Source: Acanthococcus lagerstroemiae (Eukaryota > Arthropoda > Insecta > Hemiptera > Eriococcidae). Taken from it: a DNA stretch of 64,000 bases. Below the pieces are notes generated by a model. The model had not been told where the DNA came from and searched no databases. It worked only from the letters and a program-made list of their open reading frames with translations. The stretch is from positions 29,848,603-29,912,602 of the forward strand of contig CM063112.1 in the NCBI GenBank assembly GCA_031841125.1, written 5' to 3'. Position numbers and translations under genes: made by a program. Positions within the stretch are counted from its first letter, which is position 1, and every line of letters begins with the position of its first letter. Shown here piece by piece: positions 1-64,000 of this stretch.

Positions 1-1660
1 ATAGCGAAGAAAAGGAGTGGATAGGTGAGATCCAGTTAAAGTTCAGGAATACGGAAGAAATCCCTCCATTTCTGGAAAGCGAAGTGGCACAAGTCCTCGC
101 CAAACTGAAAAGCAATAAGGCCGCAAGGCCTGATAGAGTAGAAAACAAATATTTGAAATTATTCAGAGAGGAACTAACAACCCCACTAACTTTTATCTTC
201 GATCAGCTCCTTGGCACAGAAGTAATCCCTGAGCAATGGGGCTATCGGGAATTATTCTCCTTTTCAAGAAAGAGGACAGGAAGAAGTTAGGAAACTACAG
301 ACCGATTAGCCTAACATCTAACATCTCTAAGGTTTTTCCAAAAATTGTGAAAAATAGACTATATAATATTTTGTATTGGAATCAGGGGCAAGAACAAGCT
401 GGGTTCAGAAAAGGTAGATCAACGGTGGATCAAATTTTTATAATTAGCCAATTGATAGAAAAATGCAACGAATTTCAAACTCCGTTATATCTTCTGTTGA
501 TCGACTTTCAAAAAGCATTTGACTCCGTCCACCTCAACTACCCCTGGAATGCACTCAACGTACAAGGAATTCAGGCCAAGTTTATAACAATTCTGAGGAA
601 ATTGTACGAAACTGCGGAAGGGAGAATAAAAACGGATAAAGTGGGCGAAAAATTCAAAATTCAAAAAGGAGTGAAACAGGGCGACCATCTTTCCCCAAAT
701 TTGTTTAATTGTATTTTGGAAAATATATTTAGGAAGCTGAAGTGGGAAAAGAGGGGGATAAAGGTGGACGGAACAAAGCTTAACCACTTGCGCTTTGCAG
801 ATGATGTAGCTCTCATTGCTCAGAGCAAGGAAGAAATGCAGAGGATGGCAGAGGAACTGCGCCTGGAGGGGAAAGAGGCTGGTTTGTTAATTAATGCCAA
901 AAAGACGGTACTTTTGACTAATGAATCCGGGGGAAAAGAAATAATTTTGGGTCGGGAAATAATAAAAAAGAGCGAAGAAGCCATCTATTTGAGACAAAAG
1001 TGATTGCATTCGGGGGAAGTCTGGATAAGGAGCTGAAGAGAAGGAAGGCAAAGGCGTGGGGAAGCTACTGGGCTCTGGGGAAAGTGTTTAAAGGTAATTT
1101 TTCGCAAAATATGAAGAAAAAGATTTTTGAAAGTTGTGTGACCCCAGTATTGACATATGGAGCGCAAAGGTGGGCACCTACGGAAAAACAGCTGCTCGGT
1201 TTGGCGAGGACACAAATAGCCATGGAACGATCCATGAAAAACATCAAATTAAGAGACAGGGTGAGGAATTTGGAAGTAAGGGGGAAGAGCGGAGTCACTG
1301 ATTGCAGATTCATAATAAAATAATTAAAATTAGACTACGCGGGACATGTGGCAAGAAGGGAGGAAGGAAGATGGGAGAACAAAGTATTATTCTGGTATCC
1401 GAGGGACATAGAGAGGAAGGTAGGGAGACCAAAGATCAGGTGGGTAGACGAAATAATTCCAGTTGGAGGGGTAGCATGGAGAAGATGTACTGGCAATAGG
1501 AAAAGCTGGAAAAGAGTAGGAGAGGCCTACGCCCAAGGGTGGGCCCATACTGGAACGGAGACCACATGAAGAGGCCTGGTCATTGCTGCGGTGTGGCATC
1601 CCACTTACAAGGAAGGGCGGAGTCATTGTAAATTAGGTTGTAAGTATGGCATAATAATGT
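1..1660 (+). mobile_element. RTE-like non-LTR retrotransposon, RT and 3' part, broken
   Basis: The plus strand encodes a reverse transcriptase with its motifs in order: a pre-RT segment (84-290), YRPISLTSN and QAGFRKGRST, LLIDFQKAFDS (first catalytic Asp), KQGDHLSPNLFN, and LRFADDVAL with an intact DD pair near 800. After frame changes near 236-290 and 985-1005 come the thumb (TPVLTYGAQ), the RDRVRNLEVRGKSGVTD segment and the tail with YAGHVARREE, VGRPKIRWVDE and WKRVGEAYAQGW, ending near 1560. These are the hallmarks of the arthropod 'endonuclease-reverse transcriptase' family. The endonuclease half lies upstream of the window or is lost. At least three frame breaks make it a pseudogene. The non-coding tail to about 1660 is probably 3' UTR; the exact 3' end is not visible. 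Confidence 0.9.
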
Positions 1661-1728
1661 CTTCGCTAAAGATCGGTCGAGTACGCGGGGCACGCCGGGC
1701 GAACAGATCCCCAGTGCTAATGATGTAA

Positions 1729-2118
1729 CAGGGTTGCCACTTTTTTCAGGATTGGTTTTCCCTGACTTTTCCCGGTTTTCCAGGCCAACTTTTCCAATTT
1801 TCCCTGACTTTTTTTACAGGATTCCGAGAAAGTCCAGAGGGAGGAGAGTCATAGAAATTTTTTACAATACAGATTTAAAAAAAATCGCTATCGAGAAGAA
1901 GAAGGTACAGATGTAATTTATGTAATATTTTTCAATATTAGAAATACTCAAAGAAAGTTGAGTCCCATCCAACAGATAAAAAATGTTTACTCTGATAAAA
2001 TACGAACTCGTTTGTTATTTTCAGAAAATTTCCCTGACTTAAATGAAAATTCCCTGACTTTTCCCTGACTGACCAAATTCCCTGACTTTTCCCGGTTTTC
2101 CAGAAAGCGGCAACCCTG
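1729..2118. mobile_element. Short non-autonomous DNA element with CAGGGTTGCC inverted ends
   Basis: The ends are inverted: the left starts CAGGGTTGCCACTTTTTTC and the right, read in reverse complement, starts CAGGGTTGCCGCTTTCTGG. The 5-bp direct repeat TGTAA abuts both ends (1724-1728 and 2119-2123). The interior repeats the phrase CCCTGACTTTTCCCGGTTTT near both ends and encodes nothing. The CAGGG end and MITE-like size suggest a hAT-like or related superfamily. The 5-bp rather than 8-bp target duplication leaves the superfamily open. Confidence 0.75.
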
Positions 2119-2589
2119 TGTAACAATATCTTTCGTTAAAATAAAGGCTAATTTGATTTGATTCCTAGCTAGGCTATTTCCAAGAATCAGAATTTTCAGG
2201 GAACACACTAAATGTTCTAGGGAAGCCAGTTTATGAGATAGAAAAATGAATCTTGATTTACAATGTTGATTATACTATCACTCACAAGGTTGAGAAATGA
2301 AAAACTTCAAAGAAATACCACATCAGGAGTAATTTTCCCTCAAAGGGAAAAAAATGAAGGGAGTAGCTCATCGTTAGTTCGGAAAACGTATTATTTTGTA
2401 TACAAACGTCGACTGCTTAGAACACATAAACTATGTTAGATGCGACATTCGGGCGTGTGATTATCAGTGCAATCATATATTATGGCGTATCATAATCCAT
2501 CAAAAAGTGAAAACCCGTTTTCTGGGGAATAGTTTAGCTTAGAATATGGCTCCTCCTAATCTCGGCATATTTAAAAAGTAACTGGAGAA

Positions 2590-2815
2590 ATCAGATCATT
2601 ATAATGGCGGACTACATCAGTCAAATAGGAAGGAGAAACTCACAAAGGAAAAAAAATATGGGACTTTATAAGTACGGGTATAACAATGCAACAGGCTACA
2701 GACTGTCGCAATTCTGTCAAGAAAATAACCTAAAAATAATCAATACTTCCTATTTGGAAAAAAAAAATGGAGACAGTGGACATAGATTTTACCAGACTAC
2801 ATTTTGACTCCTACG
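2590..2815 (+). mobile_element. RTE-like endonuclease (APE) fragment
   Basis: A 67-residue reading frame from 2604 contains GYNNATGYRLSQFCQENNLK followed by IINTSYLEKKNGD. It resembles the middle of the apurinic/apyrimidinic-type endonuclease of RTE-like retrotransposons, including the N-x-G-x-x-L-x-x-F-C-x-x-N-x-L-x-I-x-N-T pattern. It covers only a fraction of the domain and ends where an opposite-strand retrotransposon tail begins near 2826. It is a relic with no start or stop of its own. Confidence 0.65.
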
Positions 2816-2825
2816 AAACATTATA

Positions 2826-3215
2826 TTTATTTCATTTATTTACAACATTGGATTTAACACGACACACTCGCAGCTAATTCGCCCACCTTTAGGCATATGC
2901 CTTCACCAACTTGTCCCAAGCCTTTCTGTTTTCAGCTACTCCATTCCACATTACCCCCACGTAACTATCTACGTCACTTGGTTGGGGGTCTGCCTCATTT
3001 CCTTTTCAAGTTGCAAAGAGTCCACTCTGCGATAATTTCGTTCCATTTGTGCATAGGATCTCAAGCCAAATGTTCTGCAACTTAAATTTGAGTTTACTGA
3101 TGTAATAGTCAGTGTTTTCGGTGTTGGTACATTTCCGTATTAGTGAGTTTCGGACTTTGTCCTTCATTCGAAACATTTTATAAAATGTGACTTTTAGAAT
3201 CTGGTGATTTGGATT
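2826..3215 (-). mobile_element. 5'-truncated RTE-like 3' tail, minus strand
   Basis: Read on the minus strand from 3215 downward, the segment encodes RMKDKVRNSLIRKCTNTEN, then YISKLKFKLQ, then a frame-shifted tail with WNGVAENRKAWDKLVKAYA, a stop, and RWAN. This is the C-terminal signature of the RTE-like family. It ends in an AATAAATGAAATAAATATA-like 3' tail at 2824-2842. It sits head-on between two plus-strand endonuclease fragments, so it is best explained as a 5'-truncated insertion. Confidence 0.6.
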
Positions 3216-3224
3216 TTAGTGAGT

Positions 3225-4160
3225 GCCCAAGTCTGTGCCACTAAAACGCAAAGCTATGGGTCTGATATTCACGATACCAATAATTAGATTCGACTTTGGC
3301 TCAATCAACGAAAGTGGGCATAAAGTCATCGATTTAACTATAAGGAATAATTTAAAATTAGCCAGCTTTTTAAGAAGAAAGAGAAAAGGAAAAATGGATG
3401 TGGAAGTCATCGAATGGCGAGGTAATTAATCAGGTAAATCATCTACTAGTGAGTGGCTTGGGAGTAGTGACCAATGTAAAAACTCTGTCGACCTTTGCAT
3501 TCCCATCAGATTATAAGACAGTAAGATGTTAAATACGAATAACAAAAAAGTATAGAAATTCTAAAGTAAAAATGGTAGTACCCGTTCATAAAAGAACAGA
3601 ACCAGGCACGGCCTGGCGATTCAATTCTAGGGATGCAAAACGTAAGGAGCCGTTGTGGATTGCGACAAAAGGACTCTAAAGGCCAGAATAGGTCGAAAAG
3701 ACCGGGATGAATCTGCATCTCCGCACCCCCAGGCAGACCATGTGTGAGCAGAACTACAGCTAAATTTAAGTAACAAACTGAAAAACCTAAACTTTTCAGC
3801 GGAGCAAAATATACAAACAAAGTATAATGTTCTTGAGCAAGCTGTAAAAGGCTCCGTCAATGAGGTGGGGCTGGTCAGACAAGCTCAAAATACAGATATT
3901 AAGCTAAGCAAAAATACTAAGAAATTTTTGCATAGAAGGACCGAACTGAGGAAGAAAAACTCGAAATCTTTCACAGACAAACTGGAACTAAAAATGCTCA
4001 ACAAAAATATAAAAACATAAATCCGAAAAGAATGGCGAAACATAACCACACAAAAAACTTCAAAGTGCTAAACAATTCCAAATTTCATTCAGACCATAAA
4101 ATTGTTTTATACGTTCTAAAAGCGTCCAACTGAAGATCAAGAATAACAAAAAGCAACCAG
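3225..4160 (+). mobile_element. RTE-like endonuclease C-terminus and EN-RT linker, degenerate
   Basis: The frame from 3223 reads FDFGSINESGHKVIDL and RNNLKLASFLRRKRKGK. It resumes in another frame with INQVNHLLVSGLGVVTNVK and FAFPSDYKTVR, the expected S-D-H/Y-K-x-V-R end of the endonuclease. From about 3750 a further frame (YNVLEQAVKG, then KLSKNTKKFLHRRTELRKKN) matches the Lys-rich linker before the RT. A ~150-bp foreign segment interrupts it near 3595-3750. Multiple frameshifts make it dead. It is a second endonuclease copy, separate from the one at 2590-2815. Confidence 0.6.
3600..3745. repeat. Dispersed repeat, one half of an inverted pair with 4515-4670
   Basis: The reverse complement of this stretch aligns by eye with 4515-4670. 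Shared phrases include GGTGCGGAGATGCAGATTCA, TTTTGACCTATT-like and TTTTGTCGC. Similarity is moderate with several indels. It interrupts the retrotransposon linker around it, so it is probably inserted. There is no coding signal. A short interspersed element is possible, but I see no convincing pol III boxes. Confidence 0.5.
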
Positions 4161-7100
4161 GTGGTAGGCCTACACAGAAACTTTATCACGACCAATACGA
4201 AAATGAACTAAAAAGTGGACTCGGGTTTAGGTAATTTCACCGAATGTATGTAATTTCACCGAGTGTAATTCCACAGAATGTAACTTCACCGAGAGACATA
4301 AGTAATGTTCACCGAAACGAAACTGAAGGCTAAGAGTAATATCCAAGACTTAAAAACTGTAGGCAATAAGTTATAATTCAAAATTTAGAAAAATCACCGA
4401 AGTGTGACCAAAATTAAGATAAAATAAAAATTTGAAATTAAAAATCTTATATAAATTGCTAAATTTGATACATACGTCAATGAGCAAAACCTCGCAGATA
4501 TTGTACGACTGTTCATACACGGCCTGGCTGAGGGTGCGGAGATGCAGATTCATCCAAGGCCTTTTGACCTATTGTTGTCTTTCGGGCCCTTTTGTCGCGA
4601 TCCACAACTTTACTGAAAAAAGACCAGGCCCCTTGCGTTTTGCATCCCAAAAATTGAATCACCACGATGAAGTAAACGTAATTCATAGAAGTTTGATTCA
4701 CAAAATCAAAGAAGCGGCAACCAAAACTGACCAAGAACAGAAAAAATATTAAAAATACCAAAAAGAATAACATAAAACATTATGAAACGAGTAGGGCCGG
4801 TTTTTAGGGGTGCACCTGCGGTACCCGGACCCTGGACCCCCCACGAACAGAGAGCACGTTTCAAATGAAGAAAAACTGTCAAAAAATAATGGAAATAAAA
4901 ACCCTAGTTGTTTGCCAGAGGGAAGTGGGCGTTATTTGGTTGTACAAAATTAACGACTAAATTATTCGAAGCGATGTTTAATTAAAATAAATTTTCAAAC
5001 CTGGAAAAAATTTATAATTTAGCTCGGAAATAGCTTGAGACACTGAATGCCCTCCAGCTGTAGAATTAGCCTCATATATGTTTTAAGGATTGCTGAATTT
5101 ATTTCTGATGATCTAATCCCAATTTGAAAGTTGTGGTACGAGGTAAATTGACTGTCTTATCAGAAAAAAAAAAAAATCGGGATGAAACTCGTTTCGGATA
5201 ATGAGGCTGTATCACAGACCAAAAAGAATAACGAATTTAGCCACTGCTAGTCAAACATTTATACAATTTTAGATAACCTCGGTGAAGATGCTTTTTAAAA
5301 ATCTATTCTGAAAAGCTTTCGAAAGTTATTTTTATTCTATGACAACGAATCTTGTATTGAAATCTGATGTACGTCTGTCTGTGCAGTTAGTATAATACAT
5401 ATAAATTCAGATGGCGGCAACTTTTCGACATTCGAATTCCATCGTTATCAGAATTCGTGGGTACAACGTAGTATACCCGTGCGCCGTGCACCCATAAATC
5501 TACGCGAACTAATTTAAAAACACAGCACGGTCTTCCAAATGACATTCCACGTATGCCAATCTGAAATATGCGACCGGTATGCTAAACATCCGCGCAACCC
5601 TAATTTGGGCGACTGCGAGTCCCTCGACGTATTCCCTGTATACGATTTCTGATCCACTCGCCCCACATCCAGTTAATCGGGTAGCTGTAACGAATGCTGT
5701 AGCCGAGCCCGAGAGTTCATAATACACAGCTCGTTCCTCGAAAGGACATTTTTCTCTGATATATATAATTTCGCGCCACGAGTATTAAATCATTTGCCCG
5801 CCAAGGGGCCGCACCGGGCCGAATTATGCCATTTTAATAAATGAAGAAAAAGAAGTACCCGTTCGGCATACCGAGGATATTGCTTTTTGTGAAAAGATAG
5901 TGGGGTGAAATATATTGACGGGTCGAGGATTAAACTCTATCTTTTTTTTTTATTGCATTAATAATACACGGTTGATTACAGTAGGCCCAGATTGTGGGCA
6001 AAAGCCTCCCTCAAGCTTCGCCATCCTAATCTGTGTAGGGATATTCTGTGGTAGATGTATCAAGAGAACTAGGCAACATTAGGTCAAGTATTTGGGAGTG
6101 TGGATTGATGAGGGGGAAAAAAGAAGAAAAAAAGACGTGTGACATATTCGGGGACACCCAATCGCCCAGGGTGAGTTCCTTAGGGATGGCAAAACTATCG
6201 ATAAGGGGACTATCAATAACAACCAATAGGGACGACAGGCTTATCAATAGTTATTGATAGTTTAATGAAGAATCAACTTGTACCATATTTACACAAGACT
6301 GACAGAAGAAGGACCTAAAATTCTCTTGATTGAAGCAGATCCTTTTTATGAAATACTGTAACATAATTCGCACCAAAAAGCGTACGAAAACACGTACTAA
6401 GAACTTTTAATGTCACACTAATACAAACGCACGAAAACAGTAGCTAGATCGCTTTGAAAACGCACAGTTTATCTATCTATCTCCATCTATATTATAAATG
6501 CAAGTTGCATCTATATTATAAACGCAAGTTGCATTTTTATGTTGCCAATGTTCTCAGCCTGTGCTGAATATTACAAGGTGAAATTTGCACAAAATATAAA
6601 TACTGAATCGAAGAAGAACCTTTTGGTATCAGATTTTCAATAACTGAAACATAAAAGCTGTAATTAAGCTTTAAAGTTGACTTGCATGTGTTATGTGTGA
6701 GTGTTCCGTGCGCTTACCCCGTCATTGTAAACGCGTGTTAGAGTGATCAGTGTGACCAGTAGGAAGTATTTTAGATCAGGCTGGCCATGCGATGTACAGC
6801 TTCTGCTGCAAATGCAAAAATTTCCTAGCGGGTTCTAGAACGAAGTCCGGACACCCTGTACAGTTGAAAGCTGGAAGTTGTCTAATTTCTCCCCGCGATT
6901 TCCCGTACTCCGTCTTTCCAGCTTGTCCTCTAAATTACTCAACTACAACAGAAAAAGGAATATTTCTCTAATTCCTCTATTTTTGGCTATTTTCGAGTAC
7001 GTGGAACCGCCATAGTTTTGACCGATGTATTCCGACTTGAGGAACGTTTCTTACGAGATTTTGGAACTTTTTAGATCATTTTCATGATTTCGATTTGTAA

Positions 7101-9090
7101 TATCGATGTTTCCGATATGAAAAGTACATCGATATATTTTCCATCACTACCTCGTACAAATATTCAAAGCTCTCTCTGTTTGCACGTCTATCGTGTGTAC
7201 ACAGGCAATGGTCGAAATTACACACAAAGGCTGTCTTCTAAATTCTGGTCCCGCTCAAAGGCCGGTTAGGTCGGTTTGTTTACCTGCGGTGCTGCCGTCC
7301 GCCTTCGTCTTTCCACAAGCACCCGATACCAAAGATATTATGTTTCCAATATCCCTCTTTCATCAATTCTATCAGCCTCTCTTGTTCCAGCGTATTTCGT
7401 CCAATCAACCCCCGTTTATTACCGGACACCCTGGGGTTAGTCGGACCCGAGTGATATTTCGATCCTCTCGTGTTTTTTTTCTTCTCTCCTTCTGTAAACA
7501 ATTTCCATTTTGTAACTCGAGAGTTTGTGCGCGACATCGTTTCATTACTTTTACGTTCGGTATATGGGTCGTTATATTGGGCGCGGGCGTATTTTTACAA
7601 ACCGGAGCGAGAAATCGAGGGTGGATTTTACAGCGCACAGGCACCCCCGGTTTGACCTTTCGAATTCGCGAAAACATGTGGCGAGACTTGCACAGTAGAA
7701 TGGCGTAAAATATACTCGAATTATTCGATATTTACACGATAAGACTAAACGCGTCAACAGCCATATTGCACTTATGTTGTTCCAAGAGCGGCGTGTGTAC
7801 CGACGATAACGCGTATAAAAGGTTACAGTCGAGGAGCTCCAGGGTACACGGGGCCGTGCACAACCTTTTCAAAACGATTCCCGGAATTTCGGTTGTTTCT
7901 TACAACCGCTCGGCGTGATGGCACACGCATACTGTGCAAAAAGCAAAGTCAACAAACCTGTGCGAATTGTCGGAGTGGCTCGTTCAAAGGGAAAAAGAGA
8001 GAAGAAAAAAAGTCAGTCAAAACATCTACGAAGGGTGAATATTAAAAGGCTTCGAGGCCTTTTTGGAAACATCAAAAGCCACACACCGCCCACCGCTTAA
8101 GCGTTCGCTCTGTGACATTCGCAAATTCTGTTGATCCTTCATCGAGCGATGCTGATTCACGAGGGGGGCTCGGCGAGAGTGGAAGGCGTAAAAAAGGAGT
8201 TGGAATCACAGTCGAACGGCGCCCCGAAGCAGTAATTAATAACCTCTTTCAAGTCTCACTGCCGGCGTAAATAAAAGACCGATTAACATAACAATAACAT
8301 TTTTGTTTAAATACCCTCGCTGTGGAAAAAGGAAAAAAGAAAGAGAAAAAGTTTCCCGCTAAATCACGGCGTCGATTGCCGGAGATTTCGAGAAGTGAAG
8401 CGAAAGAGTTTGAGACGTGAAGCGTCGGGTGGTTCTTCGAGAACAGCTTTAATGCAGTAAGAAGGATGAAAAAGGGACAAAGAACGCTTCTTGTTGGCGT
8501 TTTGATTAATTTGAAATGACGAATGAATGTTTCGGGAAGTACAAAAATTTTTCATTATTCTAGTAATGGGGGTATCTCTAAATCCTTTCTTTTTTCGTAG
8601 GAGTTAATCCGATCTGTCGAACATTGCGTGAACTGTTGCTGAGCTTTAATTAAGATGGTACGTTGTTATGTTTGCGAACAAGGGAAGCAAAAGGAAGTGC
8701 TGACTGAAATATAAGCAATGGAGCAGGGACAAAGTAGCACTAGACAGATCACCGAGAAAATCAGTTTTGCAGGCCACCGCTGAAACAATTACAGGCCAAT
8801 ACCACCTTTCACTCCCTCTCTACGGGAGGTAGTTGAAAAAGTAACATTCTTCATAATGATTGTCATTTTCCTCATTTTTCCTTTACAACCCCTTTCTAGG
8901 TTCCACTATTCCCCTAGGGTGTCCCTTATTTTACAAGTTTTCGCCACTTGATTAGGGTTGCACTGAAATTTGTTCCAATGGACCTAGGAACTCACATATA
9001 AAACTTGAGCTCAATCTGAGGTCATTAACCCGTGCCGCTTTGATCTTGAAATTACGTGTAATACTGAGATTTTACAAAAAAAAAAAAAAA
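4161..9090. other. No recognisable gene; low-complexity and minor repeats
   Basis: 4213-4310 holds about four loose copies of an 18-bp phrase, GTAATTTCACCGA(A/G)TGT. 4515-4670 is the partner of the inverted pair at 3600-3745. 6183-6268 has hAT-like end phrases (GGATGGCAAAACTATCGATA) without a matching opposite end. 6480-6540 holds a 28-bp duplication around CTATATTATAAATGCAAGTT. 7200-8430 is more CpG-rich and complex, with frames up to 171 codons, but none resembles a known protein. 8100-9090 shows nothing further. Confidence 0.5.
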
Positions 9091-9119
9091 AAAAAAAAAC
9101 GCGAATAACTCGGAACATA

Positions 9120-9465
9120 TCAACTTCACGACCGAAATGCATATAACATACAATATTTTCCGTTGAATTTCCTATTAAAAAGATTCCATACAACTTTTCT
9201 CTAAAATACATATTTACCGAGATATAATCGCAATAATGTGTGAAAGTTTCGAAGTACGTGGATTTTGTTATTTTTCCCTTAAATAACCGATCTTCATAAG
9301 CTAAATCGTAGTTATCTAAAAAAATATTCACTTTAGGACCAAAATGCAAATAACATAAAATATTTCTCGTTAAATTTTCTGTAAAAATGATTCTATACAA
9401 CTTTTCTTTAGAAAACATATTTATCGAGATAATCGCAAAAATTCGTGGAATCTTCGAAAAACATT
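9120..9465. repeat. Diverged tandem duplication, period about 208 bp
   Basis: Bases 9123-9253 and 9332-9459 align through ACCGAAATGCATATAACAT / ACCAAAATGCAAATAACAT, CATACAACTTTTCT / TATACAACTTTTCT and CGAGATATAATCGCAA / CGAGATAATCGCAA. The copies are roughly three-quarters identical. A 189-codon minus-strand frame runs across them and into the adjacent TIR element. It reflects the repeat rather than a gene. Confidence 0.6.
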
Positions 9466-9498
9466 GGTTTCTTAAAATTATTTCACAGCTGAAATATC

Positions 9499-9767
9499 CA
9501 GTGGCGTAGCCAAAGGGGAAATTCCCCCTCCCCCTCCCAAGGTATTTGAAATTGAATGTAAAATATGCAAAAATGAGCAATTTTTGCCTTCAAAACACGT
9601 TTTTTCAAAAAATGTTTACTCGGGAAGTAATTTTACCTTCATTTTTATAAAATAGTCCTCTAATATCGGCGATTTTTAAAAATACCTCAAATTTAGACTT
9701 TTTCTCGCTCAAAAATCTAACTTTGCCCCTCTCCCCTCCATTTGGGAAAATCCTGGCTACGCCACTG
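9499..9767. mobile_element. hAT-like MITE with CAGTGGCGTAGCCA ends
   Basis: Inverted ends CAGTGGCGTAGCCA are present at 9499 and, reversed, at 9767. They are flanked by the 8-bp near-perfect duplication GAAATATC (9491-9498) and GGAATATC (9768-9775). Eight-base target duplications are typical of hAT elements. The 269-bp interior has no coding capacity, so it is non-autonomous. A partial related end lies near 9830-9855 (CTGGCTACGTCAATGACAG). Confidence 0.8.
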
Positions 9768-10429
9768 GGAATATCTAATAATGTCGCATACAACTTCAGT
9801 CTCTTTCTACTGGGACATGCACCCCTGTTTGCCCCCCCCCATCTGGCTACGTCAATGACAGTTTGTTGGGTACCTATAGAGTAGACCTCGGATTATGAAT
9901 GTACATCAAGAACAGTCAACACTGCGCATAAGATATAAAATTGTGCTATTAAGGAACAGTAACACTTCTCAGAATTCATTGTTATTTCCCATGGGCAAAT
10001 CCCTGTTTCCTATTGTTGACCCTAAATCGCAAAGTTTGGTTTTCTTCAATCATTGAACTGGGAATTACCTGCAGAAGTAGTTACGTTGCTCATGCAAGTA
10101 AGAAAACATAAGTATGTACTACGAGTAACGTAAATACTTCTGCATATATGTTTTTCTTCATCTCATCGTTAAAGGGGTGAATATGGACACATGTAGAAGT
10201 GTTCGCGATTGTTAAAAGCTTTTGTATTTGCAAGAGGTAGGACTGTTGGTCTGATCCAAGCGATAAAAATTTGCAGAAGAGCCGAAAATTGAAACGTGAA
10301 CTAGGCATCCATGAGCCATAACTAATTCCAATGTTTTTATTTAGTCTTGAGCACCTATTTTCAATTTTTTTTCGGAGGAGAGTGAGTATAAGGGTGTATA
10401 TTCCCATACTTCCTTAAAATTCTTCAAAC

Positions 10430-11190
10430 TATTTTACTCTACAAAGAATTTTCCCAAATCGTCCAAGATTATTTCTAAAACTTTTTCGGATTTAAGATTA
10501 TCATTTACCCTCCATATAGACTTTTTCAGACTCTTTTAGACTTTTAGACTTTTACAAAACCCCTTGATACTCGCTGAGATGAGTTGTAAAATGGGTATTT
10601 TTAACTTGTTTTCCATCTTTAGAGGAGGGGGGGGGGGGGTTATCCTCATACATTTCTAAAATTCTATCAATACCTACTTTATTTTTCGAAAGTCGTCCAA
10701 AATTATTAGAGGTTATTTAAACAGATTTTTTCAACTTGTTTAAAATTACCATTTTACGATTTACCGAGCCTTTTCCAGACTCTTTCAGATAAGGAATAGT
10801 CTTGAAGCGAACCTCAAAGACCCTTAGAAATGATTAAAACATGCGTAGAAGTCTTCAAAAGTTTTAAAAAAGACCTAAGATTCCTAAAAGAGTCTCAGAT
10901 AGTTCTAACTCCATCCTCATGGATGTAAAAATGCTGAAATGAATCTAAAAGAGTCTTAAATAGGTGACATAGCGATGAAAAAATATCTTAGCAATACTAA
11001 AAGAAGTATAGAAAATGTCAAAGAATCTAAAAAATCTTCAAAGAGTTTCCAGGCTCTGGGGATAGTGTTGACTGAATCTGTAAGATCTATGAAGATTCTT
11101 AAATATATCTTGAAGAATCTCTAAAAACCTAAAATAGAGCAAGAGCCTTAAAGAGTTTTGAAGAGTCATAAACAAGCACTGGAGAGGATT
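10430..11190. repeat. AAAGAGTCTT-rich dispersed repeat
   Basis: The stretch is saturated with variants of AGACTCTTT, AAGAGTCTTAAA and AATCTTCAAAGA. Bases 10,800-11,000 align by eye with 58,080-58,320. Shared phrases include AAACATG(C/T)(G/T)(T/C)AGAAG, GAGTCTCAGA-like and TAGGT(G/A)ACATAG(C/G)(G/A)AT. It is therefore a dispersed family with at least two copies here. There is no coding signal. A G13 homopolymer sits near 10,626. Confidence 0.5.
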
Positions 11191-11439
11191 GAAAATAATG
11201 TTGAATCAATTCTCGGATTATCATCAGGCTATATTTGTGTCAGGTCACCAGGTTCCCGGCTGCCTGGTGGGTCACTCCGGCCCGGGAATAGATACATTTG
11301 CTGGAGACAGCCTTAAGGAAAAAAGGGTAGCGATAAATTTACAAGTTAGCATTATAAGCACATTTAGGGGAGTATACTAGTTAGCCAAATTAGAAAAACT
11401 AGTGGGCTCTTCCCTCCAGTCCCATCCCTGGTAAGATTG

Positions 11440-11640
11440 TATAAAGGGCTGCATCTGAATTTAGTCCTGAAAGGGTAATGTCACAGTCGAGTTTATCCTG
11501 GGAGTGATTCTGGGTTTAGTCCACACAAATAGCCGAGTTAAGTCCGCATAAGTGGTCGAGTTTGTCTATATAAGTGGTCGAGTTTGTCTATACAAGTAGT
11601 CCAGTTCAGTCCTGTGACTTTATAGGCGCTTGCGAGTAGG
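11440..11640. repeat. Short tandem repeat, ~21-bp unit with GTGGTCGAGTTTGTCTATA
   Basis: Two near-perfect copies of the unit lie at about 11,552-11,595. Degenerate copies on both sides share GAGTTTAGTCC or GAGTTNAGTCC. A related reversed phrase, GACTAAACTCGG, recurs at 12,170-12,220. No gene is seen. Confidence 0.45.
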
Positions 11641-11949
11641 TAGTAGGCTATTCTTTCATCTACATACTTCATAGTCTGTTTCACAAAAGGTAAAGTGCAC
11701 AGCCTTGATCCACGGTAAATAGGTATAGGATTGCTTTATAGACAACCTAATGGCCATTCATCTGCAGAGCACCCAGATCCAGAAATTCTGCGATTACATG
11801 TTCGAGTATTATATCGCAGATGATTGTAGCTTCCCTCCGAGTATGTAGGCAGAGTACAGCGCGAACATAACTAGAACTACAAATATGTGCGAATCGTTCT
11901 ATTTAAAATTGAATGGAATGTTTTATAGCTGACATGTTCTCACATGGTG

Positions 11950-12057
11950 CATTTAATAAACAATACAAAATCAAACAGGGAAGCAGTTGGGAGTTTACTC
12001 TATCTTGCTGGGGTTACTCGATCTGATATTTCGTTTGTTGTGAATATACTGGGCCCA
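11950..12057 (+). mobile_element. Copia-like LTR retrotransposon RT/RNase H vestige
   Basis: The frame ending at a stop at 12,057 reads REAVGSLLYLAGVTRSDISF followed by VVNILGP. This matches the copia pol segment between RT and RNase H (usual form EAVGSLLYLA-x-x-TRPDI-x-x-AV). Only about 35 residues are recognisable. No LTR is visible nearby. It is a short decayed remnant. Confidence 0.65.
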
Positions 12058-12059
12058 TA

Positions 12060-13078
12060 ACCTGAAGACATATGGTGTTCCCTACAAAATTCTATTTTTG
12101 GAAGACTGGGTGAGCCTACCTCCTCGTATAGTGTCTTATGGATAACGCTAACAGGCTTACAAAACTGTGCGGTACTAAACTCGGTTAAAAAAGGTCAACG
12201 GGACTAAACTCGGAACCGTCCATATAAAGATTGCATAATCAGACATAATATAAGGGAAGACAAAATGATACATAATGCCAACATACTTTGACATAACAGG
12301 ATATAAGAGTTGATAATATCCTTATACAGACTAACGTTTCATCAGAAGGATCAACGAAGGTGGAAAGATGACTGATATTTATAAAATTAATTTCAATTCG
12401 AAAAAATAATTTGCCCGATCCTTATTTCTCTAACTCTTCACTAAAAATGAAAACTTTTCTTTTAGTCCTACAATTTTTTGAATGAAAATAATTCCCTGAA
12501 GCATAAGGGTAATCATGGGTGACCAAGTTGTACGCCATTCAGAGAATAAATGAAATTTGCCTTCCTCTCTCCAAGAAAGGCCATGTTGCGTGACAAAGTT
12601 TCTTTAAATTTCATTGAAATACCCTGTAATTAGTAAACGGCCTGATTGACATAAATGACTACACGACACATAAGACAAATAAAGGGACAGGATACAAGGA
12701 GCTGAAGGAGAGACAGGCGCACAGAGGAATCATGAAAACCGATTTTTATACATTTTTATGTATTTTTACGTCCTTGCTATGGACTATAATGATGAATAAA
12801 GTTCATGTTTTACCAGGATTCAAGACGGGAGTAGTGATCCTGAAAACTTTTCCTTCATAAAAGTGTGAGTAGGCACTCAATTCGTGCACTAGTGAGTACA
12901 ATTTGTTTCAATCAAACCAATAATACTGGTCCAAATCATTTTGTAGGATCTTTTCTAAAAGTAAAATCAGAATTTTTCTTCAGGTAAATTCCATATTAAA
13001 CTTCACCAATTGCGCCACCCCTAGATCTTCTTCAATTTAATAACATTTCTGCAGGGGCATCTCTACACCTACTAGAAC
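12060..13078. other. No gene recognised
   Basis: AT-rich sequence with stops in all frames. Apart from the GACTAAACTCGG phrases at 12,170-12,220, I see no repeats, known motifs or RNA-like folds. Confidence 0.4.
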
Positions 13079-13582
13079 CAAGGATGAGAACCCGATTGAA
13101 AAAGCTTCTCTTCTAGCTTCCGGCTATCCCAAATTTATGAAGCTTCCGACTTTCGACCTATTCCAAAATTAAAAACTTCCGGATACCATTTTTAACGGCT
13201 TCCGGCTACTGGCTATCAAGTCTTCGTTAAAATAGTAATTTTATAAGAGAGTGTTTTGAAGATAAAGTGCCTATATTATGACTATATACGGTACCATTTC
13301 AGACTTCAGAATAATGTACTAGTAAATACTTAGTATAGTACAGTGCGAGTGTGATAGGCTGATAGCTCATTGGAAACAGATCATAAATATTATCCGACAT
13401 GACAAAAAGTCGAAGTCACAAATCGCAAGAAGCCCTTTAAGAAGCCAAAAATCAATTGACTTCTCTACCGGCTACCAGCTTTTAACTATTTCTGCTTCCC
13501 GGCTTCTGGCTTCCCAAAATTTTGCTTAAAGACGGCTGACTACCGGGTCTGGCTTCGGCTTCCGGTTGATTTCTCATCCCTG
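13079..13582. mobile_element. hAT-like MITE with CA(A/G)GGATGAGAA ends
   Basis: The left end is CAAGGATGAGAACCCGATTG. The right end read in reverse complement is CAGGGATGAGAAATCAACCG. The flanking 8-mers ACTAGAAC (13,071-13,078) and ACTCGAAC (13,583-13,590) differ at one base, as expected for a hAT target duplication. Both end regions repeat CTTCCGGCT-type phrases, as in many hAT MITEs. There is no coding capacity. Confidence 0.8.
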
Positions 13583-14690
13583 ACTCGAACAGATCAAACC
13601 CTAATACGCGCAACTTTTTGAGAGAGAAAAAAAAACCTTTTTGGAACCACTCTAGTAACCAAAAATCTAACTGAATTTGATAAAAATTGGCCAAAACTTA
13701 TCCAAATGGACCGAAAAGCAGCCCGAGCAGAACATGCTCCAAAACTGACCAAAATTGACGGCGCGAGAGCCAGTGTCGGCCACACTAGCCGGTGTCCCAC
13801 TTTCATTACTCAATTATGAAAAATCAATTGCCATTCGGCGCACGGGCGCTCGCTGATTAAAATAATAGCGGCGGGGGCGAAAACTCGGTGCCCAGATGAA
13901 AGGAAAACCGGGAAATTCCGAATTCGATACGTAAACAAAGCGAGGCGGCGTTTCGCGTCGAAACAGTCGGGCCTCGTATTTGTTTTTCCGTTCGACAGCC
14001 TTTTAATCCACGTCGTTTCGGCGACGAACGGGAGGGCAGGGGTGACCCCTTGCCGCTCAAAGGCCCCCTCCCCGAAATTCGTTTTCGTCGGTGTAATTTT
14101 TATCATACACGGCTGTACCGTACACCGTTTCACCCGCGCCGCACGGATACGCGAATTACACGAGGGTGTAACGATTCGTTACAAAACCTCATTAAACGAC
14201 GGGCGCCGATTGTCAATGTACTTTGTAGTTCGGTGCCCAAAAACACGCACCAGCATGGTAATTAACATTCGCCCGGAACGTTTTATAGGCAATCATAGGC
14301 CGGAGAATTTACTACGGTAACCGTGCGTACATATTGTGTTTGCGAATGTGATAAATTAGAAGCCCGGCCCCGGCTAGCCGATGTACCGAACGGTCGATGG
14401 TGTACACGGTACCATTCTTTGACGTGTCACACCTCTGGCAAGAACACGAAAAAAGAATTGCCGCTGGAGAACTCAAACGGAGGGGGGAGGGCGGCGCGGC
14501 GATGCTGCACGATTCACTCGGGTTCGTGACCGGCTGCGTCCGTCTTCTCGGCTAACAACCAAAGGTTATGCTGGTTCAGGATAGATAGTTCTGTAACGTG
14601 AAAAAAGTGAAACGAACACGAACGCGAAAACATGCAACGGACGTGACGTACAGTAACTCTTCACCCACATTTAGAAGCATAGAGAGCAAA
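13583..14690. other. CpG-richer sequence without a recognisable gene
   Basis: Bases 13,800-14,560 are richer in CpG than the surroundings and have overlapping open frames of 60-107 codons on both strands. None resembles a known protein. It may be non-repetitive host flank. No TATA/initiator pair or splice-consistent exon could be defended. Confidence 0.35.
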
Positions 14691-15190
14691 AGAGCAAAGG
14701 AGATCACGCAGGTGAACCCTGCCGGGGGGTCCGCAACAGCTCTTCTAGGATGATACAGAGTTGTGTTCGATGGTGTGGGCCGAGCTTTTTCCATGAGCCC
14801 TCTCTCGACCAATCTGTCTGCATCTTTTTCATGATGGTCGAGACAAAGGCTAACATCCGGTTCCATCCGCTTCCGCTCTTCGACATTTATGGAACCAAAG
14901 TGTCCGGCACGAGAAGGCTCATCACGCCGTCGCTGTCGCTCGTGTTTCCGCCGCCGGGATTGATCACTGTTATCGTTTCGCGCCTCTCCTGCTCCCAGAC
15001 CTCACACTTGAAAAGGGTGTGCCAGGGTGTATCCTCCACCCCTCGATTACAGTGCGTGCACACCGGACTAGGCGCTATCGTGATCCGATGTAGGTACGTG
15101 CCGAAGCACCCGTGGCCGTTCAGGACTTGGTTCAGGTAGAAGTTCAGCTCTCCGTGAGATCTTTCTGCCCATACATCGAAGTTGCATATC
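14690..15190 (-). mobile_element. R1/jockey-like non-LTR retrotransposon ORF2 C-terminus
   Basis: The minus strand from about 15,181 reads AERSHGELNFYLNQVLNGHG, CFGTYLHRI and APSPVCTHCNRG, then DTPWHTLFKCEVWEQER. This carries the C-x2-C-x9-H-x4-C knuckle and the 'GHG(C)F-x-x-YL' phrase of the R1/jockey-type ORF2 C-terminal region. One in-frame stop occurs near 14,888. The same frame then continues with the tail MLAFVSTIMKKMQTDWSREG. The RT and endonuclease parts are missing, so it is a 3' remnant. Confidence 0.8.
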
Positions 15191-15532
15191 AGCGCTCGGG
15201 TTCACTCACCCTTGGTCGACTGGGCGAGATTTGTTTTGTTTTTTCGACTATTGCTCTGTTTATGGATTTTAACAATGGCTCTATCACTTTAAACTGTGGT
15301 TGGTTAGGTTGATGACTATCGCTGAGTTAACTGGATGTTCTATTGCAAATGGGGTGGAAGACCATTTGCTCACTTTAGCTTGCTCGCCTCCCAACTAGGT
15401 TGCTTGGCTTAACAGGTCGTACCACAAGAAGGGAGTTGGAACTGCAGCATGGTAATGCCAACTTGGTGCTGCTACCCACTGATAGAAGCCTGCCAGTGGT
15501 AACCCATTACAGTTCCCTCAGTTCCGAGGACG

Positions 15533-15700
15533 AAGTTTAATATTCAAAAGACAAAATTCATGATCATCAGTAGAGAACCCTATGGAAATATTTACATCCA
15601 TATCAGAGGTGAAAATCTAGAACGCGTCAAAGAATTCAAATACCTGGACTGCTACATCACACAAGACCTGAACCGAAAACCAGAGATATATGCCAAAGAT
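15533..15700 (+). mobile_element. RTE-like RT fragment (palm-thumb junction)
   Basis: The frame encodes FNIQKTKFMIISREPYGNIY, then IRGENLERVKEFKYLDCYIT and QDLNRKPEI. This matches the K-T-K-x-M and F-x-Y-L-(G) region that follows the FADD motif in RTE-like RTs; the usual Gly is Asp here. It stops abruptly where a tRNA-like sequence begins. It is about 55 residues of a ~600-residue protein. Confidence 0.75.
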
Positions 15701-15920
15701 AGTCACTATAGAGTCAAGTGGTACCGTGCCTGCTTCGCAATCCTTGCATCTCTGGTTCGAGTCCCACCAAACACCAGGAAACTAACAGGATCAGTCGAGG
15801 TGGAAACATAGCGCGTTCTGAAACCCCCGGCAGTTCGACTGAACAAGGCATTAGTCTCGCAAGGTGTGTTACCACCGGATCAGAAACACTGATACCGTGC
15901 GTGCGCATGTCGTGCACAGC
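15700..15920 (+). mobile_element. tRNA-derived SINE-like sequence
   Basis: 15,707-15,723 (TATAGAGTCAAGTGGTA) fits a pol III A box, and 15,754-15,764 (GGTTCGAGTCC) matches the B box. The ~40-nt spacing is that of a tRNA gene. No acceptor stem closes around it, so it is not a tRNA. The ~150 bases downstream could be the SINE body; no poly-A or simple tail is clear. It lies directly after an RTE-like RT fragment, which may mean a composite element or an insertion. The 3' boundary is a guess. Confidence 0.5.
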
Positions 15921-17129
15921 TTACTAAACGTCGTGAAACACGTAACTAGTAAGTGAACTGTGGCTGCACACTCTTCGGCATAGAGAAGTAAAACTCTAAT
16001 GAAACAAAACCGTGGGGAAAGCAACCGCAAACTACCACTCACCTGTAGAGGAGAATCGCGCTTTACAAATTGCGACTGCTATAACGTCCGGTATCAGATA
16101 TGGCGTCTGAAGAAGTTCGCATAGGATAAGGTAAGGCATTAGTGATACAGTCAGCAAAATACGGCCAGAGTGAGATACCTAAAAAAACAAAGAAAAAACG
16201 CAAATATGAAGTGTGCAACAATACTAATGTGCATAGTACAGAAAAAAAAGTTGAGAATCAAAACCTAAATTAACTTTTTCTTGTCAATTATTTTCTTTTT
16301 GTCAGTTTGGGCCGTGTTGGCCTGTAAATACTTTCCTATCAATCTGAAAGTATGCACCGATTTTGCAAACTCCGAATACTATTTTGTATTTGAAATCCAT
16401 ATTTTCAAATGAATAATATACAAGTTACTAAAGTGGAGGGCTATTATGACACCCCTGTATAGGGCTAATTATGATACAGGATTTAGACTCCGGAAAAATT
16501 GTGGTCGGGTAGTGTGGTAGTATTTGAGGAAAATTTTTACGGATGAAAATGACTCGGGAATCCACTACATTCCGAATTATAGTTTCTTTAATTTTGATCA
16601 GATCATGATAAAATTTATGAAGCCGCAGCCTTACGGCCACAGCCTTTGATAGATACCTAGACCTAACTCGGTACATGATAGCTAATGTGTACTTATTTAC
16701 ATACACGTATAGATATTTTTACTTGAACGTACCCTTTTTTCTATCTACAGTGCTAAAATATCCTCCTTCATGAGTACACTAGAATAGTTTTCATTTTCGA
16801 GTTCGATTTCTTTAATAAGCCGCCTTCCCCCAGATCGGATCTTAATATACAAAGAAAATTTTCTGCAAAGTTTGAGCAAAATTAGAAAATGTTAATCCGT
16901 GTTCCAAGAGGGAAGAAGTTTTCATTGGAATTAACATTGATTTTTGGAATTTGAGCTTCAGTCGCTAGGGAAGCCTCTTCATATAAGCCTGAAAATTATT
17001 TCCTTTCTCAGATATGGATTTTAAGTGTCGCTGAATTCACTTCCTTGGTTATTTCCTTCAGACTCCATGGGGCTAGTTTCCAGTAACTCGAATTTCTCTC
17101 AATTTCAGAATTCTCTACAACTATAATAC
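15921..17129. other. No gene recognised
   Basis: Ordinary AT-rich sequence. The longest frame (about 92 codons, minus strand, 16,428-16,706) has no recognisable motif. I see no repeats or RNA-like signals. Confidence 0.4.
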
Positions 17130-18650
17130 GGGACCTGGAATCATGAAATGTGCCTCTCATGCGAAAACAGGTTTTAAGGTTGGGGTGGTGGTAATGGTGC
17201 GCACAGATGTACATAGCGTGTACATCTATGGTGGTGCGTTTACGCGTTGCTATGACAACTGCGTTTCAAATTCTTGTTCTCTGTCATTCCTGTAGACCCG
17301 TTTCACACAACGCTATGTAAACAGATGATTTTAAACTTTTGACGTAATTTTTAAATGCAATTTGTGGAAAAACTAATGAAGATAGGAAGCTGCGGTTTAT
17401 TTCATTCGAAAGATCGTGATTTTTTCTATAAGAATTCCTTCTTCAATCCTTGAGGCTCCATAAGGGGCTAATCTAGAATTACGCTAACTTTCCCAATTTC
17501 CAAATTCTTTACGTCGATAGTAGGGTTTTTTGGGTCGCTGAATCCGTTTCAAGAATTATTTCTTCCACCTTTCAACTCCGTTAAGCCATGTTGACCGCGA
17601 ATCGACTTCGACACGACGTCAAATCGACCTTCTGTCATGATTTAGAATCGACTCATTGTTGATCTCAACTTCTCTTCGAAATAGTTCCGGGGTTGTCAAC
17701 TACAAATCGACCCACTTTGACTGTGTATCGACGCCGAAATCAGGTCAACATGAAATGCATAGCACTTCAAATCTACGTCGAAACTGAGTCGATTCTGGGT
17801 AAATGCCATTCCGTGCACTGTAAATCCACGGTGACATCGAGTTGAATTTGAGTGTATGACATCGATGTCGAAATTCAGTCGATTGCGGGTGATTAGCTTT
17901 TTCGTATAGACTGTAAATCGACGTCGATATGAAGTCGATTTTGGATGAATGCCGTTGAAAAATGTTATAGACGTAACATAATACATAAGTCGCGTTGTTA
18001 GGTTTTCAGATATTGGGGAGGGAGGTCGGATCCCCGAACCTTCCTCCTGTATCCACCCCTGGTTGTAAATGGTATTGTTTCATTCGACTGCATTTCGACT
18101 CAAAATGGACGGCGAAATTAAGTAGAAATTGAGTAACACACATGACTTTGAAATTCGACTGCATGTCAACTTGGATTCGACGGCGAAATGGAGTCGAAAT
18201 TAAGTAGCATACATGACTTCAAATTCGACTGCATTTCGACTTGAATTCGACGGCGATATTAAGTAAAAACACGTATGATTTTTAAATTTGACTGCATTTT
18301 CACTTAAATTCGACAGCGAAATGGAGTCCAACTTAAGTAACACATTACTTTGAATTCGACTGCATTTCGACTCGAATTCGACGGCGAAATGGAGTCGAAA
18401 ATGAGTGTAGCATGGAATAGTTTGAAATTTGACTGCATTACGACTCAAAATCGACGTCAGTTAGCGGTCGATTTAGTTTAAAAATCAATTCCATTTCAAC
18501 GAACTTTCGTGAAGACCTCAATTCAACGTCGCATTTCAGTCGACTTTCGATGTACATCCGTGTGCACCACTACCACCATCCAATCTTTACACGCGTTTAT
18601 CTCGAAAACCTGTTTTCGCACGAGAGACACATTTCATGATTCCAGGTCAC
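17130..18650. mobile_element. 1.5-kb TIR element with internal TCGAC-rich tandem repeats
   Basis: The inverted ends share GACCTGGAATCATGAAATGT and continue for about 85-100 bp (left 17,130-17,214; right 18,549-18,650). The left end has a ~16-bp gap relative to the right. The interior near the left end (17,225-17,450) matches, inverted, the interior of the 366-bp element at 60,750-61,115, so both belong to one family. Bases 18,080-18,440 hold about six copies of a ~67-bp unit around ATTCGACTGCATTTCGACT and TTCGACGGCGAAATGGAGTC; a related looser array lies at 17,690-17,950. There is no transposase and no clear target duplication. Confidence 0.7.
18080..18440. repeat. ~67-bp tandem repeat inside a TIR element
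   Basis: The phrase (A/T)TTCGACTGCATTTCGACT recurs near 18,082, 18,156, 18,223, 18,290, 18,354 and 18,430. Each is followed by GAATTCGACGGCGAAATGGA or a variant. The units are variably diverged. The array is dense in CGA and TCG, and minus-strand frames across it are by-products of the repeat. Confidence 0.65.
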
Positions 18651-20172
18651 ATTTGTACGAGTAGATATGGCATCTAGTTATCCGGCCTGACCACGTCCTG
18701 TGTTACTCGATGCAAACACGCTTTTGTCTCCTGCATTTTAAATACCTTCATCCGTTGCATGATCTTTTCAGTATCACATTTTCCTTCTTACCAATTGTCC
18801 TTTCCTTTCGTTGTCCTCCATTTCTTCATTCCTTCCATGGCCAAGCTGGATCATTAGTTTTAGTTGTATATAGTTCGATTTCGGTATTCGGCTTCGTTAC
18901 AGTTTATACGTTTAGCTCTCTGTTTTTTCTAGTGTCGAATACACGTGCCTTTTACACGCCTTCCTTTGTTATTATTTCGTATGCTTTTACTGCGGTCCCG
19001 TTTAAAGACTCCTGGTACTAACCCCGTAAAAGCCGCATCCTCCAAATTTTTGTTTTGGTCAGATTTATTTCCATGCCCGCCTCTTTGTTTCTCTAGCTGA
19101 GCTCCTTCACCATCCATTGTAGGTTTCCTCATTTCCCGCCACTACTACCACGTCATACTGTAGACATATAATTTCCATGCAACCCGCTGCAGACATGTGG
19201 AGTTCAAGCTCAACTTACTAACAAAGCAGTCATGTTACTAAGTACCCCTTTTCCTACAACCTGCCGAAGCTGTGATGGTAATTTCAGTCTTTTCAGCGGA
19301 AAATAAGTCACTTCTCTTTCCTCGATTCGAGAGATGATGGGTCACCAGCGCATTTGCTCGATCATAGACAAAAATTTTGTATAAGAGAGCCTCGTTCGTA
19401 AAATTGGTTCGGTTGAAACAGGGAGAAAGATGATAGTATTACCCTCTAGCTTTACGAGTAGGGTAAAAACGGTACCCTGCCTTCCCGGCTCCAGTGCCAC
19501 TACTAATAACAATTAGCATCACGAGGGTGGAATGCGGAAAGGCGACGAATGTACACCGAATCAAAATAGGTCAACTGATTTACAAGCTCGAAGTTCGAAC
19601 CGAAGGAGTGAGTTAGTTAATCGAGCTGTACGAGGGATGTCGCGTGATGCAAACAAGATACCGATCTACAACGAGCTAGGTGATCACTTTTTTATTTTAC
19701 GGTTATACGTAATAATGTTTCGAGTTTGCGCAAAGGGGGAGGGGGTCATTTTTCAAATTAATTGGGAACGTAATATCTGTCGTGTAAGGCGTAATAAATG
19801 CAGGGCCTGGCTCATGGAGTGTCTTGGGACCTACTCACAATGTGACTGGTGTTATCAAGCTAGACAGGTTGTTTATGCCGGTGTATCTGAAATTCCGCGG
19901 CCTTTTTTGAATAGCATATATCAGTGACGTGCAGATCCGATGATGTTCGGATCAAAATATGATCTGGATCAGAAAATTTGGGATCCGTGATTTGATGCTG
20001 ATCAAAAACATTGCGACTCTGCCTCCTCCCTTCTGAGTACGCCACTGTGCTGAACTTTGTTAACCGGCCTGTCCTCTGAAAAATGGAAAAGACTGGATTG
20101 TCTCAGTATTTATAGAACTCAGACGCGGTACTGCAACCTTCCCCCCCCCCCCAAGAAAAAATAAGATAAATA
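18651..20172. other. No gene recognised; possible short MITE at 19,922-20,048
   Basis: The longest frames (103 codons at 18,710; 131 codons at 19,532) show no known motif. A ~127-bp stretch, 19,922-20,048, begins CAGTGACGT and ends ACGCCACTG, like a degenerate relative of the element at 9499-9767. It lacks a target duplication. Poly-C occurs near 20,140. Confidence 0.35.
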
Positions 20173-20495
20173 CAGTAGAACGTCGATTATTCGGACTAAT
20201 TGGGACCAGAAGCCTTCCGGATAATGGTTTTTCCGGATAACCGAAACATGTGCTTATTTTATAGAGGAAAACACATTTTGAAGGAAAATAGTCCAAAAAA
20301 TTAGCTCATTGGTTTCAAAGTTTCCTGATTTGTCCAGAAAACTTTAATAGACTGAATAGGTTAGACTAGAACGAGAGAGAAGAAAAAGAGGTTTTGCCTA
20401 AAAATCCGGGCCCCAATTATAATTTTTTTTCCTTTGGCTATTCCGGTGAATTGACGTTACGGATGATTGACTTCCGGATAATCGACGTTCTACTG
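20173..20495. mobile_element. pogo-like (Tc1/mariner) MITE
   Basis: The left end CAGTAGAACGTCGATTATTC and the right end in reverse complement CAGTAGAACGTCGATTATCC match over about 24 bp. They are flanked by TA on both sides (20,171-20,172 and 20,496-20,497), the Tc1/mariner target. The sub-terminal CCGGATAA(C/T)CG phrases are typical of the widespread pogo/Tigger-type TIR. The 323-bp interior lacks transposase. Confidence 0.88.
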
Positions 20496-20497
20496 TA

Positions 20498-21435
20498 AAT
20501 GAAAAATGTTTGATAAATTTCTTCTGAAAAATCCCAGTTATTTCTTCCAAATGTTATCGACTATCTACGTATTATATTTTCGATTGAAAATAATTGCGCA
20601 ATTTATAAATTATTATTAGTCCATTTTTCATATTAGTCTTTGATTTAGAAATTTTCGAAAACGTATCAGTTTTCAGCCTATGAAAATTACCAAGCATCTG
20701 ACTAGTTTCGGCTTTATTTTTCTACAGCTGAGTTAAAGTGAGAAAAATACACTGACAGGACATAAATCCACTGTCAAGGGTTTCAGTTGAAAATACAGCC
20801 AGAAAAATGCAATTTATCATTTATGGGGGGGGGGGAGAGGCAGTCAGTTGGATGGTTTTTAATTGGCGGAGGATCAGCTGTTGGTGGTTTACCAGGAGAG
20901 ATAGTTTGCCGAACAGTAATCAAATCCAATGGTACTGATATTTTCTACCTACACTTCAACAACACATTTTTTGGAGAAATCATTTTTGCTTTTCCCAACC
21001 AACTTCTCCATTGTTTCCTATACATGTAACCGTTCAGAATCGATGAATTTAATTCTTGGTTTTTTGTAGATATATTTTCTATTAAAAATATAGCGTAGCA
21101 AAATATTAGTTTCATTGGAGTCGATTACTATTCGACAAGCTATCTATTGGGCAGGATCCGAGTTGCGTCCCAAAGCCAAGGGAGGGGGGTAAAAAAACAA
21201 TGTATGAATTGCGGCCAATAGAATGGAATGAGATGTTCAAATTGTGGCCGCTAACGTAAAAAAGAAAAAAAAAAAAAGTAGTCCAAATAGTGGCCACTGC
21301 AATTAATACCTACCAGATACATGCTTTGACATGAAAACCGGGTCTTTTGAAAAGATAACATCATATTCGACTTCCCTATTCATTAGTATCTGTGAGAAGA
21401 ACATTTAGTTCTGTTTGAAGGGCAAAATTGGTCAC
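20498..21435. other. No gene recognised
   Basis: AT-rich; contains a G10 tract near 20,825 and an A-rich tract near 21,262. The phrase TGGCC(A/G)C with surrounding text recurs loosely at 21,210-21,300. No coding signal was found. Confidence 0.35.
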
Positions 21436-21850
21436 ATCAAAATTTACAGTGAAAAAGGTAAACCATTAAAAGTTAATGAAAATTTTAAATTTGGCTTCCA
21501 CAAATTTTTAGGCAAACGATATTGAAAAGTGTTGCTGTATTTTTAAAAAAAAAGTGTGTGACATTTATAAAAATAAATTGTGATGGTGAACCTGTAGAGC
21601 AGAAGTTGGAGCATAATCACCCAGCTGACCTGGCAGATGTTATGATTCGGCAGAAAATTTTTAATTTCTATCGCGATGTGAAAAAGTGCTTGTCGATGGT
21701 ACCTTTTGCAGTTGTCCCAAATTGTTTTACCAACTTTTTACCATTCATGGTTTTAGAAATCAAGTGTATGTGCCATTAGTTTATTGCTTATTTAGTGCGG
21801 ACTGGAGCGACGGCATTCTAAATCAAAAAACGAGAGCGAGTAGAAAAAGT
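21436..21850 (+). pseudogene. Mutator-like (MULE) transposase relic with FLYWCH finger
   Basis: The first frame reads SEKGKPLKVNENFKFGFHKF, then LGKRY. A one-base loss at the expected Trp codon shifts to a frame with KKKCVTFIKINCDGEPVEQK, then LEHNHPADLADVMIRQKI. Together these give the FLYWCH pattern F-x-F…Y-W-x-C…C…H-x-H, with the Trp and first Cys damaged. A second shift near 21,686 opens LVDGTFCSCPKLFYQLFTIH, then GFRNQVYVPLVY. This is the start of the MULE transposase core, usually DGTF-x-x-CP-x-x-FYQL-x-TIHG. The rest is absent and no TIRs are apparent. Assignment to MULE is confident; the element is dead. Confidence 0.8.
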
Positions 21851-21859
21851 GCGCCGATA

Positions 21860-22395
21860 GAAAAAACGAGTCCTTGTGAATGCTAAACATAAACTGTGAC
21901 TCAACTATATAACTGAACTAAACTAATCGTATGTTTTACCTGGGAGAAAAAGGAGGGTAAGTCATGAGAATAATAACAGGAGTACAAAGAAGAACGAGGT
22001 TCGGAAAAGACAGCAAGCACAGATATGTCGGAGACAAAAGACATTTGTTAGACGCTGGCATCGTTGTACGCAGAAACAGACTAGGCAGATAATTAGACGA
22101 TTCATTCAAACATGTACATTCGCGAGGAGAGCGTCACCTCAAATGTCATCTTCTGTTAGTAGTAAAGCAAAATAATTTTGTACTACTGCCTGTTCTAAAA
22201 TTGGTAGACTTTGGGCTAATTACAGAAACTTTTTGGTAACTACATTCGCACTTCAAGAAATTATGTTAATTGTAGCAAGGAAATCTTAACGGTAAGTGGC
22301 AGATGAGCTTCCTGCGAAAATATTTAAATATTGATGTTGAATCGATTCGAATTTAGAACTATTTATTTTAAATTTCATCCCTATCATCCCCTTAC
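21860..22395. other. No gene recognised
   Basis: Nothing recognisable: no long frames, repeats or known termini. Confidence 0.35.
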
Positions 22396-22399
22396 ACCA

Positions 22400-23430
22400 A
22401 AATGATGTTTACCGATTTTAACAAAGCATTTGACTCTAAACGAACACGATATCTGTGGCAAGCAATGGAGGAACAAGACATGAAGAAAAGTACTATAAAA
22501 ATAATGGAAAAGCTTTATAACCAAGCAAAAAAGCATACATATGGATGGACAAGAAAGAGAAGGAATTCAAGATTGTGGGTACGTCAGGGGAATCCGATGT
22601 CACCGAACTTATATAACTGTGCTCTGGAAAAGACATTTAGACAATTAAAATGTGAGGATAAAGGTATTTTTGTAAACGGAAACAGATTAAATAATTTACA
22701 TTTTGCAGATGACGTGGTGTTAATTACAAGAGATGTGAAAGAATTGGAATAAATGACACAAGATTAACAAATGAAAGTAAAAAAGCGGGAATATAAAAAT
22801 ATTAGGAACGGAACAAAGGGGGAAGTATGACGATAAATAAAAAACCAATTGAAGTAGTTAACGAAGTGATCTATCTTGGGCAGTCAATTTCTTTTGAAAA
22901 TTGAATTGGGAAAGACGTGACAAGAAGAATAAAAACAACTGGAAAAATTTTTGGGCACTAAAAAAGATTTACAAAGAACATTTACAAATGAAACAAAAAA
23001 TCAAGATATTGGGAACAGCAACACTCCCAGTCCTCAGTTATGGCGCACGAACTTGGGGGCTTTGACTATAGTAAACAGCTCGAAAGCGTTCAGAAAACAC
23101 AAAGAGAAATGGAAAGAAACATATGCGAAATTCACAGAAAGGACAAAATAAAGAAATAAGAAGGAAAACAGAGGGAATAGATATCGGGAAAATTATAAAG
23201 ATGATAAAATGGAGATACGCCGGACATATTGCGTATAGTCAAACAGAGGGGAAAATAAACTTGGACTGGATGCCATACGAGTATGATGGAATGCGGGGAA
23301 GGGAGAGGCACCCAACCAGGTGGAGGGATGAATTGGTAAAATAAAAAAGGATAACATGGCAAAGGGAAACATGTAACCGAACAAAGTGGGGGGCAGATGG
23401 TGAGGCGTTTGCTCGAAATTGGGATATAAG
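22400..23430 (+). mobile_element. RTE-like retrotransposon RT-to-3' fragment, broken
   Basis: From 22,402 the frame gives FTDFNKAFDSKRTRYLWQAM (first catalytic Asp), VRQGNPMSPNLYNCALEK and LNNLHFADDVVLIT (intact DD). A stop at 22,752 and frame changes follow. At 23,123-23,344 the tail resumes with IIKMIKWRYAGHIAYSQTEG and RERHPTRWRDELVK, with a W-G-A-D-like end near 23,400. The order and motifs match the family at 1-1660. The 5' half is missing. Confidence 0.85.
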
Positions 23431-24118
23431 TGTACATCATTCTATGTGAAGCATTGCTATACATTAAAGGAGATGTAACACAACACTCATAATACATAAA
23501 TAAATAGTACAGGCGATAATAACATCGAACCTCGCATTTGGAGGGGGGGGGGAAGCTGGAATTTGTCGAAATGTCTCAGGTAAGGTATCCGAACTAACAT
23601 ACTAAAAGTCCAGACCCCACCTGCGCAGCTAACGGAACTGTGGCACGTTCGTGCTCCCCAAATTTCGTTTTTCTCCAATATATAGAGTTCTATCAGCCCT
23701 CGAGAAAAATTGTTCAAACAAAAAATATTCCTCGTAAAATTTCCTACAGGACAGTTTATTTGAAAGCCCGCCTACCTCCAACCGTTAGTCTACAAAATTA
23801 ATTTAAGTTATCAATTATCGAGTTTTCTGTTTTTCGCGAATTTTTTGTAGTTATAGATGCCCGAATACATAGAACATACTCTCATCACTCATTCTAACTA
23901 CAGAACAGCCTCTTTGAATGTTGACTTGTAAAATTTCATCCAAGTACCTAGTCAAATTAATATTTTTTAGAAAGTTTATACTCCAAAAGGAATGTAATGC
24001 AAAGTGAAAAGAGATTTCATTAAAAACAATTTTTGCAACACTAGAGAATAATTCATGTACGAGAGCAAAAAAACAAAAAGAGAGAGAGAGAAAGGCAGAA
24101 AGATATTTAATTATACAG

Positions 24119-24331
24119 TTACATGCTACAGTTGTCGTCGTCATCCGAGTCAACAATGTCGTCGTTCACTTTGTCCTCCGAGTCCGTAAGAACGACGTCT
24201 GAGTCTTCATCCTGCTCTCGGACCCCGGCGTTGATAGGGTCCGTTTCCCTAGCAGCGCCCATTTCAAATTCGAAGTTCAAAATTTCAGGATCGTTAGTGC
24301 TATGTTAGTGCTGTACAAATTCTCATTAGTG
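24119..24331 (-). pseudogene. Acidic C-terminal tail of an unidentified protein in the TIR element
   Basis: The minus strand from about 24,331 reads TNDPEILNFEFEMGAARETD, then VREQDEDSDVVLTDSEDKVN, then DDIVDSDDDDNCSM and a stop at 24,119-24,121. A highly acidic end just before a stop is seen in several DDE transposases, including pogo/Tigger-type. Its position between long inverted repeats suggests the last part of the element's own transposase. The catalytic region is not visible and the frame is lost upstream. Function is inferred from context only. Confidence 0.45.
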
Positions 24332-24427
24332 CTGCCCCTTTCCATACTTTCTAAAAAATGAATTTGGGCGCTGCTGGGGAAATCGGTTATATAATCAATT
24401 AGACAGCAATCAATCCCCCCTTCAAGC

Positions 24428-24640
24428 TGGGTTTAGAAGAGGATTTTCTACAATGGACCATATGCAAACAGTGAAACAAATAATAGAAAAATCGAAAGGA
24501 TATAATTTAAAAGTCCATCTCTTGTTCGTAGATTTCCAGAAGGTATTCGACACTGTGGATCATATCAGCTTGTGGAAATTATTTGTACAATGTACTAATC
24601 GGTTTTCGAATAATTCATGTGGAACACCGATTTGAGGAGA
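24428..24640 (+). mobile_element. RTE-like RT scrap nested in the TIR element
   Basis: The frame reads QAGFRRGFSTMDHMQTVKQI, then KVHLLFVDFQKVFDTVDHIS. This is RT block 2 and the first catalytic Asp block (F-V-D-F-Q-K-x-F-D). It breaks down near 24,600 and lies inside the long-TIR element, so it was probably inserted there. Confidence 0.75.
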
Positions 24641-25119
24641 CTACAGTGGAAGTATGCTAGTCGACTACCTTGATGTCATGTATTCAGCAAACAATGATAC
24701 TATTCTGTATAGTAAGAATGAGTGCCGAATGTGTTTTCTACCTATGTAGGCGTCACAACTGCGAACAATTCGCAAAATACTTCATAATTCATAACTTAAA
24801 TGAACTCTGTAGGCTAACGGTTGGAGCTAGGCGGGCTTTAAAATACACTATCATATAGAAAATTTCACGAAAAACATTTTTTCTTTGAAAAGTTTTTCTC
24901 TAGGCTTAATAAAACTCTAGATATTGAAGAAAAACTAAATTTGGGGGGCAAGAACGTGCCACAGTTCCGTTAGCGGCGAAGGTGGGGGTCTGGACTTTTA
25001 GTATGGTAGTTCGGACACCTTACCTGAGACATTTCGACAAATTCCAGCTTCCCCTCTCCTCAAAATGCGAGGTTCGATGTTTTAAGTGCCTTTATCGCCT
25101 GTACTAAGATAAATAAATA

Positions 25120-26459
25120 CTAAATTTAAACATCTACAGCTTTTAGAATCGATTTGTATGAACGGGCCGGCGTGTTTCGTAATCCGAATCAATTTTTAAT
25201 GATCCGATCCGTAAAATTTTCAGATAATTTTAAATTTTAATTATGACAAAAGTAAAATGACAATTAGTGATGAAAAACTAATGCAACTATGGGCTATTTC
25301 AATATTTTACATCAATCCGCGCATTATTATTTGTCGTTTTATTAATTATTTATTTATTTATTTGTATTTTTAAATTAGAAATACTCCGACTTTATCTGAT
25401 CGGTGAGCCGAAATTATAATTTCAATAGATCTGTTACCCCATCAATTGTGAGGGCCGGCAAACCTCCATACATATTGGTGACTTAAGTTGCTCGACTACA
25501 ATTTTCAGATTAGTGCGCCTAAAACGGAACACCCAATACACTGCTCACGTGATCCACTTCACCTCAAATTGTGTATCAACTCATAAATACTTTCGGATGC
25601 TGCACCGCTGATGACAACACAGAATCAACCTAAGCCCCTTCATCGGTCCTCGCTGAAAAAGTCGACAACAATAATTGCTCGCCTCATTACGCGGCTGTAT
25701 CCGGCACTTGAAAAGAATCTACTCTTTGAGAGTAATCGCAGCACAATTCGAAAACAAGTGAACAGCGTAAAAGAGGCAAACTGTTGGCTACAGATGCGGA
25801 GATTAGCCATTTTCAAAGCCGATACCTTCGATGACGACTCTTGTATTTTCCAGCTGAGTACGCGCTGAAGATAGTGCCTACTCGCGGCAATCGCGACCGG
25901 GCTTATGCAGCAAAATTATTTTCGTATAGGTGCTCTCTCTCGCGCGCGCTCTCTCTCTCCCCTTTTAAGTGATTTATAAATCGAGTTTGAACAGCTTTCA
26001 TAGTTCCCAAGCCAGGATGATTATACTGCTCTGGGTAGATTGCGTGTATATTTCGGAACATCAGCGAGTCGAAATTGAGACCCTTCATCAGACTCGTGTT
26101 TGCCGGGATGATTCGAGCGATATCGAATTTTGTTTGCGGATAACTCTTTATGAGCGCCGGTGTTTGTATAAATAAAACAACCGAGAGAGAATGTCGCTAA
26201 TAAAAACAAGATCTTGCGTTTCGACACGGAGGGGCAAATTTCGTAATATTCAAATTCTCAATCGCATATTCTATGATTTCGCGGTATTAGCGAGCGCAGC
26301 GTAAATTCGATAAACTCGGTTGTAATTCAGTTTGAATATACTCTCGCAAATCCGTTTTCTTTATTACGAGGGTTATTCGAAAAGTGAGACCCCACCCCCA
26401 CTGTAGAATCGGTAAGATTAATCCTTTCAAGTGGGCGTGATCTCAAATTATTCGCACAA
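25120..26459. other. No gene recognised; low-complexity and TIR-like traces
   Basis: 25,930-25,970 is a CT/GC simple repeat (TCTCTCGCGCGCGCTCTCTC). 26,366-26,390 (ACGAGGGTTATTCGAAAAGT) resembles one end of a mariner-type TIR, but no partner was found. 25,870-26,340 is complex, non-repetitive sequence without a defensible gene. Confidence 0.35.
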
Positions 26460-26960
26460 GTGTATGTTTCACAATGAAACTCCCTTCCAATAAGGGTATC
26501 GAAATTTATTAAACCTGAAACCTTCCCAGAGTTCAGACGAACACATCCAGAAAGTACGAGCCCCCCAGCTCTTACGGTTCAGCCGCCAACCACGAACAAA
26601 CACACGCAGACAAACAAACACTCATATAACTTGACTAACAAACTGCCGGACACGAGGTAACACATGTCTTCGATTAAAAGCAAGGCCTTCATGGTTATGA
26701 ATCTCCTCATGCACCTCGAGATCCACATTCCCTGAACTGACACGAATTCGATGTAAAATATCTTCTGACATGTCATCCTTGTACTTGTTCCCCAGTTCTT
26801 GTGGATTCGACGTCAAAATAATTATAGCAAATAATGTACGTATCTGATTTGGAGATGCAGAAACAATTGCTTCAGCGATTGTCATGTCCTAAAGAGTGTC
26901 GTTTTCAAGCAAATTGAGCTGTTGTGGAAGATTAGATCTTCTGGCTCGCGGCATTGTAAA
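26460..26960 (-). mobile_element. Helitron helicase relic fused to a Helitron-like leader
   Basis: On the minus strand from about 26,955 the text reads LPQQLNLLENDTL, a stop where Trp is expected, then DMTIAEAIVSASPNQIRTLF, AIIILTSNPQELGNKYKDDM and SEDILHRIRV. A frameshift leads to ALLLIEDMCYLVSGSLLVKL. These phrases match the helicase part of animal Helitron Rep/Hel proteins (SPNQIRTLFAIIL; KYKD-x-MSEDILHR; LLIED-x-C). The ATP-binding and Rep motifs are absent. Immediately after, bases 26,610-26,460 match in reverse the Helitron-like leader at 58,340-58,500, so the two parts look fused. Confidence 0.75.
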
Positions 26961-27248
26961 TAACACTGTTCATTTTGCGAGGCTGAAATGCAATAAGGGT
27001 AGAAAACTGAAAAAAGCCGTGCACCCGCTCTCCATTTCCGCGGACAGGCGAAAATAAGATATTTCAAACAACGGTAGACAACTGAAAAACCAGAAAGAAA
27101 ACCAAACCCACTTCCATAGCACTCCAGGGGGTCTAAATCAAAAATCATCCTCAAAATTGAAATCAGTGACTTCGAAAACCTGAAAAATCGACTCCTGTAT
27201 CAAACATTATTTTTTACACTCGTTTCTCCATTTTTGGGTCTCGCTATG

Positions 27249-28320
27249 AACAGATAGAGGGTCCCAAGAAGTGCTTGATTAGAACCCTTTGGAACAGATT
27301 TGAGTGAGATTTGTATTTCTAGCTATTTTTGCAGCATTCAATTCCTACTAGACCCGAAGCCCTGATATAAATAATTACATGTTAAACTTGACTCCTCTTA
27401 AGCGTCGGGTCAAAATTTCCCTATGAACTGACAACTTGGCTCATTTTTTCGTATTATCGCACAATCCTAGGGGATTTTCAGGCTTGGTGTGGAGGGACGT
27501 ATGACGATGCACGCATGCCAAAGTGGCCCCTATGACACCACACCCCCCGCCCCGGAAACTACCCTTTCGAGTATCGCATCAGTGACCGGAGGGAAATAGG
27601 GGATGCTACAAGACTTTTCCAAAATAAGGGCCCCTAACATACCAGAAAAAAAACCAAGACCCAATAGGCTTAAGAGATTAATCAACAACTCGAGTAGCGG
27701 GAAAGCCAACCTGATCAGCAAAGGGCTCAACAGGGCGCAGAACAGCACCATTGGCTCAATTCGGAACCACCTGGCTCGAGTGAATTTGCCAAATGGAGCG
27801 CGGGGTGGAAACGCGGGAGCATCCGGCGGACGTTAGCTTGTAAGTAAGTCGCCACCTAATGCGAACTCCACTAACAAGGTAAGCAATAAAAAACAGAAAT
27901 CTGGAAGGGACGGAATAAATCAAAATGAAAATCACGGACCTGAGGAACATACTATTGCCCTAAACCGGCTAGTAGACACCGTGGGGCATACAGTCCACAA
28001 CGATCTATCACCAAACTTCTGCCCCCTTTTTCCCACCGCTAAAAAAATGCAAAATAAGTTTTGGCATCTGAATCCCCCCCCCCCAATAAAAAATATAACA
28101 AAAAGGAATTCTGGTATGTAAACACTTTATATTACAACTGCCAGGGCCATGCTAATGAGGAAAGGCTAATCGATCTGGAGAACGCACTTCAAAAAACTAA
28201 ATTCGATGTTTTAGGTCTAAGCGAAATAAAAAGAAAGGGTGAAGCACTCTAGTAAAACGTAAAAACGGTAATATATTCTACTTTTTTGATGAAACAGCAG
28301 GATATAGGGGAGTAGGCTTC
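27249..28320 (+). mobile_element. Retrotransposon head: 5' region, basic ORF, start of endonuclease
   Basis: Bases 27,256-27,672 reappear in the same orientation at 54,880-55,190, marking a repeated 5' region. A 77-codon frame at 27,603-27,836 is rich in Arg, Asn and Gly; its role is unknown. From about 28,110 a frame reads FWYVNTLYYNCQGHANEERL, then KTKFDVLGLSEIKRKGE. This is the beginning of an APE-type endonuclease: the Asn near the N-terminus and the metal-binding Glu in G-L-S-E are present. A stop ends that frame, and it resumes as KRKNGNIFYFFDETAGYRGV before being cut at about 28,320. The element has no body here; related 3' sequence lies beyond the far arm of the palindrome. Confidence 0.7.
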
Positions 28321-28375
28321 TAGGGTGATCCACGAAAGTTAACCCCCCCCCTCATTTTTTTTCTGAACCGATTGG

Positions 28376-28870
28376 CATTGGGTACCTCCCTGTTCGACAT
28401 AAATTTCAATTTCGATAAATTCATGACCAGGCTGTGTTCATTTTTTGCTATCAGTGCAATGTCACCTGCAAACCTAAGGTTGTTTAAATTTTTGCCCGTA
28501 ATTCTTATACCTACGCTTTCCCATTCCAGTTCCCTGAATATTTGTTCCAATACGCAATTAAAAGGGTTTGGGGATAGTGGGTCCCCATGTTTTACCCTTC
28601 TTTTGATAGAGAGGTTCTCACCCATTAGTCAGTCTTAACAGAGGCAGTCGAGTGACCGTATCGATGGACGAGAATTTCTATGATTCTCCTAGGTACACCT
28701 TGTGCCGCCAGGACCTGCCATAGTTACTCGTGGTAAATCGAGTCGTTCGCTTTATTGAAGTCGATAAACATTACCCACATTTCCATATTGTATTCTCTGG
28801 TTATATCAGTCAGTTGATTTAGAGTTTATATATGGTCTATAGTGGAAGTTTTTCTGAATCCGCCTTGAAT
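28376..28870 (-). mobile_element. Left-tip RT fragment (mirror of 53,990-54,486)
   Basis: The minus strand reads GGFRKTSTIDHI-like, a decayed FIDFNKANDS-type block, then GENLSIKRRVKHGDPLSPNP, LEQIFRELEWESVGIR and LNNLRFAGDIALIAKNEHSL. The second catalytic Asp of the usual A-D-D is retained but the first is Gly. The arm ends inside the post-catalytic region at 28,376. Stops occur before the block starting at 28,625. This copy differs from the right-tip copy by about 8 bases in ~280. Confidence 0.85.
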
Positions 28871-29339
28871 AGTATGGAAAAATTCTCAAAATGTTCGAAA
28901 ATTTAAAAAAAATGGAAAAATGGGATAACCACATTTTCTTCCTGAATGTTTATCGCTGAGCTCGAATTCGCTGTCCGAATTTGGCACTGACCTTCCAGTG
29001 CCGGTGCCGAAATACGATTAAAAATTCTGTTACATTGATACTAAGTGTCGAAAACTGTGTGCGGATCGATTTTGTTAGAAGTAGTCGTCTTAACTAATCC
29101 ACCCCCCCCCCCTAACCAGAAGAACAGAAGGGATAATTTTTGTATAACTAATAAAAATGATTACGACTCTGACTGAGCAGGTGGAAAGAAGCACAAATTT
29201 CGAAGGTGAAATAGGAACATGAAACAAGAACAGAATCGTACCTTTGATGTATTATATTTACTAACAAATTGAACATGCGAAACTCAAAATTATAACAACA
29301 GGTTACGATGAATTTTAGGAAAAATCAGAATTTGCTGGT

Positions 29340-29735
29340 CTTCGGTGTTTGCACAGAAGAAGCGGTTCCACAATCAACTGAGAGGTCTGTGTAGAATTTC
29401 GAAAATATGATCTTTCAATCAGAAACCGTAAAAATAAGTTTTCAGTAGGTATTAAAATTCAGAGGGATTCAAGAAAATTGGTGAAATATGAAATTAATGC
29501 ATTCTATTATCCAGAACAGAGTAACTACGACGAGATACAGATTTCTAAAGCCCATGAAAATCGAAATTACATACCGCATTCCAGTAACTATTTGGGAAAG
29601 TCGACAGATTCAAACTTTCAGGGAGAGAATTTGTATCGAAGCAGCGATTCCACGAATGGACGGCAAGGTTTGGTTTGCAGCATCAAAATACGAGGGGAAG
29701 ATATAAAATCTAATGAAAAATGAAATTAATTCTAT
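29340..29735 (+). other. Open frames of unknown nature, mirrored at 50,748-51,122 and 53,184-53,540
   Basis: In the right arm the mirrored minus frame is 124 codons long, beginning HRRSGSTINCEVCIEFRKYD. In the second tandem copy a one-base deletion shortens and shifts it to 118 codons. In the left arm stops cut the same region to 82 codons. An overlapping 72-codon frame contains IPRMDGKVWFAASK(Y/F)EGKI. I recognise neither. The stop codons on the left argue against a maintained gene. Confidence 0.35.
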
Positions 29736-30107
29736 CTGTAAGAATATAAATCAAGCTAATGAAAAATAAAAATATTAGGTATAATTTGAAACACACTATC
29801 CAAACCTGTGGAATGGCATTGGCCCCGTCAGTAAGTTTCGGAATTCTGTTTCAATGCAACTGCATCTGTTAAGATACTTCAAAGAAACCGAGGCTCAAAA
29901 TTCTCACAAAATGCGATAAGAAAGTTTCGTGGATCATCAGGTTCTCCCAAATTTGGTATTAATATGTATTATAGTTCCATTGTATCTTGAGAACCGTGGC
30001 ATTCACAGTTTAGGGGAGGGGGACGTGTAATAAATTCATCAGTAAACCGAATATAGATATTTTATTGATTTTCAAGGTTACCTATCAATTTGATTCAACT
30101 TGAAAAT

Positions 30108-30471
30108 TGAGGCACTTTGATTAGGGAGGAGTGAAGCTCAAGTTCGAAAAAGTTGAAACATTGGATGTCATTTTTGGGTTCTCGAGTTCTAGAATCCTAA
30201 ATGTCAAGACTGAGTTCCGCGACTGGTATATACTGGTTGAAAAAAGGGGTCATTTGCATCACTTCTGTTTGCTGAAGATGGTGAGATTAAAAAAAAATCA
30301 ATGGAAAAACGGATTTCGGGGGGACGTTCAGCCCCTCAGGAGACGATTCTACGAGACAACTGTACATGCCAAATTCTTCTCTATCCGAATCTTCTTGCAT
30401 TTATTTTGTAATCAACCCGAACCCGAACTATAAACGGTGACCTTTCTCCTTATTCAAACAGAACTGCGTAT
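30108..30471. other. Left-arm-only 364-bp segment
   Basis: The right arm reads straight through CAACTTGAAAAT|GTAAGTAAAAA (reverse complement of 50,351-50,380). The left arm has 364 bp between the same flanks. Inside is a 100-codon plus frame (30,131-30,433) with no recognised motif. At most AT or T is duplicated at the borders and there are no inverted ends. It is either an insertion on the left or a deletion on the right. Confidence 0.7.
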
Positions 30472-30599
30472 GTAAGTAAAAATAACAATTCTAGATTGAA
30501 TAGATATATTTATGGAAAGTACACTGCCAAAAGCGTTTGATATTACTACCTAAAGAGTGGCATTAAGAACTATAACTGTAATGGTGCTGAGTAGTAATA

Positions 30600-31080
30600 A
30601 CATAAATACTTCATAATAGTATGCAGAAAATGAACAATATTTCTATCGACATATTATCGATAGCTCGTGCTTGCTGTCATGCAACTGTTATGAATCAGAC
30701 CTATAAGACTGATAAGGTGTTAAAATGACTTGACGCAAGTAAAAATACCGCAAGCCAATTATATTGAAATATGTACATAGTGACGCGCGGGAGCTGAAAA
30801 ACATCGAAAATCTCTACTCCGAGAGGGCCTCTAAAAGATACAATAGTGAAATAAGAATCCTAATAAAAATTTCTATCAACATATTATCGATAGCTCGGCG
30901 TTTTTAAACACTAATTGCTGTCGTCATTTTCAGTAACGATAATTAATCAAGAATATACGATTGATTAATTAGGACGTTAAATGACTTGAACAAGGTAAAA
31001 AAATGTCCCGCGCTGATTGTATCGAAATATACAGCGATGCGGGAAGCTGAAAAAGAAAATTAGTAACACATACATAAAAA
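30600..31080. repeat. Spacer repeat with CTATCGA-N7-TCGATAG dyads (left, outer)
   Basis: Two related ~230-bp units each begin with the dyad CTATC(G/A)A-N7-TCGATAG (30,643-30,663 and 30,873-30,893). They continue through ACTTGA(C/A)…CCGC…TATTGAAATAT-like text. They are mirrored at 49,756-50,260 and again, through the tandem duplication, at 52,175-52,680. A third diverged unit lies at 33,760-34,080. Confidence 0.7.
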
Positions 31081-31139
31081 TTAGAAATAAGTACCTAAAA
31101 TAGCGGGGCATGCAGGACTGAAATTCGTTAAGTAGACAC

Positions 31140-31745
31140 CGACACAGATGACAACACTGATAAAGATGACTGCCTCGACAAAGACAAATACACCAGCAAA
31201 GTCAACAACACCGACGAAGACAACACCGACAAGGATGAAAACATTGATTAAGACAACAAAATCACTAAAGAAACAAAAACACCAACCAAGACAACAGGGA
31301 GACCAAGACGACATCATCGATAAAGACAACACCAACCAAGACAACACAGAGACCAAGATGACACCGACAAAGATAACAAAAACAACCAAGACGACATCTT
31401 TGATAAAGACAACACCAACCAAGACAACACAGAGACCAAGATGACACCGACAAAGATAACAAAAACAACCAAGACGACATCTTTTGATAAAGACAACACA
31501 GAGACCAAGATGACACCGACAAAGATAACAAAAACAACCAAGACGACATCTTTTGATAAAGACAACACAGAGACCAAGATGACACCGACAAAGATAACAA
31601 AAACAACCAAGACGACATCTTTGATAAAGACAACACCAACCAAGACAACACAGAGACCAAGATGACACCGACAAAGATAAAAACAACCAAGACGACATCT
31701 TTGATAAAGACAACACCAACCAAGAACACACAGAGACCAAAACGA
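31140..31745 (+). repeat. 18-bp AC-rich minisatellite with ~75-bp higher-order unit (left, outer)
   Basis: The array is built from variants of AACACCRACYAAGAWGAC. From 31,325 it is organised in about six higher-order units of 72-84 bp around GATAAAGACAACACCAACCA and ACAACCAAGACGACATCTTT. Because the period is a multiple of three it stays open in several frames on both strands (154 to 219 codons on the minus strand). Those frames are repeat by-products. The mirror at 49,150-49,700 has fewer higher-order units. Confidence 0.85.
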
Positions 31746-33580
31746 CACTATACTAACATAGGTGAACCGTCGCCCCTGGTAATATATATGTAGTATATCA
31801 AAATTAAAAGGAACTTATGTATCGGCAGGGCATTGTCGGATTCAAAGTCAGTACCCCTAGGATAGGTGAAAAACTCCCACCTACAACCCCCCGCAGAAAT
31901 ATAAATAAATATTATAGTATACCTCCCATTAAAGTAAATTATGAATCTGTGGGGCACACACCCGCTAAAAAATATTTGTAAATGTTAATAAACTATAAAA
32001 TAAATTATGTATTGGTAGGGCATCATCAGCCCAAAGTAAATACCCACTAACATAGGCGAAAACTCACACCTATAATCCCCATCAGAAAAATAAAAATAGT
32101 ATACTCGTAACTAAAAGTAAATTATGAATTGGTCAGGCATCATCGGCCCAAAGTGGATACCCACTAAAACATAGGTGAAAAGCTCTCACCTGATCCCAAG
32201 CTGAACAATAAATATTATAGTATAACTAAACTAAAAGTAAATTATGTATTGGTGGGGCATTATCGGCCCAAAATCGGCACACAGTAACCCAAAAATATAA
32301 CTATCGCAGGTGAAAAATCACACCAATAACCACTAGCTGAAGAATAAATCTAAACTAAAAGTTAATTATGTGGCATCATCGGCACAAAACCCACTAAGGT
32401 AGGTGGAAACTCACACCTAAAATCCCAAGTTGGAAAAGAAATATTATAGTACAGCCAAACTACAAGAAAAGTATGTATCGGTGAGGCATCATTGAGCTCA
32501 AGTTGAAGCCACTAACATAGGTTAAAACTCACACCTAGTCCCAAGTTGAAAAATAAATATTATAGTATATCTAAACTAAAAGTAAATTATGTATCAGTGG
32601 GGCAACGTCGGCCCAAAGTCAATACCCACTCAGGTAGGTGGAAACTCATACCTATAATCCCAAGTTGAAAAAGAAATATTACAGTACAGCCAAACTAAAA
32701 GAAAATTATGTATCGGTGAGGCATCATCGGGCGTAAGTTGAAAGCCGCTAACATAGGTGAAAACTCACACTTCATCCCAAGCTGAGAAATAAATATTATA
32801 ATATATCTAAACTAAAGGTAAATTATGTATCAGTGGGGCATCATCGGCCCAAAGTCAATGGTAGGTGGAAACTCGCACCTATAATCCCAAACTGAGTATA
32901 CAGCAAAAAGAAAATTAGGTATCAGTGATGCATCACTGGGCTCAAGTTGATAGCCACTAACATAGGTGAAAACTCATACCTAATCCCAAGCTTAAAAATG
33001 AATATAGTATAATCTAAACTAAAAGTTAATTATGTATGAGTGGGGCATCGTCGGTCCAAGGTCAATACCCACTCAGGTAGGTGGAAACTCACACCTATAA
33101 GCCCAAGTTGAAAAAGAAATATTATAGTACAGCCAAACTAAATGTAAATTATGAATCAGTTGGGCATCATTGTCCCAAAGTCGGGACCACTAGCATAGAT
33201 GAAAAATCACAAATACAACCCCCAATTGAAAAATAAAGGTGAATAAACTATAAAACAAAGTATATGTCGGTAGGGCATCATTGGCCCAAAGTGGCTACTC
33301 ACTAACATAGATGAAAACTCATACCTAATCCCAAGCTGAAAAATAAATATTATATTAAAAGTGAATTATGTATTGGTGGGACATCATCGACCCAAAGCCG
33401 GCACACAGCATCGCATGTATATAATTATTACCTGTGAAAAATCACACCTACTATCCCAAGCTAAAAAATGAAAATTATAGTAAATACCAATCTGAACTAA
33501 CAGTAAATCATGTATCACAGGGGCATCAGCGGCCCAAAATCCGTATCCACTAACAAAGGTGAAAATTGGTACAGTCGCAA
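31745..33580. repeat. ~115-bp satellite array (left, outer)
   Basis: About 15 diverged units share ATTATGTATCAGTGGGGCAT, CATCGGCCCAAAGT, CCACTAACATAGGTG, ACTCACACCT, ATCCCAAG(C/T)TGAAAAA and AAACTAAAAGTAAATTATG. Every full unit contains a small dyad AGGTG…CACACCT. Unit lengths vary by indels. The mirror is at 47,455-49,150 and is about 131 bp shorter. Confidence 0.9.
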
Positions 33581-33629
33581 GGAGAAAAACATCGAAAAGA
33601 GGCCGGAGAAAAAACTTATTTCCCCCTTT

Positions 33630-34570
33630 CTTAGCCTTACATTAATAAAAAGTGATATCCTACATTTGCTGCATTCAAACTGAGAATTTGGAACTTTTTC
33701 AGAATATAATGAAAATTCTAACAATCTGTACATGTTGAAAAGTCGATTGCAATGAGCTGAAAAACATCGAAAATCTCTGCTCCGAGAGGGTATTTAAAAG
33801 ATACAATAGTAAAATAATAATCCTAATAAAACTTCTATAGTAAGTAATCATCTACTATGTTTCTATCGACATTTTATCGATAGCTCGGCGTTTTAGAACA
33901 CCAATTGCTGTCGTCATTTAACGATAATTAATCAAGAATATACGATTAATTAATTAGGACGTTAAAATGACTTGAACATGGTAAAAAAATGTCCCGCACC
34001 AATTATATCGAAATATACAGTGATGCGGGAAGCTGAAAAAGAAAATTAGTAGCACATACATAAAAATTGGAAATAATTACCTAAAATAGCGATGCATCCG
34101 GGATAGAAATTCTTCAAGTACATAAAATTATAGTATAAAGATGACACCACAACACCTGACAAAGATAATAACCTTGACAAAGACGAAAACACCAGCAAAG
34201 CCAACAACACCAACAAAGACAACACCGACAATGATGAAAACATCGATTAAGACGACATAATCGGCAAAGATAAAAACACTAACCAAGACAACACCGAGAG
34301 CAAGATGATACTGACAAAAATAACAAAAACAACCAAGACGACATCATTGATAAAGACAACACCAACCAAGAACACACAGAGACGAAAATGGCACTATACT
34401 AACATAGGTGAACTGCCGCCCCTGGTAATATACATAGTATAGTGTATCAAAATAAAAAGGAAGCTATGCATCAGCGGCGCATCATCGGCTTCAAAGTCAG
34501 TACTCCCTAAGATAGGTGAAAAACTCCCACCTGCAACCCACCGCAGAAAAATAAATAGTAGTAATGTAAA
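33630..34570. repeat. Spacer, dyad unit, short minisatellite and satellite piece (left, middle)
   Basis: 33,640-33,756 (GTGATATCCTACATTT…AGTCGATTGCAAT) recurs at 35,935-36,040. 33,760-34,080 is a third dyad spacer (33,863-33,883). 34,140-34,390 repeats the 18-bp minisatellite and 34,390-34,570 a satellite piece. The succession of spacer, minisatellite and satellite repeats the order of 30,600-33,580, so the arm has a higher-order organisation. Mirrored at 46,460-47,400. Confidence 0.75.
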
Positions 34571-34679
34571 CTATGTTACACTGACACTCCTAAGGCTTAG
34601 CTGAAGAAACTGTTGCTATATTGGCTTAAATTCTAACACCATCATCCCAAACAGTTAATAAAATCATTTTAAAACCCTT

Positions 34680-35300
34680 CCACAGTACTTCTACCAGCAG
34701 AAGAAGGAATACAGGGATTTGATCACAAGATGGATTCAAAGGAATAGACTGGATTGCGACTGGAATCATCCTATAAAGAGACTTTCTGCCAGTAGCTTGT
34801 TGGAATCATTCCATAACAGAACTTTCGACCAACAATGGTTGCTACTGGAATCGTCCCAGGACTTTCTACCAGCACAAGAAAGATTGTCAGGAACACATCA
34901 CGACCGGAATCATCCCATGAAACTTTTTGCCAGTAGCTTGCTGGAATCATCCCATTACAGGACTTTCAACCAACAGTGGTTGCTACTGGAATCGTTTTGA
35001 GACTTTCCACCGGCATAAAGTGGATTTTAAGGAGACAACCGGAATCGTCCCGTGAAACTTTCTGCCAGTAGCTTGCTGGAATCATCCCATTACAGGACTT
35101 TCAACCAACAGTGGTCGCTACTGGAATCGTTTCGAGACTTTCCACCGGTATAAAGAGGATTTTAAGGAGCACAGATCAGATCATAACTGGAATCATTGAG
35201 ATTTTCTACCAGTAGCTTATTGGAATCATCCCATTATAGAACTTTCAACCAGTAGTAATCCCTACTGGTACCTACTAAAATTATCCTGCTACAGACCTCG
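34680..35300. repeat. GGAATCATCC tandem array (left, middle)
   Basis: Units alternate CTACTGGAATCGTCCCAGGA, CTTTCTACCAG, GGAATCATCCCATTACAGGA, CTTTCAACCAACAGTGGTTG and CCAGTAGCTTGCT, giving ~45-bp basic and ~133-bp higher-order units. The left arm has one ~133-bp unit more than the mirror at 45,880-46,360. Confidence 0.85.
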
Positions 35301-35309
35301 TTAAGAACA

Positions 35310-35940
35310 TTTATATAGTGTTTCAAAATAAAAAGGGACTTATGTATCAGCGGGGCATCATCGGCTTCAAAGTCAGTACCCCCTAAGATAGTTGAAAAAC
35401 TCCCACCTACAACCCCCCCCCCCGCCGCAGAAAAAAAGTATTATAGTATACCTTCCATTAAAGTAAATTATGAATCAGTGGGGCATTATCGGCTTGCAGT
35501 CGGCACCCTCTAGCATAGGTGAAAACTCAACTACAAACCCCAGCTAAAAAATATTTGTAAATGTGAATAAACGATAAAATAAATTATGTATTGGTAGGGG
35601 ATCATCAGCCCAAAATGGGTACAACTCACACCTAGTCCCCAGTTGATAGGTAAATATTATAATACATCTAAACTAAAAGTAATTTATATATCAGTAAATA
35701 TTATAATACATCTAGACTAAAAGTAATTTATGTATCAGTGGGGCATCATCGGCCCAAAGTCAAAACCCACTCAGGTAGGTGGAAACTCACACCTATAATC
35801 CCAAGTTGAAAAAGAAATATTATAGTACAGCCAAACTAAAAGAAAGTTATGTATCAGTGGGGCACCATTGGCCCAAAGTGAATACCCACTAACATAGGTA
35901 GAAACTCACACCTGTAATCCCTTTCAAACATTAATAAAAA
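35310..35940. repeat. ~115-bp satellite array (left, middle)
   Basis: Same satellite family as 31,745-33,580, about five units, with a C10 run near 35,406. Mirrored at 45,230-45,850 with a G run near 45,745. Confidence 0.85.
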
Positions 35941-36040
35941 GTGATATCCTACATTTACTGCATTCAAACTGAGATTTTGGATTTTCTTTAGAATATAATG
36001 AAAATTCTAACAATCTGTACATATTGAGAAGTCGATTGCA

Positions 36041-37016
36041 ATCGTCCAACGTGAACTAATTCTCCTGCAGACAAGCGGCCGCTGACTGACACTGACTAAA
36101 TTAAGTAGACCTATGAACAAAGACTGGGGGAATGCGATGGCAGTTTGCATTAACAGTTTGCAGGATGTCAAGCTCAGCTGAACCAAACCCACATCGCTCT
36201 AGACTGTAGCCGGCATCCATCAAAACCGCTAAGTAGTCATTTCCAGTTTAAGAGCCAGTTAGAACACAGCGGTAGGAGCGGCCGGAGCTACCCGAGACTG
36301 TCCCAGAACTGCAAGACTCATGCCGCAAGGACCAACATTGGCCAGCGTTCATGGACTTGGTCCACAATCCAGAAGCAAGAACACACAGCTACGTTACGTG
36401 CATGAGCTACCTCCCATTAAGTTGCTGTCAGTATGTTAAGTAAGTTAGGGCCGCAACATTGGGTTACAGCCAGACCATGTTATGTTGACCTACAGTACTG
36501 ATGTGTCTGCTAACAGGACGTGAGACGAACCAGAACTGGCGTTCACGTTACCTTAGCCACTGTGCCAGGACGACTGACCCCCCCAGGCCTGGAATACACC
36601 TTAACTCGCCTAGTCAGATATATGTGCGCGGGTACGTACAGCTAGGTTAGGGCTGTCAGTGACCGCTGTAAATTTATTGAAACTAGAGCTACAATTTCAA
36701 TTCTGTCAGACTCTAAATAAGAATGTTGTTGTTGAAAATGTTCTAGCGACTCAAACCTATATAAGCCTATAGAAATATCTCGTTACATTGTAAGTTGTAA
36801 GATCTATCAGATGATTTAGATAGGATCTTGTTAGTTATGTAAATGTAAGATTGTCTTATAAGAGTTGATTTGCTGAGCAGTATCAGTGTTGCTCATGTTA
36901 ACCCCATAAATGTTTTCTGTTATGTTGTAACGAGATACACAGATCAAGAGTCTACCATAAACAAAATACAATACAATAGACAATAGCAACCGACTTCATA
37001 AGTAATAGTATTCACA
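36041..37016. other. ~1-kb unique segment, LTR-like features (left); mirror 44,150-45,125
   Basis: This segment interrupts the satellite and is not internally repetitive. It follows a copy of the GTGATATCC…GATTGCAA sequence, at the point where the copy at 33,640 continues differently. It contains CCTATATAAGCC near 36,760 and GTTATGTTGTAACGAGATAC near 36,920, with a tract rich in AAAATACAATACAATAGACA. Such features would fit a promoter-bearing LTR, but no TG…CA ends with a target duplication or primer-binding site could be fixed. The arms are nearly identical here. Confidence 0.35.
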
Positions 37017-37885
37017 TTATTTAATCAATCTATAAGTAAATTAAGTATCATTGAGGCATCATTGGCCTGCGGTCCGTACACACTATCCCAAAAATATAAT
37101 TATCGCATACTCATAGTCCCAATTGGAAATATAAAAATTATAATATATCTAGCTGAATGTAAATAATGTATGGGCGGGGCATCATCAGCTCACAGTTGGT
37201 AGCCACTAAGATATTTGAAAAATCATAACAAGCCATAGTTAAAAGGCATCATTGGCCCAATGTCGCTACTCCTTAACATAGCTGAAAATTTCCACATACA
37301 ATTCAAGGCTGTAAAATAAAATCATGTAGGTCCAAAAATCGGTACGCACCATCCTAAGAATATAATTATCGCAGATAGAAACTCACAACTGTAGTCCCAA
37401 GCTTAAAAATTATAGTATAATATCTAAACTAAAATTAAATTACGTATTAGTGGGGCATTATCGGCCCAATGTTGGTACCTCCTAAACATGGCTGAAAATT
37501 CCCACCTACATTCTATGCTATTAAAAATTAATGGAAGTCTAACTAGAAGTTAATGATGTACTGCTGGGACATTACTGGTCCCTCACACCCACAGTCCCAA
37601 GTGTAAAAAATAAAAATTATAGTACTTATTTGTATATCTAAACTACAGGTAAATTAGATATTAGTGGGGCATCATCGGCCCAAAGTTGATACTCACTAAC
37701 ATGGTTGGAAATTCCCACCTACATTCCAACGCTATAAAATAAAAATTATGGGTCAAACTATTAGCAAGGCCTAAAGTTTGTACACACACTCCTAATAACA
37801 CGTGGACCCACTAACATAGGTGGAAAATCACACCTGTGAGCATCATCCCAAGCTAAAAAATGAAAATTATTTTAAACCAATCTCA
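37017..37885. repeat. ~115-bp satellite array, diverged (left, inner)
   Basis: Satellite units with GGGGCATCATCGGCCCAAAG, CCACTAACATAGGTGGAAA and CCCAAGCT recur, more diverged than in the outer array. Mirrored at 43,290-44,140. Confidence 0.8.
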
Positions 37886-37940
37886 GAGTAAGTTAGGCAG
37901 CGACGCTCTGTTCCCGAGATATACTTGAAAATGTGGCAGT

Positions 37941-38366
37941 ATGGGGAAAAAGTCAGGATCAACAACACTGACAAATACAACAACACTGACGAATATGACA
38001 ACAGTAACAAAGATAACAGTGACAAAAACAACAACATTGATAAGGGCAATAACTACTTTGACAAAAAGGACAACACCGAAAATGACAACGTTGACAAAGA
38101 CAACAGAAATAAAAACCTCACCAATCAAGAAAACAACACCAACCAAGAAAACAACACTGACTAAGATGGCAACATCAAACAAGAAAAGAACACCGACCAA
38201 GATGACAATACCAACTAAGATGACAACACCAACTAAGAAGATAACACAGACCATAATGGCAACACCAACCAAGAAAACAACACCGACTAAGAAGACAACA
38301 CCAACTAAGATGACAACGCCAACCAAGAAGAAGACAACAATATGGACCAAGACAACACTACACTAA
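37941..38366 (+). repeat. 18-bp minisatellite with 141-codon Thr/Lys frame (left, inner)
   Basis: A regular 18-bp unit gives the six-residue repeat T-P-T-K-(K/M)-T. The plus frame is 141 codons and an overlapping minus frame is 155 codons of Val/Leu/Phe repeats. Both frames are also open in the mirrored copy (42,800-43,283) with only a few substitutions. There is no start context, no gene neighbours, and the period of 18 makes stop-free frames easy to obtain. I therefore annotate a minisatellite, not a gene. Confidence 0.8.
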
Positions 38367-38379
38367 CGTTGGTGAAAAC

Positions 38380-39430
38380 TCAATTCCAATTGAAAAATAG
38401 ACATTATAGTACATCAAAAGTATAAGTAAAATAGTATAACTAAACAAAAATATAGTACATATACATATCTAAACTAAAAGTAAATGAAGTATTATTGGGG
38501 CACCACTGCCGGAATGTTGGTACCCACTAACACGGATCACCACATACATTCCCAAGCAGTAAAATAAAAATCATGTTTAACTAAATAAGTTGTATATTGT
38601 AGGGGCATCATTGGCCCAAAGTTAATACCCACTAATATAGGTGAAAATGTACCTCCATCCCAAGCTAAAATGTAATAATTACCTTAAGGAATGTAAATGT
38701 AAACCAAGTTTTGGTAGAGTTCTATCAGCCCAATATGTGGCATCCAACTTAAGCCGAAAAGTAAATTATAGTTATATAAACTATGTTCCACTGATACTCC
38801 TGAGGCTCGACTGAAGAAACTGTTGCCTTATTGGCTTAAATTCTAATACCATCATCCCAAACAGTTAAAAAAATCATTTTAAAACCCTTCCACAGTACTT
38901 CTACCAGCAGAAGAAGGAATATAGGGATTTGATCACAAGATGGATTCAAAGGAATATACTGGATTGCGACTGGAATCATCCTATAAAGAGACTTTCTGCC
39001 AGTAGCTTGTTGGAATCATTCCATAATGGAACTTTCAACCAACAATGGTTGCTACTGGAATCGTCCCAGGACTTTCTACCAGCGCGAGAAAGATTTTAAA
39101 GAACACAGATCACAACCGGAATCGTCCCATATGAAACTTTCTGCCAGTAGCTTGCTGGAATCATCCCATTACAGGACTTTCAACCAACAGTGGTTGCTAC
39201 TGGAATCATTTCGAGACTTTCCACCGGTATAAAGAGGATTTTAAGGAGCACAGATCAGATCATAACTGGAATCATTGAGATTTTCTACCAGTAGCTTGTT
39301 GGAATCATCCCATTATAGAACTTTCAACCAGTAGTAATCCCTACTGGCACCAACTAAAATTATCCTGCTACAGACCTTGTTAAGAACATTTGTTGCTACT
39401 GGAATCATGTCAGGACCCAAGATTCTTAAG
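38380..39430. repeat. Satellite piece and GGAATCATCC array (left, inner)
   Basis: 38,400-38,760 holds diverged satellite units. 38,880-39,420 repeats the GGAATCATCC array of 34,680-35,300, and even its upstream flank (GTTGCC/TATATTGGCTTAAATTCTAA-like) is shared. Mirrored at 41,740-42,790. Confidence 0.8.
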
Positions 39431-40581
39431 ATGACAAAGAGGCATAGAATTGTGACCGGTAACATCCTATAATAGTTTGATTTACAAACTACCCCTCCCC
39501 CACCCCCAAATAACTCAGACCTGACAATTTAAATCTATTAAATACCATTAAAATGTTTTAAAAATGAACCAAGAAGGCACAGTCGAGTGACCCAGGAACA
39601 TTACTAGGATGATGCAGATAAGAGTACAATCAGTAAACGCACACAGCGGACATACAATCAACCAAATATAACAGTCAGATTACAGGCAAGCAATCATTTA
39701 AATTGAAAAACTTACTCAGACATGAAACATCAGCGTGGACTCCATTTCATCACAACTCAGCAAATTTGAACATCTAGGCATATCCAATCCAAAAGGCACA
39801 TCACTTGAACGCGAACATTTGCAACATCTTACTTGAACACGAACATTTACACATATATCGGTTCCGAAGTGCACGCGACATACAGACATTTAAACATAAC
39901 TTGCACGCAGCACCTCTCAAGAATTTCTGAATCCTATCTGGCGGCGATGAAATTTGGCATCTTTCGAGTAACCGAGCCCCCAAAATTCACCTCGTTTCTC
40001 ATTGGCTTTGATTATGGAGCAACCAGAATAGTGGGGATAACAACCTTCCAACCAGAGACACGTACATACGTCATAAAAATCAGAGAAAAAACCACCCGAC
40101 TGGACAAGTATAATTTATTGTAAATAAAATTCCCCAAATCCGTGAAGCGGTAGGTACATAATGACGGCGAGGACAATGGGTCTAACTTTCTCTTGAGTAA
40201 CAAAAAACCAAATTGCTTATTAAATAACGTAACATATTGACAGCCGAAAAGGAATAAATTAGGGAGACAATGGCATTTCGACGAAGCCGAGCACAAATCA
40301 ACAAAATGTTCGAGTCTCAAAAGGTCATACCGGGGAATTTTGAAACTACTTGCTCCGGGTGTAAGTATCACGAAATACGGAAATAATTTTGGAGTACAAG
40401 TATGTTCAAAAAATATCACGAGTGAGACTAACAGCGCAAAACTGTGTGAGTCGTAATGCGGCTACTAACGCCGTCATGAATCTTTAGCAAAATTTCATCA
40501 ACATTTACTTTCAACGACCAAAAGAATTTGTCTCAATGTTGATATGATTGGGCAAGCAATTTGATCTTGGTCAAAACAAGA
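39430..40581. other. Unique inner sequence of the left arm
   Basis: There are no tandem repeats here. The longest frame is 135 codons on the minus strand (40,012-40,419), matched by 40,745-41,152 plus on the right with three residue changes and no stops. An overlapping 96-codon frame lies at 39,833-40,123 plus (mirror 41,041-41,331 minus). Neither resembles a family I know. Coding status is unproven. Confidence 0.5.
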
Positions 40582-40582
40582 A

Positions 40583-41735
40583 TCTTGTTTTGACCAAGAT
40601 CAAATTGCTTGCCCAATCATATCAAAATTGAGACAAATTCTTTTGGTCGTTGAAAGTAAATGTTGATGAAATTTTGCTAAAGATTCATGACGGCGTTAGT
40701 AGCCGCATTACGACTCACACAGTTTTGCGCTATTAGTCTCACTCGTGATATTTTTTGAACATACTTGTACTCCAAAATTATTTCCGTATTTCGTGATACT
40801 TACACCCGGAGCAAGTAGTTTCAAAATTCCCCGGTATGACCTTTTGAGACTCGAACATTTTGTTGATTTGTGCTCGGCTTCGCCGAAATGCCATTGTTCC
40901 CCTAATTTATTCCTTTTCAGCTGTCAATATGTTACGTTATTTAATAAGCAATTTGGTTTTTTGTTACTCAAGAGAAAGTTAGACCCATTGTCTTCGCCGT
41001 CATTATGTACCTACCGCTTCACGGATTTGGGGAATTTTATTTACAATAAATTATACTTGTCCAGTCGGGTGGTTTTTTCTCTGATTTTTATGACGTATGT
41101 ACGTGTCTCTGGTTGGAAGGTTGTTATCCCCACTATTCTGGTTGCTCCATAATCAAAGCCAATGAGAAACGAGGTGAATTTTGGGGGCTCGGTTACTCGA
41201 AAGATGCCAAATTTCATCGCCGCCAGATAGGATTCAGAAATTCTTGAGAGGTGCTGCGTGCAAGTCATGTTTAAATGTCTGTATGTCGCGTGCACTTCGG
41301 ATCCGATATATGTGTAAATGTTCGTGTTCAAGTAAGATGTTGCAAATGTTCGCGTTCAAGTGATGTGCCTTTTGGATTGGATATGCCTATATGTTCAAAT
41401 TTGCTGAGTTGTGATGAAATGGAGTCCACGCTGATGTTTCATGTCTGAGTAAGTTTTTCAATTTAAATGATTGCTTGCCTGTAATCTGACTGTTATATTT
41501 GGTTGATTGTATGTCCGCTGTGTGCGTTTACTGATTGTACTCTTATCTGCATCATCCTAGTAATGTTCCTGGGGGTCACTCGACTGTGCCTTCTTGGTTC
41601 ATTTTCAAAACATTTTAATGGTATTTAATAGATTTAAATTGTCAGGTCTGAGTTATTTGGGGGTGGGGGAGGGGTAGTTTGTAAATCAAACTATTATAGG
41701 ATGTTACCGGTCACAATTCTATGCCTCTTTGTCAT
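40583..41735. other. Unique inner sequence of the right arm
   Basis: Mirror of 39,430-40,581, with scattered single-base differences such as TGTTGAT versus TTTTGAT near the centre and CTTCGCCGTC versus CCTCGCCGTC near 40,995. The same 135- and 96-codon frames are open. Confidence 0.6.
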
Positions 41736-41739
41736 CTTA

Positions 41740-44700
41740 AGAATCTTGGGTCCTGAGATGATTCCAGTAGCAACAAATGTTCTTAACAAGGTCTGTAGCA
41801 GGATAATTTTAGTTGGTGCCAGTAGGGATTACTACTGGTTGAAAGTTCTATAATGGGATGATTCCAACAAGCTACTGGTAGAAAATCTCAATGATTCCAG
41901 TTATGATCTGATCTGTGCTCCTTAAAATCCTCTTTATGCCGGTGGAAAGTCTCGAAACGATTCCAGTAGCAACCACTGTTGGTTGAAAGTCCTGTAATGG
42001 GATGATTCCAGCAAGCTACTGGCAGAAAGTTTCATATGGGACGATTCCGGTTGTGATCTGTGTTCTTTAAAATCTTTCTCGCGCTGGTAGAAAGTCCTGG
42101 GACGATTCCAGTAGCAACCATTGTTGGTTGAAAGTTCCATTATGGAATGATTCCAACAAGCTACTGGCAGAAAGTCTCTTTATAGGATGATTCTAGTCGC
42201 AATCCAGTCTATTCCTTTGAATCCATCTTGTGATCAAATCCCTATATTCCTTCTTCTGCTGGTAGAAGTACTGTGGAAGGGTTTTAAAATGATTTTTTTA
42301 ACTGTTTGGGATGATGGTATTAGAATTTAAGCCAATAAGGCAACAGTTTCTTCAGCCGAGCCTCAGGAGTATCAGTGGAACATAGTTTATATAACTATAA
42401 TTTACTTTTCGGCTTAAGTTGGATGCCACATATTGGGCTGATAGAACTCTACCAAAACTTGGTTTACATTTAGATTCCTTAAGGTAATTATTACATTTTA
42501 GCTTGGGATGGAGGTACATTTTCACCTATATTAGTGGGTATTAACTTTGGGCCAATGATGCCCCTACAATATACAACTTATTTAGTTAAACATGATTTTT
42601 ATTTTACTGCTTGGGAATGTATGTGGTGATCCGTGTTAGTGGGTACCAACATTCCGGCAGTGGTGCCCCAATAATACTTCATTTACTTTTAGTTTAGATA
42701 TGTATATGTACTATATTTTTGTTTAGTTATACTATTTTACTTATACTTTTGATGTACTATAATGTCTATTTTTCAATTGGAATTGAGTTTTCACCAACGT
42801 TAGTGCAGTGTTGTCTTGGTCCATATTGTTGTCTTCTTCTTGGTTGGCGTTGTCATCTTAGTTGGTGTTGTCTTCTTAGTCGGTGTTGTTTTCTTGGTTG
42901 GTGTTGCCATTATGGTCTGTGTTATCTTCTTGGTTGGTGTTGTCATCTTAGTTGGTATTGTCATCTTGGTCGGTGTTCTTTTCTTGTTTGATGTTGCCAT
43001 CTTAGTCGGTGTTGTTTTCTTGGTTGGTGTTGTTTTCTTGATTGGTGAGGTTTTTATTGCTGTTGTCTTTGTCGACGTTGTCATTTTCGGTGTTGTCCTT
43101 TTTGTCAAAGTAGTTATTGCCCTTATCAATGTTGTTGTTTTTGTCACTGTTATCTTTGTTACTGTTGTCATATTCGTCAGTGTTGTTGTATTTGTCAGTG
43201 TTGTTGATCCTGACTTTTTCCCCATACTGCCACATTTTCAAGTATATCTCGGGAACAGAGCGTCGCTGCCTAACTTACTCTGAGATTGGTTTAAAATAAT
43301 TTTCATTTTTTAGCTTGGGATGATGCTCACAGGTGTGATTTTCCACCTATGTTAGTGGGTCCACGTGTTATTAGGAGTGTGTGTACAAACTTTAGGCCTT
43401 GCTAATAGTTTGACCCATAATTTTTATTTTATAGCGTTGGAATGTAGGTGGGAATTTCCAACCATGTTAGTGAGTATCAACTTTGGGCCGATGATGCCCC
43501 ACTAATATCTAATTTACCTGTAGTTTAGATATACAAATAAGTACTATAATTTTTATTTTTTACACTTGGGACTGTGGGTGTGAGGGACCAGTAATGTCCC
43601 AGCAGTACATCATTAACTTCTAGTTAGACTTCCATTAATTTTTAATAGCATAGAATGTAGGTGGGAATTTTCAGCCATGTTTAGGAGGTACCAACATTGG
43701 GCCGATAATGCCCCACTAATACGTAATTTAATTTTAGTTTAGATATTATACTATAATTTTTAAGCTTGGGACTACAGTTGTGAGTTTTTATCTGCGATAA
43801 TTATATTCTTGGGATGGTGCGTACCGATTTTTGGACCTACATGATTTTATTTTACAGCCTTGAATTGTATGTGGAAATTTTCAGCTATGTTAAGGAGTAG
43901 CGACATTGGGCCAATGATGCCTTTTAACTATGGCTTGTTATGATTTTTCAAATATCTTAGTGGCTACCAACTGTGAGCTGATGATGCCCCGCCCATACAT
44001 TATTTACATTCAGCTAGATATATTATAATTTTTATATTTCCAATTGGGACTATGAGTATGCGATAATTATATTTTTGGGATAGTGTGTACGGACCGCAGG
44101 CCAATGATGCCTCAATGATACTTAATTTACTTATAGATTGATTAAATAATGTGAATACTATTACTTATGAAGTCGGTTGCTATTGTCTATTGTATTGTAT
44201 TTTGTTTATGGTAGACTCTTGATCTGTGTATCTCGTTACAACATAACAGAAAACATTTATGGGGTTAACATGAGCAACACTGATACTGCTCAGCAAATCA
44301 ACTCTTATAAGACAATCTTACATTTACATAACTAACAAGATCCTATCTAAATCATCTGATAGATCTTACAACTTACAATGTAACGAGATATTTCTATAGG
44401 CTTATATAGGTTTGAGTCGCTAGAACATTTTCAACAACAACATTCTTATTTAGAGTCTGACAGAATTGAAATTGTAGCTCTAGTTTCAATAAATTTACAG
44501 CGGTCACTGACAGCCCTAACCTAGCTGTACGTACCCGCGCACATATATCTGACTAGGCGAGTTAAGGTGTATTCCAGGCCTGGGGGGGTCAGTCGTCCTG
44601 GCACAGTGGCTAAGGTAACGTGAACGCCAGTTCTGGTTCGTCTCACGTCCTGTTAGCAGACACATCAGTACTGTAGGTCAACATAACATGGTCTGGCTGT

Positions 44701-47700
44701 AACCCAATGTTGCGGCCCTAACTTACTTAACATACTGACAGCAACTTAATGGGAGGTAGCTCATGCACGTAACGTAGCTGTGTGTTCTTGCTTCTGGATT
44801 GTGGACCAAGTCCATGAACGCTGGCCAATGTTGGTCCTTGCGGCATGAGTCTTGCAGTTCTGGGACAGTCTCGGGTAGCTCCGGCCGCTCCTACCGCTGT
44901 GTTCTAACTGGCTCTTAAACTGGAAATGACTACTTAGCGGTTTTGATGGATGCCGGCTACAGTCTAGAGCGATGTGGGTTTGGTTCAGCTGAGCTTGACA
45001 TCCTGCAAACTGTTAATGCAAACTGCCATCGCATTCCCCCAGTCTTTGTTCATAGGTCTACTTAATTTAGTCAGTGTCAGTCAGCGGCCGCTTGTCTGCA
45101 GGAGAATTAGTTCACGTTGGACGATTGCAATCGACTTCTCAATATGTACAGATTGTTAGAATTTTCATTATATTCTAAAGAAAATCCAAAATCTCAGTTT
45201 GAATGCAGTAAATGTAGGATATCACTTTTTATTAATGTTTGAAAGGGATTACAGGTGTGAGTTTCTACCTATGTTAGTGGGTATTCACTTTGGGCCAATG
45301 GTGCCCCACTGATACATAACTTTCTTTTAGTTTGGCTGTACTATAATATTTCTTTTTCAACTTGGGATTATAGGTGTGAGTTTCCACCTACCTGAGTGGG
45401 TTTTGACTTTGGGCCGATGATGCCCCACTGATACATAAATTACTTTTAGTCTAGATGTATTATAATATTTACTGATATATAAATTACTTTTAGTTTAGAT
45501 GTATTATAATATTTACCTATCAACTGGGGACTAGGTGTGAGTTGTACCCATTTTGGGCTGATGATCCCCTACCAATACATAATTTATTTTATCGTTTATT
45601 CACATTTACAAATATTTTTTAGCTGGGGTTTGTAGTTGAGTTTTCACCTATGCTAGAGGGTGCCGACTGCAAGCCGATAATGCCCCACTGATTCATAATT
45701 TACTTTAATGGAAGGTATACTATAATACTTTTTTTCTGTGGCGGGGGGGGGGGGGTTGTAGGTGGGAGTTTTTCAACTATCTTAGGGGGTACTGACTTTG
45801 AAGCCGATGATGCCCCGCTGATACATAAGTCCCTTTTTATTTTGAAACACTATATAAATGTTCTTAACGAGGTCTGTAGCAGGATAATTTTAGTAGGTAC
45901 CAGTAGGGATTACTACTGGTTGAAAGTTCTATAATGGGATGATTCCAATAAGCTACTGGTAGAAAATCTCAATGATTCCAGTTATGATCTGATCTGTGCT
46001 CCTTAAAATCCACTTTATGCCGGTGGAAAGTCTCAAAACGATTCCAGTAGCAACCACTGTTGGTTGAAAGTCCTGTAATGGGATGATTCCAGCAAGCTAC
46101 TGGCAAAAAGTTTCATGGGATGATTCCGGTCGTGATGTGTTCCTGACAATCTTTCTTGTGCTGGTAGAAAGTCCTGGGACGATTCCAGTAGCAACCATTG
46201 TTGGTCGAAAGTTCTGTTATGGAATGATTCCAACAAGCTATTGGCAGAAAGTCTCATCATAGGATGATTCCAGTCGCAATCCAGTCTATTCCTTTGAATC
46301 CATCTTGTGATCAAATCCCTGTATTCCTTCTTCTGCTGGTAGAAGTACTGTGGAAGGGTTTTAAAATGATTTTATTAACTGTTTGGGATGATGGTGTTAG
46401 AATTTAAGCCAATATAGCAACAGTTTCTTCAGCTAAGCCTTAGGAGTGTCAGTGTAACATAGTTTACATTACTACTATTTATTTTTCTGCGGTGGGTTGC
46501 AGGTGGGAGTTTTTCACCTATCTTAGGGAGTACTGACTTTGAAGCCGATGATGCCCCGCTGATACATAGCTTCCTTTTTATTTTGATACACTATAATATG
46601 TATATTACCAGGGGCGGCAGTTCACCTATGTTAGTATAGTGCCATTTTCGTCTCTGTGTGTTCTTGGTTGGTGTTGTCTTTATCAATGATGTCGTCTTGG
46701 TTGTTTTTGTTATTTTTGTCAGTATCATCTTGCTCTCGGTGTTGTCTTGGTTAGTGTTTTTATCTTTGCTGATTATGTCGTCTTAATCGATGTTTTCATC
46801 ATTGTCGGTGTTGTCTTTGTTGGTGTTGTTGGCTTTGCTGGTGTTTTCGTCTTTGTCAAGGTTATTATCTTTGTCAGGTGTTGTGGTGTCATCTTTATAC
46901 TATAATTTTATGTACTTGAAGAATTTCTATCCCGGATGCATCGCTATTTTAGGTAATTATTTCCAATTTTTATGTATGTGCTACTAATTTTCTTTTTCAG
47001 CTTCCCGCATCACTGTATATTTCGATATAATTGGTGCGGGACATTTTTTTACCATGTTCAAGTCATTTTAACGTCCTAATTAATTAATCGTATATTCTTG
47101 ATTAATTATCGTTAAATGACGACAGCAATTGGTGTTCTAAAACGCCGAGCTATCGATAAAATGTCGATAGAAACATAGTAGATGATTACTTACTATAGAA
47201 GTTTTATTAGGATTATTATTTTACTATTGTATCTTTTAAATACCCTCTCGGAGCAGAGATTTTCGATGTTTTTCAGCTCATTGCAATCGACTTTTCAACA
47301 TGTACAGATTGTTAGAATTTTCATTATATTCTGAAAAAGTTCCAAATTCTCAGTTTGAATGCAGCAAATGTAGGATATCACTTTTTATTAATGTAAGGCT
47401 AAGAAAGGGGGAAATAAGTTTTTTCTCCGGCCTCTTTTCGATGTTTTTCTCCTTGCGACTGTACCAATTTTCACCTTTGTTAGTGGATACGGATTTTGGG
47501 CCGCTGATGCCCCTGTGATACATGATTTACTGTTAGTTCAGATTGGTATTTACTATAATTTTCATTTTTTAGCTTGGGATAGTAGGTGTGATTTTTCACA
47601 GGTAATAATTATATACATGCGATGCTGTGTGCCGGCTTTGGGTCGATGATGTCCCACCAATACATAATTCACTTTTAATATAATATTTATTTTTCAGCTT

Positions 47701-49155
47701 GGGATTAGGTATGAGTTTTCATCTATGTTAGTGAGTAGCCACTTTGGGCCAATGATGCCCTACCGACATATACTTTGTTTTATAGTTTATTCACCTTTAT
47801 TTTTCAATTGGGGGTTGTATTTGTGATTTTTCATCTATGCTAGTGGTCCCGACTTTGGGACAATGATGCCCAACTGATTCATAATTTACATTTAGTTTGG
47901 CTGTACTATAATATTTCTTTTTCAACTTGGGCTTATAGGTGTGAGTTTCCACCTACCTGAGTGGGTATTGACCTTGGACCGACGATGCCCCACTCATACA
48001 TAATTAACTTTTAGTTTAGATTATACTATATTCATTTTTAAGCTTGGGATTAGGTATGAGTTTTCACCTATGTTAGTGGCTATCAACTTGAGCCCAGTGA
48101 TGCATCACTGATACCTAATTTTCTTTTTGCTGTATACTCAGTTTGGGATTATAGGTGCGAGTTTCCACCTACCATTGACTTTGGGCCGATGATGCCCCAC
48201 TGATACATAATTTACCTTTAGTTTAGATATATTATAATATTTATTTCTCAGCTTGGGATGAAGTGTGAGTTTTCACCTATGTTAGCGGCTTTCAACTTAC
48301 GCCCGATGATGCCTCACCGATACATAATTTTCTTTTAGTTTGGCTGTACTGTAATATTTCTTTTTCAACTTGGGATTATAGGTATGAGTTTCCACCTACC
48401 TGAGTGGGTATTGACTTTGGGCCGACGTTGCCCCACTGATACATAATTTACTTTTAGTTTAGATATACTATAATATTTATTTTTCAACTTGGGACTAGGT
48501 GTGAGTTTTAACCTATGTTAGTGGCTTCAACTTGAGCTCAATGATGCCTCACCGATACATACTTTTCTTGTAGTTTGGCTGTACTATAATATTTCTTTTC
48601 CAACTTGGGATTTTAGGTGTGAGTTTCCACCTACCTTGGGTTTTCCCCCATAATTAACTTTTAGTTTAGATTTATTCTTCAGTTAGTGGTTATTGGTGTG
48701 ATTTTTCACCTGCGATAGTTATATTTTTGGGTTACTGTGTGCCGATTTTGGGCCGATAATGCCCCACCAATACATAATTTACTTTTAGTTTAGTTATACT
48801 ATAATATTTATTGTTCATCTTGGGATCAGGTGAGAGCTTTTCACCTATGTTTTAGTGGGTATTTACTTTGGGCTGATGATGCCCTACCAATACATAATTT
48901 ATTTTATAGTTTATTAACATTTACAAATATTTTTTAGCGGGTGTGTGCCCCACAGATTCATAATTTACTTTAATGGGAGGTATACTATAATATTTATTTA
49001 TATTTCTGCGGGGGGTTGTAGGTGGGAGTTTTTCACCTATCCTAGGGGTACTGACTTTGAATCCGACAATGCCCTGCTGATACATAAGTTCCTTTTAATT
49101 TTGATATACTACATATATATTACCAGGGGTGGCGGTTCACCTATGTTAGTATAGT
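41740..49155. repeat. Right-arm tandem arrays, mirror of 31,745-39,425
   Basis: In order: GGAATCATCC array (41,745-42,290), satellite (42,400-42,790), 18-bp minisatellite (42,800-43,215), satellite (43,290-44,140), ~1-kb unique segment (44,150-45,125), satellite (45,230-45,850), GGAATCATCC array (45,880-46,360), satellite piece (46,460-46,640), minisatellite (46,645-46,900), dyad spacer (46,950-47,280, dyad 47,150-47,170), and the long satellite array (47,455-49,150). Two arrays are each about 131-133 bp shorter than on the left. Confidence 0.85.
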
Positions 49156-49700
49156 GTCGTTTTGGTCTCTGTGTGTTCTTGGTTGGTGTTGTCTTTATCA
49201 AAGATGTCGTCTTGGTTGTTTTTGTTATCTTTGTCGGTGTCATCTTGGTCTCTGTGTTGTCTTTATCAAAATGATCGTCTATTATGTTTTTGTTATCTTT
49301 GTCGGTGTCATCTTGGTCTCTGTGTTGTCTTGGTTGGTGTTGTCTTTATCAAAAGATGTCGTCTTGGTTGTTTTTGTTATCTTTGTCGGTGTCATCTTGG
49401 TCTCTGTGTTGTCTTGGTTGGTGTTGTCTTTATCAAAGATGTCGTCTTGGTTGTTTTTGTTATCTTTGTCGGTGTCATCTTGGTCTCTGTGTTGTCTTGG
49501 TTGGTGTTGTCTTTATCGATGATGTCGTCTTGGTCTCCCTGTTGTCTTGGTTGGTGTTTTTGTTTCTTTAGTGATTTTGTTGTCTTAATCAATGTTTTCA
49601 TCCTTGTCGGTGTTGTCTTCGTCGGTGTTGTTGACTTTGCTGGTGTATTTGTCTTTGTCGAGGCAGTCATCTTTATCAGTGTTGTCATCTGTGTCGGTGT
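49154..49700 (-). repeat. 18-bp minisatellite with ~75-bp higher-order unit (right, outer)
   Basis: Mirror of 31,140-31,745 with roughly four higher-order units instead of six. One unit has drifted (AAAATGATCGTCTATTATG near 49,268). Long frames on both strands are repeat by-products. Confidence 0.8.
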
Positions 49701-51913
49701 CTACTTAACGAATTTCAGTCCTGCATGCCCCGCTATTTTAGGTACTTATTTCTAATTTTTATGTATGTGTTACTAATTTTCTTTTTCAGCATCCCGCATC
49801 GCTGTATATTTCGATACAATCGGCGCGGGACATTTTTTTACCTTGTTCAAGTCATTTAACGTCCTAATTAATCAATCGTATATTCTTGATTAATTATCGT
49901 TACTTAAAATGACGACAGCAATTGGTGTTTAAAAACGCCGAGCTATCGATAATATGTTGATAGAAATTTTATTAGGATTCTTATTTCACTATTGTATCTT
50001 TTAGAGGCCCTCTCGGAGTAGAGATTTTCGATGTTTTTCAGCTCCCGCGCGTCACTATGTACATATTTCAATATAATTGGCTTGCGGTGTTTTTACATGC
50101 GTCAAGTCATTTTAACACCTTATCAGTCTTATAGGTCTGATTCATAACAGTTGCATGACAGCAAGCACGAGCTATCGATAATATGTCGATAGAAATATTG
50201 TTCATTTTCTGCATACTATTATGAAGTATTATGTTATTACTACTCAGCACTATTACAGTTATAGTTCTTAATGCCTCGCTTTAGTTAGTAATATCAAACG
50301 CTTTTGGCAGTGTACTTTCCACAAATATATCTATTCAATCTAGAATTGTTATTTTTACTTACATTTTCAAGTTGAATCAAATTGATAGGTAACCTTGAAA
50401 ATCAATAAAATATCTATATTCGGTTTACTGATGAATTTATTACACATCCCCCTCCCCTAAACTGTGAATGCCAGGGTTCTCAAGATACAATGGAACTATA
50501 ATACATATTAATACCAAATTTGGGAGAACCTGATGATCCACGAAACTTTCTTATCGCATTTTGTGAGAATTTTGAGCCTCGGTTTCTTTGAAGTATCTTA
50601 ACAGATGCAGTTGCATTGAAACAGAATTCCGAAACTTACTGACGGGGCCAATGCCATTCCACAGGTTTGGATAGTGTGTTTCAAATTATACCTAATTATT
50701 TTTATTTTTCATTAGCTTGATTTATATTCTTACAGATAGAATTAATTTCATTTTTCATTAGATTTTATATCTTCCCCTCGAATTTTGATGCTGCAAACCA
50801 AACCTTGCCGTCCATTCGTGGAATCGCTGCTTCGATACAAATTCTCTCCCTGGAAGTTTGAATCTGTCGACTTTCCCAAATAGTTACTGGAATGCGGTAT
50901 GTAATTTCGATTTTTATGCGCTTTAGAAATCTGTATCTCGTCGTAGTTACTCTGTTCTGGATAATAGAATGCATTAATTTCATATTTCACCAATTTTCTT
51001 GAATCCCTCTGAATTTTAATACCTACTGAAAACTTATTTTTACGGTTTCTGATTGAAAGATCATATTTTCGAAATTCTATACAGACCTCGCAGTTGATTG
51101 TGGAACCGCTTCTTCTGTGCAAACACCGAAGACCAGCAAATTCTGATTTTTCCTAAAATTCATCGTAGCCTGTTGTTATAATTTTGAGTTTCGCATGTTC
51201 AATTTGTTAGTAAATATAATATATCAAAGGTACGATTCTGTTCTCGTTTCATGTTCCTTTCACCTTCGAAATTTGTGCTTCTTTCCACCTGCTCAGTCAG
51301 TCGTAATCATTTTTATTAGTTATACAAAAATTATCCCTTCTGTTCTTCTGGTTAGGGGGGTGGATTAGTTAAGACGACTACTTTCAACAAAATCGATCCG
51401 CACACAGTTTTCGACACTTAGTATCAATGTAACAGAATTTTTAATCGTATTTCGGCACCGGCACATTCGGACAGCGAATTCGAACTCAGCGATAAACATT
51501 CAGGAAGAATATGTGGTTCTCCCATTTTTCCATTTTTTTAAAATTTTCGAACATTTTGAGAATTTTTCCATACTATTCAAGGCGGATTCAGAAAAACCTT
51601 CACTATAGACCATATATAAACTCTAAATCAACTGACTGATATAACCAGAGAATACAATATGGAAATGTGGGTAATGTTTATCGACTTCAATAAAGCGAAC
51701 GACTCGATTTACCACGAGTAACTATGGCAGGCCCTGGCGGCACAAGGTGTACCTAGGAGATCATAGAAATTCTCGTCCATCGATACGGTCACTCGACGGC
51801 CTCTGTTAAGACTGACTAATGGGTGAGAACCTCTCTATCAAAAGAAGGGTAAAAGATGGGGACCCACTATCCCCAAACCCTTTTAATTGCGTATTGGAAC
51901 AAATATTCAGGGA
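49495..51913. repeat. 2.4-kb tandem duplication, copy 1 (right arm only)
   Basis: Bases 49,495-51,913 are repeated head-to-tail at 51,914-54,331. The junction ATTCAGGGA|TCTTGGTTGG joins the RT fragment to the minisatellite with no microhomology. Copy 1 ends in the RT text L-E-Q-I-F-R, so the chimeric frame at 51,887 runs from RT-flank into minisatellite. Spacer dyads lie at 49,943-49,963 and 50,172-50,192. Confidence 0.93.
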
Positions 51914-54331
51914 TCTTGGTTGGTGTTGTCTTTATCGATGATGTCGTCTTGGTCTCCCTGTTGTCTTGGTTGGTGTTTTTGTTTCTTTAGTGATTTTGTT
52001 GTCTTAATCAATGTTTTCATCCTTGTCGGTGTTGTCTTCGTCGGTGTTGTTGACTTTGCTGGTGTATTTGTCTTTGTCGAGGCAGTCATCTTTATCAGTG
52101 TTGTCATCTGTGTCGGTGTCTACTTAACGAATTTCAGTCCTGCATGCCCCGCTATTTTAGGTACTTATTTCTAATTTTTATGTATGTGTTACTAATTTTC
52201 TTTTTCAGCATCCCGCATCGCTGTATATTTCGATACAATCGGCGCGGGACATTTTTTTACCTTGTTCAAGTCATTTAACGTCCTAATTAATCAATCGTAT
52301 ATTCTTGATTAATTATCGTTACTTAAAATGACGACAGCAATTGGTGTTTAAAAACGCCGAGCTATCGATAATATGTTGATAGAAATTTTATTAGGATTCT
52401 TATTTCACTATTGTATCTTTTAGAGGCCCTCTCGGAGTAGAGATTTTCGATGTTTTTCAGCTCCCGCGCGTCACTATGTACATATTTCAATATAATTGGC
52501 TTGCGGTGTTTTTACATGCGTCAAGTCATTTTAACACCTTATCAGTCTTATAGGTCTGATTCATAACAGTTGCATGACAGCAAGCACGAGCTATCGATAA
52601 TATGTCGATAGAAATATTGTTCATTTTCTGCATACTATTATGAAGTATTATGTTATTACTACTCAGCACTATTACAGTTATAGTTCTTAATGCCTCGCTT
52701 TAGTTAGTAATATCAAACGCTTTTGGCAGTGTACTTTCCACAAATATATCTATTCAATCTAGAATTGTTATTTTTACTTACATTTTCAAGTTGAATCAAA
52801 TTGATAGGTAACCTTGAAAATCAATAAAATATCTATATTCGGTTTACTGATGAATTTATTACACATCCCCCTCCCCTAAACTGTGAATGCCAGGGTTCTC
52901 AAGATACAATGGAACTATAATACATATTAATACCAAATTTGGGAGAACCTGATGATCCACGAAACTTTCTTATCGCATTTTGTGAGAATTTTGAGCCTCG
53001 GTTTCTTTGAAGTATCTTAACAGATGCAGTTGCATTGAAACAGAATTCCGAAACTTACTGACGGGGCCAATGCCATTCCACAGGTTTGGATAGTGTGTTT
53101 CAAATTATACCTAATTATTTTTATTTTTCATTAGCTTGATTTATATTCTTACAGATAGAATTAATTTCATTTTTCATTAGATTTTATATCTTCCCCTCGA
53201 ATTTTGATGCTGCAAACCAAACCTTGCCGTCCATTCGTGGAATCGCTGCTTCGATACAAATTCTCTCCCTGGAAGTTTGAATCTGTCGACTTTCCCAAAT
53301 ATTACTGGAATGCGGTATGTAATTTCGATTTTTATGCGCTTTAGAAATCTGTATCTCGTCGTAGTTACTCTGTTCTGGATAATAGAATGCATTAATTTCA
53401 TATTTCACCAATTTTCTTGAATCCCTCTGAATTTTAATACCTACTGAAAACTTATTTTTACGGTTTCTGATTGAAAGATCATATTTTCGAAATTCTATAC
53501 AGACCTCGCAGTTGATTGTGGAACCGCTTCTTCTGTGCAAACACCGAAGACCAGCAAATTCTGATTTTTCCTAAAATTCATCGTAGCCTGTTGTTATAAT
53601 TTTGAGTTTCGCATGTTCAATTTGTTAGTAAATATAATATATCAGAGGTACGATTCTGTTCTCGTTTCATGTTCCTTTCACCTTCGAAATTTGTGCTTCT
53701 TTCCACCTGCTCAGTTAGTCGTAATCATTTTTATTAGTTATACAAAAATTATCCCTTCTGTTCTTCTGGTTAGGGGGGTGGATTAGTTAAGACGACTACT
53801 TTCAACAAAATCGATCCGCACACAGTTTTCGACACTTAGTATCAATGTAACAGAATTTTTAATCGTATTTCGGCACCGGCACATTCGGACAGCGAATTCG
53901 AGCTCAGCGATAAACATTCAGGAAGAATATGTGGTTCTCCCATTTTTCCATTTTTTTAAAATTTTCGAACATTTTGAGAATTTTTCCATACTATTCAAGG
54001 CGGATTCAGAAAAACCTTCACTATAGACCATATATAAACTCTAAATCAACTGACTGATATAACCAGAGAATACAATATGGAAATGTGGGTAATGTTTATC
54101 GACTTCAATAAAGCGAACGACTCGATTTACCACGAGTAACTATGGCAGGCCCTGGCGGCACAAGGTGTACCTAGGAGATCATAGAAATTCTCGTCCATCG
54201 ATACGGTCACTCGACGGCCTCTGTTAAGACTGACTAATGGGTGAGAACCTCTCTATCAAAAGAAGGGTAAAAGATGGGGACCCACTATCCCCAAACCCTT
54301 TTAATTGCGTATTGGAACAAATATTCAGGGA
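51914..54331. repeat. 2.4-kb tandem duplication, copy 2 (right arm only)
   Basis: Copy 2 differs from copy 1 by only a handful of changes seen by eye: a one-base deletion near 53,300 (AAATAGTTACTGG to AAATATTACTGG), A to G near 53,645, C to T near 53,716, and A to G near 53,902. It carries the dyads at 52,362-52,382 and 52,591-52,611 and continues into the intact RT tip. Confidence 0.93.
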
Positions 54332-54870
54332 ACTGGAATGGGAAAGCGTAGGTATAAGAATTACGGGCAGAAATTTAAACAACCTTAGGTTTGCAGATGA
54401 CATTGCACGGATAGCAAAAGATGAACACAGCCTGGTCATGAATTTATCGAAATCGAAATTTATGTCGAACAGGGAGGGACCCAATGAAATTTGGCTAGAG
54501 GGAGCAAGAATGTCTCGTGTACAGGAGTACAAATATCTGGATCAGACAACGAAATTCGAAACAATATGGAAGGAGTTATCAGGGAAAGGATTGATAATGC
54601 ATGGAAGGCTTTTTGGGCGCACAAATTTATCTTTGAAAAGAAAATAAAACTATAGGTCTAAAAATGAAAGTACTCGAGAGCTGTGTGGTCCCAACTCTCA
54701 CCCGTGGGTCTCAAGACGAGATTCTAGGATACCTAGGCTTTTGCTGGGCACAGACAGCGAGGGAGCGCGAAAGATGGAGAAAGGTGACAGAAACGTATGC
54801 CCAACGGTGGGCAGATTAGGTGGTGACTTACACCGCAACTTCGTGTGCAACACCTAATAAATAAAAATGA
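53990..54870 (+). mobile_element. Right-tip RTE-like RT and 3' end
   Basis: The frame opens with QGGFRKTFTIDHI and MFIDFNKANDSIYHE, interrupted by stops. From 54,237 it continues 136 codons with NLSIKRRVKDGDPLSPNPFN, LRFADDIARIAKDEHSLVMN (intact DD) and RVQEYKYLDQ. The thumb (LESCVVPTLT) and a compressed tail (ERWRKVTETYAQRWAD) lead to a stop and a 3' end with CACCTAATAAATAAAAAT near 54,868. The tail lies outside the palindrome, so this copy is continuous across the right border. Confidence 0.85.
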
Positions 54871-54871
54871 G

Positions 54872-55200
54872 CAGGGAGAGGGTCCGGGGAAGTCCTTGAT
54901 TAGAACCCTTTGGAATAGATTTGAGTGAAATTTGTATTTCTAGCTATTCTTGTAGCATTTAATTTTTACTATTATAATGTGACCCGAAGCCTTGATATAA
55001 ATAATTACATGTTAAACTTGACTCCTCCTGAGCGTCGAGTCAAAATTTTCTAATGAACTTACAACTTGGCACATTTTTTTCGTATTATCGCACAATCCTA
55101 GGGGATGTTACAAGACTTTTCCAAAATAAGGCCCCCTAATATACCACTAGAAAGCTATCAGCAAAAACAAAAAAAAAATACCGAAGACCCAAATCAAAAA
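54872..55200 (+). mobile_element. Second copy of the retrotransposon head sequence
   Basis: From GAGCAGGGAGAGGGTCC the sequence aligns with 27,249-27,672 through CTTGATTAGAACCCTTTGGA, TTTGTATTTCTAGCTATT, ATAATTACATGTTAAACTTG and ACAAGACTTTTCCAAAATAA. It lacks the ~128 bp found at 27,472-27,600. It follows directly on the 3' end of the RT copy, so two elements may be head-to-tail. After GAAGACCCAA the two copies diverge. Confidence 0.75.
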
Positions 55201-55690
55201 ATAACAAAAACAACCAAAACTAAGCAAACCAGGCTCGAAGAACACTAAGAAAATACTATAAAACCATAAAATCAAATAAAGCCAAAACAGAAACTAGGAA
55301 ACAGACTTATACGTAGAAAAAAATTGAATTTATTTGGTTTTAAAAATACAGAAAAAAAAAACGGATGGCGCTAATAATCACCGAAACAAAACTAGTATTT
55401 ACTAATAAAACATGACAGGACTGAAGAACAAAAAAATGCGAAATCAAGAAGACTGAGGTACGACAAAATCAAGGTCAAAATAATATGAAAATGTCCCCCC
55501 CCCCCAAATGGATTTACCATTGAATATTCATATTATTATTATCACCGTCTCTCTTGTATTCACGAACTCAATTAAGCCAGAACCGTATTTACGGCGAACA
55601 AAGTATGCAATTTTATTTACACGAAAGGAAGCGTGTTGCTTGTCGTCATCCAATAGGAAGCTAACGCGGTCAACAGGTATAATTGACTTG
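55200..55690. other. A-rich sequence without a recognisable gene
   Basis: 55,180-55,480 is strongly A-rich on the plus strand, followed by a C10 run near 55,497. The 63-codon frame at 55,508 has no recognised motif. Confidence 0.35.
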
Positions 55691-56190
55691 ATATTGTAAT
55701 CGAAGTACATGTACATAAGTCATTTGGTGAAAGTTGGGATACCATGAACCGTGAGGTAATCTCAGTGAGATACAATCAGAGATGCCTGCGAGGATTCGTT
55801 TATGGTCAGAGACTTCCAATACTAACCGTAAGGCGGCGAGTGAAATACGAATTAAGAAAGGGGTAAAGACAAGGGTGTATTCTGTCATCATTCTTGTTCA
55901 ATATCTGTATGAGAAAGATCTTCGATTCTATTAAAAACTCTTAAGAACTTAGATAGGAATACGAAATACAAGATACGCTGATGATACCGCGGTAGTAACT
56001 CTCAGTAGATAGGTCTTCTCGAAATTATATAACAAGTCAAACAAGCCGGACACGATTTTGGTGTAAGAATTATTGTTGAGAAAACCAAGTGGGTAGTTGT
56101 GGAGAAAACCCAAAACCAAGCGGCAAAAGTGCGATCTAATCATTAGTGGAAAACAAACTGACCCAGTAAGCTCGCTACGGCTCACATGCT
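55690..56190 (+). mobile_element. Degenerate RT fragment of a second RTE-like lineage
   Basis: Across several frames one can read SEIRIKKGVK, then GCILSSFLFNICMRKIFDSI, then IRNTRYADDTAVVTLS, then QVKQAGHDFGVRIIVEKTKW and VVVEKTQNQAAKV. The YADD catalytic box and K-T-K-W/M block identify an RT. The Y in YADD and G-V-x-x-G-C-I-L-S block differ from the F-A-D-D copies elsewhere in the window, so this is another lineage. At least three frameshifts are present. Confidence 0.7.
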
Positions 56191-58060
56191 AACCCGTAGT
56201 AACCTATACAAAACTTTTATTTTTTTCAAATTCGATTCAGATGGCCCTCGATGTATATGTTATGTGTCTTACGTTTTTTTTTTGACAAAGATATCAACAT
56301 TATTTGCTTTTTTGCCATAGACCTACTACAAATGTCTTTTATTCGACGTACTGATCGAGCACTATTCTTTTAATCAGGAAACACCATTGATTCTGATTTC
56401 CGTTTTATTTGTTTGTATACGAGTATAAAACATTTTACATTTCTGAGTGAAGCTGACAAAACTTTCCAGACCGGATGTGAAAAAGTCAAGAGACCGAGGA
56501 CCAAGTTGAAGTATTTCGAAATGCTGAATACGACTTGAAAAAGATTCTCTGTTCGAAAGATTCCCGCGTGGTGTTTGGGACGAACCTTCAGTCACCAAGA
56601 GAAGCACTCCTCCCACATTCCCTCCTTCGGAAAACACGAATAATGGAGGAGCAAGAACTGAAGACGGAGGTGAACGAGAAAAATTTAAGATTAGTTTCCT
56701 AAACTTCATCTTTTTGACGGACGAAATTGAAAAACTTCCACAATTATAATTACAATCGAAATATTAGTGAAATAGATAATACAGTATTATATGATGAATG
56801 TCTGCTGTCAGAAAGTGAGAACATTTTTAAAGAAGAAATGACCATCCATAATTTCTGGACCGAAGTATTTCTTTTGAAATATGATTCAGGACTTGAAAAG
56901 AATCTTCATCTATACATTATTTTTCAAATTCGTGCGTAATAGTTTTTTTTTCTGTTCTCCGCTTCGAATATTTGAATTGTGAGTTGAATGTGCTTCGTGG
57001 AAAAGAAAATAATAACGAGAATTTTGTTCCGGCAGTGTATATAGCCCCACAAAAATTGGCACACAAGAGACTGTAACTCTTGAAATTTTGGTCATTTTTT
57101 CAATTTTCTTGAGGAAAAGTTTGAGTGGCTATCCTGCCATTGGGACTCCCTGAGACTTTTAGGACATTCGTCAGTATGCCCTGTTGACCGAATATCCCAA
57201 AATGCAGCTTAGCAACATTTCTTCTCGAACTCAGCCTCTTCTTCAACTAATTTTCTCGCGCTGCACGTGCACTGGCCGGATGCGAGCCCTTGAGCAGAGT
57301 GCGAACCGTGTTACTTCAACAGCCGTTTAAAGTTATTATTTCGCACGAGTGCATCCTCTACACTCGCTAATAATTGGAAGAAAAAAAAAGAGCGAAAAAA
57401 TGGTGGAAACCGTCGAATGATGGATGGTTGGTAATAAACCATCATCAGCGGTAGTATAACCGGCTCTCTGCGTCTCTGTGCCTCAGAAATTAACAAAAGA
57501 AGCTGCGCCGCGTTCCTTCGCGTGTTTTCATCGACGAAAAGCGGATTGCCGAAACTGCCATTCATTTTCGACTAACTTATTACTTAGCATGATGGAAAAA
57601 AGACGAGAGAGAAGGCGAAGTTTTTCGCAGAGAAAAAAAATCTCTTTATACTGCGACGACGTCGTATTCAATAGAGAAAAACGGGAAAAAGAAAAGGAGC
57701 GAAAGAAATACGGTCGAGAACAGAGAAATATAATTTCTTATGAAAAATTTCTTGCCAAAATGTCGTTAGCATTCTGGTAGCCGGAGATAAAAGGAAGTCT
57801 TTCTTTTCTCCGTTTCGCCGGCTAAAAAACGCGCGCAGCCAAGTTTTCACAGACAAATTTTGCCTTTTTTTTTTTCTTCTTCAAAAGTCAATTTACTCGA
57901 GATTAATTTTCGAATAATGTCGCCAGTTCGCTCGAGAGTTTTGTGTACTCTGTATGGTCGTATTTGACCGGCGTAATTAAAATGTTTCCAGTAATAAGTA
58001 TTTTTCATTTCCGCCGAGATAATGTCGGACGCCTGTGTCCTCGTAATGAGTTTGGCTGAT
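56190..58060. other. No gene recognised
   Basis: Frames of 60-111 codons occur on both strands without known motifs. The 100-codon frame at 57,478 is Lys/Arg/Glu-rich because of purine-rich sequence. Parts of 57,200-58,000 are less repetitive and could be host flank. Confidence 0.3.
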
Positions 58061-58074
58061 CTTTCAAAGTAATA

Positions 58075-58315
58075 ATGTCGAGAATAGACTTGAAAGATCT
58101 CAGTCAAGCCAGAAATAGTCTTAAAACAAATCTCCAAGCTTCTTACAAATGATAAAAACATGTTCAGAAGTTTAAAAAAATACTAAACAAGATCTGAGAA
58201 GCCTCAAAGAATCTCAGAGTTGTAGACCTATCTTGATGAATGTTATAAACTGTAAAAATAATCTAAAAGAGCCCGAAATAGGTAACATAGGAATAAACAA
58301 ATATCTCAATGATTT
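58075..58315. repeat. Second copy of the dispersed repeat at 10,800-11,000
   Basis: Shared phrases are TTACAAATGATAAAAACATG / TTAGAAATGATTAAAACATG, GAATCTCAGA / GAGTCTCAGA, and AATAGGTAACATAGGAAT / AATAGGTGACATAGCGAT. It ends exactly where the Helitron-like end begins. Confidence 0.55.
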
Positions 58316-58560
58316 TTATCTCTCTACTATATAAAATTAGTCTGTTTGTTGGTTTGTTAGAGGTTGGCGGGTGAACCATAAGAACTGAAGGGTTCGTACT
58401 TTCTGGATGTGTTCGTACGAACCCGGAATAGGTTTTAGGCTATGAAAATCTCGGTACCCTAATAAGGAGGGAACTTCATTATATGATGTTCAAATTTGGT
58501 GGCTGTAGCTGTCTACCTTTAGAAATTATTAGGGGGTTGAAAATCTCAAATTTCCAAAAC
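58316..58560 (+). mobile_element. Helitron-like 5' end
   Basis: TCTCTACTATATAAAATTAG followed by GTCTGTTTGTTGGTTTGTT is the typical 5' terminus of animal Helitrons, and it is preceded by A. The following ~150 bp match, inverted, 26,460-26,610, where they adjoin a Helitron helicase relic. No CTRR end with a preceding hairpin was found downstream, so the 3' limit is unknown. Confidence 0.6.
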
Positions 58561-59037
58561 GAGCTCAAAATGTCTCATTATTACTTGTAAATCTGACTTG
58601 AGGCGACCATAATACACGTGGATATTATTTCGTACTCATTTATGTGCCACACGGCCCATTTTAAACCATGTATCACCTCCAAAAGCCCTAAAATTTCAGT
58701 GTTTGAAAACTATGTTCAGCATTTCTTCTAAATATCCGATTGACTTAATTTCTGAAGACACCAAGATCTTCCTCTGAATAACACAAATATGAAGCAGTAA
58801 ACTGCAAATAGGTCACGACCCTCTCCGACTGAACGCAAATTTGCATTCGTAAATTTCCGTAAATTTCAGTAGCGTTTCTTACGGAATATTTTCGAGCAAA
58901 AACCGGCTAGCTGCTACACGGCGAATCGTCTATGAACACACGCTTACTCGGATACGCGCACCCCCCCCCCCCCCACACACACACAACAACAAAGTTTTGG
59001 TACCTAAGTACAAAATGTAAATGTGACTATTCTTCTA

Positions 59038-59068
<31 letters not shown>

Positions 59069-60200
59069 TAGCAATCATTAGTCAAAACTGCACGTAAAAA
59101 TGTGTCCTGTGCAGGGATGGGCAAAATCTAGGAACTCCAAGATTTAAATCCAGAATTCAAACACTGATTTCGAATCTTCATTCAACTCCGAATGTGGCGC
59201 CAAAATTCAAGATGCATTTATAAACTGAGCTAAATTAAACTTTTCTTTATCTTGAAAAATCGAATACAGTATCAGAGAATTTTCCGGGGTGAGGATTTTG
59301 AAGGTTTTATTTGAATGTTCACAGGTCCCAATTTAGGACCCTTTTTTCATTTAAACTGGGAACGTTAAATTTTTGGATCCAAATCGAAGTCTAATCAAAT
59401 ATTTGATACAATTTTCGAAATCAGTAACCTAAAAAACTCCAGTTTTGATATTTTGTTCAATTAAAAGAAAAAAAGAAGTCATTTTTGTTGTATTAAATCA
59501 CCAATTCTAATCCTTGTTCCAGTCAAATATTCATATTTTACGTGTATGAATGCGTAAAGTTTCTCTATCGCGGTATACTTGTACACACGTTCTTTTAGAG
59601 GCTCGTAATTGTTCTTGGTCGCATGCAAGTGTACTCATTTTTAAAATCACAATATTCTCTAAATTTCCCTCTTTCCAGTTATACCAAACATGACTACCGT
59701 ACCCTTCATTTTCACCCCCCCTGGAGCGCGTTAAAGCTTCAAAAATCTGAAAAAAAGTGTAAAGTTACCCCAGTTGACAGTATTTTAAAATAAATGATCG
59801 AGCTGATGGCAAAAATCTTGAAAATTTATTTTCCCTTCTATACTGCTGCGTTCTCCTGATATTTTGAAAAATTCCTCATAATAATCAAACTCATTTAAAA
59901 GTCATAAACATACTCGTAAAATAAGATAAGCTGAAAATATTAAAAATTGCTGTTTTTGACACAGTTTTTCATTTTTTTACAAGTTGGTCGATTCTTAGGA
60001 GATTTTTCAAGGACGGATTCGTATTTACGACATCAAAAAATACAGAAATTATATGTATTTTCATATTTTAGCATTTTTCGTGCAGAACTGTGTAATCAAT
60101 GCAAAAATTAAAAAACGCGCCTAGAAGTACTTATTTTCAAATCTGGAGAAAGCTGCCCCCTCAGCCTGTGCTATTCGGACTTACAGCTTGCCCCCTGATG
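58560..60200. other. No gene recognised; simple repeats and one hAT-like end
   Basis: 58,965-58,990 is a C15 then CA repeat, and 59,040-59,065 a T run of about 25. 59,112-59,125 (CAGGGATGGGCAAA) resembles a hAT-type end without a partner. No coding signal. Confidence 0.4.
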
Positions 60201-61956
60201 GAACATGCTATATGCCAACAACATACTTTTGAAAATCGTCTGTCCATTTGTTCTTTTATCTCCCTCTATGTCCTTTCTTATATTTCCAGTACCAAAATGT
60301 GCTTTTCGTTACTCACTTCTTGATAGACGATTTGCCCAGTCCTATTTTCTAGTTAAACGTATTTCAACCTGTTACTATTGTTTGGTAACCTTTTTTTAAT
60401 TTCTTTAATACCTAATTTTACTATTTGTTCAACCTTCAGCATGGATTTTCTATCTTGTTTTACACTGTTCTTATCCTTCAAATTCAAGGCCCAAATCTGG
60501 GACTCATAACATGAAACAGGGACAACACCGGAATTAAATACTTTTGATTTTATATTAGCTCAAAGGTTACGTTTAAAAATTCTCTTAAACACAAGTATTT
60601 TTTTCTAACATAAATTGACTCTACTTTTTGTATCTTTTTTGCATCTATGTACTAGAAAAGTTATATCCTAAATAAATCTCATCCTCAGTTTTTTGATCGT
60701 TTCACCATCAATTTTCATTTTATTTTCATATTCAGTATTAGCAGTATATGTAACCTAGAATTATAAAATGTGCCTCTGGTATCGAAAAATCGTTTTTCAC
60801 TTTCTTGACAATTCTTATAGAAAAAAAAACACGATTTTTCGAATGAAACAAATTGCAGCTTCCTATCTTTATTAGTTTTTCCACAAATTGCATTTAAATA
60901 TTACGTGAAAAGTTTAAAAACATCCGTTGTCATAGCGTTGTGTGAAATGGGCTATGGGAATGATGGAGGGTTGTCATAGCAACGAGTAAACGCATCACCG
61001 CAGATGTACACGCTATGTACATCTGTGCACACTCCTACCACGATCTCATCATTATACTCGTTTATCTCAAAAACCTGTCTTCGCACGAGAGGCACATTTC
61101 ATGATTCCAGGTCACATATTTGTTTTGTTCATATTTATTCCAAGTTTGGCCCGGTTTTCTCTTTCATTTACGTCTCACAGCATAAATTCTAATTCTTCCC
61201 TCGAATGAGCTATTAGTACAACCACATCTACGAAGCGTAAATTATTCAATTTTCTATCATTAATGTCCAATCCCCTACCGTCCTATGAAAAACTCCTAGA
61301 AATCTCCTATAAAGCACAATGCTGGGGAGAGGGAATCACCCTGTTTTACTTCTCTCAAAAGTTTGAATTTTTTCCCTTCCACGTCTGTATCAATATAGGC
61401 AACAGCATTTTTATAGAATTTATTTTATTAACAAGATGTAACATTTAGGATGTACTTGACCTGTCATTGCTTCAAGTAGGAATGAATGTCTTATCGTGTC
61501 GAAGGCCTTTGTATAATCCATGGAGGCGAGTGTAATTCAGCGTCATATTTCTGGCATTCCTCTATCATTTTATTTATTATACACAACTTTATTATCTTGG
61601 AGAAACCTGACCTAAATGCTGCTTGTTCTTCAGATTGTGTGGTTTTATAATGCTTCTTAATTCTATAATTAAAAGTTTTCACAAAAATGTTCGCAAGATT
61701 TGAAATTAAACTTATCGGTCTGTACTCTTTTATCAGGTGTTTTTCTCCTTTATAAAAAATTAAAAATGAATGGTTCGAGATGAGATAACATCCTACGTAC
61801 AAAAATCTACATTCCATCAGAACTACTCTGTTTTTCAATTTTTTTATCTCACAATTCACAATTTTCTTCAATTTCATCATTAGTAGAACTTTTGAGTAAT
61901 TCGAAAATTGAATTTCGGATACTATTAGACTAAGATGTTTTTTTTTTTTTCTCACT
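60200..61956 (-). mobile_element. RTE-like retrotransposon RT, minus strand, interrupted by a TIR element
   Basis: From 61,955 downward: YRPISLISNLANIFVKTFNY and QAAFRSGFSKIIKL, then in another frame MDYTKAFDTIRHSF (first catalytic Asp). REVKQGDSLSPALF and LNNLRFVDVVVLIAHSREEL follow, with A-D-D decayed to V-D-V. LGINMNKTN comes just before the TIR element at 60,750-61,115. Beyond it are ENKMKIDGETIKKLRM and VFNSGVVPVSCYESQIWALN. Frames shift repeatedly. The catalytic box is ruined. Confidence 0.8.
60750..61115. mobile_element. 366-bp MITE of the 17,130-18,650 family, nested in an RT
   Basis: The ends GTAACCTAGAATTATAAAAT and, inverted, GTGACCTGGAATCATGAAAT are flanked by ATAT on both sides (60,746-60,749; 61,116-61,119). 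The interior (CATAGCGTTGTGTGAAA, AACGAGTAAACGCATCACC, GATGTACACGCTATGTACAT) matches 17,200-17,430 in reverse. Removing it rejoins the RT sequence at 61,116 and 60,749, which supports a discrete insertion. Confidence 0.8.
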
Positions 61957-62200
61957 GGTCGGCAACAGACCTCTTAGTGACGTAATGTTATATATCTATT
62001 GAGGTTGTTGGATCGTTTAAACCTAGAGGGAGTTATGTCAAAACTAGAGGGAAAAGACTATATCAAAATTTTGTTCCGTTACAAAAGACGTTAACTACAC
62101 GAAATTGAAATTTCGAAGACAATTTAAATTTATTAATACATCTTACAAAGAGTTTTTAAGGCTATCTGGATGTATTCCAAATTACGCGGTCTCGGTTGTC
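61957..62200. other. Short gap between two minus-strand RT elements
   Basis: AT-rich, no frame or repeat recognised. Confidence 0.3.
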
Positions 62201-64000
62201 TCAACATCAGGACTCGAAGTTAATGACAAACAAATAAACATTTGTCGTCAATCTAAGAAATTTAGAACGTAATTTTCGTAAATCGTATTTTTTTATTAAG
62301 GTAGGGTCATCAGGTCGATAATTATGTATTAATTTTTCCACGGATTTTGCCCCCATTATTTTTTGTTGGGAGACAAGATGCGTACTTTCTTGTCGACCCT
62401 CCTCGAGTCTTAATTCTTTGATTTTGGTTTTGTCCATTAGTTTAAGTGCCATTATACTTTTTAGCATGCTGTTTTGTGTTGATAGTAGTTTTTTAGCTTC
62501 CGCCGCAGTCGTTGTCCATGTTTGTGCTCCGTACAGTAGTATAAAATAAATACAGGATTCTAGCATCCTTATTTTTGATTTCATTTTCATTTTTCCCTCA
62601 AAGATGGATCTTAGCGCCCAATACCCCCTCCAAGCCCTATCACGTCCAACCTGCAGTTCTTTACCCACTTTATTTTTAAATGTGAAGATCTGTCCCAAGT
62701 ACATGAAGTCTTCCTGTTTTTCTATGCTGAGCTTACCAATGAAAATTTTTCCACCATTTTTATTACTCATGTACTTCGTTTTTGCTCCATTATTTCCAAA
62801 CCCGCTTTGGTTCTCTCCACCATCAGATCATCCACCATTTTTTGGACTTCCTCCTTCCGCTCGCTTATTAATACTATGTCATCTGCAAATCTTAAGTGTT
62901 TCAGAAATTTGTCATCCACTTTTGTTCCGTAATTTTCTAGTTTAATTTTCTAAAACTTCCTCGAGTAGTGCAGTGAATAAGTTGGGTGACAGGGAATCCC
63001 CCTGTTTTACTCCTCAGCGTACCATAAATGTGTCCCCTTTTTTATCCAGGTTGATATAAGCTTGAGTATTTTTATACAAGCGTTTTAAAATTTTTAACAT
63101 CTTATTGTTTATCCCTTGTTTTGCCAGGGTGTCCCATGGGTATGTGTGACTTATTGTGTCGAACGCCTTTTGGAAGTCCACGAATACCAGATGCACTCCC
63201 ATTTGGTACTCGTTCGCTTTCTCCAATAACTGGTTTAAAGTGTATAATATTATGTTCTGTTGTGGATATTCCCCTCCTAAATCTTGCTTGCTCTGGGGGT
63301 TGATTTTCGTCTAATCGCGAGTATATTCTTTTTTTAATAATTTTCATGAAGGCCTTGCCTACGTTGGAGGATAGACTGATGGGTCTGAAGCTGTTCAATT
63401 GGGTCTTATCCCCTTTCTTATGTAGTAAAATGTTTTCGGTTATTTTTCACGGTTTTAGTGCTATACCTTGATTTAACATTTGATTGAAGATAAATGCAAG
63501 TGGGCCCGCTAGTGTTACCGCGAAAATATTCAGTGTATAGTTGTCAATTTTATCTCGACCTGGGGCTTTGCCCCTTTTCAGTATTTTCAACGTGTCCTCG
63601 ACTTCTCTTCTCAGGATGGGGTGGGGAAGCTCATCTTCATCCAAATCCTCCGCATCTATGTTCTCTCTTTCCTGTTTCTCCCTTCCTGGCTGCATCTCGT
63701 TGTGGGGGAGATAAAGATTACTGTACAAGTCTGTTGCAATTTTTACTCTGTCCGTTACTATAATGTTCCTTATGAAATTCCTCAGACCTATTGTTAGTTT
63801 TTTTTTCCTTATAAGGCTCTTTCCTCATTTTCTTTGAAAATCATGTTTCCTCAATTATTTCCTCCACCTTCCTTGCTTCGTACTTCTTGCAGTCCCCTTT
63901 TATTTCTCTCCTTACTAGCTTTTGCATCTCTGAGCACTCGACCTTTTGTTGTTTGGACATCTTCTCAATTTTCCTCATTTCTTTTCGTTTTTAACGAGAT
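62200..64000 (-). mobile_element. RTE-like retrotransposon, linker to thumb, runs off the window
   Basis: On the minus strand: Lys-rich linker with LVRREIKGDCKKYEARKVEE (about 63,950-63,850), then LKILKRGKAPGRDKIDNYTL and PLAFIFNQML (63,728-63,447). Next come RPISLSSNVGKAFMKIIKKR and QARFRRGISTTEH, then VFVDFQKAFDTISHTYPWDT (first catalytic Asp), GDSLSPNLF and LKHLRFADDIVLISERKEEV (intact DD). A 187-codon thumb frame follows (62,770-62,207: FMYLGQIFTFKNKVGKELQV, LLYGAQTWT). Four or five frameshifts or stops separate the blocks. It is the most complete RT in the window, but not functional as read. The endonuclease lies beyond the window. Confidence 0.88.

What the first reader, a model, noticed from the sequence alone, without database searches (positions are those of the whole stretch)
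28376..54486. Giant near-perfect palindrome of about 26 kb with no spacer
Two arms of about 12.2 and 13.9 kb mirror each other around base 40,582 with one unpaired base. Natural palindromes of this size usually have a spacer, because spacer-free ones are unstable during replication. It could be a giant foldback-type element, an inverted duplication from a broken or hairpin-capped end, or an artefact (two haplotypes joined head-to-head, a template-switch chimera, or an uncut hairpin read). Independent substitutions, array-length differences and one-sided events in the arms make a simple read-duplication artefact less likely. They do not exclude joining of two alleles.
Basis: partly seen in the sequence, partly recalled or inferred. 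Interest (0 to 1): 0.9.

Follow-up and report, generated by a model that had tools for sequence, protein, structure and literature searches.

The report
Spacerless 26-kb palindrome beside LINE fragments
A stretch of an unidentified animal genome reads almost the same on both strands for 26,000 bases, most likely because a broken end was copied backwards on itself, and the two halves have since changed separately; whether it is real or an assembly error can only be settled with the raw reads.

Summary
The palindrome is there. Left arm 28376-40581 and right arm 40583-54486 mirror each other around one unpaired A at 40582. The right arm is longer mainly because of a 2.4-kb tandem duplication. Divergence is uneven (0.18% to 1.67% by block). 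All eight differences that could be polarised split equally between the arms (4 and 4).

Two facts bear on origin. First, the right arm's outer end is no element boundary: it lies in a LINE reverse-transcriptase frame that runs on across 54486, whereas the left copy is cut inside that frame at 28376. Second, a direct repeat (27246-27649 and 54867-55152, about 10% diverged) starts on the right just after what looks like the LINE's 3' tail; on the left it lies upstream of a weak LINE endonuclease match. I read this as one old LINE with a long target-site duplication, now split by the palindrome. This is inference; the flanks also share four other dispersed-repeat matches.

I favour an in-place inverted duplication (hairpin, sister fusion or template switch at the axis, 12.2 kb copied back and rejoined), with partial homogenisation of the arms later. 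A foldback transposon is not supported. An artefact cannot be excluded: no reads and no own genome were reachable.

The parts
28376..40581 (-). left arm of the palindrome (taken as the inverted copy), cut at 28376 inside the LINE reverse-transcriptase frame
40582..40582 (.). axis: single unpaired A; the 40 bases around it fold as DNA into an 18-bp stem with a 3-base loop (AAT)
40583..54486 (+). right arm of the palindrome (taken as the original copy)
49495..51913 (+). first copy of the 2.4-kb tandem duplication, right arm only
   Evidence: the copies differ by 3 substitutions and 1 gap
51914..54331 (+). second copy of the 2.4-kb tandem duplication, right arm only
30108..30469 (.). 362 bp in the left arm only, missing from both right copies; two shared bases (AT) at its edges
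30791..39391 (+). repeat-rich body of the left arm: direct copies of an 18-bp minisatellite, a ~118-bp satellite and a ~135-145-bp array; no match to the flanks at E 1e-4, apart from a 21-base word shared with 55197-55217
27246..27649 (+). left copy of the flanking direct repeat (inferred target-site duplication of a LINE), with an insert of about 120 bp; edges set by eye on the alignment
28106..28325 (+). fragment resembling the start of a LINE endonuclease (inferred 5' half of the split LINE)
   Evidence: Pfam Exo_endo_phos on 28106-28249, E 0.006, 16.8 bits against a cut-off of 24.5; the rest from the translation by eye
28326..28375 (.). about 50 bp of unknown origin at the outer junction; no microhomology at 28375/28376; longest exact match elsewhere in the window 12 bases, as in control stretches
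53998..54866 (+). reverse-transcriptase part and presumed 3' tail of the LINE; the frame is continuous across 54486. Start and 3' end set by eye
   Evidence: 54234-54647: RVT_1 E 0.00011, 22.4 bits, below the cut-off of 29.6; alignment to a reverse transcriptase over residues 3-108; translation
54867..55152 (+). right copy of the flanking direct repeat, starting just after the presumed LINE 3' tail

Best explanation
A real chromosomal inverted duplication made in place. Inferred steps: an old LINE (with a target-site duplication of about 285 bp) came to hold a repeat-rich block between its endonuclease and reverse-transcriptase parts, losing its middle. A broken end or stalled fork at the present axis turned back on itself, by hairpin priming, sister-chromatid fusion or template switch, leaving a one-base centre. 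About 12.2 kb was copied outward in inverted orientation, ending inside the reverse-transcriptase frame, and the copied end was joined to the LINE's 5' part at 28375/28376 without microhomology. Shown by sequence: substitutions on both arms, a 2.4-kb tandem duplication on the right only, array stretches on the left only. Inferred: the middle 5.5 kb was later homogenised by arm-to-arm gene conversion.
For: Arms and one-base axis. The frame is continuous through 54486 on the right and cut at 28376 on the left. The direct repeat starts on the right just after an A+T-rich LINE-like tail; on the left it lies upstream of an endonuclease-like fragment in the same orientation. Eight of eight arm differences in two in-arm modules could be polarised: 4 changed on the left, 4 on the right. 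Substitutions are more unevenly spread than in any of 3001 shuffles on each of three measures, with 10 in 5,546 sites between blocks at 0.92% and 1.02% (block edges chosen after seeing the data). Fold-back priming at short inverted repeats near breaks makes palindromic duplications in yeast, mainly without Sae2 or Mre11 nuclease (PMC10622511, passages).
Against: No read, depth or second assembly was available. A long, nearly spacerless palindrome should be fragile (PMC7999016, passages), yet 0.92% divergence next to the axis implies it has lasted; two joined alleles would explain that more easily. All 21 sequenced junctions of human inverted duplications had spacers of 766-70,466 bp (PMC3907307, passages). 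Uneven divergence also fits patchy heterozygosity. The flanking repeat could be two copies of a dispersed family: the flanks share four other repeat matches (103-330 bp, 73-86%, two direct and two inverted). The endonuclease match is below the Pfam cut-off, the LINE's ends were set by eye, and 285 bp is long for a target-site duplication (10-12 bp in the RTE element SR3, though up to several hundred for L1; PMC1291365, passages).
Confidence: 0.62

Rival explanations
1. Assembly artefact: a fold-back or chimeric molecule joined two alleles of one arm head to head, and a second misjoin or a structural allele explains the left breakpoint.
For: Fold-back reads are a documented long-read artefact that can tangle assembly graphs (PMC12870357, passages). 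Artificial palindromes arise in whole-genome-amplified libraries (PMC6218980 and PMC13265396, abstract starts only) and from erroneous scaffolding (PMC7953838, passages). A one-base centre and 0.2-1.7% patchy divergence are what two alleles joined by such a molecule would show.
Against: A single join predicts that the left flank mirrors the right flank beyond 54486. It does not: the only inverted matches between the flanks are 17125-17436/60810-61120 and 26473-26614/58337-58480, short and away from mirror positions. If the split-LINE reading is right, the left flank is the correct neighbour for this locus, which random misjoins would not give.
Confidence: 0.31
2. A giant foldback-type DNA transposon whose terminal inverted repeats meet in the middle.
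For: Arms rich in tandem repeats without a spacer recall foldback elements such as Tetris (PMC4079207, passages). The arm body has no match to the flanks at E 1e-4.
Against: The longest direct repeat at the two ends is 3 bases, against 8-10 bp in Tetris. The right arm does not end at 54486 but runs on in a reverse-transcriptase frame. No transposase among the 9 of 22 left-arm ORFs tested. Arms of 12-14 kb against up to 1,735 bp in Tetris.
Confidence: 0.04
3. The arms were separate inverted segmental copies that became neighbours later, by inversion or deletion of the DNA between them.
For: Repeat-rich regions rearrange often (general knowledge); the arms already hold several diverged direct repeat modules.
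Against: A deletion that happens to leave exactly one base between mirror-image ends is unlikely.
Confidence: 0.03

Closest known systems
Inverted duplications / fold-back inversions (human inverted duplications with terminal deletion; yeast hairpin-capped break products)
   Same: Inverted copy adjoining the original, second breakpoint joined to other sequence, possible fold-back priming at a short inverted repeat.
   Different: All 21 sequenced human junctions had spacers of 766 bp or more (PMC3907307, passages); here one base. Interstitial and 12 kb, where the human cases shown are Mb-scale and mostly terminal.
Sister-chromatid (U-type) fusion and breakage-fusion-bridge products
   Same: Predicts no spacer between the inverted copies (PMC3907307, passages).
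   Different: Here the outer junction appears to return to the same locus (inference); a terminal deletion could not be seen in 64 kb.
Human Y-chromosome palindromes
   Same: Long arms with stretches homogenised by conversion; multi-kilobase tracts are reported for P6 (PMC3723533, title and abstract start in the listing).
   Different: Arm similarity there exceeds 99.9% (same abstract start); they have spacers and many carry genes (recalled); here no gene was found among the ORFs tested and there is practically no spacer.
Foldback transposons (FB, Galileo, Tetris)
   Same: Long inverted repeats made of tandem subunits.
   Different: No target-site duplication, no element end on the right, arms about seven times as long as the longest in Tetris; a second copy could not be looked for.
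Palindromes reported in Folsomia candida and Adineta vaga assemblies
   Same: Inverted duplicated blocks on one scaffold in invertebrates (PMC5490193, PMC7953838, passages).
   Different: Those were found as collinear gene blocks; the second paper warns that its list includes misassemblies. This one has no gene among the ORFs tested and is symmetric at base level.

Membership tests
Chromosomal inverted duplication | inverted copy adjoining its original | tested here: met
Chromosomal inverted duplication | copy cut at an arbitrary point while the original runs on | tested here: met
   frame continuous across 54486, cut at 28376
Chromosomal inverted duplication | present in single DNA molecules at two copies per haploid genome | not testable with these tools
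Resection-loop fold-back duplication (human type) | single-copy spacer of hundreds of bases or more at the axis | tested here: not met
   one base
Foldback transposon | target-site duplication at the outer ends | tested here: not met
   longest direct repeat within 3 bases of both ends is 3 bases
Foldback transposon | inverted repeats end at element ends on both sides | tested here: not met
   right side continues in the reverse-transcriptase frame
Foldback transposon | several copies in the genome | not testable with these tools
   The genome search did not complete (eleven tries)
Conversion-maintained palindrome (Y type) | arms homogenised by gene conversion | tested here: inconclusive
   uneven divergence fits conversion or patchy heterozygosity
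Simple fold-back read artefact | arms identical apart from sequencing error | tested here: not met
   polarised changes on both arms, unit-length differences, outer block 1.67%
Simple fold-back read artefact | left flank mirrors right flank beyond the arms | tested here: not met
LINE target-site duplication (flanking direct repeat) | repeat abuts the LINE 3' end and the LINE 5' end, in the same orientation | tested here: inconclusive
   right copy starts at 54867, just after a presumed 3' tail set by eye; left copy lies about 460 bp upstream of a weak endonuclease match; the 5' end is unknown

The most novel reading that the evidence does not exclude
A natural 26-kb palindrome with a one-base centre has persisted in an animal chromosome long enough for its arms to diverge by 0.2-1.7%, with arm-to-arm conversion acting in the middle of the arms but little at the axis and outer ends; this would mean that this lineage replicates and repairs long spacerless palindromes without losing the centre.
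Probability: 0.4. Interest if true: 0.75.

Novelty: new variant of a known kind. Interest (0 to 1): 0.52.

Why it matters
Long palindromes without a spacer are expected to form hairpins and to break. A natural one that has survived would be a direct test case for how animal cells tolerate them and for how inverted duplications form at the base level. If it is an artefact, it is a cautionary example: allele differences, array-length differences and a tidy locus can make a false palindrome look real.

Tried and rejected
Foldback transposon: rejected for lack of a target-site duplication and of a right-hand end. Simple read duplication: rejected on polarised changes in both arms. Genes in the arms: 9 of the 22 left-arm ORFs of 75 aa or more listed were tested against Pfam (8, 1); none reached a curated cut-off. 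One is the reverse-transcriptase remnant (28320-28628, E 0.0003) and one a chance-level match (29382-29723, CfAFP, E 0.085). RNA families: none over the window at gathering scores or over 35900-37100 at E 0.1. A 149-aa ORF near the axis (40012-40461): 24 candidates, none significant. A 26-base pattern from beside the axis was absent from viral contigs and genome contigs, which may leave out the window's own genome. Origin of the ~50 bp at the outer junction: nothing; its longest exact match elsewhere is 12 bases, and 139 of 300 control stretches do as well or better. Literature: the listings (14 and 6 papers) show no title or abstract start that reports a spacerless palindrome of this size in an animal, and one search found no paper; most subscription papers are not held.

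They weaken the split-LINE reading, so I moved the best explanation from 0.64 to 0.62 and the artefact from 0.29 to 0.31.

Full report
What is there. The window holds an inverted repeat from 28376 to 54486, with arms of 12,206 and 13,904 bases. Its axis is one A at 40582; going outward, the first mismatches are at 43 and 149 bases. The 40 bases 40563-40602 fold as single-stranded DNA into an 18-bp stem with a three-base loop. The right arm has a 2.4-kb direct duplication (49495-51913 and 51914-54331), whose copies differ by three substitutions and one gap. The left arm alone has 362 bp at 30108-30469 and extra array stretches of 135, 117, 54 and 15 bp; whether each is a gain on the left or a loss on the right is not settled.

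How the arms differ. The inner alignment has 63 substitutions in 9,775 columns and the outer one 29 in 1,704. For the test of evenness I dropped 12 of the 63 inner substitutions, which sit in two clusters of array slippage, leaving 80 in 11,538 sites. By block of the left arm the rate is 0.92% (38081-40581), 0.18% (32400-38080), 1.02% (30470-32399) and 1.67% (28376-30107); the block edges were chosen after seeing the data. None of 3001 shuffles was as uneven on any of three measures that do not use these blocks (longest run without a substitution, fewest in 5.5 kb, chi-square over 24 bins). Conversion between arms would do this; so would patchy heterozygosity if the arms were alleles.

Direction of change. 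Each arm holds two related modules in direct orientation (34543-35312 and 38753-39391 on the left), so that one module can tell the older base in the other. All eight substitutions between arms in these modules could be polarised: four changed on the left, four on the right. The differences are therefore not errors in one copy of a single read.

What the arms are made of. The arm body is a series of diverged direct repeats: an 18-bp minisatellite, a satellite of about 118 bp and an array of about 135-145 bp. The left arm has no match to either flank at E 1e-4; a 21-base word of its arrays does occur in the right flank at 55197-55217. No gene and no transposase was found among the 9 of 22 left-arm ORFs tested.

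The outer ends. On the right, the ORF 54234-54647 (Pfam RVT_1, E 0.00011, below the cut-off) aligns with a reverse transcriptase over residues 3-108, that is, past 54486 (about residue 84), in one alignment. On the left the same frame, reversed, stops matching at 28376. So 54486 is not the end of an element; it is where the copying on the left stopped. There is no microhomology at 28375/28376, and the longest direct repeat at the two ends is three bases.

One LINE, split (inference). A direct repeat lies at 27246-27649 and 54867-55152 (28 differences in 275 aligned columns, some of them at the edges of a small insert that I left out). The right copy begins just after an A+T-rich stretch (AATAAATAAAA) that I take, by eye, for the LINE's 3' tail. 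The left copy lies about 460 bp upstream of a fragment whose translation resembles the start of a LINE endonuclease (Pfam Exo_endo_phos, E 0.006, below cut-off), in the same orientation. I read this as one old LINE with a long target-site duplication, whose two ends now flank the palindrome; I did not find its middle (the rest of the endonuclease and the start of the reverse transcriptase) beside either end. Against this, the flanks share four other repeat matches (10792-10988/58111-58306 and 18550-18652/61015-61117 direct, 17125-17436/60810-61120 and 26473-26614/58337-58480 inverted), so a dispersed family is a fair alternative. Target duplications of up to several hundred bases are mentioned for L1, and 10-12 bp for the RTE element SR3 (PMC1291365, passages). 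That the LINE is of the RTE kind is my own recognition of its motifs and comes from no call.

Mechanism. Fold-back priming at short inverted repeats near a break, and sister-chromatid fusion, both make inverted duplications (PMC10622511, passages). Human cases had spacers of 766-70,466 bp in all 21 sequenced junctions, and the absence of a spacer is what sister-chromatid (U-type) fusion predicts (PMC3907307, passages). The one-base centre here fits a short hairpin, a sister fusion or a template switch, and cannot choose among them. If the flanks are two ends of one LINE, the copied end was joined back to the same locus, which favours a local repair or replication event over a chromosome fusion.

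Artefact. Fold-back reads are common enough to disturb assemblies (PMC12870357, passages), and a published palindrome list is said by its authors to include misassemblies (PMC7953838, passages). A single such join would make the left flank mirror the right flank; it does not. Two joined alleles remain possible if there is also a structural allele or a second misjoin at 28376. The intact centre in a palindrome with old arms is, if anything, a point for the artefact, because long spacerless palindromes are expected to be unstable (PMC7999016, passages). I put the artefact at about 0.3.

Limits. The species is unknown; that it is an animal is inferred from the LINEs and the named matches. The whole-genome search did not complete in eleven tries, so copy number, other copies of the arms and an alternative haplotype were not tested.

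Noticed in passing
27480-27596: About 120 bp inserted in the left direct repeat, flanked by what looks by eye like an 8-bp duplication (TAGGGGAT); absent from the right copy.
   Followed up: partly
233-1003, 22372-22752, 24330-24635, 63102-63446: Further reverse-transcriptase remnants: the first two reach the Pfam RVT_1 cut-off, the last two fall below it. 62207-62827 gave no Pfam family but aligns weakly with the right-arm LINE frame (E 4e-4).
   Followed up: partly
55197-55217: A 21-base word in the right flank identical to part of the arm arrays at 34316-34336.
   Followed up: no
18070-18473: Six diverged copies of a ~70-bp tandem repeat rich in TTCGAC motifs.
   Followed up: no
23508-25094: Inverted repeat pair of about 300 bp at 87% identity around about 1 kb of other sequence, possibly a small DNA transposon.
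   Followed up: no
17125-17436 and 60810-61120: A dispersed repeat of about 310 bp shared in inverted orientation by both flanks, with three further shared repeats.
   Followed up: no
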